NCBI GenBank assembly: GCA_027604705.1
Contig: JADHYV010000030.1
Coordinates: 206,976 to 270,975 of the forward strand
Length of the DNA stretch: 64,000 bases
Reading direction: 5' to 3'
Source: Allomyces arbusculus
Taxonomy: Eukaryota > Blastocladiomycota > Blastocladiomycetes > Blastocladiales > Blastocladiaceae
Both the position numbers and the translations under genes were made by a program. Shown in pieces: positions 1-64,000 of this stretch. The notes under the pieces are model-generated. The model did not search any database, was not told the DNA's origin, and worked only from the letters and a program-made list of their open reading frames with translations. Positions within the stretch are counted from its first letter, which is position 1. Every line of letters starts with the position of its first letter.

Positions 1-721
1 CCGTTCGACATCTTATTGGGAGGAAGGGCGCATTCGGTTGTCGTTCCAGCGCTCACTCATGCCCGAGCAAGCCATGTTCGTCCAAAATTTGTTTGCTTCA
101 AAGACAGTTGGCTATAAGTCTTATCGACGACATTGTCCAGAGGACCTGTCGGCTGAGTTGTGTGTGACGCAGTTGTGAAAGCATCTACCAGGTGACCACC
201 ACCGCAACAAATGTAAATCGACGATGGCTCGATTTTGCCAATGGCGAAGGCACAATCAACAGCCACAACTGCGGAGACGGCTGATGGTGCTGGTGCTGGC
301 AGCGCACTCGCGCACTGTGCAGCGGTCGTGGAAATGGGAGTGTGTCATGGAACAATGTGCTGTGCCGCAGTAGCATTTCAGACGTGTTCCTGCATCGCTT
401 CGCCGATTCGCATGCAAGGCAACTGTCAATTACCCAAACTCGAACTGCGCCGCATGGCGCATCGGCGAAGCCAAGGATCAGCTTCGCCGTGGGACTCTCA
501 CCGAAGCGGTCGTCCGAATACGGCAACACAGCCTCTTCGACGGAGGCAAATATGAAGAACATCTGCCGCGAACAAGGACCTCCCTGAGCAGGGCACTGGT
601 CTCGTCTTCACCGCCACTGCTCTCGAGTGAGACGACATCGTTTTCCCAGTTGTCTGGCCCATGAACTTGATGGCTTCCCGGTTTCTCTGCTGCGGGCGTG
701 GCGCGGAATCGGAACGGATCA
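1..721. other. Intergenic, window start to CAP promoter
   Basis: No convincing gene is seen. Short open frames exist on both strands, but none has a recognisable domain or a splice pattern like the real genes. The 3' part is the upstream region of the CAP gene. Confidence 0.5.
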
Positions 722-729
722 TATATAAA
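722..729 (+). promoter_or_regulatory. TATA box of the CAP gene
   Basis: A TATATAAA octamer lies about 100 bp upstream of the CAP start codon at 832. This spacing leaves room for a short 5' UTR. The call rests on motif and position only. Confidence 0.55.
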
Positions 730-831
730 CTGGGTACCGCCCCACTCCACCAAATCCTCATCAAATCGCAGTGACTGGTTTGCTCCCAACCAACCGACCA
801 GCAACCAACCCAGTTTCCCGGTCCAACCACC

Positions 832-1504
832 ATGAACCCTCTCGCTGCTCTCCTGGCCGTCGTGATCGCGATTGTCGCCGTGTGCACTTCGGCCGCCACC
901 GCCGGGCCTGCGGGCATGAACATCATGGACGTCGACTACACGAGCGACGCTGTCACGTACTTCAACAAGATCCGCACGGCCGCCAAGCTGCCCGCCATGC
1001 GCGCCAACGAGTACGCGTCGTACTCGCTGCACGTTCGGTTGCCCACAATTATCGCGACCGGATCTCATCGCTTCCTCTGATTCCCGTCTCCTTCAGGCCC
1101 CTCACGACTGCATGCCGCATGCACGCGCGCGACATGGCCATGTTCAAGTTCCTCAGCGACCGCGGCTCGGATGGGACGTCGACGGCCGGGACGCGCGCGA
1201 CCGCTGCCGGGTACAAGTGGTTCAAGACGGGCATCACGATGGGCATGGGCTACGCCAACGTCGACGCATACCTCAAGACGATGAACAAGGACAACAGTAC
1301 GTTGCTGCGCTCTTTTTCGCCGCTGCTGCGCTGTTTTTGTGCATGGCGGTCACTGACACCGGCGATTTTTTTCTATCTATTTCGCAACCTGCAGACCGCT
1401 GGATCGTCGACAAGGACATTGTCGACATTGGCGCCGTCTGGGCTCGCTACATGCCCAACGGCCAGATCTACTACGACGTCTGCTACGGCGCGCCCGCCAA
1501 GTAA
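832..1504 (+). CDS. Secreted CAP (SCP/PR-1-like) domain protein
   Basis: Three exons, 832-1037, 1097-1296 and 1395-1504, give 171 aa with consistent phases (GT-AG introns of 59 and 98 bp). Residues 1-23 form a hydrophobic signal peptide ending near ATAGPAG. The rest follows the YkwD-like CAP pattern: an N-terminal helix YFNKIRTAAKL, then ACRMHARDMAMFKFLSDRG, then GSDGTST and R..AAGYKW, and a C-terminal strand with VGAVWA-like IGAVWARYMPNGQIYYDVCYG. CAP proteins are extracellular and some bind sterols or lipids. Two usual cavity residues look replaced: the His after FLS is Asp, and the Glu of the GEN motif is Thr. The fold call is strong; the activity is unknown. Confidence 0.8.
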
Positions 1505-1929
1505 GAATATCGAGCCGCGTGATCCATCCGACGCACTTTAGGGTCGCACTGATCCGGGCATAGGAGGCTTTTTTGCTCGCTTGTCAAATCGTGTTCTCGT
1601 TCCAGTTTGCCAACCATTGCCAATTCGCATCAAGTTTCTCAATCAAAACATGTGTTGAGTCTTTGTTCTGCCCCTAGTTTCGTGTCGTTGAGGCACGTGC
1701 GCTTAAGTCGTCTGCAGGAAAGATATCAGCACGATCCTGCCCTAGCCTTGGCGTTCATATGAGCCGACGCTCGCCTGGTGTCGGACTTAACCTTGCAGTC
1801 CCTGCTCCCGTCAGCACGGATGTCGACCAGGTGTGAGACGCGCCGCGCAGTACTTTTTGTAGTCTCACTGTCAGAAACTAGGCTGCTGTGCTGCGCGTGC
1901 CTCACTGATTCAGCGCCGTTTATGCGGTT
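1505..1929. other. Intergenic, convergent 3' ends
   Basis: This lies between the CAP stop and the end of the RS/RRM copy on the minus strand. A minus frame of the RS/RRM tail stays open down to about 1726, so the true end of that copy is uncertain. Nothing else is recognised. Confidence 0.4.
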
Positions 1930-4363
1930 TGGGAGTGCCCGGAGACCACTGGGGAGACAGTTATGGCGGATGGCGATGTCTTCTTTACTGCAAGGTAATA
2001 AAACCAGGTCAAATGACACATGCTGATTCTCTTCCAGGGCGTAATCCAGGCCGCGCAATTCGACCGCAAAGAACGCGACTGCGTCGACGATCGGGACCAA
2101 CTACAACCCGCGCATGTCAGTTCCAACCGAGTCTCCCTCGCTTTAGACAATCCAAAACGTACCCAAATCGGCCCCGGGAACCCATTGATGCGAAGCCTGT
2201 CCAAGACCAGCGCCGACGGGAAATGAAAGCCCGTGGTCAGGTGCGCGTGCACCGTCGTCTTGAGCGGGAGCAGCACGTGCCCCATGAAGTCCACGAGGCC
2301 TTCATCGATCGCGTACATGCTGAACGAGAATGGCGATAATGCAAGAAGGAAAATTGCAGGACCTCGATCAGGGCACCGCCGTGAACCCTCGAGCTGCGGC
2401 CAACGATGTGCGGCAAGATCGTGACCGCGCACTTGCTAAAGATACAATATATGAGTGGGACCAATTCCCTGCACCTTCTCCACCCGGTGGTTCAAACGGC
2501 AAACACGAGTGAGGTGCACCTCCCAAATTGCCACCATCACGACATGCCCGCGCAGCGTCGTCGGGTCCAGAACCACCTCGGTGATCACGCCCAGGCCGTT
2601 GAGCGCGTCCGTGAGCACCGCCTGCCATCGCCCATACTGCGGCGTGCGGGACGCGCGCAACGCAATCTTGAATGCCGCTGATCCGGGCACCGCATTGTAG
2701 GTCGGCAGCTGAGCCCTAGCATGGTCAACAAATTGGTACGGCAGGTGCCACGTCCGTACTGTTGCGGCTGTGCCGGCACCGTCGTTGCCTCTTGCGGCTA
2801 TCCTGGGACGGCGAGGGCAACCGGGACGCACGCCGGCGGCTTGACGCGGGCGAGCGGGAGCGCGATGCGTGCCGGCGCGAAGACCGGGAACGCGAGCGCG
2901 ATTCGGAGCGCGACTGTGATGGCAGTGAACTGGACCGAGACCGCGGACGACCGCGTGACATTGCGCGGGACCTGGACCTTGACCTCGATCGCGACTCATA
3001 CCGCGAGCTCTGGCGAGACCGACGGCGGCTCCGGGACCGTGACGTCGTGCTGGACCGCGATTGCGACGGTGTCCGTGACCAGTGCCGATCGGTGCGGTGC
3101 AGCGACCTTCCACTGCGTGATCGAAGGTAGTGCGAGGATCGCGACCGCGACCGTGTTCGAGCCGTCGATGGTGATCGGGCCCAGTTGGTTTCGCGGATCT
3201 GTGACCCACGCCCGGCGGTCGTCGATCGCAATCGAGAGCGGCCCCGAGAACGCGTGCGGTGGTGGGAGGGTGAGCACCCGGAACGAGATCGTGAGCAGCG
3301 TGACTGCAATATCGACGGCGAGGGTGCACGTGGCGCGTGGGGAGACGGAGCCCGCGAATCTTGATGGAACGTGCGTGCGGGAGAAGTTGCGCACGATGAG
3401 CGTGCCAGCGTTGCCGAGAGAGAACCGACAAGAGGTGGTTTGCTCGGCAGGTCCGCTGTGGGTGCGGTCGTGAGCTCGACGTTCACGTCAGGGTTCACGT
3501 CAGGTGGAGAGGATGCCGGCGCGGGCGCTGGAGCGACGAGGGAAACTGCGCCATTCTCGTCGTGCACGCCAGCTTGGCATGTCAATGACGGTTGCGTTTG
3601 CATGCGGGGAGAGTCGACGGATAAGTTTCGCTAATTTTTGCGGAGCGGCGCGCCTTTTCGCACGATGTTAGCCTCTTGTTCAAATGCGCGAGCAAGGCAT
3701 CCAAAGGCGGACGAAAGAGGGTACCCTGCGCGCCAACGTCGGTTCCCGCACTGCCCTCAGCGTCGGGAGTTGACGACAGCTCCACGAAATTGTGCCGCAC
3801 GACGCGTTCCACGACCACAACCCCGTCGACGCCATCCAATGGCACACGGCCCGCGTCAATGTGAGTGTTAGCACCAAGCGTCGGAGTACGCGTTGCGGAA
3901 TTTCAAGTCGGCGTGTCCGCGCCGCGCCCGTCGTCGCCGATGCTGAGCTGAAAGCACCATGCTCTCCCGTCCTGCGTCAAGCTGGTTGGTTCTGGTGCTG
4001 CGAATGGCGATGCCGCGGATTCAGGGACTTGCGTTTTCTCTTCAGCGATCGCCAGTCCTCGCGGCTCCTCCTTGAGCCGCTGCAAGGTCAGGTGCGTGTC
4101 GCAAGCAGGCACAAATGACGGGAATCGCACCAGCCTGGCGCACTTGCCGGGCCAGCTGGTCAGCGAGAGTGATGACGGTGCGGATCAGGAGCAGGCCAGC
4201 AGCCGAGAACGGGTAGGTCGTGTCGACGGGAGCATCGAGGGGTGCAATTGGCGCGCCAGATTAGCTGTGTACGACAAACGGCCCATGGATCGCCACGTGC
4301 GGTGCCGGCACCAGCTGATGTTGCAACGGCAGGCGCTTGATGAAAACGGAGCATGGCATTCAT
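1930..4363 (-). pseudogene. RS/RRM family copy 1, probably decayed
   Basis: This is a copy of the repeated family whose intact member is at 10121-12524. On the minus strand: the N-terminal block begins near 4356 with FDMNAMLRF (intact copy FDINVVLRF). The preceding splice acceptor reads TAA instead of TAG, and a frameshift separates it from PHVAIHGPFVVHS and PFSAAGLLLIRTVITLADQL. An RS-dipeptide domain lies at about 3330-2760. RRM1 (ALRASRTPQYGRW, TEVVLDPTTLRGHVVMV) spans about 2700-2560, and its second half about 2440-2370 ends in GGALIE. RRM2 ends at about 2190 with TTGFHF and FPGPIW. The tail exon starts at 2100 (LVPIVDAVAFFAVELRGLD). The 3' half could still splice, but the N-terminal lesions suggest a pseudogene. 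Sequencing error remains possible. Confidence 0.6.
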
Positions 4364-4991
4364 GTCAAATTATTTACGTGCAATAGAAGCAAGTCAAGCG
4401 CAAGCGTCGGTGGGGACGCGTGGTGAGAAGCGGCATGCTGGCGGGGCAGTCCAGGGTCGCATGAGACTTTGAATTTCGTGAGATGCAAACGTTTTCGTCG
4501 TGATTCATGGTGTAAATGCTTGAGTGACGGGTCGGAGGCGGCAGCGCTGAGTGCAGCAGCTTGAGCGCAGGTGCTGTGATTCGAAGCTCAATGTTGTTAG
4601 CTCAATGTTGTGAGAGTGGAACATGCCAGAGTGGGCCCATGCAGGAACCCGCACGAACTTGAGGCTTCACTTTCCCACAACTGGTATTCTGCTCCGCTCC
4701 TGGCTGGCCACCGACCACCGACCACCGACCACGCAGATCTGGGCCGCGTTGTATAGCTCTGACACGAACGAGAACTGTTTCAAACTCGAACAAGCGCGGC
4801 GCCAACAAGACAACTCATTCGATGTGACGAGCGTTAAAATGGAACGATAACCTAACCCCGATCGAGACATGAGCCATTTTACAAGTTGCAACAAGCCAGT
4901 CGCTCTGGGTGCATGTTGCGAGTTGCGTGGGTGGCAAGAAGACCTGAACCGTTCCAGATTATCCTTCAACAAGATCAGTTGCCGCAACATC
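4364..4991. other. Intergenic, upstream of FAM210-like gene
   Basis: No gene is recognised. It separates the divergently oriented RS/RRM copy 1 and the FAM210-like gene, and contains the short tandem repeat at 4708-4732. Confidence 0.5.
4708..4732. repeat. Short tandem repeat (ccaccga)n
   Basis: About three and a half copies of the 7-bp unit CCACCGA lie head to tail, upstream of the FAM210-like gene. No function is apparent. Confidence 0.7.
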
Positions 4992-5996
4992 ATGTTCCGC
5001 CTGTGCTCGACTTTACGATTCTGGACCGGCTTCCACCGCACTACGTTCAGCTCCGCGCGTCCTTACCTGACCAAGTCAACGTCCGCGACCCGCACGGTGC
5101 CGACCAGCTCGTCCACCCCACCCCCGCTGACTGGATGGCGCAAGTATGCGGTAGAGGTATTGGATTACGATCTCTTTCAGCAATGACCGGCCCCCGTGCC
5201 GGCCAGGAACCTATGCCGGGTCAGCGACATATTGCCCCAACCGCGCCTTGGTGCCGACCGCACGGGTAGAGAGTAAGGCCAACGACCCAGTGAACAGAAT
5301 TGAACTGATTCCCTGCTGTTTTCTCTCGTGATCCCAGTTCAAGCAGAAGCCGGGGAGTCATTTGTACGCGTTCATCATGGAATCCGTTTGCCGACGAAAA
5401 TTTTGACCCATTTTTTCGATTGTCTAGAACTGGTACTGCTGCGAAGAGTCCTTTGCATTTGTTGTGACGCTGCGCTGACTGCTCGATGTCACCGACCACC
5501 GCTCTCTCATCGGCCCGCTACAGCCTTCCTCGTCCTCCATGAGTTGACGGCCGTCGTCCCTCTCCCGATCGTGTACTACGGCCTGACCTGGGCTGGGCTG
5601 AGCGTGCCCGTGCCTGATTCACTTCTTGAGGGTGCGGAGACTGATGTCGCTTCGAGGGTTTCCGCGACGCTGACCCGCCCTCGTTGCGAAAACAGAGAGC
5701 AACGCCAAGATCCGCCGTGTAATCAAGTACTACGGGTGGGACATTGAGCCCAACTCGCAGGCCATGGTCAACATGGTCGCCGCCTACGCGATTGTCAAGG
5801 CCTTAATGCCGCTGCGCCTCGCTGCAAGGCACGTCCCGTATTCGATCAAATTACAGCCGAGATTCACGCCCTCTCACTCCACCGCTCTCGCTGACGTAGT
5901 GTGGCCATGACACCTGGACTTGCGCGCATCATGGATCGTGCGCTTCATCGTGTTCGCCAGTTTCGCCACGCGTCGCCATCGGGGCCCAGCCCATGA
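4992..5996 (+). CDS. FAM210/DUF1279 mitochondrial membrane protein
   Basis: Five proposed exons, 4992-5143, 5338-5363, 5524-5631, 5696-5828 and 5900-5996, give 171 aa with all phases consistent. The N-terminus MFRLCSTLRFW is rich in R, S and T like a mitochondrial presequence. DUF1279 features follow: a first membrane segment FLVLHELTAVVPLPIVYYG, a link with IEPNSQAMVNMVAAYAIVK, then ALMPLRLAASVAMTPGLAR, matching the family pattern of AY.IvKal.P.R followed by a TP motif. Exon 2 is only 26 nt and is chosen mainly on phase. The last intron starts with GC (GCACGT) rather than GT. FAM210 proteins act in the mitochondrial inner membrane and affect mitochondrial translation in animals. Family call good; exon 2 uncertain. 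Confidence 0.7.
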
Positions 5997-6104
5997 TTCA
6001 CAGCAATAGAGAGTCGTTCAATCTTGAGCGGCATGTTCCCGAGGCTGCTCTCCACCTCGTATAATCCTGGTTCTGGCTTTCGCTCGACGAGGGGAGAAAG
6101 AAGA

Positions 6105-6128
6105 GGGGGGGGAGGGGTGGGTGGGGGG
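6105..6128 (+). other. G-run cluster (possible G-quadruplex)
   Basis: Several runs of 4-8 G separated by single A or T lie just beyond the 3' end of the glycine-rich-domain gene. This could form a G-quadruplex, or be a simple low-complexity tract. Confidence 0.4.
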
Positions 6129-6221
6129 CAATGTCCTTCCGCATCTTGTTTCCGTCTAGGTAACCACTTCCGTTTGCAAAATGGAACAGCCTCCCGCTTC
6201 GGACATGACAACAGAAATATT

Positions 6222-8418
6222 CTACAGGCCGCCACACCCACTCATTCCCGTACTGCACAGACTCCACGCTGCACCGCACCCCGCAGGTGCGTATGCCCCA
6301 CACGTCGCCACACCGCCCACCGTGTTGCCCAGGTCCGGGAACCCGAGACCCGCGCACACGGCGTCCGAAAAGTAGCTGGACGTGACGGCACACGAGCTGT
6401 AAAAGTACGCCGGCAGAACGCGCGGATCCAGCCGCGAGTCGTCGTGACTCGTGGCCGCATTGGTCGACTTTGAGGCACGCTCCTTGGCCGAGCCCGAGGC
6501 GATATTGACGCCGGGCCGAGGGCGGAACGCAAACGCGTTGCGCAAGTGCAACGGTGTGACTGCCGCGGCGGGGAGAGCCACACACCCGCCCTGCTCATTG
6601 ACGGCCGACCGATGCTTGGACGCGCGCCGCATCAGCAGCGGGAGCATGACTGGCGCCGCGACGGTCGCGGTCGCGACTTTGGTGGGCGTCCAAAAAGTTC
6701 GGAATGCAGCGTCGCACGCGTACGGCTCGCCAAACATTTCGGACCACACGTGCGCCGTCTTAGTGAACCCTTCCTTGAGCCGAGGTGACTCGATCGTGTC
6801 GGCGTGGTTGAGCACCGCGCCAAGCTTGTCGAGCGTGTAGGCCGCGTACCGTTGTGGGTGCAGCTGGTGCGTGTGCCACGCCAGGTCAATGTCGAGCGTC
6901 GGGACCATGAACATGCCCTTGTGCTTGGCGAGCATCAGCATGGGCTTGTGGTACCGGACCGTGGCCTGCGTCGCGATCCGGCGCGTGCGGTCCGAGTACT
7001 CAGTCGCGGCCATCTTGCGCGTAAACTCGCGCTGTCGCAGCACAGCACGCACGAGATCCATGGACCACGGGCCCGTGGCAATATCGCGATAGCTCGAGAG
7101 CATGCTGCGGAACAAGTTGCCGTTTTTCAACTTGGTTTTGGTCGCGTTGAACGATGGACGCACTGCGGCCTGAGCAATCGCCTCCCACGTCAGCACCTTG
7201 CCGTCAGTACCCTCGTTGCCGCTGGCCGCGAGGAGCGGCGCCCAACTCTTGTGGCCCAAGAGCTTGTCGAGATCCGTCGCGCCATTCTCCACCGCCCACA
7301 CCCGCGTCTTCGGGTCAATGTGCACGCCAGGGAGCGCCGTGAACGGCGCGCCCTTGGTCATGGCCGACTTGATATCGTCCAGAAACCGGCGTGCCGAGAC
7401 TTCATTGACCGAGAAGACAGTCGTGCACGAACCGCACTTGATCAGTTGCCCGTTGAATCGGAACCGCAAGAACGCGTCGGCATCGGGGTCAATCACCAGC
7501 GCGCATTTCGGACAGACAATGTGCAGTGGTACCGGCCCGTCAGTGATCCATGGTACCGCATTATACGGCATGGTGCGTGACACGCGCGTCGACCAGAACT
7601 CTTGCGAGACCGGGCATTCGGTGCCACTGTTGAGAAAATGCGCCTTGATGCCCAAGTCAGGGTGAGAAAAAACGTCGACCTCTTGGTGATGCATCAAAGT
7701 CAAACAAGCGAATCCATACCATGCGCTCGAGCGGGAACGCCACGTCGAGGATCTGTGCGCCAAAAAGCCGGTTCATGTCGTCGTTGTAGCGGATCGGCGA
7801 GAGCTACACGCATCATCAGCTCCACTGTCAGGCGTCATCACATCGCATTACATCGCAACGCAGCGCGAACCATGTGCGTGAACCAAAACATGGCCACGTC
7901 GATGGGCGGAATCGGCGGCTCAGCAACGAGTTGTGTGTCTTCTTGAACTGCCAGAGCAAGCGCCCGCATCCATTTTTCGTAATGAATCTCGCCTCGGCAC
8001 AGAAAAATGCTAGCGTGAATGTGCCAAACATGTCATGTTCAATCTCCTCCACGCGGCCAGAAGCTCCGGCATAGTGCGAAGCAAGTGACAGGTACAGATC
8101 AGCAACTTCATCGTCCGGCAACTGCATCAACCGGAAAGCGCCGAGAAGGCGCAAATGGGCCTCGCAGCGCGCCTGCGTTACGCAGCCGTCGACAACGACG
8201 GGCGTGGCCTCGGCTTGCGTCAAAAGGACAGCAGGACCCACGTCGAAGTTTCTGACGGCCTCCGAGACGTAATTGGGCGGCGCATTGCCCGAGGAGCTGG
8301 CAGCTTGATCGATAGGTTGTGGAATGGTTCCCCGGACAGCGGCTGCTTGCGCATATCCGGGCGGTGCCGTGGACAACGGCTCTCCCTCATCGTTTGCCAG
8401 CAAGTCGGCCGGCGCCAT
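6222..8418 (-). CDS. Glycine-rich domain-containing protein (GRDP/DUF1399-like)
   Basis: Minus-strand exons are 8418-7871, 7803-7720 and 7679-6222. Two copies of the GRDP hallmark (P-x-x-D-h-x-h-x-W-H-x-H followed by P-x-x-Y) occur. The first reads IPPIDVAMFWFTHM joined by splicing to LSPIRYNDDMNRLFG, so the usual first His is Phe. The second is intact, MVPTLDIDLAWHTHQLHP. The C-terminus is rich in Cys and Gly (CAGLGFPDLG, GGVATCG, APAGCG), as in the family. The last intron is only 40 bp. In exon 1 the frame shifts by one near 7995 (AEARF in one frame, HYEKWMRALALA in the next), so either a base is missing or a small intron was not seen. GRDPs are known mainly from plants and fungi; the biochemical role is unknown. 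Confidence 0.72.
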
Positions 8419-9239
8419 CGGTTCAATGTTTTCGGATCGGGACACTTGGATCGGTCGTGAAGTGCACACTTGTACTTCGTTGGTTCAAGTTGCAGCCGCT
8501 GTGGTGAGGAGGAGGTGCGACAACAAAGCTGGAGCGAGAAATAATCCAGTGCTCAAGACTCTTCACAGCACGGTAGGCTCGACTGTGCGTCCAGTCCAAT
8601 AACAAGCTGATGCACGTCGATGCATGCCTGTCGCTGCCGCCAGCCGTTGTCACACGTGCCCGGACCTTGGGCGCGCGCGCCTGTGGGGGTGGAGGTCCAC
8701 GGCATGTTGCAGGGTGGCGTAAAACCGACGCCATGCAGCACCCAAACACAGCCAATGCGGCGACTGTGGCGAACCCTGTGGAGTGCGGTATGAATCATGC
8801 AGCAGAAAGAATATAAATATTTACTTGTAATTGTGCCCTTGACTCCTGTCTTTTCCCCTGCTCTCCGTTCACGACATGCCTCGATGAAAGCCATTGCCAT
8901 TCTATTCTCGTATCGACTTCGCCCTTGCTCGATTTTGTCTTGGCAACGGCCCATGCTTCGCACTTGTTACTCCATCACAGTAGAATGAACGTTAACAAAT
9001 CCTCCCTAATTGTTACTTTGACGATAGTGTGGACCACAGCGGTGTCAAGTATCAGCACACAACCCCGCAGACTGACGCTGCTGCCAACAGAAGCGCTGTT
9101 TCCCCCCAGGAAGCATGCGCTGGAGGCAAAGTCTTGAACACACGGCCGGGTCGGCAAGGTCGGCAGCAGTCCCTCTCAGAGGGGCACACGGGTTCACGTC
9201 ACTGACACTTCCAACCCCATCCCACTCTTTAACGCGCGT
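8419..9239. other. Intergenic
   Basis: No supported gene. An AT-rich patch with AATATAAATATTT sits at 8808-8822. It may be promoter-like, but no following gene can be assigned to it. Confidence 0.4.
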
Positions 9240-9745
9240 GTCGCACGGAGCGCTGGTGGAGCAAGAATTTCGCGAGTTCGATCAACCGCAAGCACGAACG
9301 AGCATTTTTGTTCCCGACGTGCATCCGCGTTTGCTTCGCCTTGCCGTCTTCAAGGCCAGTCCACTGCCCGCCGCTCCCAATCTGCAACATGACCCCATCG
9401 GCGCTCCACCCGGCATTGTCACCCACATTGGCGCACCGGCCGCTTGAGAATCTGCTGGTGCGTTAATTGTGGCCATAATGGGCTCAGCGCCTGCGTCGCG
9501 CACGCGCTGGGCCAAATCGTTCGCAAGCGGGATGAGATCTGATGAGCGTGAGGGCCTCGGGGGAAAATTGCCACGTCACGTTGAGCAGCGTGTCCAGAAG
9601 CGTCGAGCCCACGAGCGACTGTACGCAGTTCATTTGGCGCCGGCGCGGTAGCAGCGGGAACCAAAACGGGACCATGGATGGCGACTTCTGGCAGCGTCAC
9701 ACCGTCCGCGCGCTTCCGAAAACGAAGCGACAGGTTGATCTCAAA
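9240..9745 (-). pseudogene. RS/RRM family copy 2, truncated N-terminal block
   Basis: Minus strand from 9745, directly after a TAG acceptor as in the other copies: FEINLSLRFRKR, then LPEVAIHGPVLVP. A frameshift leads to LVGSTLLDTLLNVTWQF and SPEALTLIRS, and another to LAQRVRDAGAEPIMATI. These match the intact copy (FDINVVLRF, PQVAIHGPTVV, LLDALVDLSHPYP, AGLALIRALMPL, LAQCVREAGAAPVVV). No RS or RRM part follows, so this is a truncated fragment. A separate minus frame at about 10020-9880 (LFMDRVANDKQREEY) weakly resembles the family tail and may be another remnant. Confidence 0.6.
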
Positions 9746-10120
9746 CTATGATCCAAGATCCATGAACTTGATAGAACCGTGACTTCATGCATGTGCAGCA
9801 TAATCGTGCTCACCTCAGTGAATCCGGTAGTAGTGCGAGCTCCTGCTGTTGGCGCGCTGATACTCTTACTCCCGCTGTTTATCATTGGCCACCCGGTCCA
9901 TGAATAGCTTGGCAGTGTGCTTGGGGATGTTGAATGCAACAAGTTGGCCGCTGGGAGCACTGTCGCTTCGGGTTACACAGGCAGAGAGCTGATGTGGAAT
10001 TGGTATGTCAAACGTGCTTTGTCTCAAAGTGATCGACAGCAACTTGATACTTGATTCCACAAACAACCGAAACGGGAAGCGACCGCCCACACAAAATAAT
10101 CTCGGCCCTGTCACGGCCAC

Positions 10121-12524
10121 TCAAACAATCACGTCGCGGTACTCCTCCAGTACTTTCGCGAGATCGCGCGAGTCCCGCGCGAAAAACGCCGGCGGATTGT
10201 CGACTTTGATCAACTACGATCCGAGGAGGCACATTGTGAGCAAAAACGAGCACAAAATATCCATGGCAACTTGCCTCGCGTACCCGCAGCGGGCCCAAGG
10301 CTCCAGGCAAGGTCGTCCCGTCCATGGCCATGATCGCGCTCGTGGATCGCGGGAAGACGGTCAGGAACCCAAACCACGACCGCTTGCCGGGCAAGGGCGA
10401 CTCATCCATGAGGTCGAGGGACACGTCGTAGACGCCGCGCGCGCGTGCCGCGGCAACAAAGCCTGTAATCACTTTGTAGTAGTTGGAGTCGGTGGGCAAG
10501 TTGAGCACGACAAATATTGGCCGGGGCGTCGGGTTCCGGAATGGCTCGACAATCTGGATTCGGTGCCGGTGCCAGGATCAGCGGAACGGTTCGTGAAACA
10601 TTTCAAGACGTGACGAGCGGTTGTACCTCAAACAGGACACCGCTCAACACCACCCAACTGCACTCGACAGCGCGCTGGGCCACTCTACAAGTGGGGACGT
10701 TGTTGAGCCACCATTTTGCGCTTGAGCACCTTTGCCACTGTTCCATTCCGACGCACCGGTGCTTTTCGGCGAGGAGCATGCGCCCCGTGCCACGGTCAAA
10801 GTCCACGTCGAGCGCCAAAATGCGCGAAATGTCGCGGAATATGTGCTGCAGCATGGTCTCCCACCGATCGTTTATAGGCAGTCGCGATACACGCAGTGTC
10901 AACTCGACGCGCGAGCGGGAGGTCGGACCTGATCGTTCGGTGGTCGAATCGCGCTTGCCCAACGGTTTCCAATACCGGTCGGACATCTTGACCGGGGGTG
11001 GAGTGCGGGACCGGGAGCGCGATGGCGAGCGCGAACGCGAGCGCGACCGGTGGCGATTCAATGAGCGGTGGCGACGTGTCCGCGACCGGGAGTGACGAGA
11101 CGGAGAGCGGGACTTGCCGGAGCGGTAGCGTTGCGATGGCCGCGACGTGGAGCGACGGCGTGGGGACCGCGACTTGGATCGGCGTGATGACGAGCGCGAC
11201 CAGGAACGGGAGCGATGTCGGTGACGAGATGATCGCGACCTCGAGCGCGACCGCGACCATGATCGGCGGACGCTGCTGCGCGGAGAAGAACCAGGAGGGG
11301 GCGATCTGGGCCGCGCCTTTTCGCGTGAGTGCGACCGCGGCTGCGAACAGCTGCGGTGTTGAGCAACAGGCAGTGCAGCGGTTGCCGAAGATTGGGGAAG
11401 AGTAATCAATGCGACAGACGTGGCCGCCAGTTCCTCGGGAGCCGCCACCAAATCGACATGAGACGCGGTCATTGGCGGGGCCTGGTGCTGCGGTTCCGCC
11501 GCGGCAGCTGCGGCGCATGCAGGTGCATGATCCACAGCTTGGACTCGCCACCGCAATCCTGACGCCCCGCTGCCATTCTTGGATGCAGACGGCAGGTCGA
11601 CAGCAGAAGGTGCAGCGCGCATTTCGGTTGGGATCAACGAAGCGACAGGTGGGTTGAGAGCGGCAGGTGGGTTGAGAGCGGCAGGTGCAAACTGGTGATT
11701 CGAAACAATGCCGAGATGGTGCTGTCCGGCAGACAAGTACGCTGGCGGCGCAGTCCAAGACAGCGAGTTGGGTGGTGCAAACTGCATCCTCGAAATTGCA
11801 CCGACTTCCTGCATCGTCGGGCCCGGATCTGCTCGCGCATTACCCGGAAAGGGTATTGCAACTGCTCCAGCTGCTTCTGCGCCTGCGGAATTCTGCTGAC
11901 CGGCCGAAACGACGACGGGTGCAGCACCGGCCTCGCGCACACACTGCGCCAGATCGTCGGTGAGTGGCATCAGCGCCCGGATGAGTGCGAGACCGGCGGC
12001 CGGGTACGGGTGAGACAGGTCCACGAGAGCGTCGAGAAGAGACTGTCCAGGAGACGGCGGCTGCGCTGATTGCCCAGCGCCGCAGCGCACGACGGTGGGC
12101 CCATGAATCGCGACTTGCGGGGGACCACTGGCACACGGAGAGCGAAAGCGAAGGACAACATTGATGTCGAACTATCAAACGAGGCCATGAAAGCCAGTTT
12201 AATCAGCGACATGCAAGATGTGCCTCTTAGCGCCGCTTGGGCCCATACATCGCAGGTAGCCTGTTCTCCGACGTGCCCCCCACCAATTGGTGCTTGGAAC
12301 AGCGGATCTGCCGTTGTTGAAGCGGTCAGACCATGGTGTGCAGCTGGTTGGTTGATGCCTGCTGGTGCTTGTTGGAATGGCCACAGAGCTGGCCAAGTCG
12401 ACGGCAAGTCCATTTCCTTGATAATCCTCGAAATTTTCCAATGCGGCAAGTTGGTCGAACAAACGACAATCAAGGCTGACGGTTGCAGGTCGGCCGCGGG
12501 CGAGGTCAGATTCGATTTTGTCAT
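10121..12524 (-). CDS. RS-domain RRM protein of a new repeated family (copy 3, intact)
   Basis: Four exons, 12524-12249, 12171-10627, 10553-10284 and 10213-10121, give 727 aa. All three introns (77, 73, 70 bp) are phase 0 with clean GT-AG ends. Exon 1 (92 aa) is variable. Residues about 93-190 are the conserved N-terminal block: FDINVVLRF, PPQVAIHGPTVV, LLDALVDLSHPYPAAGLA, LMPLTDDLAQCVREAG. A low-complexity linker follows, then an RS domain (about 370-490). RRM-like domain 1 starts VELTLRVSRLPINDRW and ends LSGVLFE. RRM-like domain 2 has PIFVVLNLP, KRSWFGFLTV (RNP1-like) and AIMAMDGTTLPG and closes across the last intron as GPLR/LIKVDN. The C-terminus is LAKVLEEYRDVIV. The architecture resembles SR splicing factors, so nuclear RNA binding is inferred. 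I do not recognise the N-terminal block. Confidence 0.72.
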
Positions 12525-13598
12525 GCGTTGTTGATGTGTTAATGTGGAGTTAAATTGTGGGACGGCATCAACGAACCCGTCAATTTCTCGGACAAAACAG
12601 TGCCCCTTGGCCATTTCATTGAACCGGATCGTTGCCGCGCCATCGCAGTGTTCTGCAAGTGATCAAAGTCAAGTCAACCGGTGAAGAGAGTTCAAGGCGT
12701 CTATTTCAGTTGGGTCGGAGCTACACGTGAGGTGAGCAAGAATGTCACAATTCGGCCTTGGAAAGTGACGCGTGGAGCATGCTGCGTGAAACGTGCAGGA
12801 CTCGGCCGTGGACACGGCTGTGGTGATGCTGTTTTGTTCTCCATGGACACGTAGGTATCAGTGATGGAAATGTCACACAATGTGCTGGGATGGACACTCT
12901 ATCAGCAACAGTTAGCTCCCCCGCAAGTTACTCCATTGCAGCCCGCGTATGTTCATCAACGTCTAACACCAACAACAAATTCGTCGTATTCTTGGTGAGG
13001 TTCCTCCCCTGGCTCCACAGCCTTGGCCCTGCCGCCCTCTCCATACCGTCCAGCCAGCACTGTGTGCTGCTGCACTGCCCCAATTCGGCACACACACAAC
13101 ACTTGTTTCTTATGCTTCAATGCGTCAGAACGCGTCACGCAGCACGATTTCCCACTCTTCGACGGCCCACTGATGCTTATGCAATCGTCAGCTCCAGCTT
13201 GGTAGCCTCCACTCCAAGGCCGTGCTGTTCTGCAGCATGGACGATGGAGTCATGTCTGAAGCACCAGCATGCACTCTGACAACCGCAGATGCGTTGGTTA
13301 CCAGGTCCAAAATCGAGAATAGCTTGAAAGTCGTTTCGTCCCAACCGTCAGCAGGAAGACCCAAGAAACACTGCGAGTGGTTGATGCATTCGGGCATCTA
13401 CCCTATGGCTTTGTGAGCGTGCATGAATGGAAGGAGTGCATGGTAAATGCATGGACGCGCTCTCAGACTGCATGGCTCGCTGTTCTGGCCGCTCTTGGGA
13501 TCCATCGAAGCCGTGGCTGTGACCTGTCCGTCGCGTCGGAGCGCGACAGACCGCGCACTGTTGTTTGTTGGTGTGGTTGTTTTGGTTCCTCTTCTTTT
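12525..13598. other. Intergenic
   Basis: About 1 kb between the intact RS/RRM gene and the interspersed repeat. Several small open frames, none with a recognisable domain. It probably includes the promoter of the minus-strand RS/RRM gene. Confidence 0.4.
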
Positions 13599-14049
13599 GG
13601 CATTGTACGAGCTGCTTGCAGCAAAGTGCTATGCTCGTTGTACGAGGCCGAGCAGCGAGTGGAAGCGTCTTGATCATTTTCCCGCCCCCGCCGCCCTTCT
13701 GTTTCGTGGGCCTGGTTTTCTCCCGCTACACGCGACGCGTCGCGTGGTGTTTTTGCCGCTTCATGGCACTTTCTCTCGCGCGGGCGCAGCGCGCCGCTTT
13801 CTTCTTCTTCCTCGTCTTTCGTTTTCGTGTCCACGCATCGGCCTGTGGAGCTGAGCGAGGATCCAGTCTGGTGGCGGCTGTGCGCCTTGCGGGCGACTGG
13901 TAGTGCAGGGTCCACATGTTTGTGAGGTTTCTTTACCTGACTTCGATCAGGTTTTTCCTCACGGTTGGCAGGTTGTTTTTCTCCCGAAATCGGGTTTTTT
14001 CGACCTGCCCCTTTGTCAACGGTTTGATTCACAATAGATGAGATAGGCA
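13599..14049 (+). mobile_element. Interspersed element copy B (related to 21108-21692)
   Basis: The left end CATTGTACGAGCTGC near 13601 and a following GCTCGTTG(T)ACGA stretch match the left end of the element at 21108. The 3' part shares GTGAGGTTT, a CCTGAC/GTCAGG-like stem, TTTTTCCTCAC and the terminal CAATAGATGAGATAGGCA (14032-14049). A middle match reads CATCGGCCTG. The right inverted repeat of the other copy is not recognisable here, so this copy is older or truncated. No coding capacity is seen. It lies just upstream of the K+ channel gene. Confidence 0.6.
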
Positions 14050-14446
14050 TGATCATGACGCTGAAGCAAAGTTGTGAAGGCCGCTGCACAACGTCTGGGA
14101 TCCCTGTACACAGTCAGCAGCCGCATTTTGCAGAAAACCTGTGCGCCTTCGACCGGTCAACCGTAAGCCCGAAAGTAACAGACGTACGACTCCGAATGCA
14201 TCACCGAAGGCGACACTGAGGCTTGAGCAGAGGGACCGTGTGTTGGCGAAGCCTGAACGATGGGGTGGGACTGTGGCGTTGCGCGTTCCCCGTCTCTGCC
14301 CGCTCTTTCTTGTGGCGCCACAAGTTGCTGCAAACGGCAAAAAATGGCAAATGGCGCGCGCCAACGCACGTGGGGTGTGCGCCCATCAACTGGCGTTTGA
14401 AGCGCGAAGCACAGTGCGCGGATTGCGTCTGAGGGCTTCTTGGGCG

Positions 14447-17400
14447 ATGCTACCTGGCGCCAGAGACAGGGCAACGTTGGAAGAGGATAGGAAGTCTGTT
14501 GAGGTCGGCGACCTTGCCCCTGCCGCTTCCAACGTCAAGCTCTTGCCTTCGCCCCCTGCCCACCACCACCGCTGCAAACCCGCTGCAACCACGTCGCAAG
14601 TATTGCAATTGCTCTTGGACCGCGCGCTCGATGATATGATAGACTCTGCCCGCCTGCCTGCCAAGGATTCACCGTTGCCGCCCTCAGCCGCCAACACGCC
14701 AGCTCGCCGACCAGCACCACCGCAAGCCGTTGCTCGTGATCCCGCATCGCCAACAGCTGCCGGTTCGACCAGGACTATGACGCCGCCTGTCCGCACCGCA
14801 CGCTTCACCGACGACATTGAACCTGTCCACACGTCGTCGAGCGACGGGGGCGACGGCAGCTTTTTCGCGCATGTGCGCCGCCACCAGTCGGGCCGGCATG
14901 CACGCGACAGTCCCGACCACCGGCACCGCCGCTCTGTGCCCGCGCCGGCGTCGCTCGATCTGATCAATGATGTTGACGCCGAGGACAGTGTCGACTCGGT
15001 AACGTCGTTGCGTCGCCAAGCATGGTTTTTTGGACGAGCTGCCGAGTCGACGCCCGAGCTTCCGCGTCACTTGCATGGGCTTCCGAATCGCCCACACTAC
15101 GACCGCCGCCGACTCGCCAACATGCATCGTGCTCGCCACCACGATGACGACCCGGTGAGCGACCATGGAAGCGACTCGGACGACGACCAGTCAAGTGACA
15201 GTTATGCTGGGACGACTACGAGCACTCATTCTGGGCCCTGGCTCGCTCAGCCGCTCAAGGCACTCGCCGGCGCAGCAATTCGCTCGCCCAAGGAACGCCA
15301 TGACCGCGCGGCGATGAAGGACCTGGGCCTGAGCTCCGAGTTCCGAGATATGGTCACGGCGTACCGCCGCAAATGGCACCGGCCGTGGTCGCCTGCACAG
15401 AAAGAGCGATCGTTTGGGTCGTCGTCGCTGCAGTCGATCAACCCGGCACGGTACATTTACGAGCGTCGGCGCCGCAAGGACCGCCAAGGGTCGCTCAACG
15501 ACGTGTGGGTTCATTTGCGCGCGTTTCGTAACTCTCTCTACCTGTTTTTGCGATCCAAGCCCCTGCGTGCGTTTGCTATCATGCTCAACCTCGTGACCGA
15601 CGCTGCGCACATCATTCTGTACCTCGTCGAAATGGCAGCCATCTACCCATTGCTCGGAAATGTGCCCATGCCCGGATTCGAGCCGCCGTGGTTGTTCATT
15701 CCACGGCCCGTGCCTATTTGGATCATTTGCTATGGTGCGCTCCTTTGCAGCGTTCTCCTCCGTGATGGGGGTGAAACGCTTGCTGACAAGTTCTTTGCTG
15801 GCTCGTGGAACAGTCTTCTCCATCATCAACCTTGTCGCATTCGTTTCGCGCATTGCGTTCAGCCTAGATCGCTACCGGACCTTGATGACGCTCGAAACTG
15901 CCGTCGATGTGCTCACGACGATCCCATTCTTGATTGCCAAGTTGCTCGAAAATGGCCGCATGCTCTACGTGCCTTACTTTTTGCGTTCGATTCCGTTCAT
16001 TTCGCGCGTGCGCCGTTTCATGCACATTCGACTTGAGCTGTCCGACACGGTTGAGCAGGTGGATGCGATCCAGGGCAAGCTCGTCAACGTGCTTGCGACC
16101 ATCCTCACTATCATCTACACGACCATGTGTGCTTTCCAGTACACGCAAGTCATGTTCGACGACCAGGCGCTCACGATCATCGACTCTTTGTACTTGACGA
16201 TTGTCACTCTCTCCACGGTCGGTTATGGCGATATCACGCCAAAGAGCTGGCAGGGGAGGCTCGTCATCATTGTCGCTATAGCGTTTGCGTTTGTGTCGGT
16301 GCCGGGCATGGTCTCGTCGGCGCTTGAGGCGTGGCGCGCCAAGCGCGATGGCGGCGGCGCGTACGTCAAGCACACCAAGAACCAGCACGTTGTCTTTATT
16401 GGCCGGTTCGATGACCCGGGCTTGGTCACTTCTCTGCTCCAGGCGTTGTTCCACAACGTGCGTTCCGGGCTCTCCAATTTGAGGGACGTCTTCTTCTGGT
16501 GCGCCTTCTGACTTGACGTCCCCCCTCCCCTCCAACAGGAAGGCTCGAAACCGCTTCAAGCCGTGTTCCTCTCGCGTCGCAGCCCCTCGCCCGCCGTCAA
16601 GGCTCTGATCACCGCGCCGGTCTTCCACAGCCGCGTCTTCTACATTCAAGGGTCGGCACTCAATTCGGCCGACCTCGGGCGCGCGAAGATCGCGACCGCC
16701 GACGCCGTATTCTTCATCAGCAACAACACGACGCGCGAGGACGAGCGCAACGTGCTGCGCGTCTGGTCGGTCGTGCGGTACGCGCCGCTCACGCACTTGT
16801 ACATTTACACGCACCGGCCCGAGTTTGAGCGGTATCACATGGTGCACGCGACGGCCGTCGTCTGCGCCGACGAAATGAAGCAGAGTCTGCTCGGCGCCAA
16901 CTGCATCCACCGCGGCGTCGCGACCATGATGATCAATCTGGTCTCGACCATGAGCCCAGAGGACCACTACGACCAGCCATGGATGGCACAGTACGGCGAC
17001 GGTCTCGGCCACGAAATCTACTCGATGGCGGTCCCTGAGGTATTCCAGGGCAAGCGCTTTCATCACATTGCTGCAGTATGCGACGCTCTGGTGCTTTTCC
17101 AGCTGGTGGGGCTCTCTGAACTGATGGCGCCACCTTTGATGTTAGTACATGTTCCTCGAGTTCCAAATCATTGCCATTGCCGTGCGCATTCCGATCTTGC
17201 ACCGGTCGAACGAATTCGAGACCGAGGACTACCACGTTATCCTCAACCCGGGCAGCGAGTACGTGCTGCGCGGCAACGAGGACATTGTTTGCATTGCGCA
17301 AGGCCTGCACGAAATTAACCTCGTTCTCGACATGGTACGTGCGGTGTTCTACGAATCCGGCTTCCTTGAAGCTCTCTCCACTTTCTCACATTGCAATGGC

Positions 17401-19145
17401 GCCACTTTCAGAATAAGGAGCAATTTGACACATCGCTGCAGAACCACCCGCCCATCTTTTCGACGACGGCGTCCAAGGGTCTTCCGTCGCACTTCACGCT
17501 CCGCCGGCAACCGTCCGAGTCGTCGGGCTCGTCCACGTCCAGCCCGCCCGTCATGCCGCAGTTCCCATCGACGCCCTATATCATTGGCCAGCCGGACACG
17601 CCCTTTTCCGACAGCCGCAAAATCTCGCTATGCCACCTTTTGCGCCGGGCGCCAAAACGCGTCGACGACGTGCGCGTCGACGACGGCATGCACCTGGCTG
17701 GCCATATGGTCGTGATCACCGCGTCCTGGCACCTGTTGCGGTTCCTGTGCACGGTGCGCGGCGCGCACATTCCCGCCGAGGACTTGCGCCCGATCCTCTT
17801 CTTGTCAACGACGTTGCCAAGCCCCGACGAGTTTCGGTTCCTCGCGCCGTTCCCGCTCGTCTACTTCATGGTCGCGAACCCGCGCAGACGCAAGGACTTG
17901 CAGCGCGCCAACGTGACTGCCGCCGACCGCGTCGTGATCTTACCCGACGCCGAGTCGCTCCCAGTGCCCGGGGACGACGCGGTCGGCGACGATTTCGTCG
18001 ACCTCGGCCCGATTCTTACGCGTCACTTGGTCGCGCACGTGGCCGCGCGCACGACGGCCAACAGCAGTCTGCACGAATCGGTCATGACGTCGACCGCGCC
18101 CGGCATCCGTCGCGGCCACATGTACACGATGGTCGAGCTCAACGACGCCAACGCGATCAAGTACCTCGACCCGTCGGCCGACGTGACAGGCGTCGGTGGC
18201 ACGCACCACTACCACCTGCACCCGCTGCAAGCCATGCCGTGGGTCGACGACGGCGACGAGCGCGCGCCGACGCGCGTCGACTCGCCGCTGCAGGACGGCA
18301 TGCACGAGGGCGAGACGGTCGTCAGTATCGGGCTTGTCGGGGACGTGGCGCGGTCGAGCATGAGCGTCGACGTGATGGGTTCGTCAACGACGGTGCAGAC
18401 GCGCGCGGTCGCGACACTGCAGCGCGACACGCGGCGGCGGCTCCGGCGGCGAATCGCGACACAGGACGACGTGGGTGGGAACGTACCCGGCTCCCCCGGG
18501 TTCGCGATGCCGACGATTGACTCGAGGTGGTCGACGGCACCACGCGTTGACGAGCCCGGACCGGACGCCGCCGGGAAACCCACAGCGCCCACGTCGCCCA
18601 AGTCGTCGAGCCGACGCACGCGCACGCAAAATGCGATCCCGCCGCGGTGGCAAATGTTTTACACGCCGCAATTCGCGTCTGGCGAAGCATTTTGCCCCAA
18701 CTTGCTCGACACGATTCTTGTCTCGCACTACTACAACCCAGTCGTGCTCGATATTGTCAAGCTGTTTGCGGGGATTCGCACGCGCACGCATCTGCGGCTC
18801 GACCGCGAATTGCGGCTGCAGCCGTCGTTCCTCTACACGATCGACGTGCCGCCTGAGTACGTCGGGCGCCCGTTCAAGGACCTGTTTGCCTACTTGTGCA
18901 TCGAGTACGGCGTCGTCACGGTCGGGCTTTACCGCGCGCCGTCGGCCCAGTTGGGGAATGATGCGTCGTTTGTTTACACGGCGCCGCACCCGGAAGTCGT
19001 GCTGAATGCGAGCGACGTCATGTATGTGCTGAGTAAGGTGTGGTCGAGCGAGAACAGTGCGCGAGGGCCGTCGTCGATGGGGACGGCGGGGGATGTGAAG
19101 GGCGATGATGGGTTGATGGCGGCGGCCACGAACCAGGCCGCTTGA
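14447..19145 (+). CDS. BK (Slo1)-type calcium-activated potassium channel
   Basis: Five exons, 14447-15761, 15814-16457, 16539-17075, 17146-17334 and 17412-19145, give about 1472 aa. The N-terminal 300 or so residues are disordered (Ser, His, Asp rich). A membrane domain follows, with the selectivity filter TVGYGD at about residue 572 between pore helix SLYLTIVTLS and S6 (VIIVAIAFAFVSVPGMV). A first RCK domain starts at HVVFIGRFDDPG and continues with AVFFISNNTTREDERN and FEFQ-like MFLEFQIIAIAVR. The second RCK part includes FCPNLLDTILVSHYYNP, matching the BK alpha-subunit signature. The protein should sit in the plasma membrane and open with voltage and cytosolic Ca2+. The start is uncertain: in-frame ATGs at 14351 and 14636 are alternatives. 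Confidence 0.85.
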
Positions 19146-19389
19146 GTTATAGAGAGGGAGAGGAGTACCACCCAAGTGAGGGAGAGAGAGTGCCTGATTT
19201 ATTAGTACCCCAATTGCAACCGTTTGTTCATGGCAATGTGGTCTTGAAGCTGGAGGGCAATGCTTTCACCTCTGCTTCTGCAACGAATCATGAAGCACCC
19301 TGTGCAGGTGTGCAGGTGGAGAAGGGAGAGGAGGGCAATCGCGTCTGAAAACAGATCAAATTCGTGGGCGTTCAAGCAATCACATCTCG

Positions 19390-20500
19390 GTACTATTCCA
19401 ACATCCGTTCCAGATCGCATGATCCTGGCGCGAAAATGATTTTGGGTCCTTGATTGGATCACCTACACCAACACGCAGCACGAAGTTCTCAGTTCACGCT
19501 GGCCCCGGGATGAGTGAAAGTGTACACGCATCGCATGCGCACCCGCAGCGGCTTGGGGCAATTGGTCAACGCGAGCCTCGTCCGCCCATCCAACGTCGCG
19601 ACAACTTTCGCCAGCTTGTCATCGGAAACCGAAATGTACTCAAAGCGCGACTGTTTTCCCGGCAAAGGTGGGCGGCTCACCACGTCCAAGAGCCACGGGC
19701 CGCCTGGAGCCGCCTTCAACTCGGGAGAAATGCTTCTGTAAAGTTTTTCGACGTGCCGGGAGCCACCCTTCCCGGGCAAGTTCAAAACGAGGAAGACAGG
19801 TCGCGTAGGTGGCGGGCCGTAGACAAATGTTCCAATCTGGTGGCAGAACATGCAAATAAGCACGCATTTTGCTCCCTGTCAGAAGCGGTGGGGAATACGA
19901 ACCTCAAGCAAAGCACCGCTTATCACCATGCCGCTCATCATCGCGGCAATCTTGGCCGCACTATGTACGCGAGGAGAAACCACGGTGTGAGTCGAAATTG
20001 CACCCCCATCCTGTTGCGAAGAAGACGAAGACGCCGGCGCACGCAATCGCATTTTTCCCGTTCAGGACCAGTTGACCTGCCGACCCTTTGGGAGCCGAAG
20101 CACGCCAGTAGGCAGGTAAGCCAGCGTCGACGCTGATGGAAGTTGCGACTGGTTCTGCTTTGGCAGCGCGGGTGGTTTCGGCGGCGGCAAAAGCAGCCGC
20201 GACTGCAGCTGCTGAGAGAGACGATGCTGCGGCGGCGAGAGCGGGCGCGATCGACGCTCTTGCTGCAACTTCAATGGAACACGCGGGCGGGAGCGAGATC
20301 AAGGTGCGCCGACGACAAGTGAAAGACTGCGACGAGGTGACCGAGAACGCGAGTCCCTCGGCGAATGAAGCCGGACTGAGTGCCGCGATGTAACGAGGAT
20401 GACCCGTTCGAGGGCAGAGCACTGCGAAAATTCGCAGACCCGACCCCAGGCGGTGGAAAAATTGACATCGACTCGGAGCAATTCTGGCGGTGTCGTGTTG
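19390..20500 (-). pseudogene. RS/RRM family copy 4, broken
   Basis: On the minus strand, RRM2 is well preserved: after a CAG acceptor near 19835 it reads IGTFVYGPPPTRPVFLVLNLPG, then PLPGKQSRFEYISV and CPKPLR, with the donor at the same codon as in the intact copy. The upstream exon ends in ISGALLE, again at the same donor. The tail exon is shifted and carries a premature stop: DLERMLE, stop, YRDVIA (intact copy DLAKVLEEYRDVIV). Further 5' there is an Ala-rich region and a short SRSPRRS-type stretch instead of a long RS domain, and no N-terminal block is found. Most likely a pseudogene. Confidence 0.6.
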
Positions 20501-20560
20501 AGACCAAAGGTCAGGTAAGCGCTAAACGGGATCTACCCTTAGCAGTTGCATGAAGAAAAA

Positions 20561-20866
20561 TCAAACCGGATCCGTTGGCGATGCCAAGCCGCCCACCTCG
20601 CCATCCTCGTATTCAGGGTCCGGCATGGGATCAATAAACGTCAATGAGACATATGGAGCGGCGGGTGCATTCTCTGGTCTGGGAGCAACGGAAGCCACAA
20701 CAGAATGCACTGCGGCGCCGAAATCAGGCCGCCGGTTCGCCTGTTCGACAACAGGTCGGCCGCGCGCACCGTCAATTGACGCACTGCCAATCAGGTCAGG
20801 ACCCGGGTACACGAAAACGCTCACATCATGTCTCAGTAGCTCTCCAAGTGCGGCACCGATCCACAC
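20561..20866 (-). CDS. Hypothetical acidic ORF, possibly 5' part of RS/RRM copy 4
   Basis: An open minus frame of 101 codons (LTFIDPMPDPEYEDGE near its end) lies directly upstream of copy 4. It has no recognised domain. It could be linker sequence of that copy or a chance frame. Confidence 0.2.
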   Translation of the reverse strand: MWIGAALGELLRHDVSVFVYPGPDLIGSASIDGARGRPVVEQANRRPDFGAAVHSVVASVAPRPENAPAAPYVSLTFIDPMPDPEYEDGEVGGLASPTDPV

Positions 20867-21107
20867 GAACCCACATCTCGGCTGATACTCTCAGAGATGA
20901 ATGACCGAATTAGAGTCATCTCCACCCGTCATGGTCTCACAGGCCCGACGTAAAGTGGGATGTGCATGTGACAGGCTCCTGACGGTGCATTCCCAGGAGT
21001 GATCCGCCATTCGTATCAAGCAACGACGATGTGTGTCATGGATGTGGGAGCTCATTTTGAGGCGTACCTGCGTGAGTCTGAAGGCAGGCGTCTGGACTTG
21101 GCCGAGG

Positions 21108-21692
21108 ATTGGGCATTGTACGAGCTGCCGAAGGCAGCGAAGTGCAATGCTCGTTGTTCGAACACGAACAACGCGGAAGCGTTCATGTGCCTCCCACCGC
21201 GCCCTCCCTTTCGCTGTGTTCTCGCGACTGTGACTGGTGTGTCGTTGTGGTTGGGTTGTGCATTCCCATGCACTTTGTTTCTTCCCTGCCGTTGCTTGTT
21301 TGGCACATTTTTTGCGGCTTCCGTTTTCGCTTCTCGTTCTGTTTCCGCTTTATCATTGCACTTCGTGGGCTTCGTCAGTCCCACTTCACGCGAAGGCTTC
21401 GCCATCGCTGTGTCCCTGCACCGGCCTGCGTAGTTGAGCGTGAGTCCATTCCCGGGGGCGCGACCCTTTCAAGGGCCGTGGGGGAGGGGTGCAGGGCCAT
21501 GTGTTGTGAGGTTTTTTCACCTGACCTTCCTGTCAGGTTTTTCCTCACAGGGGCAGCAGGTTTTTCCCGACCCGGTTTGTCGACGATTTGTCATCAATAG
21601 ATGAGATAGGCACATGAACGCTTCCGCGTTATTCGTGTTCGAACAACGAGCATTGCACTTCGCTGCCTCCGGCAGCTCGTACAATGCCCAAT
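21108..21692. mobile_element. 585-bp element with 85-bp terminal inverted repeats (MITE-like, copy A)
   Basis: The first 85 bp (21108-21192) and last 85 bp (21608-21692) are inverted copies with about two mismatches. They start ATTGGGCATTGTACGAGC and end inward at CATGTGCCT. The interior has no long gene. It includes a CCTGAC..GTCAGG hairpin near 21515-21535 and the motif CAATAGATGAGATAGGCA shared with copy B at 13599-14049. No clear target-site duplication is visible. The structure fits a non-autonomous DNA transposon. Its right end is 78 bp upstream of the start codon of the next gene. Confidence 0.7.
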
Positions 21693-21770
21693 GGCAGGCC
21701 CTGCCGCCTGTCTCCTCCTCTGTCGACTCTTGCGTCCAACCTATGTAACAGCAAGTTGATTCACACCAAC

Positions 21771-23907
21771 ATGCAGGCCGACAGCACAAGTAGTAGTTTC
21801 CCAACCGCACGGCTCATTTTGCTTGGCCCTCCACAGGCCGGCAAGACGCAGCTCATTCATTTTCTTGCCAGCAATACCGACAACTATTTTTCCGTTGACG
21901 CACCCTTGGTCGTGGGCGATGGCGTCAACCCCTGCACCGCACGAGCTGCTTTGCACCGTGTCCGATTCGACCCGGCGCGCCTGCGCAAAACTCTTGTGCG
22001 CAAGACGGACGGCATCGCTCTTCCTCTCGATGAATGGGTTGCCGATATTTTCGTCGGGAACGCACACGATTCCAAAGCGCAAATGCGCGAACTGGTTGAT
22101 TTTCTGGAACAGGATTCCGACTCGTTCTCGCTTGCTGAACTGCCGGCACCCATATTTGGTCACGGCCGGTCGTTGGAGATTTTGCTCGAGATTATCGATA
22201 CGGTTGGCATTGGCGAAACGACGCAAACGGATCCACTGCGCGATTTGACGCTCGACCAGGTTCGCAGTTTGCACGCGATCGTCATGGTGATTCGGTCCGT
22301 ACTTTTTCTCTTGTCCAGTGTCTCGCTTTTCCCTCATGATGCTCACTTGTGATAAATCCGACATGGATAGGCATGCTTCACCTCTCTCGCCCGGACTTCT
22401 TGACCTGTTTGTGCCCTACCTCACCTGCCTCGCAACGCATGGCTCATTGTGCACTGGAGTGGTCGTCGTGCACTCGAGATACGCACCAGAGGACGTTGTT
22501 GCGCGAAACGATCTATACTTGGACCTGTCCAAACGGATCGCCCAGTTTGACAATTGGTTCCGTGTGCAGTCTTTTCCTACGCACTGGTTGATCAAGCACC
22601 TTGCCATGGACAACAAGTTGCCTGTGGACGGCAACCATTACACGGTGCGCGAGGCGTTTTGCCTTCAGCAGCTTGACAAGTTTATTGCGGCAGTGCACGA
22701 GATTGTCCGGCACGCGCCTGACGCAACCACGGTCGCCTCTGAGTCAGCTGTCGCGCCGTCCGTAATTGAACCGGTTGTGACGGGGCCAACGGTTTTTGGC
22801 GACGGTGCAACGACTGTAACAGCCCCGGAAACCCAAGATGTTCGTGGTGCCTGCGAGTTATTCACGGACCGTCATGCAGAGCCAATGAAGGGCATGAGCA
22901 GGTTATGCGCTCCGACCACGATTGATCCTGCGCAGGCCCTCATCATCCTTGATTGTCCCGTGTCGCTTGGTCTCATGTCACCAGCAGGTGTATTCCTCTC
23001 GGCCAACGCCAAGTCAACAATCTTTGACACGTTCTCGTCGCCGTGGAGCTCAGTTCCCCCTGGCCGCGGCAAGCTGGCCGCGGAGCGGTTCACGCTCATT
23101 CCTCCGGATGTCAACCCTGGCCAGTGGGTTATGGCCGCCGAGTCCGAGTCGCCTTTACCAATGTATTTCCGCATGAGCATTGACAAGTCGGCCTTCATGA
23201 GTGTGGCCGTGGGCATGCTGACCAGGTTGACAGATAACCAGGAGGCCCAAAACCGGTTGATTGCTGAAGCGCCCATGATCATTTTGCCGTCGAATGGAGG
23301 GGTCGCGTTCTTAACGCCCGACGGTAAATTTCTGGCCGGTCACGTCGATTTGGAGACTGGTCGGCTCTTGGCCATCAAGTCTGAAGCCTATTCGGCTGAG
23401 CGCACGCGTTTTCACATTGTTCCATTCCACTCTGCCAGTATCGAGTCGATTTACACCGAACCACCCACCACGATCGTTGCCAAGCCCCTTGCGTCGATTG
23501 CAAGCCGTCCGGTGTACATTTCCATCAAGCACGAATGTTTCGATGTGAGGGTCATGCCACGTTTGTCAAATCGACCGGATTCACGATGGATCCTGGACCC
23601 GCACCCGAGCGGCACGTTTCGTCTTCGATCCGACAATATGTGGCTCACTGTTGGCCCGAGTTTGCAGCCCGACGTGACCTTGGATTCGGACGCGGCAGCC
23701 ACGATGTGGGTCTTGCTCATGGGGCGTGACGAAATTGGTTTTATGCTGGCAGGACCCGTTTCAGTGCTGCAGCAGTTTGTCGATGACTCTTTGCACAGTC
23801 CGAAACGATTCTTGACAGTCGCGGATGATGGTGATGGTTGGGCAATCCTGACGTGGGCAAAAGATTGCAGCTACCTGTCGAAGTTCCAGTTGATTCCCGT
23901 CGAATGA
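21771..23907 (+). CDS. P-loop GTPase-like protein with C-terminal beta-rich region
   Basis: Two exons, 21771-22294 and 22371-23907, give 686 aa (76-bp intron). Residues 19-26 are a Walker A loop GPPQAGKT. Further on, IIDTVGIGETTQTDPLRDL provides a DxxG (G3-like) motif and a switch-like loop, and VVVVHSRY a beta strand, as in TRAFAC-class GTPases of the GIMAP/septin type. From about residue 380 the protein is beta-rich, with repeated units such as GGVAFLTPDGKFLAGHVD, ISIKHECFDVRV and FRLRSDNMWLTVGP. These resemble beta-trefoil (fascin-like) repeats. I cannot name a known family with this combination. Nucleotide binding is well supported; the rest is inference. Confidence 0.65.
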
Positions 23908-24029
23908 GTGCAGTTGATTTGTTTCGTAATGGACAGGTGGACGCGCGGTGTTGAAAAGTACCAGCACTTTCACAAGGCAAGATGGCAAACCTGTCTCCAA
24001 TAATTTCAGTGCTTATTCCGTCGCTACCC

Positions 24030-25390
24030 ACTCGAAAAAGCCGGACTACCAGTCCTGCACACTTGCGGCGTCTCCAACTCATCCACCGACCCAAGATCCA
24101 GCTGTCCTATCGTGTCAATGCTGGCGCACCGCGCTTCGCCGCCGCTGCCGCTCGACGCTGTCTGCCGTGCCGCTGCTGCCGCCATCGGCCCCACCCACCG
24201 CCTGTTCCGCGCGCGAGTGCGCACGATCATCTTGAACAAAGTTTTGACAACGAGCCAGCACGTGGTAAAACTGGTCGACACGGCCATGCGAAAAAAAACG
24301 TGTTCTGCGTCGCGAGCGTATTGAACGCGAGCTGCGCGGCCCAAATGACGAGGTGCCCGGCAGTGAGCAACCAAACCGTTGTCATGAGCGCGGTCTGTAT
24401 CGACTTGCCGTTGCTGGTGCTTGTCAGTGTCGTGCAGCGCGTCGCGGAAACTCAAAGCGACGAAGCAATGGAGCGCGACCGGGAGACACGTTGGGCGGAG
24501 GTGGAACAACGTCAGGACACGGAGAGGACTCGGACCACGAGCAACTGCCAGAGCGGTCGTGAGTGGAGCAGAGACAGCGTCGGTGGCGCGAGTCATGGCG
24601 CTTGTGCCAGCGGTCGAGCCCATGTGCACCATCGAGCAGCCAGTCGGCGCAGTGCGGACCGGCTCCGATTCACGCCGCCAACAATTCCATTTCGACCTTG
24701 ATTCTTCCTGGCCGTTGCAGGCCAAAGGTGGCGGCGGTGACACGCGAGCGCGACATAGGCTGTCATAATCAAGGCAGCAATCGGGAAGATGGCGTTCACG
24801 TAGCAAATCACTCCACCACCACGACTACAACTAGGCGTTCTTGTTCCAATCGGTAACTGGCGTGAGAGGCAGATTGTCGGCAATAAACGGCGGTGCCAAG
24901 AGCCACGTACCACGTACAGTCGTGCTTTGCGACTCGAAGCACAAGCTCGCGACACGGAGCGTGGTAATGAGCAGCGACAGGCCACCTACGGGGAATAACA
25001 GGATCGACCGCGCCATGTCGTATTCGTGCCAGATGGAGATGTTGGGGAACAGCGCCTTCAGGACCGTAATGAGCACATTGGTCGTTTCGCTAACAATGCA
25101 AGCAGCTGCAATCACGAGCAATTCGAGTCGGCCGTCACTATCGCCAAAGCACCGCGATCAACGCCCATAGAACTGAGCAGCACGCCGTCGCTGGTCGCGT
25201 CACCTCTCTTGTTCTTAGAGCGTCGTAGCAATGGACACGAGAAAAAGGCGCGCGACGAGACTGACTTGCTGGTGCTCGAAACGACAACATGATATCGAGC
25301 GCAAACGCCAGCAGGCCCAAGACCCACGACGTGACAATGAAAATGCGCATCAAAAATCCCTTGTTGGGCAGAATTGTGATCGTGCCTTGA
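24030..25390 (-). CDS. Multi-pass membrane protein, possible 7-TM receptor (exons unresolved)
   Basis: Several minus-strand stretches encode hydrophobic helices in a consistent order: LMRIFIVTSWVLGLLAFAL (about 25350), LLVIAAACIVSETTNVLI (25120), ILLFPVGGLSLLITTLRV (25000), YVNAIFPIAALIMTAYVAL (24800),ALMTTVWLLTAGHLVIW (24390) and FTTCWLVVKTLFKMIV (24250). They lie in different frames, so introns must join them. An A8 run at 24291-24298 may hide a one-base error between the last two helices. The six or seven helices and the Arg-rich cytoplasmic tail suggest a GPCR-like topology, but no family motif is certain. Confidence 0.45.
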
Positions 25391-26039
25391 AGGGTTTGTA
25401 GTGGATGGCGGGACTAATCGACAGCTGTGCTTGGATCGCGACTTGGAGCGTGCTGCAGTGCGGCGAGTGATGTAGAATTGGCGGCGAGCATTTCCTGTCA
25501 AGGAGGGAACTGGCGGAGGATCGGCCCTTGGCGACCGAGGGCCAACTCGGCAGACGCGTTGCCAACTGTGCCTCTTGCCAGCAGTCGACGATGAGGCAAT
25601 GAACAGCCTGCCACATCGGTGACAAATCCGCACGGCTCAATTCTCGTCGGACGCGTGCGCCATTATCATTGGGCCGTTTGTAGCAAGTTGGAGTCATTTT
25701 TGTTCTCATCCTTGTGGTGGAGGCTCGCAGCCCGGCAGTAAAGCACCCATGTAATGGTCGGGACTTGTCGATCGAATGTTCGTGATCACAATCACATCGC
25801 GTCTCCAGTGTAGATTGACTCATTCACCGCGGGAGAATGGAACAATTCTTCCCACTGCCAGCCATCCACCCACCCGGTCCCGCCCTTCTCGAAATATATC
25901 TCAGGGTACATCAAATCAATTCGCTCGCAAAGAATTCTCTAGCTGTACAGCGAGAGTTTCTTGTTACAGCAGTTCTGCAAACACATTCTCATGAAAAACC
26001 CTGTGACACCACGTCACTGCTGCTCAACATTGCCAGCTA
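25391..26039. other. Intergenic or 5' part of the membrane protein gene
   Basis: No exon can be supported here. The N-terminus of the minus-strand membrane protein may lie in this stretch. Confidence 0.3.
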
Positions 26040-26510
26040 CGCATCGCCACACTCCGCCGAGCTGCAAGCTTCCATGCTCAAAACTGCCATGCTGCTAGCT
26101 GCAGCGTCGCCAGGCTTGTAAGTGGAACGCCATTAGCCACTGTGACGTTGCCAGTCTCTGCCTGGCTGCAAGCTGCCTCGCTCCATACTACCACGCTGCC
26201 AGCTGCGTTGTCGCTGTTGGGTGACAGTACATTGTACCAATTTGCGATTGGAACGCTGTCGAAATCGTTGGGCGACAGGTGCTTGAGCTGGAACAGATCC
26301 CTGTTGCTGGATTTATGTGGTGCCTGCCCATTCTTCCTGCGCGAGCAGCGCAGTTAGAGCGACTGTCCATTTCTTTTTGGTGTCAATCATCTGATACAGT
26401 GCAGGCCCACTCTTCCAGCGCGCATAGCGCTGTCTGAGCAATCGGTGAGCGCTACTTCCACCAATCCCGTTGCTGAATTTATCATATTCCCACCTACCCG
26501 AGCGAGTTCA
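26040..26510. repeat. Imperfect duplicated segments
   Basis: Pairs of similar stretches occur. AAACTGCCATGCTGCTAGC near 26080 resembles TACTACCACGCTGCCAGC near 26190. TGTTGCTGGATTTAT near 26305 resembles CGTTGCTGAATTTAT near 26470, each beside a TGC..CCCA.TCTTCC block. This looks like an old, diverged tandem duplication. No gene is recognised. Confidence 0.45.
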
Positions 26511-27994
26511 GCATATTCCGGTCCAGTTTGCCCTCCCACCTGCTTGATCTGAGAGCATTTATCGCTTTTGTTACCCTCGCCACTAAGCGAGGATAATCAC
26601 AAGCTCAATGTCTTCAACAACGATGCTACAACTCGCCTCAATACCAACCGTTTGGAGTGTCTTGGCTCTGTGCGCCAGGTCTTTGAAAGAGGTCACACTC
26701 TGCAGCCACAACATCTGTTGCAGACGCGCTGCAACTCGAATTGATGACAGGTCGCTACGCACCCCCTTTGCCTTTTGGAACGGGTCAACAGCACGCATGT
26801 CTTCTGGCATCTTGTGACTGCGGTCACCTGAAGCAAGCTTGCCAAGGCCTTTCACGATTGCGTGCTGGGTTGCTGGCGTGACGTGGAAGCATCAACGAAC
26901 CATCGCAACGCGCGGATATACAATCCCAAAACACAGAGAGCGGGAAAGACCACGACCAAACTCGCCTTCGCCTCCCTTCTACCTGCCAACGAACCGTTCG
27001 CGCGCGCCTGAGGAGTCCTCTTGGCGCCTTGTCCGGCTCTCACAGACCCTGCCCGCGGCGACGATCCTGATCCTTGAATTGTTTGATAGTGTCCTGTGCG
27101 TCAGCAAAAGCAAGGGTACAGCCAGAGACAATGCTGGGCGCGCAGCGCCAGCACCCAAGTGGCTCATGACTGGCCGTAGCCCATACAACAGCCCTGCCAA
27201 GTTGGCAGCGACGTTGGGAGCAACAGCGTGCTGCTATAAGGGTGGAGAAGCGGGGCAGCAGCTGGTGAAATCGATCTCAAGCAGCATATTGGCCAAATGA
27301 AGGTCACATCACATACTTCGTTGGTAACAAATGACGGTGATGGTTGCACGTCAGCAATCGTGCCCTCCTCAGGGACCGAGCTGACTAGTGATTGCCGACT
27401 ATTCCAATGCGCGGAGTCGGCGACAGAAATTATCGCGCAGATTGTGTCGGTCGTAAATTGTAGCAGTCGCCAAATATCTGCCACAATGTTTTGTGAAACA
27501 GGTGCAACAGAGGCTATGTGTGAACTTGGGGGGCTGAGAGCTGTGCAGTGCCTGCCGCTTGTTTACAGCGTCCAAGTGCGCGAATCATGGCATCCTGATC
27601 AATAGCTCAAAGTCATGGGCGCCACGTCCCAGAATCGTAAATTTCGCATTCCTGATGCTGTTCGCTCCCTATCATGGGCACCTTGAAGGAACAACAGTCG
27701 CATTTCTGCAGCGGACGCGGCGATGCGGCCTGAGCTCGCCTGCAAAATGTGAGATGCGACTTGCCGCTGCGTCGTATGCAGAACCTTGACCGCAGTATGT
27801 CGCCCATTCCGCACTGTCACCCCATTGATCGTGTGCGCGATCAAAAATGCGTAGCGCCCCCATAACCAACCCGTATTGAGACATTTTATAAGCAACGTGA
27901 CGGCAGGACCAGACTACCCGCAATGATGAACCACGAACGTGCGTCTCACGAAAATCACACAAAGACTTCGCATCGACACATCAGTCCCTTCCAT
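26511..27994. other. Gene-poor stretch with weak minus-strand ORFs
   Basis: Minus-strand open frames at 26583-26855 (90 codons), 27164-27484 (106) and 27599-27895 (98) have protein-like composition but no recognised domain and no clear splice links. They may be exons of an unknown gene or 3' remnants of RS/RRM copy 5. Confidence 0.3.
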
Positions 27995-30900
27995 TCACAG
28001 GCAATCGCGTGCAGCCAAGACACATACCCGCACCGCTGTTGCGGCACTGGCCCCTTCGAGCACAACCCCGCCCAGGCGCGTGACCGCCGCCGCGTCTTGC
28101 CGGGGCACCGAGACAAACGCGCACCACGACCGTTTCCCCGGCAGCGGGACCTCCTTATTCAGGTCTACGTTCCATTGGTCGTGCCGAAATTGCGCAGCGC
28201 GCACACGAGGTTCTTGGTTGCTGAATTCTGGATGGACTTGGCGGGAGATTCAAGAGAAGAAAGACGGGCGAGGAACAAGCTCGGGAGCGGGGACCACAAT
28301 CTGGCGGGATCATGCGAGTCGAGTCAGCAAGTCGAGTCAGCAAGAGGGTGAACGCAACTCGACGCGTTGGTATATGTACAGGAATGCGAACCTCAAACAG
28401 GGCACCGCTCATCACCAACTGGCCGAGTCGGGCCGCTTTCTTGGCAGCACTACGCGGAAAATAGCCACATGGCCTGGAGTCGGGTGGTGGTGGTCGGTGG
28501 AGCTGAAGGGTGGCGGAGATTGGAGCAATGTCAGGTAAGGAAGGAGTCAGCGACGAAGAGTGAAGGTTAAAACGCCGGTTGTCCATTTCCCACGCCCTTG
28601 ATAAAAAAAAGTACCAACATGACAAACACCAACCACCCTCAATAAATAACCGCTCTTCACCGGCGCGACCTCCTTGGCGGCCGCGGCGGCAACAACGGCG
28701 GCGGCGTGTGACTCGACCCAGTGCCACGCCACGGCCCACGCTCCCGCGATCGCGACCGCGACCTTGACCGCGACCGCGACACATGCCTCGATCGCGACCG
28801 ACTGCGACTGCATGACGGTCCATGGCTTGGATGCCGCGGCCGCGAGCGCGACCGCGATCGGGACCGCGACCGGTGCATCTTGCGCCGTGCGCGTTCACGG
28901 ACCCCACCTAATCGACGGCCTGTCGTCTTACCCGGCTCGTAAATGTTCAGGTACGGCGCCGGTGCCGGTGGCGGCGGGAGCGGCGGCGGGAGCGGCTGCG
29001 ACATGGACCCGTTGGAACTCCCGGTCCGCACTGCACTACCACCGCTGGGTGCATGGCCGCGCGGCTCGATCATGCTCGACGACCGGCGCAACTGGTGGCG
29101 CAAATCGGTCGGTGGCAAAGCTGACGTGGGCGGCACGGGCGGCGACGGCGACCCGACGTGTGTATCAGCCATGGACGCGTCGTCGCCGGTGGTTGAGTGG
29201 ACGTCGTCGTGGGTCCGCATGGGGGACGCGCAGATAGATTCGGGGGCCGAGCCATGGGGCGCGTAGGTCGTCCAGGACGTGGCCGATGGGGACCGGTCCG
29301 GTGCCGGATCAGAAGGCGGTGGCAAAGAGGGTGGGAGCGCAGTGACGTTCAGCGACCGAAACGATAGTCCCGTTGCGCGCGTGGAGTGGAGAAACGAGAT
29401 GCCACCTCCGCTTGGCACTCGGTCGTGCTGCGCCGAGACCAAGAATGAGAGACCGACTGGCGTCGACGGGTGCGGGTCGTGCGTGTCCGAGGGCATCGCG
29501 TACTGCGGCTCGGCGTCGGGTTGCGACTGGGGCCATGCATTGTGTTGGAAGATCGAGGCCGAAAGCGTCCGTTTTAGCGGTTCTGAGGACTGAGTTGGTG
29601 GACGCGGTGATTGCGGTGCAGGGGCGGCAGAGTGAGCCGAAAAACGCGGTGGCGGTAGCAGCGGCGGAGGAGGAGGGGCAGCTGAACGAGTCGAATGGGG
29701 TGATGGCGGCGGAGGTGCAGCATGATGATCCGGAAGATGCGGTGGAGGCAGCAGCCGCGGCAAGGGAGGAGCAACAGAATGGGCCGGAAGGCGCGCTGGG
29801 GGAAGCAACGGCGGCGGTTCCGCGACTTCAGGGACGTCCACGTCCATAACGTCAGGATGCACGTCGGGCGCCGGACTTGCCTCGGGAAACCCGAAAGAGC
29901 GCGTCTGCGGCGCAACGTCGTGCGCCAGCGTCGTTGTTGATGAAGATGGCTCCGTCACTGCTGGTGCAACGGGCGCAGAGACCTGCTGCTCTGGCCGAGC
30001 CGAGTCGCATGTTGGTGGGAATGGTGGAAGCACACGGGCAGAACTCGCCGGCGGCCGCTCTTCGGGCTCAGGAGCAAATGAGCGCTGGAACGTGCGCATT
30101 TGGAGCGGGCTCGTCGGGCCAGGCGACATGTCCATTGGTTCAGGCAAATCTGTCGCCGTCGGTTCCCATGGGAATGACTCACTCGATGCCACTGGTGTTG
30201 CAGCGAGTGGGGAATGTGCTCTATGAGGGGATGGTGTTCGTGGTCGAGGAAGCGACGGTTCCCGTTGCGGCTGATCGCGAGAATCAGCGGCATTGTGGCC
30301 ACAATCGCGGGCTGCAGGGCGGTCGCGTGGTTCCCGCTCAGCGACCAGCGCCCCAGAGCAAGCTAGATTCGACGGTAGACTGTCGGGTTCGGGCTGCGCG
30401 CGAGGCTCGAGGGGAGGCTGATCAAAACGAGGTGGCGGTCGAGATTGCTCCACTGGTGGAGGTTGCTCAGGAGGAGATGGAAGAGCACGAGCGTTGGGCG
30501 CAGACGGAAGTGGTCCAGGATCGGGTAAAGGTGGAGCAGCAGCACGAGGCGAAATCGGTGGTCGTCGGGGGAGCTCCGGTGGCGTCAACGCATCAGGAGC
30601 AACGGGAGCCTCGCACGGGTAGCATGGGCCCGAATTCGCCGCGTCATGGCCGTAATCGTCGTCGGAATCTGACAGCAGGTCAATGATCATGGATTCGAGC
30701 GACTGGCGAGCGCGACGTGGAGAACGAACAGGCAGCGCACGAGCGGGAGCCGACACGGGCGGCGTCCTGGGCGGTGATGGTCCTGGTCGGTCCCCATCTG
30801 GTGCTAGCGACGGGGGGCACGAGGCCAATGGGCACGCTGCAGCATCGTGAGGTTGGTCAGCGGGTGGAGCGGCGGGTACTGCACGAGACGCGTCGTGTTC

Positions 30901-31865
30901 GGGAGCAGCGACAGGAGGTGGCCGTATTGGAGTGGTCGGATGTTGCTGTTGCGTATCCGCATGCGGTAACGGCGTCGCACGCGCCGGTGGAGACGCAGGA
31001 ACGGTTTTGGGCGCATTTCGTCCCGGCTCAGCGCACTCAGGTCGCCCGTCGGCAGGTCCTGGCGAGGCACGAGGCGCTTGCGGCGCGTTCTGCGCGACTG
31101 AAGAGTACACGGCAGGTGACGACGATGCCGCGGGCTGTTCCGAGCGCGCACTCGACGGCGATGGCGACGGGGCGGGCGTGCTCCTCGGCGGGGTCAATGC
31201 TCCACACGATGCAGCGGGATCAACGATGGCGGGAATAGTGACGGCAGCAGGTGGAGGTCGTGGCACGTCAACCTGCATGAAAGACGGCTGCGCGGATTCG
31301 TTCGTACGCGGTGGTGGTGGTGGAGCCGGCCGCTGGGTCTCAAGTGCCGCGGTGCGCTGAGCTTCCATACTGCTTGGCGTGCTCACATGGTCGGGAGCAG
31401 TGACATGACTAGGCGGCGGGGACAAATCTGGTTTCGAGATGGTCCCAACGATAGGAGCACCGCCGGCATGACGGATACGGGCAGCAAGTTCGTCGGAAAG
31501 CGGCATCAACGACCGAATGAGGGCGAGGCCAGCGGGCGTGTACTGGCGCGACAAGTCGACGAGAGCCTCGAGCAGCGTCTGGCCCACGAGCGACACGGTT
31601 CCCGGCGCGGTCGTGGCCAGGTCGTGCACGACGGCGGGGCCGTAAATGGTAACGTGCGGTCCGGGGGCACTGTCTGCTGCAGATGGGGCGCGTGTCGAGA
31701 AGCGGAGCGACAGATTGACGGCAAACTAGTGGACCATGACGAATCGCATGAGCTCTTGCGAGTCCACCTTGTAAAAAGTATGAGCGGGACAAGTACTTCG
31801 TCGGCACGACAAGGTGGGTCGGCGCCAGTCCGGCGGCCTCGACGAGCAACGCTGAAGAACGACAT
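27995..31865 (-). pseudogene. RS/RRM family copy 5, very large central exon, damaged 3' part
   Basis: Minus strand. A possible short exon 1 (31865-31797) is spliced over 71 bp to an exon starting at 31725 with FAVNLSLRF, then GPHVTIYGPAVV, LVGQTLLEALVDLS, GLALIRSLMPLSDELAAR. This frame stays open for about 1,020 codons to 28657. A very long proline-rich, acidic middle leads to an RS domain ending near 28740. A further exon ends LVMSGALFE near 28415. RRM2 starts at IVVPAPELVPRP but is split by at least two frameshifts between PVFLLLNLP and LNKEVPLPGKRSWCAFVSV. RRM1 is not recognisable. The intact 3-kb exon suggests recent function; the RRM2 lesions suggest decay or sequencing error. Confidence 0.6.
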
Positions 31866-32231
31866 GATGCTGTTGCTGTTCGTGCACTGGTGGGCGCGTT
31901 CTTGTGGTTTGCTGCTGGTCCGTATTATTGCCAATCGCGCGCTCTGATGGTCGGCCTGGTCGTGATCGTTGTCGTCGCTATCGTCTTGCGGATGCGGGTG
32001 GCGGAGTGGAGCGATGGGAGCGGATGAGGTGGATGGACAGAGCGCAGGCAGTAACGATTTGCTGCGACTTGGGACTCTGGTCATGCCTTTGAAACGTGTT
32101 GCACGCACGGCTCGACCAAACCGTCTCGCACCGACGACGGTTTGTTCCCATTCTCCCTCCATTTCCAATTGCATCGCAACGTCTCAGCGACTTCAATCGG
32201 GCCTGACGCGGTTCAAACCGACGCCATCCAC
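31866..32231. promoter_or_regulatory. Divergent intergenic region between RS/RRM copy 5 and Dpb4 gene
   Basis: About 370 bp between head-to-head genes, so it should hold both promoters. An open minus frame continues from copy 5 into this region, so its start could lie further upstream. No clear TATA box is seen. Confidence 0.4.
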
Positions 32232-33105
32232 ATGCCGCAAACCAACAACGACGAAGACCCCTCGAGCATCAACGACTATGGCCTGCCCAAGTCGCAAATC
32301 GCCAAAATCTTCAAGGAGTCGGTAAGTGGCCTACAGCACCCATCTACGAAGACCCAAGACGCGACCATATTTTGCGAAAACAACAGCTCGGGCTATGATT
32401 GACAATTTCCCTTGCCTGACCACACGCCGGACACCAGGTGCCGCCAGGAACCAGCTTGCAGCGCGAAGCGCGCGAGGCCCTCGACCAGGCGACCGTCACC
32501 TTCGTCAACTACTTGACGTTCATGTACGTGACCCCTTTGAAATCTTTTCCATTGCGACCGTGATGCTCATGCGCACCTTCTCCACCGGCAGGGCCACCGA
32601 GATCACGACCAAGGCCGGGAAAAAGACGATCAGCCCCAACGACGTGCTCACAGCCCTTGAGGCCATGGAAATGCCCGACTTGGTCCCAACATTGCGCGAA
32701 GCGCTCGACCGTACGTTGAATGTTTGGGCCGGTGGCTCGCAGACATGGCCGCGCATCTCGACTCGCTTGCTGACCTCGAATCCCGTCAATTCACCAGAAT
32801 TTCAGCAGCAAAAGCAAGCGAAACGCGCCGCGAGTGGGCCCAAGACTAAGGACGTGCCATCAAGCGCGCCTCCCACCGAGCCGCCAGTTCCTAGTGCCGA
32901 AGTCGACGAGCCAGACGCCGAGATCGACCTGCCAGCGGCGACAGCAGCGACTACCAACTCGACCGCATCGGCTGTAACAACGGCTGTGACCTCAACCCCC
33001 GCTCGCGGCTCGGCCACTTGGCTCGCGTCCGTGGCCGCCAGCCCCGCCAACGACGATGTCAACAGCGACGAGGAAATCGACATCATGGACGTTGACGATG
33101 ATTGA
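32232..33105 (+). CDS. DPB4: DNA polymerase epsilon subunit Dpb4/POLE3-like histone-fold protein
   Basis: Four exons, 32232-32321, 32438-32523, 32592-32710 and 32798-33105, give 200 aa. The histone fold reads LPKSQIAKIFKESVPPGTS, REAREALDQATVTFVNYLT, TEITTKAGKKTISPNDVLTA, LEAMEMPDLVPTLREAL. This matches POLE3/Dpb4 closely, including the K-K/R-K-T-I/L-x-x-x-D-V-L block and the following QQQKQAKRAAS helix. The C-terminus is acidic (SDEEIDIMDVDDD), as in the family. The protein pairs with a Dpb3/POLE4-type partner in DNA polymerase epsilon and in chromatin-accessibility complexes. All introns are 68-116 bp GT-AG. The adjacent minus-strand ESF2 gene is convergent, with only 70 bp between stops. 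Confidence 0.88.
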
Positions 33106-33175
33106 AATCAATCTCGAAAGTATCTTGTTGAGTGTGCACCAATATATATCCATATTTACACCCCACCGCGCCCGA

Positions 33176-34517
33176 CTACCCAAAGATTTTGGACAGCACG
33201 CCCTTAACCTTCGACAAGTCCTCGCTCGCGCCCGATTCCTCGACATCGTGCACGACCTTGCGCTGCTTGAACCGGCGCCGGATATTGTTCATTTCCGACG
33301 CTGCCGCGTCGCCCGCATTCGCCTTGATGGCGTTCGCGTGCGACTTGGCCGTGGCCAGGTCGGCCGCGGCAGAGGCAGCTGCCGCTGCGGCGGTCGCGTC
33401 GGCCTCGTCGTCGGCGCGCTTGCGCTTGGCCTTTTTCGCCTCCATGGCCGAGACCATCTTGCCCTTCGCCACGTTGTCGAGGTAGACCTTGTTCTCGCGC
33501 TTGGCCTGCATAATCTCGTTACGCAGCCGCTGCTCGCGCTGGCGCTTCTCATAGGCTAGCCGCAAAAAGGTGGAGAACGTGAGCGGGACGGCGAATTCCA
33601 CCAAGGTACGGAAACAAGCAAGCACGCGTACCAATCTGCTCCGTCAAATGGTGCCACTTGAACTTGGGCAAGTACTTTAAGTTCCAAATACTGTCGTGCC
33701 ATTTGGACAGTTTGCGCCCACCAATCAGCTCATTGTTGAGCGCTTTGGCCACGGCTTTCGCCTCGCGCTTATCGAGAAACTCGATCCAGCCCTCGACATA
33801 GTTTTTGCGGCCGTTGCCCGTGTACTTTTTCCGCTTGTGCGCCGACTTGGCGTCCTCGAGAGCCAGGTAGATGCGGCCAATGTCGGCGTACTGCGAAAGC
33901 AACTTGCGCACCACGTCCGGCGGCATGAACCGCGGAACGCGCGACATGTAAACGAGACCCGTGCGGTCGGTCTTGGCCTTGAAGTCACTCAGGTCCTTTT
34001 CGCTGAGGATTTTTTTGGCGGCGGGTTTCTTGCGGCGCAATGCGTCGTCATCGGCACCGGATGCGGAGCCAGCGTCGGATGCAGATACAGCGTCGTCGTC
34101 GGCGTCGAGGTCCTCATCGCCATCTTCACCGCTTGCTGCGGCATCCTCGTCGTCGCTCGCGTCGTCGCTATCCGCGCCAATGTCGGCACCGTCGTCAGCA
34201 CTCTCGTCGTGCGATTGATCGCCGTTCTCGTCGGCATCGTCCTCGGAATCAACGTGATCCGCTTCGAGCCCGAGCGTCGCGAGGTTAAACCGGTCGTCGA
34301 CGGCCTTGAATCGGTCGTCCATAGAAAACCGCGAGTCCTTGGTCACGGGAACCAAATCGGCACCGTTTTCATGGCCATGCTGCGGTGCGCTCCTCGGTGA
34401 TGCTGGCAGGGCAGCGGCAGCGGTCGCGGGTGCAGCTTTGGGACTTGCCGCACTTGCTGATGATGGCGCAGCCGACGTAGATTTCGGGCTGCTCTTCCTG
34501 CTGCTCCTTTTGGCCAT
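33176..34517 (-). CDS. ESF2: ESF2/ABT1-type ribosome biogenesis factor
   Basis: Two exons, 34517-33632 and 33555-33176, give 421 aa (76-bp intron). After a low-complexity, strongly acidic N-terminus (residues about 85-160), the RRM reads TGLVYMSRVPRFMPPDVVRK, LLSQYADIGRIYLALED, then EGWIEFLDKREAKAVAKAL and the family signature IWNLKYLPKFKWHHLTEQI. The intron falls exactly after this block. The C-terminal helix AYEKRQREQRLRNEI and QAKRENKVYL also matches ABT1/Esf2. These proteins act in the nucleolus in 18S rRNA processing with the U3 snoRNP and stimulate Dbp8. Confident ortholog call. Confidence 0.92.
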
Positions 34518-34814
34518 GGTGGTGCTGGTGATCGTGATGCTGGTCGTCGTCGCTGTCGTCGCGAGTGGCGGAATGCGAGAGTGACCTGGACGATTGGTGC
34601 GCGATGCTCATGTGAGCGCAGCTGAGTGGTTGGCATGCAAGTGCAGAGAGCAACCGACGCCCTCACGTGTCAACTCTCCACGCCCAAGTGTCTCGGTCGA
34701 CTGGCATCGTACCAGCAACTTCTATAACCCTCAGCACCGATCCTACGCCATCAAGTTGAAGCAATAGATTGCAGTCGACCAGCAAAACGCGCCAGTACCC
34801 GATCCTCGTTGACC
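34518..34814. promoter_or_regulatory. Divergent promoter region, ESF2 and TBC gene
   Basis: About 300 bp between divergent start codons. It must carry both promoters. No clear TATA box is seen. Confidence 0.4.
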
Positions 34815-37178
34815 ATGGCGACCGAGCAGCCGCCAAGCAACGTCCCAGCTTCAGCGCTCGCCGATGATCACGTTGCGAGCGGGCCGGGCCAAGAAAATGG
34901 GCCAGCATCAGGTAGAATGCATGATCTTTTCGATTCTGTGCTGAGGGACATAAAGTTCTGACGCTGGCGAGTATCGATGACCTCGTCCAACGCGCAAATT
35001 GTCGCGCCAGCAACTGAGCACCCACCAGAGCTGCCCGTCCAGGGTAATGGCGCATCGAGCGCGTCCAGGAGCAACGGGCCGCTGTTACCAGCGCTCACGT
35101 ACGCGAATTTGCCTGGATTTGGTGAACGACATCATTGCCGGTCGCGCTGACGCCAGTGCATTGATTGCATCGTTAGCATCGCGACCCAATTCGCATCACA
35201 GCCCGCGCCGGCTGTGGCTGCCGGATCTTCACTAGTTGCCGATCCGGTACCAGCTGCAACACCCGCACCGGCACCCGCACCCGTGCCCGCTGTCGGCTCT
35301 GGTCCCGGCGGCCTGAACGCGTCCGCCGAGTCCAAGTCGTTTTGGAAGCGGCAGGTATCTCGAGTCCCTGGGAGGTGTGCCGTCGACGGACTCTCCATTT
35401 TGCCATGTTGCGCCAACCGAATAAACGCTCTGCCGTTTTGCCAAGCGCGCATTCTGACCCGTGCGCGTGCATGCCGCGTCTTGTAGTATTCGGCCCGCGC
35501 AGAGCAAGCATTCGCCCAGTATCGTCATTGGCGCGCAGCACACGTTTGGGAGCCATCCGCTCAAACAGTACGTGCTTTACCCTTTCGACGGTCCCACCAT
35601 TGCATGCATTTGACCACGACTGATTCGCTCTCGTAGCCTCGCCGGCTCGAGCGCGACCGGCTCGCCCAACGCCAGCCCGAAACCCGACCGCCGCGCCATC
35701 CACTCGCGCGACGAGTTCGTCACAGAAATGTCCGACGCGTGGGGCGATGCGGATTCGCACCCGCGCCGGTCGCGGCAGCCGTCGGTTGCTGACGCGCCCA
35801 TGTCGACACCGTCCATGGGCATGTCCTCGTCGCCGTCGTCGACGTCGATCAAGGCAGCCACGGGACCACCACCACCGAGTACGGCCGTGCTGGATTCGGC
35901 TTCGTCGACACCGGCACCGGCACCGACGGCCATGGACCAGCGCAGGAACAAGGTCAGGGCGGTGCTCGATGCGCCGACCGTGGATTTGGGTACGTGAAAA
36001 GTTTTTTGGGAGATTGACCGAACAGCAATCTCATCCATTCGTTGCATCAATTAGCCAACCTGAAAAAGCTCTGCTGGGCCGGCATCCCGCCCGAGTTCCG
36101 CGCTCTGTGCTGGCAACTGCTTATGGGTTACCTTCCACCGACTGCCGACCGGCGTGATGCAACACTCGCGCGCAAGCGCAAGGAATATGCCGACACGGTG
36201 CAGCAGAATTTCGGCACCGAGGAGCCGGCCGACAAGGCGCTCATGCACCAGATCCACATTGATGTGTTGCGCACATTGCCGAGCCCGCTCTACGGCCACG
36301 AGCGCATTCAGCGCGCGCTCGAGCGCGTTCTCTACTGCTGGGCGATTCGGCATCCAGCGTCCGGGTACGTGCAGGGGATCAATGACCTGTCGACGCCGTT
36401 TGTGTCGGTATTTTTGGGGCCGCATTTGGGTACGTTCGCGTGGGGACGAGGGACCGTCCGGTGGTTCTAAGACTGATAGAATGACCGGGATCGGTAGACG
36501 CCAAGTATACCAACGTCGATACCTTGAGCGAGGACACACTAGCCAATGCCGAGGCCGACGCGTTTTGGTGTCTGACCAAGCTGATTGACGGGATCCAGGT
36601 TCGTCGCTCATTTCGCACTCGCAATCGACCCTGATCGCCCATCCTCACCGCGACCTTCTCCACCCTCCCCCCCCCCCCCAGGACAACTACACGTTTGCCC
36701 AACCAGGTATCCAAAAACAAGTCGCGCGGCTCAAGGACCTGGTCGGCCGCATCGACGCGCCCTTGGCCGCACACCTCGCGCAAGAAGGCATCGAGTTTAT
36801 CCAGTTTGCGTTCCGGTGGATGAACTGCTTGCTGATGCGCGAAGTCAAGCACCCGATCACGATCCGCATGTGGGACACGTATCTGTCTGAGGACGGCGAC
36901 TTGAACGACTTTCACGTCTACGTGTGCGCCGCGTTTCTCGTCAAGTGGTCCAAGGAGCTCAGGGCAATGTCGTTTCCAGTACGTTGTGGTGTCGCGATTG
37001 GGACTTGGCTTTGAGTGGAGATATGACTTCAAATATCGCGCCGTAGGATATCATGCTGTTTCTGCAGTCGCCGCCAACGGCCGAGTGGGGCGACAAGGAG
37101 ACGGAGCTGCTCCTGTCCGAGGCGTTCATGTGGAAGTCGCTGTTCCACAACTCGCCGAACCATTTGGCGGGCAAATAA
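34815..37178 (+). CDS. Gyp1/TBC1D22-type Rab GTPase-activating protein
   Basis: Nine exons, 34815-34911, 35011-35098, 35177-35374, 35520-35567, 35637-35989, 36055-36429, 36498-36598, 36682-36978 and 37047-37178, give 562 aa with every junction in phase. Before the TBC domain, SFWKRQVSRVPG joined to SIVIGAQHTFGSHPLK, and FVTEMSDAW, match TBC1D22-specific segments. The TBC domain has LCWAGIPPEFRALCW, the catalytic Arg finger in IHIDVLRTLP, the Gln finger in SGYVQGIND, and then DAFWCLTKLIDGIQDNYTF, FAFRWMNCLLMRE, IRMWDTYLSE, DFHVYVCAAFL. It should stimulate GTP hydrolysis by a Ypt1/Rab1- or Rab33-like GTPase at the Golgi. Exon 4 is only 48 nt. Intron 7 ends in a C14 run. Confidence 0.93.
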
Positions 37179-37632
37179 GTAAAATTTCAATTCTTGCTGC
37201 CATTGCTGCTCTTATGTTGTCGTCGGGCGGACCGCGCGCCTGCTTCCTTTCCTCGCCATGTCGGGCGGATTTGTTTTGCGGTCGTGCTCCGTCGTCTGAT
37301 GCTTGAAAGAGTGACCGTGGACCCAAACTCGGCCGGTGGCGCACTTTTTGTGGCGAAACATCCACGCATCGCCCTGTTCCCCACTTTTGCTTTGCCTCGC
37401 CTGACCGTGTCGGCACACCCGAAGGCAATTTTTTTGTGCCGGACCGCAGGCCCCGGGCCAAACCATTTCTTCTCCAATCTTTGGACATTTTGCTCTCGCA
37501 CTCGACTGCAACAGCCGCGTACTGATACCAGCGTGGGGACGGCAATCCACTCTCATCCAACTTGCTGCACTTGCGTCGACTTTGCTCGCAACACAACGGA
37601 CGAGCCGTGCCACCAACTTCAAATCCGTCACG
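37179..37632. other. Intergenic, upstream of MscL gene
   Basis: No gene recognised. It holds the 3' end of the TBC gene and the promoter and 5' UTR of the MscL gene. Confidence 0.45.
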
Positions 37633-38463
37633 ATGCACACTGCCGAGGAGCTCAAGAACGCCCGCCACGTTGCGGCCGAAAATGCCAAGAAGGCTGGAAA
37701 ACAGAGTGTCGGTGAGTTGATGGACGGTGTTTTCGTTGGCCAGTACGAAATCAAGGCCATGGCGCTGACGACAACCTGCTTCATCCATTATCCAGGCATT
37801 CTCAAGGCTTTCCGCGATTTTGTGAGCCGCGGCAATGTCATCGACCTTGCTGTCGGTCTCGTCGTTGGCACGGCATTTTCGGCCGTCGTCAAGAGTCTCG
37901 TCGATGATATTTTCACGCCTGTCCTCGGTACGGATTGCCAAGGGCACATTGTGATAGAGACGGATTCCCTGACGACTACTTTCTCCACCTTTTTAGCGCT
38001 CGCGGGCGGTGCCGAGGGTCTGACGTTTGTGGAAAAGTTTGCCGTCTTGAAGCAAGGCCACAGCGCGAACAAGACTTACGTGAGTCGCGCCGACGCGACG
38101 GCCGACGGTGCCATTAGTACGTTTTTATTTCTCATCACGCTCGCAATGTCATGCTCTCGTCTGACCGTCGCATCTCCTTTCCTAGCTCTCAACTGGGGCA
38201 GCTTTGTCCAGCAACTCATCCAGTTCCTGATCATTGGCCTCGCCATGTTCCTGTTCATCAAGCTCTTCCAGCAAATCTACCGGGCCAAGGACTCGACCAA
38301 GAAGTGCCCGTTCTGCTGCGAAAAAATTCCAGTCAAGGCCATCAAGTGCAAGTTCTGCACGTCGATGTTGACGGACGCGCATGCGCCGTCGCCCAATGCC
38401 ACGAGCCAGGCGTCGCTGATGGGTTACGATTCGGATATTGCGCACCACAACGGGTCGCGGTAA
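37633..38463 (+). CDS. mscL: Large-conductance mechanosensitive channel (MscL) with C-terminal zinc ribbon
   Basis: Four exons, 37633-37711, 37796-37927, 37997-38116 and 38186-38463, give 202 aa. TM1 is ILKAFRDFVSRGNVIDLAVG followed by LVVGTAFSAVVKSLVDDIF, the classic MscL N-terminal segment (RGNVxDLAVGVxxGxAF). After a periplasmic-type loop, TM2 reads LNWGSFVQQLIQFLIIGLAM, then FLFIKLFQQIYR. The C-terminus is a CxxC-x(n)-CxxC zinc ribbon, KKCPFCCEKIPVKAIKCKFC, also found on many bacterial MscL proteins. The protein should act as an osmotic safety valve. All three introns (84, 69, 69 bp) are multiples of three and free of in-frame stops. A bacterial origin is likely, but introns show it is long established. 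Confidence 0.88.
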   Translation: MHTAEELKNARHVAAENAKKAGKQSVGELMDGVFVGQYEIKAMALTTTCFIHYPGILKAFRDFVSRGNVIDLAVGLVVGTAFSAVVKSLVDDIFTPVLGTDCQGHIVIETDSLTTTFSTFLALAGGAEGLTFVEKFAVLKQGHSANKTYVSRADATADGAISTFLFLITLAMSCSRLTVASPFLALNWGSFVQQLIQFLIIGLAMFLFIKLFQQIYRAKDSTKKCPFCCEKIPVKAIKCKFCTSMLTDAHAPSPNATSQASLMGYDSDIAHHNGSR

Positions 38464-39246
38464 GCATTACACGCCAAACGGGTTTGTTTTTGTGATTGCC
38501 TTTGTCGTACAACCTTCTGCTCGCTCTTTATACGTTCCGCCCTTATTGGCGATTTTGGCCATGGCGGCATAGAATATGATCGAACTCATTTATTGTGGAT
38601 TGGATTCGGCCCTTTCTTCGATGCTTCCAACTTATGTCAAATCGTCTAACGTTGATTGCCAACTGTCAGAGGTCGTGACCCATGCTTCTTTTGCGTCGTT
38701 TGAACCTTCTCCACCCGACACACATCGCTCGCAAGTTGTCGTTTGGGCCACGGTTGGTCGTGCGCCTGCTGCTCAATCAGCAGGGTTTCGCTCACGAACG
38801 AAACGCATGCTTCCAGCGGGCAATGAAGCACTTCCCCACGCCATTGCGTTCCGCGTACATTCCAAGAGCAGGTTGCAAACGATTGCCGCGGATCGCAAAC
38901 AGCTCGGATCGTGTCTCGGAGGGATGGTGGGGATGGGTCAAGCGCGTCGCGGAGGTGGAGAGCGGGGAGCGGAGCGGGCGCCGTCATGACTGGTGACCGC
39001 GCGGTGCAGAAGTAGGGGAGGGGGGGGGGGGGTGGACGATCGAAGCTCGACAGCGCTAATGGGAGTAAGCGCGTGTCGATGAAGAATGAAAGACCGTGAG
39101 CGAAATGGTCCCATCGCAGACACGATGCTAGATATTCTTGCAGAACGGACGTGAAGGGACGTGCGCGTTCCGCACGTAATTTCGTTGTTGTTACGCGTGT
39201 CTGAGGATCATGACATCTGAATGAAATGACCACGTTCTCCACCCAT
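38464..39246. other. Intergenic with weak minus-strand ORF
   Basis: A minus frame at 38987-38646 (113 codons) has no recognised domain. A G11 run lies near 39020-39031. No supported gene. Confidence 0.35.
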
Positions 39247-40165
39247 TTACTTGAATTTGAGATTGTCCAAGCTCCACAAGAAACACCAATCTTTGTGGGC
39301 CCTGGTCGCCAGCTGGTGCGCCTTGCGGTTTCCAAGATCCGTCTTCGACTCGACCTTGACCAGCTTGACGTTGCGCCCGTCCAAGCGCTCGAGCGACATC
39401 GCACCAATCTTGTCCAGCATAACCTTCCACTCTCCACGCAAATTGGCCTGGCCCTTGATTAGGTCGTACGCCCACATCGAGTCCGTGTGAATAATCGCGC
39501 CGTCTTCCCACATCTCCACCATGTCGAGCGCAACGTGAATCGCCTACAATTATCAAAGCAATTGAGTTCTTGGCGATGGAGTCACCCGCTGCAATGGATC
39601 AAACGTGCCATGAGCTCGGCATAGTGGTTTTGGAACACCCAAATTGGGTGGTCGGGCGACGCGTCGGACAAACAAATGCGAACGCACCGGTCGCTAAACC
39701 AAACCGGACAAGGTTGGTTGCGGATCTGTTGTGAATACAAGAAACGAGATATGGACCGGTCGGGGTCTGTTGCGAAATGCACACCGCTGGAACGAAACAA
39801 GGGCGCGACGCGTCAGTATGCATGGCAACGTGATGATCTTGCAATGCGACTATCTTGACGTACAAGGTCGCCGAGATCTCGCCGTCCTTCATGCGCCACG
39901 ACCCATCGACGTAAATGATGGCGCGCCCTTGGCGCGCGAGCGCGCACTTCGACCGGTACCGATCCTCAGCGCTGCGGCTCTTTTCGTTCATCGCGGCAGT
40001 CGTGTGGAATGCGCGCAGGTCCGTGATCGTCGTGACCGCCACGACCGGGAAGAGCTGCCGCTGAATCAAGTTGAACGGCGCGGCGGCACGGAGCGGAGCA
40101 ACGAGACGCGGTGCGAAGCGAGCGGCGGTCGCGCCGAGGCCGAGACGAGCGGTGGAGAAGATCAT
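39247..40165 (-). CDS. RNase H-like protein, predicted mitochondrial
   Basis: Three exons, 40165-39864, 39693-39609 and 39543-39247, give 227 aa. The N-terminus MIFSTARLGLGATAARFAPR is a likely mitochondrial presequence. The RNase H fold shows AIIYVDGSWR (first catalytic Asp), NHYAELMAIHVALDM (Glu), and GAIIHTDSMWAYDLI (second Asp). The region that normally carries the fourth acidic residue reads GNRKAHQLA, where GNxxADxLA is expected, so that Asp is His. Intron 2 has a GC-AG boundary (GCACGT), giving the family-perfect junction AELM/AIHVAL. Nucleic-acid binding is likely, but full RNase H activity is doubtful. Confidence 0.75.
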
Positions 40166-40791
40166 GGTGGTGGATCTGCGTCGATATTCAGCGTCGATAT
40201 TCGAGTCGAGCGGCACGGGAATGGTGGTCGATGGGGGGGCGGAACACGGTGGAGAAGCAGCGAGGCCCGCCGCTGGCCGTGGCGCCGTGGATTATATACG
40301 CGGCGGACGGTGGCACCGCCCATGGCGCGACTCCGAATCCGGTGCGGCCGCGAGACCGGTGCGGCCGTGAAACCACCGTGGACGGGTGGAGTTGCGCGCT
40401 CGCCGACACAATGAGCCTTGGCCGACATGTCTGAGCGACGCCGAGACTGGAGTTGCAGCTCCGGCTCGTGGTGGTGGTTGCGCGCTTTCATCGTTGGGCT
40501 GGAACAACTCATGCTCTGGAAGTGGACTTGGGCGGGAGAGAGCGAGCCCCAATGGATCTGGTCATGCGCTGAGCCGGTGGGTTGGAGGTGCATTGAAACC
40601 GGTGCCGCGCTCGCTCTGCAGTCGCACTCGAGTGGGCCATCCCTCGGACGCGATCCGGTCATGCTCTTGACAGTGGTATGTATTCGACAAATGCGCGCGC
40701 GACCTGCTCCAACCACCAGTCTCAGTCGCCGCCGCCGCCAAAACCCATTCATGTCAGTCTCCCCCACGATCCCGCGCGCTCACAGCACGCG
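40166..40791. other. Intergenic
   Basis: Upstream of the RNase H-like gene and downstream of WDR92, both on the minus strand. An ATTATATACGCG motif (RC side) near 40292 may be the TATA box for the RNase H-like gene. No additional gene. Confidence 0.4.
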
Positions 40792-42008
40792 CTAGTATTG
40801 GTTGAGCCGCGTCACGATCCCGACGCGCACGGTCTGGTCAAAGGCCGTGAACGCGCACAGCCCCTGTTTGTCGGGAGACCAGTCGAGGCTCGCAACGGGC
40901 TGGTCAGCGACGGTCGCGTTGTTGAGCAGTTCGACCTGGCCCATGACACCGTAGGCGCGGTTGTCGTCGTCATGTGCAACGCGCGATTTCGGATAGTTGC
41001 TACGTCAATCACATTTGGTGAGCATGGCAAGAAGCGAACCACACAGCGACGTATGGTCAACGTACTACTTGTAGAGCGACAGCGTCCCCTTACCGCTCGA
41101 CGTGACAAACAAGTCGCGGTTCTGCGGGACGTGCCGCACCGTCCAGACGGTCGACGCGTCGGCCTCCCTCTCGCGCAATGATGCAAACCCGCGCTCCGGA
41201 TGCTGCGTGCGCAAATCAAACACGTGCACGTTGGCCTCCAAGGTCGTGGCCACCAGCTTGTTGGCCGGGATATCCCACCGGTCAAACTGCACCGAGCACA
41301 CGCCGTTCTTGAGATTCGTTTCCCAGACGAGCGCCATGGCGCGCAAATCGAAGAGTTTCAGGTCGCCATTATCGTACCCGGCCGCCACGGACCGGTCATC
41401 GTTGTTGTACGAGTTGCCAAAGGCGACGGTCCAGCAGTCGCGCGCAGCGTCGCCGGATTTGGGCGCAATGGTCGCGACGGGCGCGTCTTTTTGCCGCACG
41501 TCCCAGATCTTGACGGCGCCTGATGTGGTGGGAGCGGCGGGGGTGAGCTGCCAGCATCACGTCGTAACCGTTGCGCGTACACGCATTGCGTACCGTCCCG
41601 TCCCGCAGTCGCAATCTCAGGGGCCCCATAATTGATCGCCTGCCCCGCGCATCCATCAATCGCATTAACAATCTCGCGGTGTGCCTTGACGCGGTACACT
41701 GGCACATCCGTCCTTTCCAAATCCCAGATCGTCAGGTACCCGTCAAAGTTGCCAGTCGCCAAATGCCGCCGGTGCAAGGCCGAGGCGCCGAGCGACATGC
41801 ACTTGAAGGGCTTGTCCTTTTCCGTCTCGTGCACGAGTTTTAGCGACCCGCGCTCAAGCTCGTAGACTTGGAGAATGCCGGTCCCGCGCGTCGTTTCGCC
41901 GCCGACAACGAGCCGCGCGGACTGCGGCAGCCACTTGACGTCGTGCGCCGTGTACTGGACCTGGTGCGCAATGTGGTTGATGATTTGCGGCTTGTCGAGC
42001 AGCGTCAT
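40792..42008 (-). CDS. WDR92: WDR92/Monad (DNAAF10), dynein assembly and R2TP cofactor
   Basis: Three exons, 42008-41594, 41519-41066 and 40999-40792, give 358 aa, essentially the length of human WDR92. It begins [21 protein letters not shown] and shows the family blocks [103 protein letters not shown] and the C-terminal [33 protein letters not shown]92 is a WD40 propeller that links the R2TP/prefoldin-like chaperone complex to axonemal dynein pre-assembly. It is typically kept only in organisms with motile cilia, so this is good evidence for a flagellated stage. Confidence 0.94.
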
Positions 42009-42460
42009 GGTGGGATCGGCGGTGCAGTGCGGAGCGGTTGCAGCGAGTTGCAGGCTTGATGGAAGGACGGGTCGAGCGTGGAGCGTGGGGTCTAGGACAG
42101 AGGATGCAGACGGCGTCGACGAGACCGGAGACGTTGTGCGGTGAAATCGGTTGCAGCGCATAACGTGACCGCGTCGAAGCATCCACTGCCTATCTGCACG
42201 CCACCCAGTCGAGGTCCAAGCCTGATCGGCCCGTTTTTCGTTCCCTCTCCAGCTTCATGATCGTGCCGCACGCCTTCATGATCGCGTCGCTCCTGAGAGA
42301 ACAACGCGCGCGCGCCCCCGGCACCACAAAAAACAACGCACCGAGGCTCTATTCTCGAACAATTCTGTCCTTGCACGAGCCCCACAACGGCTCGGTGCAG
42401 GGGCACATGTTGAGTACTGAATGCCTCGCAGGCGCGACCACCACGGCGAACAGAATGTGA
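42009..42460. other. Intergenic, upstream of WDR92
   Basis: No gene recognised. It should include the WDR92 promoter on the minus strand. Confidence 0.4.
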
Positions 42461-42710
42461 TTGGATCCGGTGCATCTCTCGACGTCGTTCAAGTCGGCCC
42501 GGGGTCAGGTTCACTGCACTCTCCACCGCGGTCATGAAACACAACCTCATTGCTTCACGAACGCAGACCGACCGGCCGCGCGCTGGCCGTTCGACCAGCG
42601 GCACGATACGTCCTGACCATGGCCGGATCTGGTGCATTGCTCCACGAACCCGGCGTCGGCCCGGGGTCAAGTTCACGCTCTCTAGCGTGTTCTTGGAGAG
42701 GTCATGGAGT
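42461..42710. repeat. Imperfect direct repeat, two units of about 80 bp
   Basis: Unit 1 (about 42461-42538) and unit 2 (about 42623-42710) share GGATC(C/T)GGTGCAT, then TCGGCCCGGGGTCA, GTTCAC, CTCTC and GGTCATG at similar spacing. The repeat lies upstream of the LPMO gene. It could be regulatory or a local duplication. Confidence 0.6.
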
Positions 42711-42877
42711 GTGCGCGACCGACCACCCACCCACATCGCAAGCAACCAGTCTCCAACCGTCGCGCGCGCCGGTGGAGAAATTGCGGTCCTCCATGAAGTA
42801 CAAATACCGTGCAGCATCCCCGCATCGGATCCGCATCGACAGAGCCCGACGCGCGCACGTCGCTCGCAATTCTCTCC

Positions 42878-44128
42878 ATGTCCTCCACGTCAACCCTCAC
42901 CCTGCTCCTCCTCGTCGCGCTCCTCGCCGTCTCGTCGGCGCACGGGCACATGGTCATGCGCGGTACGCACTTCCCAATCTTCTCCACCGTATACCCGCAC
43001 CCGTCCACCCGCTTGCTCGACTCATCCTCTTCTCCCTCTTTTGCCAGACCCGCCGCCTCGGCACTCCCACCGCAACCCCGGCCCCGGCGGCCTGATCGAC
43101 TACGACGACACGTCCCCCCTCGGCAAGTTCCCCTGCAAGGGCTACCGCGCACAGGCGCCCGTGCGGACGGTCCGTGCGGGCACGTCGATCCCGGTCACGA
43201 TCGGCGGCGACGCGCCGCACAATGGCGGCCACTGCCAGTTTGCACTCAGCTACGATAACGAAAAAACGTGGGTCGTGGTCGAGACGGTGATTCGCGACTG
43301 CATGCGCTATGCGAACCCGTACACGGTGGACGTGCCGATTCCGAAATCGGCGCCTGCGGGGACGGCGGCGTTTGCATGGACATGGATTAATGCGGTGGGC
43401 AACCGGTACGCTTGGTGCTCTGATCCGTTCAATGCCGGGTAGAGAAGATGACTGACGATTCGGTGGGTGTTTGTAGCGAATACTACATGGCTTGCACCGA
43501 CCTGGTCATCGACAACCCCAACACGACTGCGGCACTGACGGGCCCGGAGTTGCTGGTCGCGAACTTGCCCGGCTTCCCGCTCAAGTTCCCCGAGTTCCCG
43601 GGGAACAGCTACGATATGCGCGAAGTGTTTGAGAAGCGGCGCGTGATTACGGTGCGCGGGAACGGCGCCGTGACGCCGCCGACGACAACCACGACGGTGT
43701 CCCCCAAGCCGACGGCCACGACGACCAAAAAGCCGGGCAAGGACCAGAAGGATCCGCCGACGAGTACCGCAGTTGCGACGAGTACGGCCGTTGCGACGAC
43801 GAGCACGGCCGCGCCCAAGCCGACAACAACGGCCGCGCCGAAACCCACCACGACGGCCGCGCCCAAGCCGACCACGGCCGAGCCCAAACCTACGACGAGC
43901 TCGTCCTCGACGCGTTCGACGCGCACTCCCAAGCCAACCACGAGCACCGCCGCGCCATCGAAGCCGACGCCCACCAATGCCAAATGCGTCGACGGCACCT
44001 GGCGGTGCGCGGGCAACGGCACGTTGATGGGCCAGTGCGTGCGCGGCGTGTTCATGGACATGCAAGTCCCTGAGGGCGCCAAGTGTTCGACCGCGCTGAC
44101 GGGATCGCCGCTGCTGGTCGCGGTGTAG
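42878..44128 (+). CDS. Lytic polysaccharide monooxygenase, AA11-like, with C-terminal Cys domain
   Basis: Three exons, 42878-42962, 43048-43405 and 43477-44128, give 364 aa. A signal peptide (residues 1-23, LLLLVALLAVSSAHG) leaves His as the mature N-terminus (HMVMRDPPPRHSHRNPG), the first arm of the copper histidine brace. The second His lies in NGGHCQFALSYD. Other family blocks are IDYDDTSPLGKFPCKGY, TVIRDCMRYANPYTVDVP, AFAWTWINAVGNREYYMAC and GPELLVANLPG. A Thr/Pro/Lys-rich linker leads to a C-terminal Cys module (KCVDGTWRC, GQCVRGVF) that may bind carbohydrate. Related enzymes oxidatively cleave chitin. Secreted; likely used in cell-wall or chitin breakdown. Confidence 0.88.
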
Positions 44129-44173
44129 AAAAAGCGAGCGTTAGAGAGCAAAAATGGCAATCTTTTTTGCACG

Positions 44174-44179
44174 AATAAA
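44174..44179 (+). terminator. AATAAA polyadenylation signal of the LPMO gene
   Basis: A canonical AATAAA lies 46 bp past the LPMO stop codon. The convergent minus-strand gene ends only 24 bp further on. Confidence 0.5.
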
Positions 44180-44203
44180 TACGGTCATTGTTGCGCGTCC
44201 CGT

Positions 44204-45095
44204 TCAGTTACCGGCCACGTCGCGGTGCGCCCTCTTGTGTTCGGCGGGCGATGCGAGGTGCGGTTTCGACCAGAGACCGCGTCGGACGCGTCTACGCAAG
44301 TGATGAGCGTTCCGTCAGTTTTCTCCACCCAGTTCGCACCCCACCCCAATGCGCTGCCAACGTACTTTGCCTTGGCCTCCTCCTTCTCAAACGCCTCCTT
44401 CATCCCGCCATACTCGGCCCCGGCCTGCCTGTACACCACGGCCAGTCCCTCCTTTAACAAGTCCAGAGACAAGTTGCGCCAATACCACGGCATCCAGACC
44501 GGGTACGGCCTGTACCAGACCATTGCAACCGCACGATCATACTGGTCGCGGCGAAACACGTCGATCTGAACGTAACCGGCGACGCCACCGACCGTCGGAC
44601 TGCGGCGCGACTGGTTATCGTCGATCTGGGACACGGCCGTGGAGAACGTGCCGCGTGCAAACTTGGCCGCACCGGGACGCACGGTCGCGCCGGGCAGGAG
44701 TCGCGAGACGGTGTAGGCCATGGCCTCGTACGAGTAAGGCTGCGCGGTCATCCCGAAATGCGCGGCTTCGGGACAGTCGACCCCAGCCAAGCGGACCGAG
44801 ATGGTCACGTCCTTGTTGCGCAGGCGGCCGGGCAGTTGCGACGGGGTGAATGGGCGCAGCGTCGGCGTGTGGTAGAAGCTGGAGGACAGGGGGGGGGGGG
44901 GGGGGGGGAACTGTCACCCACCCAACACCCCCCCCAAAAACCCCAGTTCCAAAAAACCGTACCGGAACCCAACGCTGGCCCCAACCGACACCGCGTACCC
45001 GCCCAGGCCCNNNNNNNNNNGGCGGCCCGGGCCGGGCGCGGGGGCGCGGGGGGGGGGCGGCGCGGGGGGGGGGGGGGCCGCCCCCGGCGCCGCCC

Positions 45096-45127
<32 letters not shown>

Positions 45128-45433
45128 CTGTCAGCCACGCAACAGCGCCGCCACAGACGCGAGTTCCAACAAACCGTACCGGAACCCATCGCTGTCGCCA
45201 ACCGACACCGCGTACCCGCGCAGTCGCAACGGCTTACTCGTCGTCCCCTTGGCCGGCGCGCGCAGCGGGATCTCGCCCGCCGTATTGAACCGCGTCCACA
45301 GAGTGTTGTTCCGTTTCGCGAAACCCAACGCCACCACTCCCGCAACGACCCCGACCCCCAATGCGGTCGCCAGGTTCGGGTAGGCCGCAGCGTAGGCTAC
45401 GGCAGTATTGCGTGCGGAATGCGCCGAGTCCAT
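44204..45433 (-). CDS. SNase-domain membrane protein (C3orf33/LCL3-like), interrupted by an assembly gap
   Basis: Minus exons 45433-45180 (start uncertain), 44878-44366 and 44291-44204. Exon 1 ends RLRGYAVSVGDSDGFR. Exon 2 continues FYHTPTLRPF, then VTISVRLAGVDCPEAAHFG, YSYEAMAYTVSRLLPG, VWYRPYPVWMPWYWRN, LLKEGLAVVYRQAGAEYGG. Exon 3 gives RRGLWSKPHLASPAEHK, the family C-terminus. The nuclease-like fold has the R-x-x-G-x-D-x-P-E motif. Upstream of the first in-frame ATG the frame remains open and contains a hydrophobic helix (LLRLLASALFAFLAVA), so the true start or another exon lies further upstream. Intron 1 contains ten Ns and a garbled duplicate. C3orf33 and LCL3 are mitochondrial or membrane proteins. 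Confidence 0.78.
44889..45127. other. Assembly gap and low-quality duplicated sequence inside an intron
   Basis: Ten Ns at 45011-45020 are flanked by long G and C runs. Sequence at 44920-45009 is an error-rich copy of 45128-45220, sharing CCGTACCGGAACCCA and CAACCGACACCGCGTACCCG. This is an assembly artefact, not biology. Confidence 0.85.
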
Positions 45434-46196
45434 GGCGACGGCGAGGAAGGCAAATAGGGCCGAGGCGAGCAGGCGCAGGAGGGACCGCAGCCAAAGCGGG
45501 AGTGTCGAGAGCGACTTGAGCCACAGGTCCACGGCGGCGGCAAGCCGTGCGCTGGCCGGGCGCGAGGCCGTGGAGAGGGCCGGGTTGAGCAACGTCGAGA
45601 CGGGAATGGTGACGGGTGGGGTGGTTGTTGACTGGGCACGATGAATGAGCCGTGGATGCACGGCGGATCAACGTTGGGCGCGATGGACACGGCCGACCAC
45701 CTTGGCTCTCGGTATTTTGGGCCGATTGATTGAGGACGACAGGCACACTCGGGAACGGTCGAGCAGTTTCTTGTGATGCAATGGTCGTGGTGGGGGTCGG
45801 GTGGTCGTGGCAGGTCGGGAACATGCAACAGCGTCAATACAGCTGGATGGCTGCCGTGTCGCGTTCTCGGCCAACAAATACAGTCTGGTTCGGTTTATTG
45901 CAGCTTGTCTGCAAGTGGGCCCAAGTTGGCGCTCGAATCGCGTTTTAGTCAAGCAAGTGCAGCTGGTCGGGCTGTGAATGGAGAGGGAGGGCAGGAAGGT
46001 GCAAGAGGATGCAGACGAAGGGAAGCTGTGGGAGTTCCCGATCTGCAAACACATCAAAAGGGGACTGTTTTTGCAACTGGACGCGAAGCGTTTTGGCAAA
46101 CTTGTGAAAGGCGAACAGCATCCGCGAGCGGGGGCGAGAGAGGAGCAAATGCCGGCCCAAAATCGATGAATTCTACAAATGGACGGACAAGGAAAG
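45434..46196. other. Intergenic, possible 5' exon of the SNase gene
   Basis: No independent gene is supported. The SNase frame stays open to about 45661, so its real start probably lies here. Confidence 0.4.
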
Positions 46197-46771
46197 CTAC
46201 GATTGGATGGCACGCAGCTCAAACTGGCGCGCGCGCTCGGCGTTGCTTTGCTGTAGCCTTTCGAGCTCCCGAAACTTGGCCTGGATGGTGTTGCGCGCCT
46301 TGGTGCTCTCTTCGTCGATGGTCTCCTGGTCTGGTGCGAATATCCGGCGTCAGCGCGTCGATTTCAAGAGCAATACCGTGAAGCTCATGAAGCGGTACCT
46401 TTCAGTAACCTCTGAATGATCTGCGGCGTCTCGAGGCGCACGAGCATGCCGCCCATGTCCATCCAGCCCTTGGTCTTGGGCGTGCTAGCCTTGCGCAGGT
46501 GGGTGAGGGCCTCGCGATTGGCGGTGCGCTGGCCGTCGAGGTCGGCCAGCAGGCGCTGGGCGGCGGCAATGTCCTCGACGAGCTGCTCGGCCGTGGCGAG
46601 AGCTAGTGTTTATGTGGTCAGCTGGGTCAGGACCGATTGATCGTGCAGCGATGTTGCTGTATTGGCCTGGCCCGCACCGGTCAGGTAATCGTCGGTGCTG
46701 GGCTCATTTTGGCTCGAGAAAGCGGCGGAAGAACTGTTTGCGGCCGGTGCCGCGCGGCGTGCCGAGGCCAT
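46197..46771 (-). CDS. PDRG1: PDRG1-like prefoldin subunit
   Basis: Three exons, 46771-46678, 46602-46399 and 46330-46197, give 143 aa with consistent phases (introns 75 and 68 bp). After a disordered start the protein reads LATAEQLVEDIAAAQRLLAD, LDGQRTANREALTHLRK, GWMDMGGMLVRLE, then IQRLLKDQETIDEE and a C-terminal coiled coil (FRELERLQQSNAERARQF). The D-x-x-R-x-x-N-R-E-A-L block and the W-x-x-x-G-x-M-h-x-(K/R)-L strand are typical of PDRG1. PDRG1 is a beta-type prefoldin in the PAQosome (R2TP/prefoldin-like) complex, which also contains WDR92. The gene is divergent from the next one. Confidence 0.8.
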
Positions 46772-47152
46772 TTTGAGTGGTGCGTCGTTGACATTCGCGG
46801 CAGCGGCCCCCGCGAACCGCCGACGAAACGCAGGGGTGGAAGCGCGAGACGTGTCTCGCAGCTACCCCGTGCCAGCCCCGTGTTCGCGCCACGTGCCTCC
46901 TCAATTGCGGTGAAAGCCGGTGCCCCGCGGGAGCCCCTGGCGCACGTGCTCTCGACAGGGGCGGCGGGTGGCCTGTCGCACCCGTCAGCGCGCCTTCGCG
47001 ACGGCGCGTGGGGCGCGCCTCCTGGCGCACGGCACAAACCCACCCCTGGATATGATCGTGTCGGCCGCGAGGCCGTCGACGCGCCAGAGCAGCTCGTCCG
47101 CACCTGTGCCCCGCCCGAACGCAGCACCGCAACGCTGAGCCTGATCTCGACG

Positions 47153-50100
47153 ATGATGACCGCCAGCCTCGACACGCTCGGCCTGCATGCTGGCGCGACC
47201 GCTTCGTCGTCGACAGCACGGGCAGCGTCGCCCACGCATGATCCGCTCGCCTTGACGTCGACAAGCACGACGAGCGCGCGCACGTCCGCTCTCGCGCTCA
47301 ACCGCCCGCGCGCAGGCTCGGCCGCCCACTCGCTGCCGTCACTCGCCGCGGCGGACGGCCTGCAACAGCAGCAGCAAAAGCAACCGAACCAGCAGCCGTC
47401 TCCCGCCAAGCAATCCGTGCACCGCGCGTCCTCGTCGTCCATCAACACCACCTCACTGTCATCCAGCGCCAACAAGTCGGCGTTACCGCGGCACGGGTCG
47501 CAACTGCTCAACACGAGCCTAACCCCTGCACAACTGCGCAAATCCGCGTCCGCCCTCGCGCTCGCGTTCGCGTCCGACTTTGCCGCGGCCTCGGCAACGC
47601 CCGCACTCGCGCACCAGAAACTGCGCGCGCGGTCGCGCGCCAACCTTGCCGCGTCCCCCGCAGCGTCGACGCTCGAACTTGACCGCATCCTGACCGCCGT
47701 CGAGTCGCAGCTGCTGACGGCCGACAAGACCACGACCATCAAGCTCGCTGACCCGATTGTATCGACGTCGACGTCGCCAACGTTGCGTATCGCCCCGCCG
47801 CCACCGCTGCAACCGTCGGACCCGCGCGCGTTACCGCGCACGGCCTCGTTTTTGCTGCAAGTGACGCTCGGCGAGGCTCGGTTCCCGCCGTTTCAGGTCG
47901 CTCCCGCTGCAGACGCGCGTCGAGGGACGACGGTCGGTGGTGCTGGGCCTGTAGGGAAGAAGAGGACCTCGATTGCGGCGGCAGCAGTCCAGCCAGGACT
48001 CGGCGCGCCCAAGCTCTTACGCCCGCCGGGAATCGCACCGCCGGCGCCGTGGACGGCAGTGACGACAGCGTCGCAAGTGACCGCGTGGTACGTCTTGTCT
48101 CTGCATTGGTGCGAGGCTCCAGATGCTGCCGCCCGCCCCGTCTGCCACGGCCGTTCGCGTTTTCTCGGGACCCCACGCCGACAAGTCCTTTCCGGGGGTA
48201 CCTGCAGCTCTCCATCCCACCTTTACGCGACAGATCGAATCCTGACCCGATCTGCCGCCCTGTCTCACCTAGACCACCATGCCGCCGCCGCTCCTCTCCA
48301 CGACGACGCTCGGGTCGGCCGACGTGTCCCCGACCGACCCGGGCAGTACGCGGCGCCCGAGTATCAGTTTTGCCGGACTGAGTCCGCTCGCCGACGACTC
48401 GACCCCAACGTCCCCGTCCCCAGCATTCCTGCGGTTCCGCGGCAGCGGCAGCACGGCGAGCGGCGGAATCGGCGGCAGTTCCACGCTTGTCTCGCCCATG
48501 ACGCCGTTGGGGTTCTTACCCCACGGGCCAGGTCCTCACGCGCACTTGATCACGTTCAGGCACAAGGATTCGAGTTCGTCGATTGCGAGCCGCGCGGCGG
48601 CGTTAACGCTGAAAGGTACGGGCTCGGGTCTCAGTCTGTCTCACCGACGACGACAAGTTCTGACCTTGGAATCCAACAGATGAGATCTACAAGCTCTTGC
48701 CGCACCCGGTGCCGCGGTCGTTTTACAAGTTCTACATGTCGCAAGAGTGCGACCTGTTTCTCAAGCACGGTGTGCAGTACCTCGACCTCTACCTGCGGCA
48801 CAAGAAGGCGCAGCTCGCAGCAGAGAGCAAAGTTGGGCTCGACCAGTTGAAACGGTTCGTCCCTGACCCGATCGCGCTGCCCCGCACAAGTCTCACCCCT
48901 GTTCCTCCCTCCAACCACGTAGCCTCTACATGGCCCAACTCGCGTCGCTCCCTGAAACAGACCCGCCCGCCCCCACGGCCGACGCGTGCGACCCCACCGT
49001 CAGTCTCAACGACTCGGCCGCGATGCGCGGGACGACCCCCACCACCGCCGAATCCCCCACGACGACAGCGCCGGCGGAAATGGACGTGCACGCGCTGGCC
49101 CTCTCTCAGGAAGCGCGCGAATCGCTCAAGGCCGACCGCGACGCGGCGATGCACCGCATGTGCCAGGGGTATGCACGAATCGTGCAGCGGTACGGCGCGG
49201 CGATGAATTTCGCCGTGGAGCGGTCGTTTTACGAGGCACGTTTGGCACGCTCATTGCACTCTGCGCTCGGTTTTCGATGCTCACACCGCGCGTCGACCCA
49301 GTGTTTCTACAGCATGCTCGGCGAACACTTCCGCGCGCACGTTCCGACCCCCGAATGGCCGAGCGTCCGCACGCACCTCGAATCCATTTTCCAAGCGCAC
49401 TTCCCCGCTTCTCGCGCACCCGCTCCCGGCTCGGCCCCGCCCAACCGCACACGAACCTCCGTCTCGGCCGCGGCCTCTGCTGCCGCCGCGGCACTCGGTA
49501 CCTCTCCGACAGCTGCCGCGCGATTGGCCTCGCGCGCGGCGCCAGGCGAGGAAAGACGCGCGAGTCTCGCGACCGACGCGCTCGGCCATCGTGTACTTCG
49601 TGCGCATTCGACGGCGGCGATGGGCGGTGGAGCGGCCGCCGTGGCGATGGCACTGGATGGGCTCGGTGCGTCAATGGCGCATTTGACTTCGGCGGCCGCG
49701 GTGCCGACGGTAATGGGGGCGGGGGTCGGGGTGCCGGTGGCGAGTGCGGCAGCCGTAGGGACGGGCGGAGGGAAGCTGAAAGTGCGCGCGCAGCATGAGG
49801 TGATGGACGTGATTGAGCGTGCGATCGAGCGAAAGCGGATTGAGGACGGGAAGCAGCGGGAGCGGGAGGCGCGGCGGAAGTTGGAGGCGGCGCATAGTGC
49901 GCGGTACGTTATTGGATTGGATTCGGTGGAGAGGGTGAAGGACTGACGCATGATTGGCACACAGTGATACGTTCTCGCTGCGGTCTGTGATCCACGCGCG
50001 CAGTCCGCTACTCGCACAGGCCATGCCGACCGCGCGCGACCAGACGCACCGCGTCCTCGAACAGTCCAAGGTTATCATGCAGGCCACGACACAGGCGTAC

Positions 50101-50599
50101 GTCCCCCACCTCTTCTCTCCCCTCATCACGCCATGGATCACCTTGCTCACTTAGCTGTGGATCCAGTCGCGTCGATCTCTCGCAACGCCAACGCACGCGA
50201 CGCGGCCGCGGCCGCCCAGCCCCGGAACTCGGCACGTCTGTCGACCTCGTCGAGGACCCGCCCGCCGTCCGCCGGCACGCGCTTGTCGCGGAACGTAAAC
50301 GCGCAGGTCGGTCCCCGTCGCGCGCAGCAGCACGGATCGCGTCCGCGTCCGCGTCGGCGGCCGCCGCCGCAGTGGCGACTGTGGTCGTGGCCGTGGACGA
50401 GCCGGTGGTACCGTCGCCGCCGTCGCGTCGCGCGACGGGCACGGTTGGGGGGAGTGCAAGTGGGGTGATGGCTGGCCGCACGGCGGCGTTGCGATTAACG
50501 GTGCGGAATGAGCAGGATTTGGCGGTGTTGGAGAGACTCAGTTTGGGGGCGTTGGTGGATGAGCCGGGAGAGATGGCCGGAGGGGTGGGCGCGGACTGA
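47153..50599 (+). CDS. Large protein of unknown function, Ser/Ala/Pro rich with helical segments
   Basis: The first ATG of a long frame is 47153. Clear coding segments run through several frames: 47153 to about 48092, 48273-48614, 48681-48853, 48919 to 49903, 49965-50096 and 50155-50599. The last two introns (49904-49964, 50097-50154) and those at 48615-48680 and about 48854-48918 have good GT-AG ends; the splice near 48093-48272 is unresolved. Low-complexity N-terminus with a Q-rich run, then DEIYKLLPHPVPRSFYKFYM, FLKHGVQYLDLYLRHK, and RMCQGYARIVQRYGAAMNF helices, a basic helix KRIEDGKQREREARRKLE, and RQRTRRGRGR near the C-terminus. I do not recognise a family. Confidence 0.5.
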
Positions 50600-50893
50600 C
50601 GGGAGAGGGGAGACTTGATGGCCGTTGGATGGTCCGAGACCAAATCGACGCGGCCATGGATTGAAATAGACAGCATGATGACTGAGAATCGCTTTTGGCG
50701 TGGCCAGAAATTGTTATTCCTGCTCAAAAGCATCGTTGCGCTCAAAGTTGACTCCCTCCCTTCAAGCAGGCTTTTAGCTGTCGGAACTCACGTTTCTAGA
50801 TGACTTTGTCAAAACAGTGAGAAGCTGCACAAAACGACTGACCAAAATGCTGGGGGGATGTTGCGAGTTGACCATTGATGGTGGCAAAAGTTT
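50600..50893. other. Intergenic between unknown gene and tRNA
   Basis: No gene. It holds the 3' end of the upstream gene and the 3' flank of the tRNA gene, which is on the minus strand. Confidence 0.45.
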
Positions 50894-50964
50894 AGCGTCT
50901 GTAGGTTTCGATCCTACGACCTCAGGGTTATGAGCCCTGCGCGCTTCCTCTGCGCCAAGACGCT
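50894..50964 (-). tRNA. tRNA-Met (CAU), initiator type
   Basis: On the minus strand a perfect 71-nt cloverleaf folds: acceptor AGCGTCT with AGACGCT (A1:U72), D stem GCGC/GCGC with loop AGAGGAA, anticodon stem CAGGG/CCCTG with loop CTCATAA, and T stem GTAGG/CCTAC with loop ATCGAAA. A1:U72 and the T-loop A54..A60 (no T at 54) are initiator hallmarks in eukaryotes. No intron. Confidence 0.93.
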
Positions 50965-51104
50965 CGAATCGGCTTAGGTTACCAATTAGGGTTTGCGGGT
51001 TTTGACGCCCCGCTGAAGACAACGAGTCGCTCATGGCTTATAAACTAGTGGTCGATGCACCAGGCTTGAGGGACACGTCCAGGGGCGCTGTATCCCGGCG
51101 AAGG

Positions 51105-51167
51105 TCGTTAGTCGTGCACGGTCTGTAGCAGGTCAGCCAATAAACATCGTCCTTGCGCCAAGACGCT
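51105..51167. repeat. tRNA-fragment-containing repeat, copy 1
   Basis: This starts TCGTTAGTCGTGCACGG and ends TTGCGCCAAGACGCT. The last 15 bases nearly match the reverse complement of the 5' end of the initiator tRNA (acceptor strand and start of the D arm). A second copy lies at 51294-51363. Confidence 0.7.
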
Positions 51168-51293
51168 GCATTCAAGTTGCTGAGGGCAGTGGGCCAGGTG
51201 CATGGGCAGACAATTTTTGGTATTGGGGCTGACCCCCACGCTGCGCCCCGGTTCTCCTATTCTTTTTTCTGCGTATTGCTCTCCCAGCGACGA

Positions 51294-51363
51294 TCGTTAG
51301 TCGTGCACGGTCTGTAGCAGGTCAGCCAATCGCCAATCAACATCGTCCTTGCGCCAAGACGCT
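51294..51363. repeat. tRNA-fragment-containing repeat, copy 2
   Basis: Nearly identical to 51105-51167, with a 7-bp insertion (CGCCAAT) in the middle. It ends in the same tRNA-like TTGCGCCAAGACGCT. Together with the full tRNA this gives three tRNA 5' ends within 470 bp. Confidence 0.7.
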
Positions 51364-51664
51364 TGAACAAGTCGGGGTTTCGATTGGCTGTTCACGTTTC
51401 CTCCCCACAATGGCAAGTGGACGCTCACGGTCCGTGATTGGCCAAAACCTGATTTTGTCTCGCGGGTGTCTCTCGGCTGCGGTTCAGCGCTTGCCCGCTC
51501 CGGTTTCCCGCGCTCGTCGCCGCGCTCTCTCTCTCTCTCTCTTGGCTCCCCTCGTTGTCGCCTCGTCCCTGCCGCGCCGGCCGATCACTGTTCCCGTCGC
51601 AGCCGACGCTCCGCTTCCTCGTCCTGCTCGCCCGTGATCCCCGCGCCCGCTGCCGTCCGCCACG

Positions 51665-52222
51665 ATGTACTTCGCTGGTCCCGCGCCGTTGCCATCGGCG
51701 AACCCTTTCTTCACCGCGGCCGCGGCCGCGCCAATCAACTCGTGGCCGAACCCGTCGTTCCCGACCCACCATCACGCCACCGTCCCCGGCACCAGCATGC
51801 GGCTTGCGCGCCCCGGCAAGCGCAAGGCCGACACGCGCGACGCGCCCGTCGCCAATTCACCCACCGCGGCCTACTGGGCCCCGCCCGCAACGCACGACGA
51901 CCACCCGGCCCCGAAACGGCACCGTCCGATCCCGACGACCCCGGAAATTTCCATGACCGTGCACCGGTACGACCCGACGCAAGCGGCACCGATGGTCGTC
52001 GACGACGAACCGCCGAGCAGCACGGGTGGGCGATTGGTCGACGCTCGCAAATTGGCGCGCGTCATGGGCTGCGACCGCGGATGGCTGGCGCCGCCGACTC
52101 CGGCGTGGGCCAACGATTTGGTCGGGTGGAGTCGTGCCGCGCGCACGCAGAATGTGGCGTGGGCCGCCGAGGCCGAGGGGGTCGTGCCGACGGTGACGAT
52201 GAGCGAGGAGTGCCCGTACTGA
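51665..52222 (+). CDS. Hypothetical protein, probably nuclear
   Basis: A single uninterrupted frame of 185 aa starts MYFAGPAPLPSANPFF and ends TVTMSEECPY. The first half is low complexity (Pro, Ala, His) with basic clusters RPGKRKADTR and PKRHRP that could be nuclear localisation signals. The second half has an ordered-looking block GGRLVDARKLARVMGC, then DRGWLAPPTPAWANDLVGW. A CT-rich tract (51530-51546) lies about 120 bp upstream, as is common in fungal promoters. No family recognised. Confidence 0.55.
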   Translation: MYFAGPAPLPSANPFFTAAAAAPINSWPNPSFPTHHHATVPGTSMRLARPGKRKADTRDAPVANSPTAAYWAPPATHDDHPAPKRHRPIPTTPEISMTVHRYDPTQAAPMVVDDEPPSSTGGRLVDARKLARVMGCDRGWLAPPTPAWANDLVGWSRAARTQNVAWAAEAEGVVPTVTMSEECPY

Positions 52223-52861
52223 GGTGCGATCATCGAGTCACGTCGGAGCGCAAGTAGAGCTGGCGCCGCAACGAACGTCGCCCGCGCCGCTCGTAGATCT
52301 ATGTGGGCCGTCGGCAACGACGACGCCGTCCCAGGGTTCGGCGCCGTCGAGCAATTCAAGCTGTGTGAACCCGTCGTGTTTGCATCTCTTTTCTCATTCA
52401 ATCGTTTGGTCGTGTCTTTCTTGTGTCACAGTCCGGCCCAGTTTGACGAGGGCGACGACGAGCTCGCCGTCTCATGTATTTATCACTTTCACTTTCGAAA
52501 TCTCGTTTTGCTACTCGTCCCGGTGACGATAGTTGATTGTGTCCGTGTTTACCAATAAACGTGTTTGCCCATCCTTGTGCCTTGGACCCGCGTCGCCTTA
52601 CGCGCGGCCTGACCCGATTCTCATCGGGTGGAGAACGTTGCCAGCCGGGTATTGCACCAATGTTGTTTCAAACAGAACTCCTCCACAGAGTTGACAACAG
52701 GGGGGACGTGCTCGCCGTCCCCCCCACTTCACAGGTGCCGCACCGACCCGGAGCTGGCGGAGGAACCGCGCAGCCACTTGCCGTCCGGCTCCGACAAAAA
52801 AACGATACGTACATACAGAACAGCGGCCACCGAGCGCACACGCGCACGACACGCGCGGCCA
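52223..52861. other. Intergenic with possible poly(A) signal
   Basis: Between convergent genes. An AATAAA at 52554-52559 may serve the upstream gene. No other feature. Confidence 0.4.
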
Positions 52862-54267
52862 TTAGTGGAACGACATGCTCGACGCGAGCGACCCGCGCGT
52901 GCGCGCGTTCGTGCCGGACAGCGAGCAGTAATTGGCCGGGAAACTACCCTCGCGACCTTGGCACCGACCAAACCACCACTCGTCCTGCGTCGTGCCGCGT
53001 TTCAGGACCGTGATCATGTCGCCCTTGCGGAAGCCCAGGTCGCCTTCTTGCTGCGCCTCGAAATCGAACTAAGGACAAGATGGTCCAAGATGAGTCGCGC
53101 GAGGTTGGGAGGAGAGGGGGAAGGCAAGCGTACCAGGGCAACAGCAGTTTCAGGCCGCGGCGCGACGGTCGGCGGGGTCGCGGGTGAAACCCCCACGGCT
53201 GCGGGCGGAACCACAATCGACGACGACGGGCGCGACGAGGTCGACGTTTGCGACGCGACGATCATCGACGGCCGCTTGTTCGCCGTCGCGTCGATCGCCG
53301 AGACGGCGGGCGACGCGACCGACGCGAGCGATGGGCGGTGGTCAATGGCCGAGTGCGCGGGTGACGCGCTAGAGAGGGTCGGCACGCCCGAACTCGACAG
53401 AGTCGGAACACCGGACCCGGACAGGGTCACGCCCGCGGGCGGCGGACCGGCCAGCGGCTTGGTCGCGGGCGTCGAGATGGGTGTCGGGAGCGACGTGACC
53501 GACGTGGTCTCGCCCGCGACCGACGGTTCGGCACTGGACGGCACGGTCGTCGCGAGGTCGAGCGCCGCATAGAGGTCGTTCGCGAGCGCCGGCGCGGGCA
53601 CAGTGCCCGACAACAGTTCCTTGGCCTTCACGGGCCGCCCGTAAAATTTTTCGTTCGCATCCTTGCGTTCCAGAATCACCGACCCTTCAATCGAGATCCC
53701 CGCAAACAGGCCCTTGGACTTGGAGTACGAGTAGACCGCGGCCATGTTCTTGGCCGTCGCCGACGCCTCGGCCGTGCGCCCATAAGGACCCGCCGCCACC
53801 GACAGTCCACCACCGAGCGTCACGTTCCCGCCGTGCGAGAAGGCCTTGACCGCGGCCTCGGTGTTGAGCACGATCACAAAGTCCGTCACTTCAGCGCCGA
53901 TTTGCCCGCCAAACGACATGCCCGCGGTGCCAATGGCCGAGGGCGCGGACCATCCGCCATCGGGTAGGCGCGCAATGACGAGCCCGGACCCGGCTTTCCC
54001 GGCCCACATGAACCCGGCCTTGACGACGGTCAAAATCGCGATACCGCGCGCCTTGTGCAAAATGTCCCATGGGATAAACTGGTCGGTCGGCATGCCCTTG
54101 CCTAGCACGGCGTGCACCGGTTCGCGTCAGTCCACCGCACCCAAACGTGCTGGGGACGCGCGCGACGCGCCTCACGCACCCGAGATGCCCGGTTTGATAA
54201 ACTGGTTGAGGATCTTGGCGCACTTACGGCACTCGGCGCCGAGGTTTTGCGGTAACGGGTTCTTCAT
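52862..54267 (-). CDS. SYLF-SH3 protein (Ysc84/SH3YL1 family)
   Basis: Three exons, 54267-54180, 54101-53134 and 53068-52862, give 420 aa. The start MKNPLPQNLGAECRKCAKIL and the SYLF domain (KARGIAILTVVKAGFMWAGK, GSGLVIARLPDGGWSAPSAI, EVTDFVIVLNTEAAVKAF, GGNVTLGGGLSVAAGPYGR, YSKSKGLFAGISIEGSV) match SH3YL1 and Ysc84 closely. A Ser/Thr/Pro-rich linker leads to a C-terminal SH3 domain: ALFDFEAQQEGDLGFRKGD, DEWWFGRCQGREGSFPANYC. The last intron sits exactly before the SH3 domain, splitting AL/FDFE. These proteins bind phosphoinositides through the SYLF domain and actin-patch partners through the SH3, acting in endocytosis at the plasma membrane. Confidence 0.93.
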
Positions 54268-55115
54268 CGCGGCGGGCTGGCGGTGGCAGGGTTGGGCAGA
54301 GGACGGGGACAGTGCTGTTGCTCGCGCTCGTGCTGGTCGGGCTCACGAGGGACGATGCGTGCAAAAAGGTGGGGCCCACGGCCGGCAGTGACTTGCAGCG
54401 ACTTGCGCGTGGTTTGGAAGCGTGGGGAGAGCGAAAGGAGGAGAAAGGACAGAGCCGGGGCAGGGAAATGGGTCCGGCCTCGACCACCAGTGGAGATAAG
54501 TGATGACAGCAGCGCTTGGCGCGCACCCATGCAAAGATTCTGGAAAGAACATGATGGTGAGACCCTCCCTACCGGTACCCCACTACCCTCGCTACCATCG
54601 ACCCGAACAATCTTCCGTGTTGTATTTTTCATTTCGCGCGGGATTCGAACCCTGGACGCCAGCCGGTGAAGGCTCGGAAGCCGCAGCTCCAGCACCCGCC
54701 GCGCAAGATCGCGCACGGCCAGCGCAACGTCGTTACAATCCCACCCACCCCTGACGGTGGATGGTGCGGAGCGATCAGCACGAGTACATGGTTCGTTTTG
54801 TCACGAGCGGGGCAGGAAATTACAAAATTGTCTGGTTTTTATTACACGCCGACGCGCCACTGCTCGGCCCTTGCTCTCCACTGCAATGCCACGCCGCTCC
54901 GACGGTGCGGGAACGGCGCAGCCCCCTTGGTCGCCGCTTACCGAATGTTGCTCTCCTCGAGCCTCTCAAAATGCCGCCGCGCTGCTGCAATGTTGGCGAG
55001 TGCCGCGCGCGACTCTGGAAAGGGTTGTCCACCGGTCCGTCAGTCCGCCAGTCCGTCAGTCAGCCCGTCCAACCTCGTCCCCGACCGCGAACTCAAATGC
55101 GACCGCGCATCCCCA
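54268..55115. other. Intergenic, upstream of SYLF-SH3 gene and downstream of Gtr1 gene
   Basis: Both neighbours are on the minus strand. A GGGATTCGAACCC block (54643-54655) looks like a tRNA T arm but no cloverleaf could be completed around it. No gene supported. Confidence 0.4.
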
Positions 55116-56853
<1,738 letters not shown>

Positions 56854-57589
56854 TCAGAACATGAGCAGAGCGAGCGTGCCGACGGCCGTGGCCCCGAGAG
56901 TCACGTAACCCGTTTTGTAGACGGCGTCGAGGGTCAGGAAACGTCCGCTGTCCCAGGCCTAAGGTGGAGAGTGCAGGGGACGAGGATCAGCGCTTCGGAA
57001 GCAAGCATAGCATAGTCAGCAGAGCGTGCCAAGTGACGGATGCCGTTGACCGTGTGGTAGGCAAACGGCGCAGCAATCGCGAGCTTGCCCGCGTAGAAGA
57101 TGGGCGCCGGGAGCGCAGCAACGGCCTGGACAAAGTCAGCCGAGCCCGCACCAGCGGCCGCGGCCAGACCGGCACCGTAAAAGACTAGCAGCGAGAAGGG
57201 ACGGCCAGCCTGAGAAGATCTGATTCATCCACGATCAAGACAGGAGCACAAGATCAGCGTACGCGCCGACAGACCGCAGCCCGTGAAACGGTGCGAGATC
57301 GACATCATCATCGGGAGCCACCGGGCAAAGATGGTGAGGTGCGGCGACATGGGACGCAGCTGCTTGACATCCGCGACGGCCTGCAGCGTGTCCTGCGGCT
57401 GAGAGCCCGACGACAAGTGACGCGCAGCCACGACAGTCATGGCTAGCGATGCGTCATGTTAGTCGCCAGATATTTAGCCCAAGAGGTTGCCAGTTAACAA
57501 TCGACAACTCGCACGTGCGCACCCGGAGTGGCCGAGCGGAGCGCGAGCGACCGCGCAGCGTGGGGCGACGCAATGGCGGTGCGAAGCAT
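56854..57589 (-). CDS. SDHC: Succinate dehydrogenase cytochrome b560 subunit, copy 1
   Basis: Four exons, 57589-57523, 57442-57263, 57184-57030 and 56958-56854, give 168 aa. A mitochondrial presequence (MLRTAIASPHAARSLALRS) precedes RPMSPHLTIFARWLPMMMSI and SISHRFTGCGLSA, the SDHC signature with the Ser, Arg and His residues of the quinone and heme site. Membrane helices follow: LFYGAGLAAAAGAG, FYAGKLAIAAPFAYH, and TLGATAVGTLALLMF. GIRHLAWDSGRFLT carries the second conserved His. Intron 3 begins GCACGC, where copy 2 has GTACGC. The protein anchors complex II in the inner mitochondrial membrane. Tandem with copy 2, same strand. Confidence 0.9.
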
Positions 57590-58181
57590 CGTGGCGAGGT
57601 GCAGAGAACGTAGATTGATTGATTGATTGATTGATTGTCCACGAAGTCTGCAGTCGGGGTGACATGCAGTTGGTTGGATGGATGCAGGTCGTGCAGTAGC
57701 GTTGGAGGTGTCGAGCGCGGGCCAGGCGAGCCGAATGCAGAGAATCGCTTGGTCTTACAGGCTTGCTGTTGTCGTCCTCGAGGTCGACGGTGCAGCAGGA
57801 AATGGTTCGCGTGGGTTCGGGTTCAACGAGAGCAAATTTGTTGTGCAGCGCTGGAATGGGAGCTGGCGCGACTGGCGCGATCATGTGTCGCTTTCCTCTG
57901 TCAGGCCGAACCGGACAACAGCGAACAAAGATGTCTTGCTGGCGATTTTTGATGCTGATGTTTTCCTCGCCGAAGCTCCCCAGCGACGCCCTCATGTGCT
58001 CTTCGGTCGCGTAGCACTGATGCTCATCATGGACGCTCTCCAACGAGGACGCAAGCTCAGAGGGGTAGGGGAAGTATAATGATTCCAACGACCAAAAAAC
58101 GGAAGCTACAACTGCTATCGGGCAACCATCTCGTTTCGCACGCACCCCACCGGCGGGGTGCCTCTCGTACTGCAACCGTAT
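57590..58181. other. Spacer between the two SDHC genes
   Basis: Promoter region of copy 1 and 3' flank of copy 2. It contains the tetranucleotide repeat at 57613-57637. Part of the 5' flank is similar to the corresponding region upstream of copy 2 (TTGATTGA and GTCCACGAAGTCTGCA), showing that the duplication included the promoter. Confidence 0.5.
57613..57637. repeat. Tetranucleotide repeat (GATT)n
   Basis: About six GATT units lie about 25 bp upstream of SDHC copy 1. The matching place upstream of copy 2 has only two units. Confidence 0.8.
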
Positions 58182-58913
58182 TTAGATCATGAGCAGGGCG
58201 AGCGTGCCAACGGCCGTGGCGCCGAGCGTCACGTAACCCGTCTTGTAGACGGCGTCGATGGTCAGGAAGCGTCCACTGTCCCAAGCCTAGAGTGGAGAGT
58301 GTAGTGTGAGCGCAAACGTGTCGATTCAAGGATGCAACGATGCGCAAGGTGGTGCGTACCAAGTGGCGAATACCGTTAGCCGTGTGGTAGGCAAACGGCG
58401 CGGCGATCGCGAGCTTGCCGGCGTAGAAAATGGGCGCCGGGAGCGCAGCAACGGCCTGGACGAGGTCAGCCGAGCCAGCACCAGCGGCAGCGGCCAAACC
58501 GGCACCATAGAAGACTAGCAGCGAGAACAGACGACAAGCGTGAGCAGATCTCGGCCATTCCCAGCAGGAACAGGAGGTACAAGAACACAACGTACGCGCC
58601 GACAGACCGGCACCCGTGAAACGGTGCGTGATCGACATAGACGACGTGAGCCACTTGGCAAAGATGGTGAGGTGCGGCGACATGGGACGCAGCTTCTTGA
58701 GCTCAGCAGCGGCCGCCAGCACGTCCTGCGGCTGCGAGCCCGACGACGAGTGGCGCGCAGCCACGACGGTCATGGCTAGTAATGAGGAGCGTCGGTCAGG
58801 CCATGTGGGCAACAGGATCGCGTGTTGACAGCGTGGGCACGCGTACCCGGAGCGGCCGAGCGGAGCGCGAGTGACCGCGCGGCGAGGGGCGAGGCAATGG
58901 CGGTGCGAAGCAT
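58182..58913 (-). CDS. SDHC: Succinate dehydrogenase cytochrome b560 subunit, copy 2
   Basis: Four exons, 58913-58847, 58775-58596, 58514-58360 and 58286-58182, have the same lengths (67, 180, 155, 105) as copy 1 and also give 168 aa. The presequence, the SDHC signature SITHRFTGAGLSA, the helices and GIRHLAWDSGRFLT are all kept. Differences are mostly conservative (VLAAAAELKKLRP against TLQAVADVKQLRP; WLTSSMSI against WLPMMMSI). Intron 3 has a normal GTACGC donor. Both copies look functional, so expression at different stages or partial redundancy is possible. Confidence 0.9.
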
Positions 58914-59399
58914 CGTGGGGAGGTGCGGAGAGAAAGGGGATTTGATTGATTTGTCCACGAAGTCTGCAAACGGGATTGACACATAGTAGTTGGTGTGCGG
59001 TCAGTTGCGGTCCAAACCGTCGAGAAACCGGTAGCTTGGCGGCGTGCAGTGTCGTTCACGGACCAGGCAGGCCGAATGCAGCGAGTCGCGCGGTCTTGCA
59101 GGCGTGCCGGTCGGTTGGGCTCGTCGTCACGTCGGCTGGCGATGGTGGTCGTGGTGTTGACGATGGCGGCAGGGTCGCTTTTCGCGGTCAAGCTAGCTGG
59201 CCGATGCAAATGTGTTGACAACTCGGAGAGATCGCACGGCGCCTTCATCGGGGAGTTTCGGAAATGCCACTCCAGTCACCGCTTGCTCAGAGAGTCACGC
59301 TGCGCCTCCATCACACAAGTCGACCGCCTCCACCGCACCGGCGCAGGCGCCCCACCACGGCCGAGTCCTGGCCCTCCACCACAAGCAATCACCACGAAT
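58914..59399. promoter_or_regulatory. Divergent promoter region, SDHC copy 2 and ZNHIT3
   Basis: About 490 bp between divergent start codons. It contains a stretch similar to the copy 1 promoter (TTGATTGATTTGTCCACGAA near 58938). No TATA box is obvious. Confidence 0.45.
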
Positions 59400-60087
59400 A
59401 TGGCCAAGGGCAACGTCTTTTCGCGGCCATGCGCCGTCTGCCAGGCCACCAACGCCAAGTACAAGTGCACAACGTGTCTCGCGCCAACGTGAGTTGCACC
59501 AATCCACCTTGATGGACCCAACACGCTGCGACTCGATGATGACCAAACCCACCGTGACGATAGATGCTCGCTCGGTTGCCTGCGCTCGCACCGTGACCGG
59601 CCGTGCGCCCCGCCCGCACCCGCCGACCAACCCGACGAGAGCGCTGCTCCACCCGCGCCACGACCGCTTGGCGCGTTCCTGCCGCCGAAAAAGCCCATTC
59701 CGGGTTTGTCCAAGTCCAAGAACCACGGCGACGACGACGATGATGAGGCCGACGAGGAAAGCGAAGAGGACGAGGATGAGCAGCAAGCGCGTATCCCTAT
59801 TGACAAGCTGATGCGACTCGGTTCGTACTCGCATCGTCTCTCGTACGCTCCCGCCCGTCACCATGTGCTGATCCATGTGCTCTGTTCCCGATAGCCAACA
59901 CCGACGAGGTCCTCGAGGCGCTGCAATCATCGCGGCTCCGCGACGTCATCACCCGCATCGACCAGGCCAATGACGACGACCCGAACAAGGCCGCCGCGCG
60001 CGAGGCCATGCTGCTCAAGGCGTTGCAGACCGACCCGGAGTTTGCCAAGCTCGTCGATGCCTGCCTCAGCGTTGTTCGTGCACCGTA
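59400..60087 (+). CDS. ZNHIT3: Zinc-finger HIT protein, ZNHIT3/Hit1-like
   Basis: Three exons, 59400-59488, 59564-59820 and 59894-60087, give 179 aa. The N-terminal zf-HIT module is CAVCQATNAKYKCTTCLAPT joined by splicing to CSLGCLRSHRDRPC, with the expected Cys/His spacing. An acidic linker (DDDDDEADEESEEDEDE) follows, then a helical C-terminus: IPIDKLMRLANTDEVLEAL, RLRDVITRIDQANDD, EAMLLKALQTDPEFAKLVD. This matches ZNHIT3, whose C-terminal domain binds NUFIP/Rsa1 in box C/D snoRNP assembly, a client pathway of the R2TP complex. Confidence 0.85.
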
Positions 60088-61397
60088 ATCGCTCTCGGTT
60101 AATTTTTTCTTGAAATGTTGGTTTGGGCGTGTCGATTTCAACATGGGCGTGATTTCTTGGTGATCCAACCACCTCACCTCCTTTCCATAAATCCAGCAAC
60201 ACAGCACATCGTCGTTGTCCGAGACCGTCAGTTTGTCAGAGGTGAAATTGTTTTGGCTTCTGTGCTCAACATGAGTTTTGGATTTTCAGCCAGGACGCTC
60301 ATCGTTCGGCAATGGGACACATAAAACAGCAATCCACCAGCTGCCCGTCGTTTGTTGGAGCACGGCGAGACCAGCGCACAGCCGACCGGCAGGGGTGCGG
60401 AGCAACGCGACTTCGGCAGCAGTGCCGTGCAGTTGCGGCAACTCGCAGCACGGCAGTGACTTCACAACGGAGAGAGTATCACATGCGAGGTTAGAGAGAA
60501 GCAAGTAGCCGTGATCAAAGTCGTTTTTGTACTGAAGTGATCAGACCTGTCAAATCCATCACGCGATCATTGCAACCTGGTCAATCCCTGCCCAACCCCA
60601 CGGCCGCGAACAGTGTGCCAACTTGGCCTGTGTTGCTCCCTCTTCTGTGGTTGCGTCTAACTCGACAAGTACGTCGCAATCCCATTGCGACCGGAAACAC
60701 AACGATTCGCGCCAGCGTCAGCATCGGCACCAGCAGCATCAGCACAGCGGCAGCACGAACGAACGCCGCCACTTGGTGAAACTCGGCCCATTGCTCGTTT
60801 CCCGAACCCGCAAGCCACTCGCTGGCGACGACGATGACGACCTCGCCAACTGCCGATCCTACCGCCCCGCCGCCATGACGCTCCCGTCTTGCTGCTGGCC
60901 ATTGCTCGCGAATCGCTGAACGAAAGTTTGGGCTGTTTGCGGCCATTTCGCAACGGATGGACGGCCGTGACCACCGTCGCCCACGCCGCACCACCCCCCG
61001 CACAACTCCACCATGGGCATCCTTAACGTCGATTTCGACGTTGCAGAGTGCTCCAAGACGATATCGCTCCTGTTGTCGTCGGGGTCGTTCTGGGACGGGG
61101 GTGCTGGCGGGTCACGGCCGACTGCGCGAAAAAAAACACGGCGATTGTGACTTTGATCACGTACAGCGGCGGTGGCAGCGTTTTGGGCGGTTCCGCTAAT
61201 GTTGTGAACGCCACCTTTTTTTCGGCTCGCGGAAACGACTTGATCGTCGTGCTCGTTCTGCTCGTGCTCTGCTGTGCTGGTTTTGTTCGCTGCGATCGTC
61301 GTGCTTTGCCGTCGCTTGTGATTCGCTCTTTCGCGCCAGTTCGAATTCTCACCGTTTTCGAACTCTCTTCCGCAGGGGCCACCTTCATTCTGCCAAG
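60088..61397. other. Intergenic, upstream of eL13 gene
   Basis: A 1.3-kb gap with only short open frames on both strands, none recognised. A non-coding 5' exon of eL13 is possible but cannot be shown. Confidence 0.4.
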
Positions 61398-62027
61398 ATG
61401 AAGCACAACAACCAGCTGCCCAACCAGCACTTCCGGAAGAACTGGCAGATCCGCGTCAAGACGTGGTTCAACCAGCCCGGCCAGAAGAAGGCGCGTCGTG
61501 TGACTCGTGCCGCCAAGGCCGCGCGCATTGCCCCCCGCCCGGTCGACGGTTTCCTGCGCCCGGCGGTCCGCTGCCCGACGGTCAAGTACAACCGCCGCCT
61601 GCGCGCCGGTAAGGGTTTCACGCTCGACGAACTCAAGGCCGCCGGCGTCAACCGCAAGGAGGCGCACGGGCTCGGCATTTCGGTCGACTTCCGCCGCAAG
61701 TCGCGGTCCGAGGAGGCGCTGTCGCTCAACGTGCAGCGTCTCAAGACCTACAAGGCCAAGCTGATTGTGTTCCCCAAGAAGGCCGGCAAGCCCAACAAGG
61801 GTGACGCCTCGGCTGACCAGATCGCGCAGGCGACGCAGCTCAAGGGCTTTGTCCTGCCCGTCTCGAACGCCGTCGAGGCCGAGGCGCCGCGCGCCATCAC
61901 CGCCGAGGAGAAGGAGTTCTCGGCGTACGTGGCCCTGCGCAAGGCTCGCACGCTCGCGCGGTACAACGGGATCCGCACGAAGCGCGCCGCCGAGAAGGCT
62001 GCCGCCGAGGCCGATGCCAAGAAGTAA
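61398..62027 (+). CDS. RPL13: 60S ribosomal protein eL13
   Basis: Intronless coding frame of 209 aa: MKHNNQLPNQHFRKNWQIRV, KTWFNQPGQKKARRVTRAAK, IAPRPVDGFLRPAVRCPTVK, YNRRLRAGKGFTLDELKAAG, ARTIGISVD-like AHGLGISVDFRRKSRSEE. The length and blocks match eukaryotic eL13. The C-terminus is a long Ala/Lys helix (RTKRAAEKAAAEADAKK). Codon use is strongly biased to C-ending codons, as expected for a highly expressed gene. It is part of the large ribosomal subunit. Confidence 0.96.
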   Translation: MKHNNQLPNQHFRKNWQIRVKTWFNQPGQKKARRVTRAAKAARIAPRPVDGFLRPAVRCPTVKYNRRLRAGKGFTLDELKAAGVNRKEAHGLGISVDFRRKSRSEEALSLNVQRLKTYKAKLIVFPKKAGKPNKGDASADQIAQATQLKGFVLPVSNAVEAEAPRAITAEEKEFSAYVALRKARTLARYNGIRTKRAAEKAAAEADAKK

Positions 62028-63041
62028 AGCATTGCTTCTGTCCTGTCTTGATTTGGGATCGCATCGTGAGTTGTTGTGCGGGGTGGGTGAACAATACAGC
62101 GTCTGCCGTGCTCGCCTTGCCCGCGGTGCAGCTGGGACTGGTTGTCGCGACTGGCTGCCTGACTCGGTATCGTCGTCATTCAATGGTAAGCCTTGTCGCC
62201 TCGCGTCAGGTTCACATTTCTGGTCCACCGTCCATCGCGTCAGCGTCGCTTCAACAACTCGCGTTTTCGATCATGCTGCAATTGCTGCCGCCATGATCAA
62301 CGCTCAAGAAAATGTGCCTCTTGTCAAATTGCTGCTCTCGTCACTCTGGCGGCCTGCCGTCGCCATGCCAACATCACAACGTCACCGACATAGGCGCACC
62401 CACGATTCAACCTTAGCCTCGCCCTCCACTGTGTCCATCGACTGACAATTTCCCCGTGCAATGCTCGTGTGGCACGGCCTCGGTCCTCGTATAACTCGCG
62501 CTCGTGCTCGTGCTCGCTGCAGGGCAGCACCCGTTATCGCACGCGAGTACGAAACAAGTCATTTCCTCTATTTTTCTCTGATTCGTTCCACGACCAATCT
62601 CTGATCGCTTGGCCGCATGTCGTAGAATCGCGAAGACGCAGCCTCGGACAGGGGTTCTATCAGAACCCCTGACCCGGATCCCAAAATCTGGATTGCATAT
62701 TCTCCACCTGTGTCGGAAGCACAGAACAGCAAGCGCCACGGACAAGTCGGATTGGCACCGACGCCCTTGTTTGACGGCCATCACCACGAGCGCAGCGCGC
62801 GTGCACACCTGCTGCGGATCGCTGCCCCGTTTCGAGATCAGTTGAACGCGGTGCGCGCGGGCTCGCCCAGCCGCCTAGGTCGGTGCAGCAGCAGCAAAGC
62901 AGCGGACAACGCACCAAAACAGGCTGCCATTTCGGGCTGCTCATGACCTACGCATGACGCAGCGAGCCGCCGAGCACGCGTTTCGGTGCCCGGCCATCTT
63001 CAGCCGCAGCATCAACGGGCGTTGCACCTTGGGGCGAGAGG
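62028..63041. other. Intergenic
   Basis: About 1 kb. A short perfect inverted repeat (CAGGGGTTCT ATCAG AACCCCTG, about 62650-62672) could form a hairpin. No gene recognised. Confidence 0.45.
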
Positions 63042-63047
63042 TATAAA
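63042..63047 (+). promoter_or_regulatory. TATA box of the small secreted protein gene
   Basis: TATAAA in a GC-rich setting, 165 bp upstream of the start codon at 63212. A more upstream in-frame ATG at 63125 is also possible, but it would spoil the signal peptide. Confidence 0.55.
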
Positions 63048-63211
63048 GCGGCGCGCAGCCGCTCGTCGGTTCTCAGCATCCGTCTGTCACCCACCAACCA
63101 AGGTACCAACCAACGCGTATTTCCATGCCCTTCCACCATCGCCGTCCCTTGGCCTCGAGCGCATACGCTGACGCCGACCTTCTCCACCGGTTAGCCCACG
63201 CGCACCCCGCC

Positions 63212-63628
63212 ATGCTCGCCAACGCGCTCTCCCTCCTCGCCGTCGCGCTCACCGCGCTCACCGCGACCGCGTCGGCGGCCCCCGCCAACGGTCCCGGCAC
63301 CGGCCCGAACGGTTACCCACCTGCCGATCCGCTCGTGCAGCTGCAGTACTCGACGGGCTACTACGCTTACCCGGCGATCACGGGCGAGTACCCGGCCAAC
63401 ACGCAGACCTGTCTCGGCCTCGAGGGCATCAACCCGCTGATCTACGTCAACTCGGTGCGCACCTACCCCGACGGCCGCCGCGCGTACAAGGTCCGTCTCT
63501 ACTCGGACTGGGCGTGCCAGGGTAATATCTTGGGCGACGTTGATTTCTATTACGATAACGGCAAGCCGCTGAACGGCCCCGATGGCAAGCCGGCGATGCC
63601 CAAGTCGTTGCATTTCATTGCGGCGTGA
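63212..63628 (+). CDS. Small secreted protein, unknown function
   Basis: An intronless frame of 138 aa starts with a clear signal peptide, MLANALSLLAVALTALTATA, with likely cleavage after SAA. The mature part is Gly/Pro/Tyr rich: LVQLQYSTGYYAYPAITGEY, then TCLGLEGINPLIYVNSVRTY, YKVRLYSDWACQGNILGDVD and FYYDNGKPLNGPDGKPAMP. Two Cys residues could form one disulfide, and the spacing of Y..D..C resembles small beta-sandwich secreted proteins. No family is recognised. With a TATA box and a strong C-ending codon bias it may be highly expressed. Confidence 0.65.
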   Translation: MLANALSLLAVALTALTATASAAPANGPGTGPNGYPPADPLVQLQYSTGYYAYPAITGEYPANTQTCLGLEGINPLIYVNSVRTYPDGRRAYKVRLYSDWACQGNILGDVDFYYDNGKPLNGPDGKPAMPKSLHFIAA

Positions 63629-63884
63629 GGAGAGGGCAGATGTGCGTTTGGAGAAAGTCATTTTTGTATATATTCACGGTCGATACTGCAATGACGCGTT
63701 TTTGGTCTGGTTTCGTGCTTGCTCTTGAGTTTGCTTCGGCGCTCCCCACCAGCATGGCGGCGCCTCGTCATCGCTACAGTCGAACTTAAGCACTGTCTGC
63801 CCGGCGACGAGCCCGCACGACATGCTCCTCTCCCTGACGCAACTGATTGGCAGCGCGAACATCCGCCGCCAGTCGCACACTGAA
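63629..63884. other. 3' flank, no gene seen
   Basis: Sequence downstream of the small secreted protein. No supported gene. Confidence 0.45.
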
Positions 63885-64000
63885 ATCCGGCGGGGGGGGG
63901 GGGGGGGCGCGGCGGCGGGGGGGGGGCCGGGGCGCGGGGGCCGCGGGGCCCGGGGCGCCCCCGCCCCCCAGCCACCGGCGCCGGGAGGGCGGGAGCCGGC
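63885..64000. other. Low-complexity G/C tract at the end of the window
   Basis: Long G and C runs of the same type as at 44889-45127. These probably mark low-quality sequence next to a contig or scaffold gap. Confidence 0.6.

Follow-up and report, generated by a model that had tools for sequence, protein, structure and literature searches.

The final 64 kb of contig C30 (positions 206976–270975 of 270975; hereafter the window) in a eukaryotic assembly of 25.9 Mb and 197 contigs carries copies of a multigene family. With a probability of roughly 60%, we read this family as one of RS/RRM RNA-binding proteins, diversifying and local to the genome examined, that probably act as regulators of RNA processing. 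Its members share a common architecture and common introns, their last domain is an RRM, their places in the genome can be counted, and most of the copies in the window have decayed. A complete member would comprise a low-complexity start, a new predicted alpha/beta N-terminal domain, a disordered linker, an RS region, an RRM1-like unit, RRM2, and a short acidic/FF tail.

Within the window, six-frame reading and tblastn located five places (copies A to E). All lie on the minus strand, as the original prediction had stated, and have in common an N-terminal block (N-block) and/or an RS region, a C-terminal RRM-like exon, and a tail. When the copy C N-block was compared with the rest of the window, it scored 70.9 bits against E (31447–31725), 57.8 bits against A (4114–4302), and, in pieces, 30.4, 30.4, and 23.9 bits against B (9468–9745); the best of 200 shuffled queries reached 26.6 bits. 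Likewise, the copy C RRM2 scored 40.0 bits against E (28049–28171) and 37.0 bits against D (19579–19812), with 27.7 bits as the best of 200 shuffled queries. The likeness is therefore real, exceeds RS low complexity, and extends to sequence beyond the RS region, so that a similarity confined to low-complexity RS sequence, the outcome named beforehand as refuting the prediction, is not what the comparison returned.

Copy C (12171–10121, minus strand) is open from the N-block to the stop, with four exons, three GT-AG introns, 611 amino acids, and a single terminal stop; the first exon, with the start codon, lies outside this 611-codon model. Its features are:

11902–12171, minus strand: N-terminal block, beginning directly after an intron-like TAG that resembles a 3' splice site
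11326–11901, minus strand: low-complexity linker, read from the translation
10978–11325, minus strand: RS region, from the RS/SR dipeptide count
10757–10911, minus strand: RRM1-like unit, first part (RRM-like only, short of an established RRM fold in copy C)
10685–10756, minus strand: intron within RRM1, 72 bases, GT..AG
10627–10684, minus strand: RRM1-like unit, second part (..VVLSGVLFE)
10554–10626, minus strand: intron after '..GVLFE', 73 bases, GT..AG, the same junction being readable in D and E
10284–10553, minus strand: RRM2 exon (PRPIFVVLNLP .. PLPGKRSWFGFLTV), from similarity, profile, and predicted fold
10214–10283, minus strand: intron between RRM2 and tail, 70 bases, GT..AG
10121–10213, minus strand: tail exon (VDNPPAFFARDSRDL..) and stop

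The RS region holds 44 RS/SR dipeptides in a 120-residue stretch, compared with a mean of 26.7 and a maximum of 40 in 1000 shuffles. In D and E the junction reads 'GALFE|', and other junctions can be read by eye in copies elsewhere in the genome. The original prediction overlooked these shared introns, as it did the broken or incomplete state of four of the five window copies. The introns bear on whether the family could be a retroelement ORF1, some of which have RRMs, or a derivative of one. Such an origin would fit the multi-copy, dispersed occurrence of the family, but several introns are kept at the same positions (modelled in C; by eye in D, E, and others), and direct DNA repeats of at least 40 bases are absent from window positions 1–34000. 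We consider this origin highly improbable and reject it because the copies share introns.

The remaining window copies are represented by the following features:

4108–4363, minus strand: copy A N-block, broken by a frame change and a TAA
2725–3630, minus strand: copy A RS frame
1987–2669, minus strand: copy A RRM1-like stretch (2565–2669) and tail-like stretch (near 2000–2100), weak, assigned by position and by eye
9468–9745, minus strand: copy B, N-block only, in more than one frame
19390–20500, minus strand: copy D, with an RS-like stretch, the RRM1 end (..VISGALLE), RRM2 (19537–19836), and a tail with an in-frame stop
28657–31725, minus strand: copy E open frame of 1022 codons, with the N-block (31438–31725), a proline-rich stretch, and RS
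28028–28448, minus strand: copy E RRM1 end (..VMSGALFE) and RRM2, across two frames

Profile matches in copy A are weak (E 0.29 for the RRM1-like stretch and 0.17 for the tail). Neither tblastn in the window nor the N-block profile found an N-block in copy D, and copy B is a frame-broken N-block only. The claim of five copies with conserved blocks stands for five places, four of which are broken or partial. Copy E is not intact, because its RRM2 stretch occupies two frames and the first half of its RRM1 was not found in the window search; copy C is the copy open throughout, and the sole one in the window that still looks able to make the protein.

Decay on this scale invites the reading that a once-useful family is now mostly dead and that the window array consists of pseudogenes without a present role, and stops within N-blocks outside the window (C100:27097, C100:8494, and C26:302271) point the same way. 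However, the four exons of copy C remain open, as do exons of several copies elsewhere (C26:294.9k, C34, and C123), and the codon pattern described below is one of constraint, though possibly constraint in the past. We therefore regard a family of relics as unlikely.

The window also contains features separate from the family. Between copies C and D, the plus strand carries a Slowpoke-like potassium channel (14078–19145), and an inverted repeat of 85 bases (21108–21192 and 21608–21692, 97.6% identical) is found between genes. At 37405–38463 is a frame that we take to resemble a large-conductance mechanosensitive channel (MscL), presumably unusual in a eukaryote. A sequence at 56806–57624 recurs in direct orientation at 58131–58951 with 80% identity across about 840 columns, the second copy overlapping a frame that we take to resemble the succinate dehydrogenase cytochrome b subunit. 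The contig end (63700–64000) is G/C-only low-complexity sequence and looks like an assembly or sequencing artefact.

Genome-wide, the family extends well past the window. Single-protein searches of the genome with N-blocks returned 4 (at E<=0.001), 15 (at E<=1), and 19 (at E<=1) matches, and those with RRM1 or RRM2 queries returned 4, 1, 2, 3, 6, and 7. In a census that applied profiles built from family members to 4326 open segments drawn from 18 sources, the N-block profile identified 26 distinct places at E<=0.01, some of them partial; 13 had been used to build the profile and 13 had not. This count, which the original prediction had proposed as a check, is a lower bound because the loci examined were chosen by similarity searches. 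The places are distributed over eight contigs (C12, C26, C30, C34, C99, C100, C123, and C134) and both strands, so that "five-copy, one strand" describes the window only. RRM-containing relatives without a scored N-block are copy D, a locus at 13 kb on C123 whose N-block is read by eye only, and one on C30 at 200–203 kb. All 27 listed family spans are within 68 kb of a contig end, but most of these contigs are short and we attach no significance to the figure.

Two long relatives were identified, one on C12 (about 472–474 kb) and one on the plus strand of C30 (about 200.0–202.5 kb). The tail of the latter lies about 4.5 kb before the window, which is at odds with a single-stranded family. Each contains an N-block-like end, an extra RRM-like unit, RS, RRM1, RRM2, and a tail. 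The extra unit before RS is recognised by eye in both and has no Pfam match in either; the last RRM-like stretch in C12 is likewise assigned by eye, without Pfam support. With the family profiles, the C12 relative scores 0.0047 for the N-block and 0.01 for the tail, and the RRM2 profile matches both of its RRMs (4.2e-14 for the segment). Its whole exon matches PF00076 in two stretches (5.5e-5, 23.4 bits over a cut-off of 20.7), and the same domains cut singly fall under the cut-off (0.24 and 0.0016; RRM2 alone, 18.7 bits). The corresponding domains of the C30 relative match nothing in Pfam. A profile of long-relative units, from rows joined by hand, matched 227 PDB sequences at E<=1, the best being PUB1 (4.6e-9). 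These long relatives seem ancestral-like, and a gene of their kind may have given rise to the short copies.

The last domain, RRM2, is identified as an RRM by its profile, its predicted fold, and its RNP1 aromatics. The best PDB match of the RRM2 profile is cS22 (1.5e-5, improving to 4.8e-6 with more rows), followed by U2AF65 RRM1 (0.028), and 57 of the 58 matches carry the names of RRM proteins. The AF2 model of the copy C RRM2 (six rows, pLDDT 72) has the beta-alpha-beta-beta-alpha-beta topology of an RRM. Its best Foldseek match is the CFIm68 RRM (E 2.8e-3, probability 1.00), no match reaching 0.001, and 45 of 50 rows among the matches listed are RRMs by name. RNP1 position 3 is aromatic in 12 of 13 hand-picked rows and position 5 also in 12 of 13; in two readable rows outside the 13 (C123 at 3.6 kb and C26 at 308.4 kb), position 5 is aliphatic.

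The Pfam results count against this assignment: none of the short copies tested has a Pfam RRM match, and a six-frame search of the whole genome with PF00076 gave 126 matches at E<=0.1, none of them in the family. A separate, ordinary RRM gene is present in the window at 33708–33953 (PF00076, 19.5 bits; 26.3 with its neighbours in frame). The original description of an RS/RRM architecture was right about the RS region and the C-terminal RRM-like domain but missed the second RRM-like unit between them. By sequence, the domain preceding RRM2 is confirmed as an RRM only in the C12 relative. The RRM1 profile of the short copies found no RRM in the PDB, and hhalign of this RRM1 to RRM2 gave E 0.0033 over 28 columns (probability 9.8).

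The N-block is, within the libraries searched, a new domain with a confidently predicted fold. In its AF2 model (13 rows; pLDDT 86.7, pTM 0.69), two strands are followed by three helices and a final strand (ββαααβ). Foldseek against the PDB returned 52 matches at E<=10, the best at 2.3, and against viral models a best match of 0.65; a search of a viral collection with one C123 copy gave no match. Among eight PDB profile matches at E<=10, none was judged convincing, the best being a partial armadillo match to Sperm-associated antigen 6 (0.013 over 41 positions), followed by superoxide dismutases. Pfam searches with 13 members gave at best SnoaL_4 (0.031) and HVO_B0008_C (0.11), in one member each, and the C12 N-block matched Cupin_6 under the cut-off (0.0064). 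We therefore reject a known N-terminal domain and retain, for the Pfam, PDB, and viral libraries, the earlier description of the block as unrecognised. The other outcome that the original prediction had named as refuting it, a profile search that assigns the N-block to a known family, did not occur in Pfam, in the PDB profile search, or in the two fold libraries. A further RRM is rejected as well, hhalign to RRM1 and RRM2 having given nothing and the model being ββαααβ.

The N-blocks evolved as protein, since codon position 3 is the least conserved in all nine pairs compared and NG86 dN/dS is 0.18–0.62; dS is at least 1 in seven of the nine and near saturation in several. In a tree of 14 N-blocks, the one well-supported split (98/96) separates three C30 rows and C34 from C26, C100, C123, and C134; the window copies are not resolved as one clade, and C34 and C26_b form long branches. 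When the family loci were compared at the DNA level, the N-block exons of C26 c and d stood out as one recent pair, with 81% identity across 182 bases. Beside family clusters, a 271-base stretch is 94% identical between C26 and C123 (L011 7123–7393; L031 1–266) and may be a recent duplication or the result of overlapping contigs.

Many divergent, clustered copies with turnover, whose N-blocks are mostly 20–60% identical, would also be expected of a repertoire under conflict, in which copies diversify to recognise changing RNA targets such as mobile elements, RNA viruses, or non-self RNA. With dN/dS below 1 in every pair, we find this doubtful. The same doubt attaches to a speculative version in which the N-block is a new domain marking a fast-diversifying RS/RRM repertoire, each copy would aim at different RNAs or partners, and the broken window copies would represent turnover, a logic like that of expanded recognition families.

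Among known proteins, U2AF65/RBM39 type factors have the domain order that the family most resembles, but by sequence the family does not pass as one of them. U2AF65 and RBM39 (CAPER) similarly have an RS region N-terminal to tandem RRMs, and the PDB profile search with the family RRM2 places U2AF65 RRM1 among its better matches. However, the best family matches to their models have E values of 8.7 (TIGR01642, one copy) and 0.34 (TIGR01622), the family has the unrecognised N-domain, and its tail is unlike the UHM. The genome's own U2AF65 is a separate gene (C30:111161–112090), and none of 31 own-genome TIGR01642 matches is in the family; we therefore reject the possibility that these are U2AF65 paralogs. 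The best sequence-profile and single-sequence matches of the family RRMs (PUB1, CstF64, cS22/PSRP2, and PTB) are at the level of the RRM superfamily, not of orthologs, and those proteins are not known to have the RS region or the N-domain. Canonical SR proteins (SRSF) also combine RRM and RS. By definition, they have N-terminal RRM(s) and a C-terminal RS region (PMC3173450). The order is reversed in copy C and every open copy read, with the N-domain in addition, so the family members are not canonical SR proteins, contrary to the resemblance to SR splicing factors originally suggested. A search of the literature (titles and abstract starts) produced no description that we recognised as such a family.

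The combination of an RS region and a C-terminal RRM-like domain in one gene family suggests, as originally proposed, a probable RNA-binding role. In our preferred reading of an RS/RRM RNA-binding family, the RNP1 aromatics of RRM2 would make the contact with RNA, the RS region would bring about nuclear localisation and recruitment to the splicing/RNA-processing machinery, and the N-domain may be a protein–protein docking module, perhaps a dimer. The copies would go back to duplicated genes that contained introns, perhaps ultimately to a longer one like those on C12 and beside the window, and many would then have decayed in a process of birth and death.

As a rule, RS/RRM factors in RNA processing are conserved and low in number. 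If the copies are dead or unexpressed, the family would be a duplicated-gene curiosity. With at least 26 N-block places in a small genome, a domain without a convincing known relative, and birth-and-death evolution, it would be a test case for why an RNA-binding family multiplies and diverges, and would also bear on the contribution of a new domain to proteins of the RS/RRM type.
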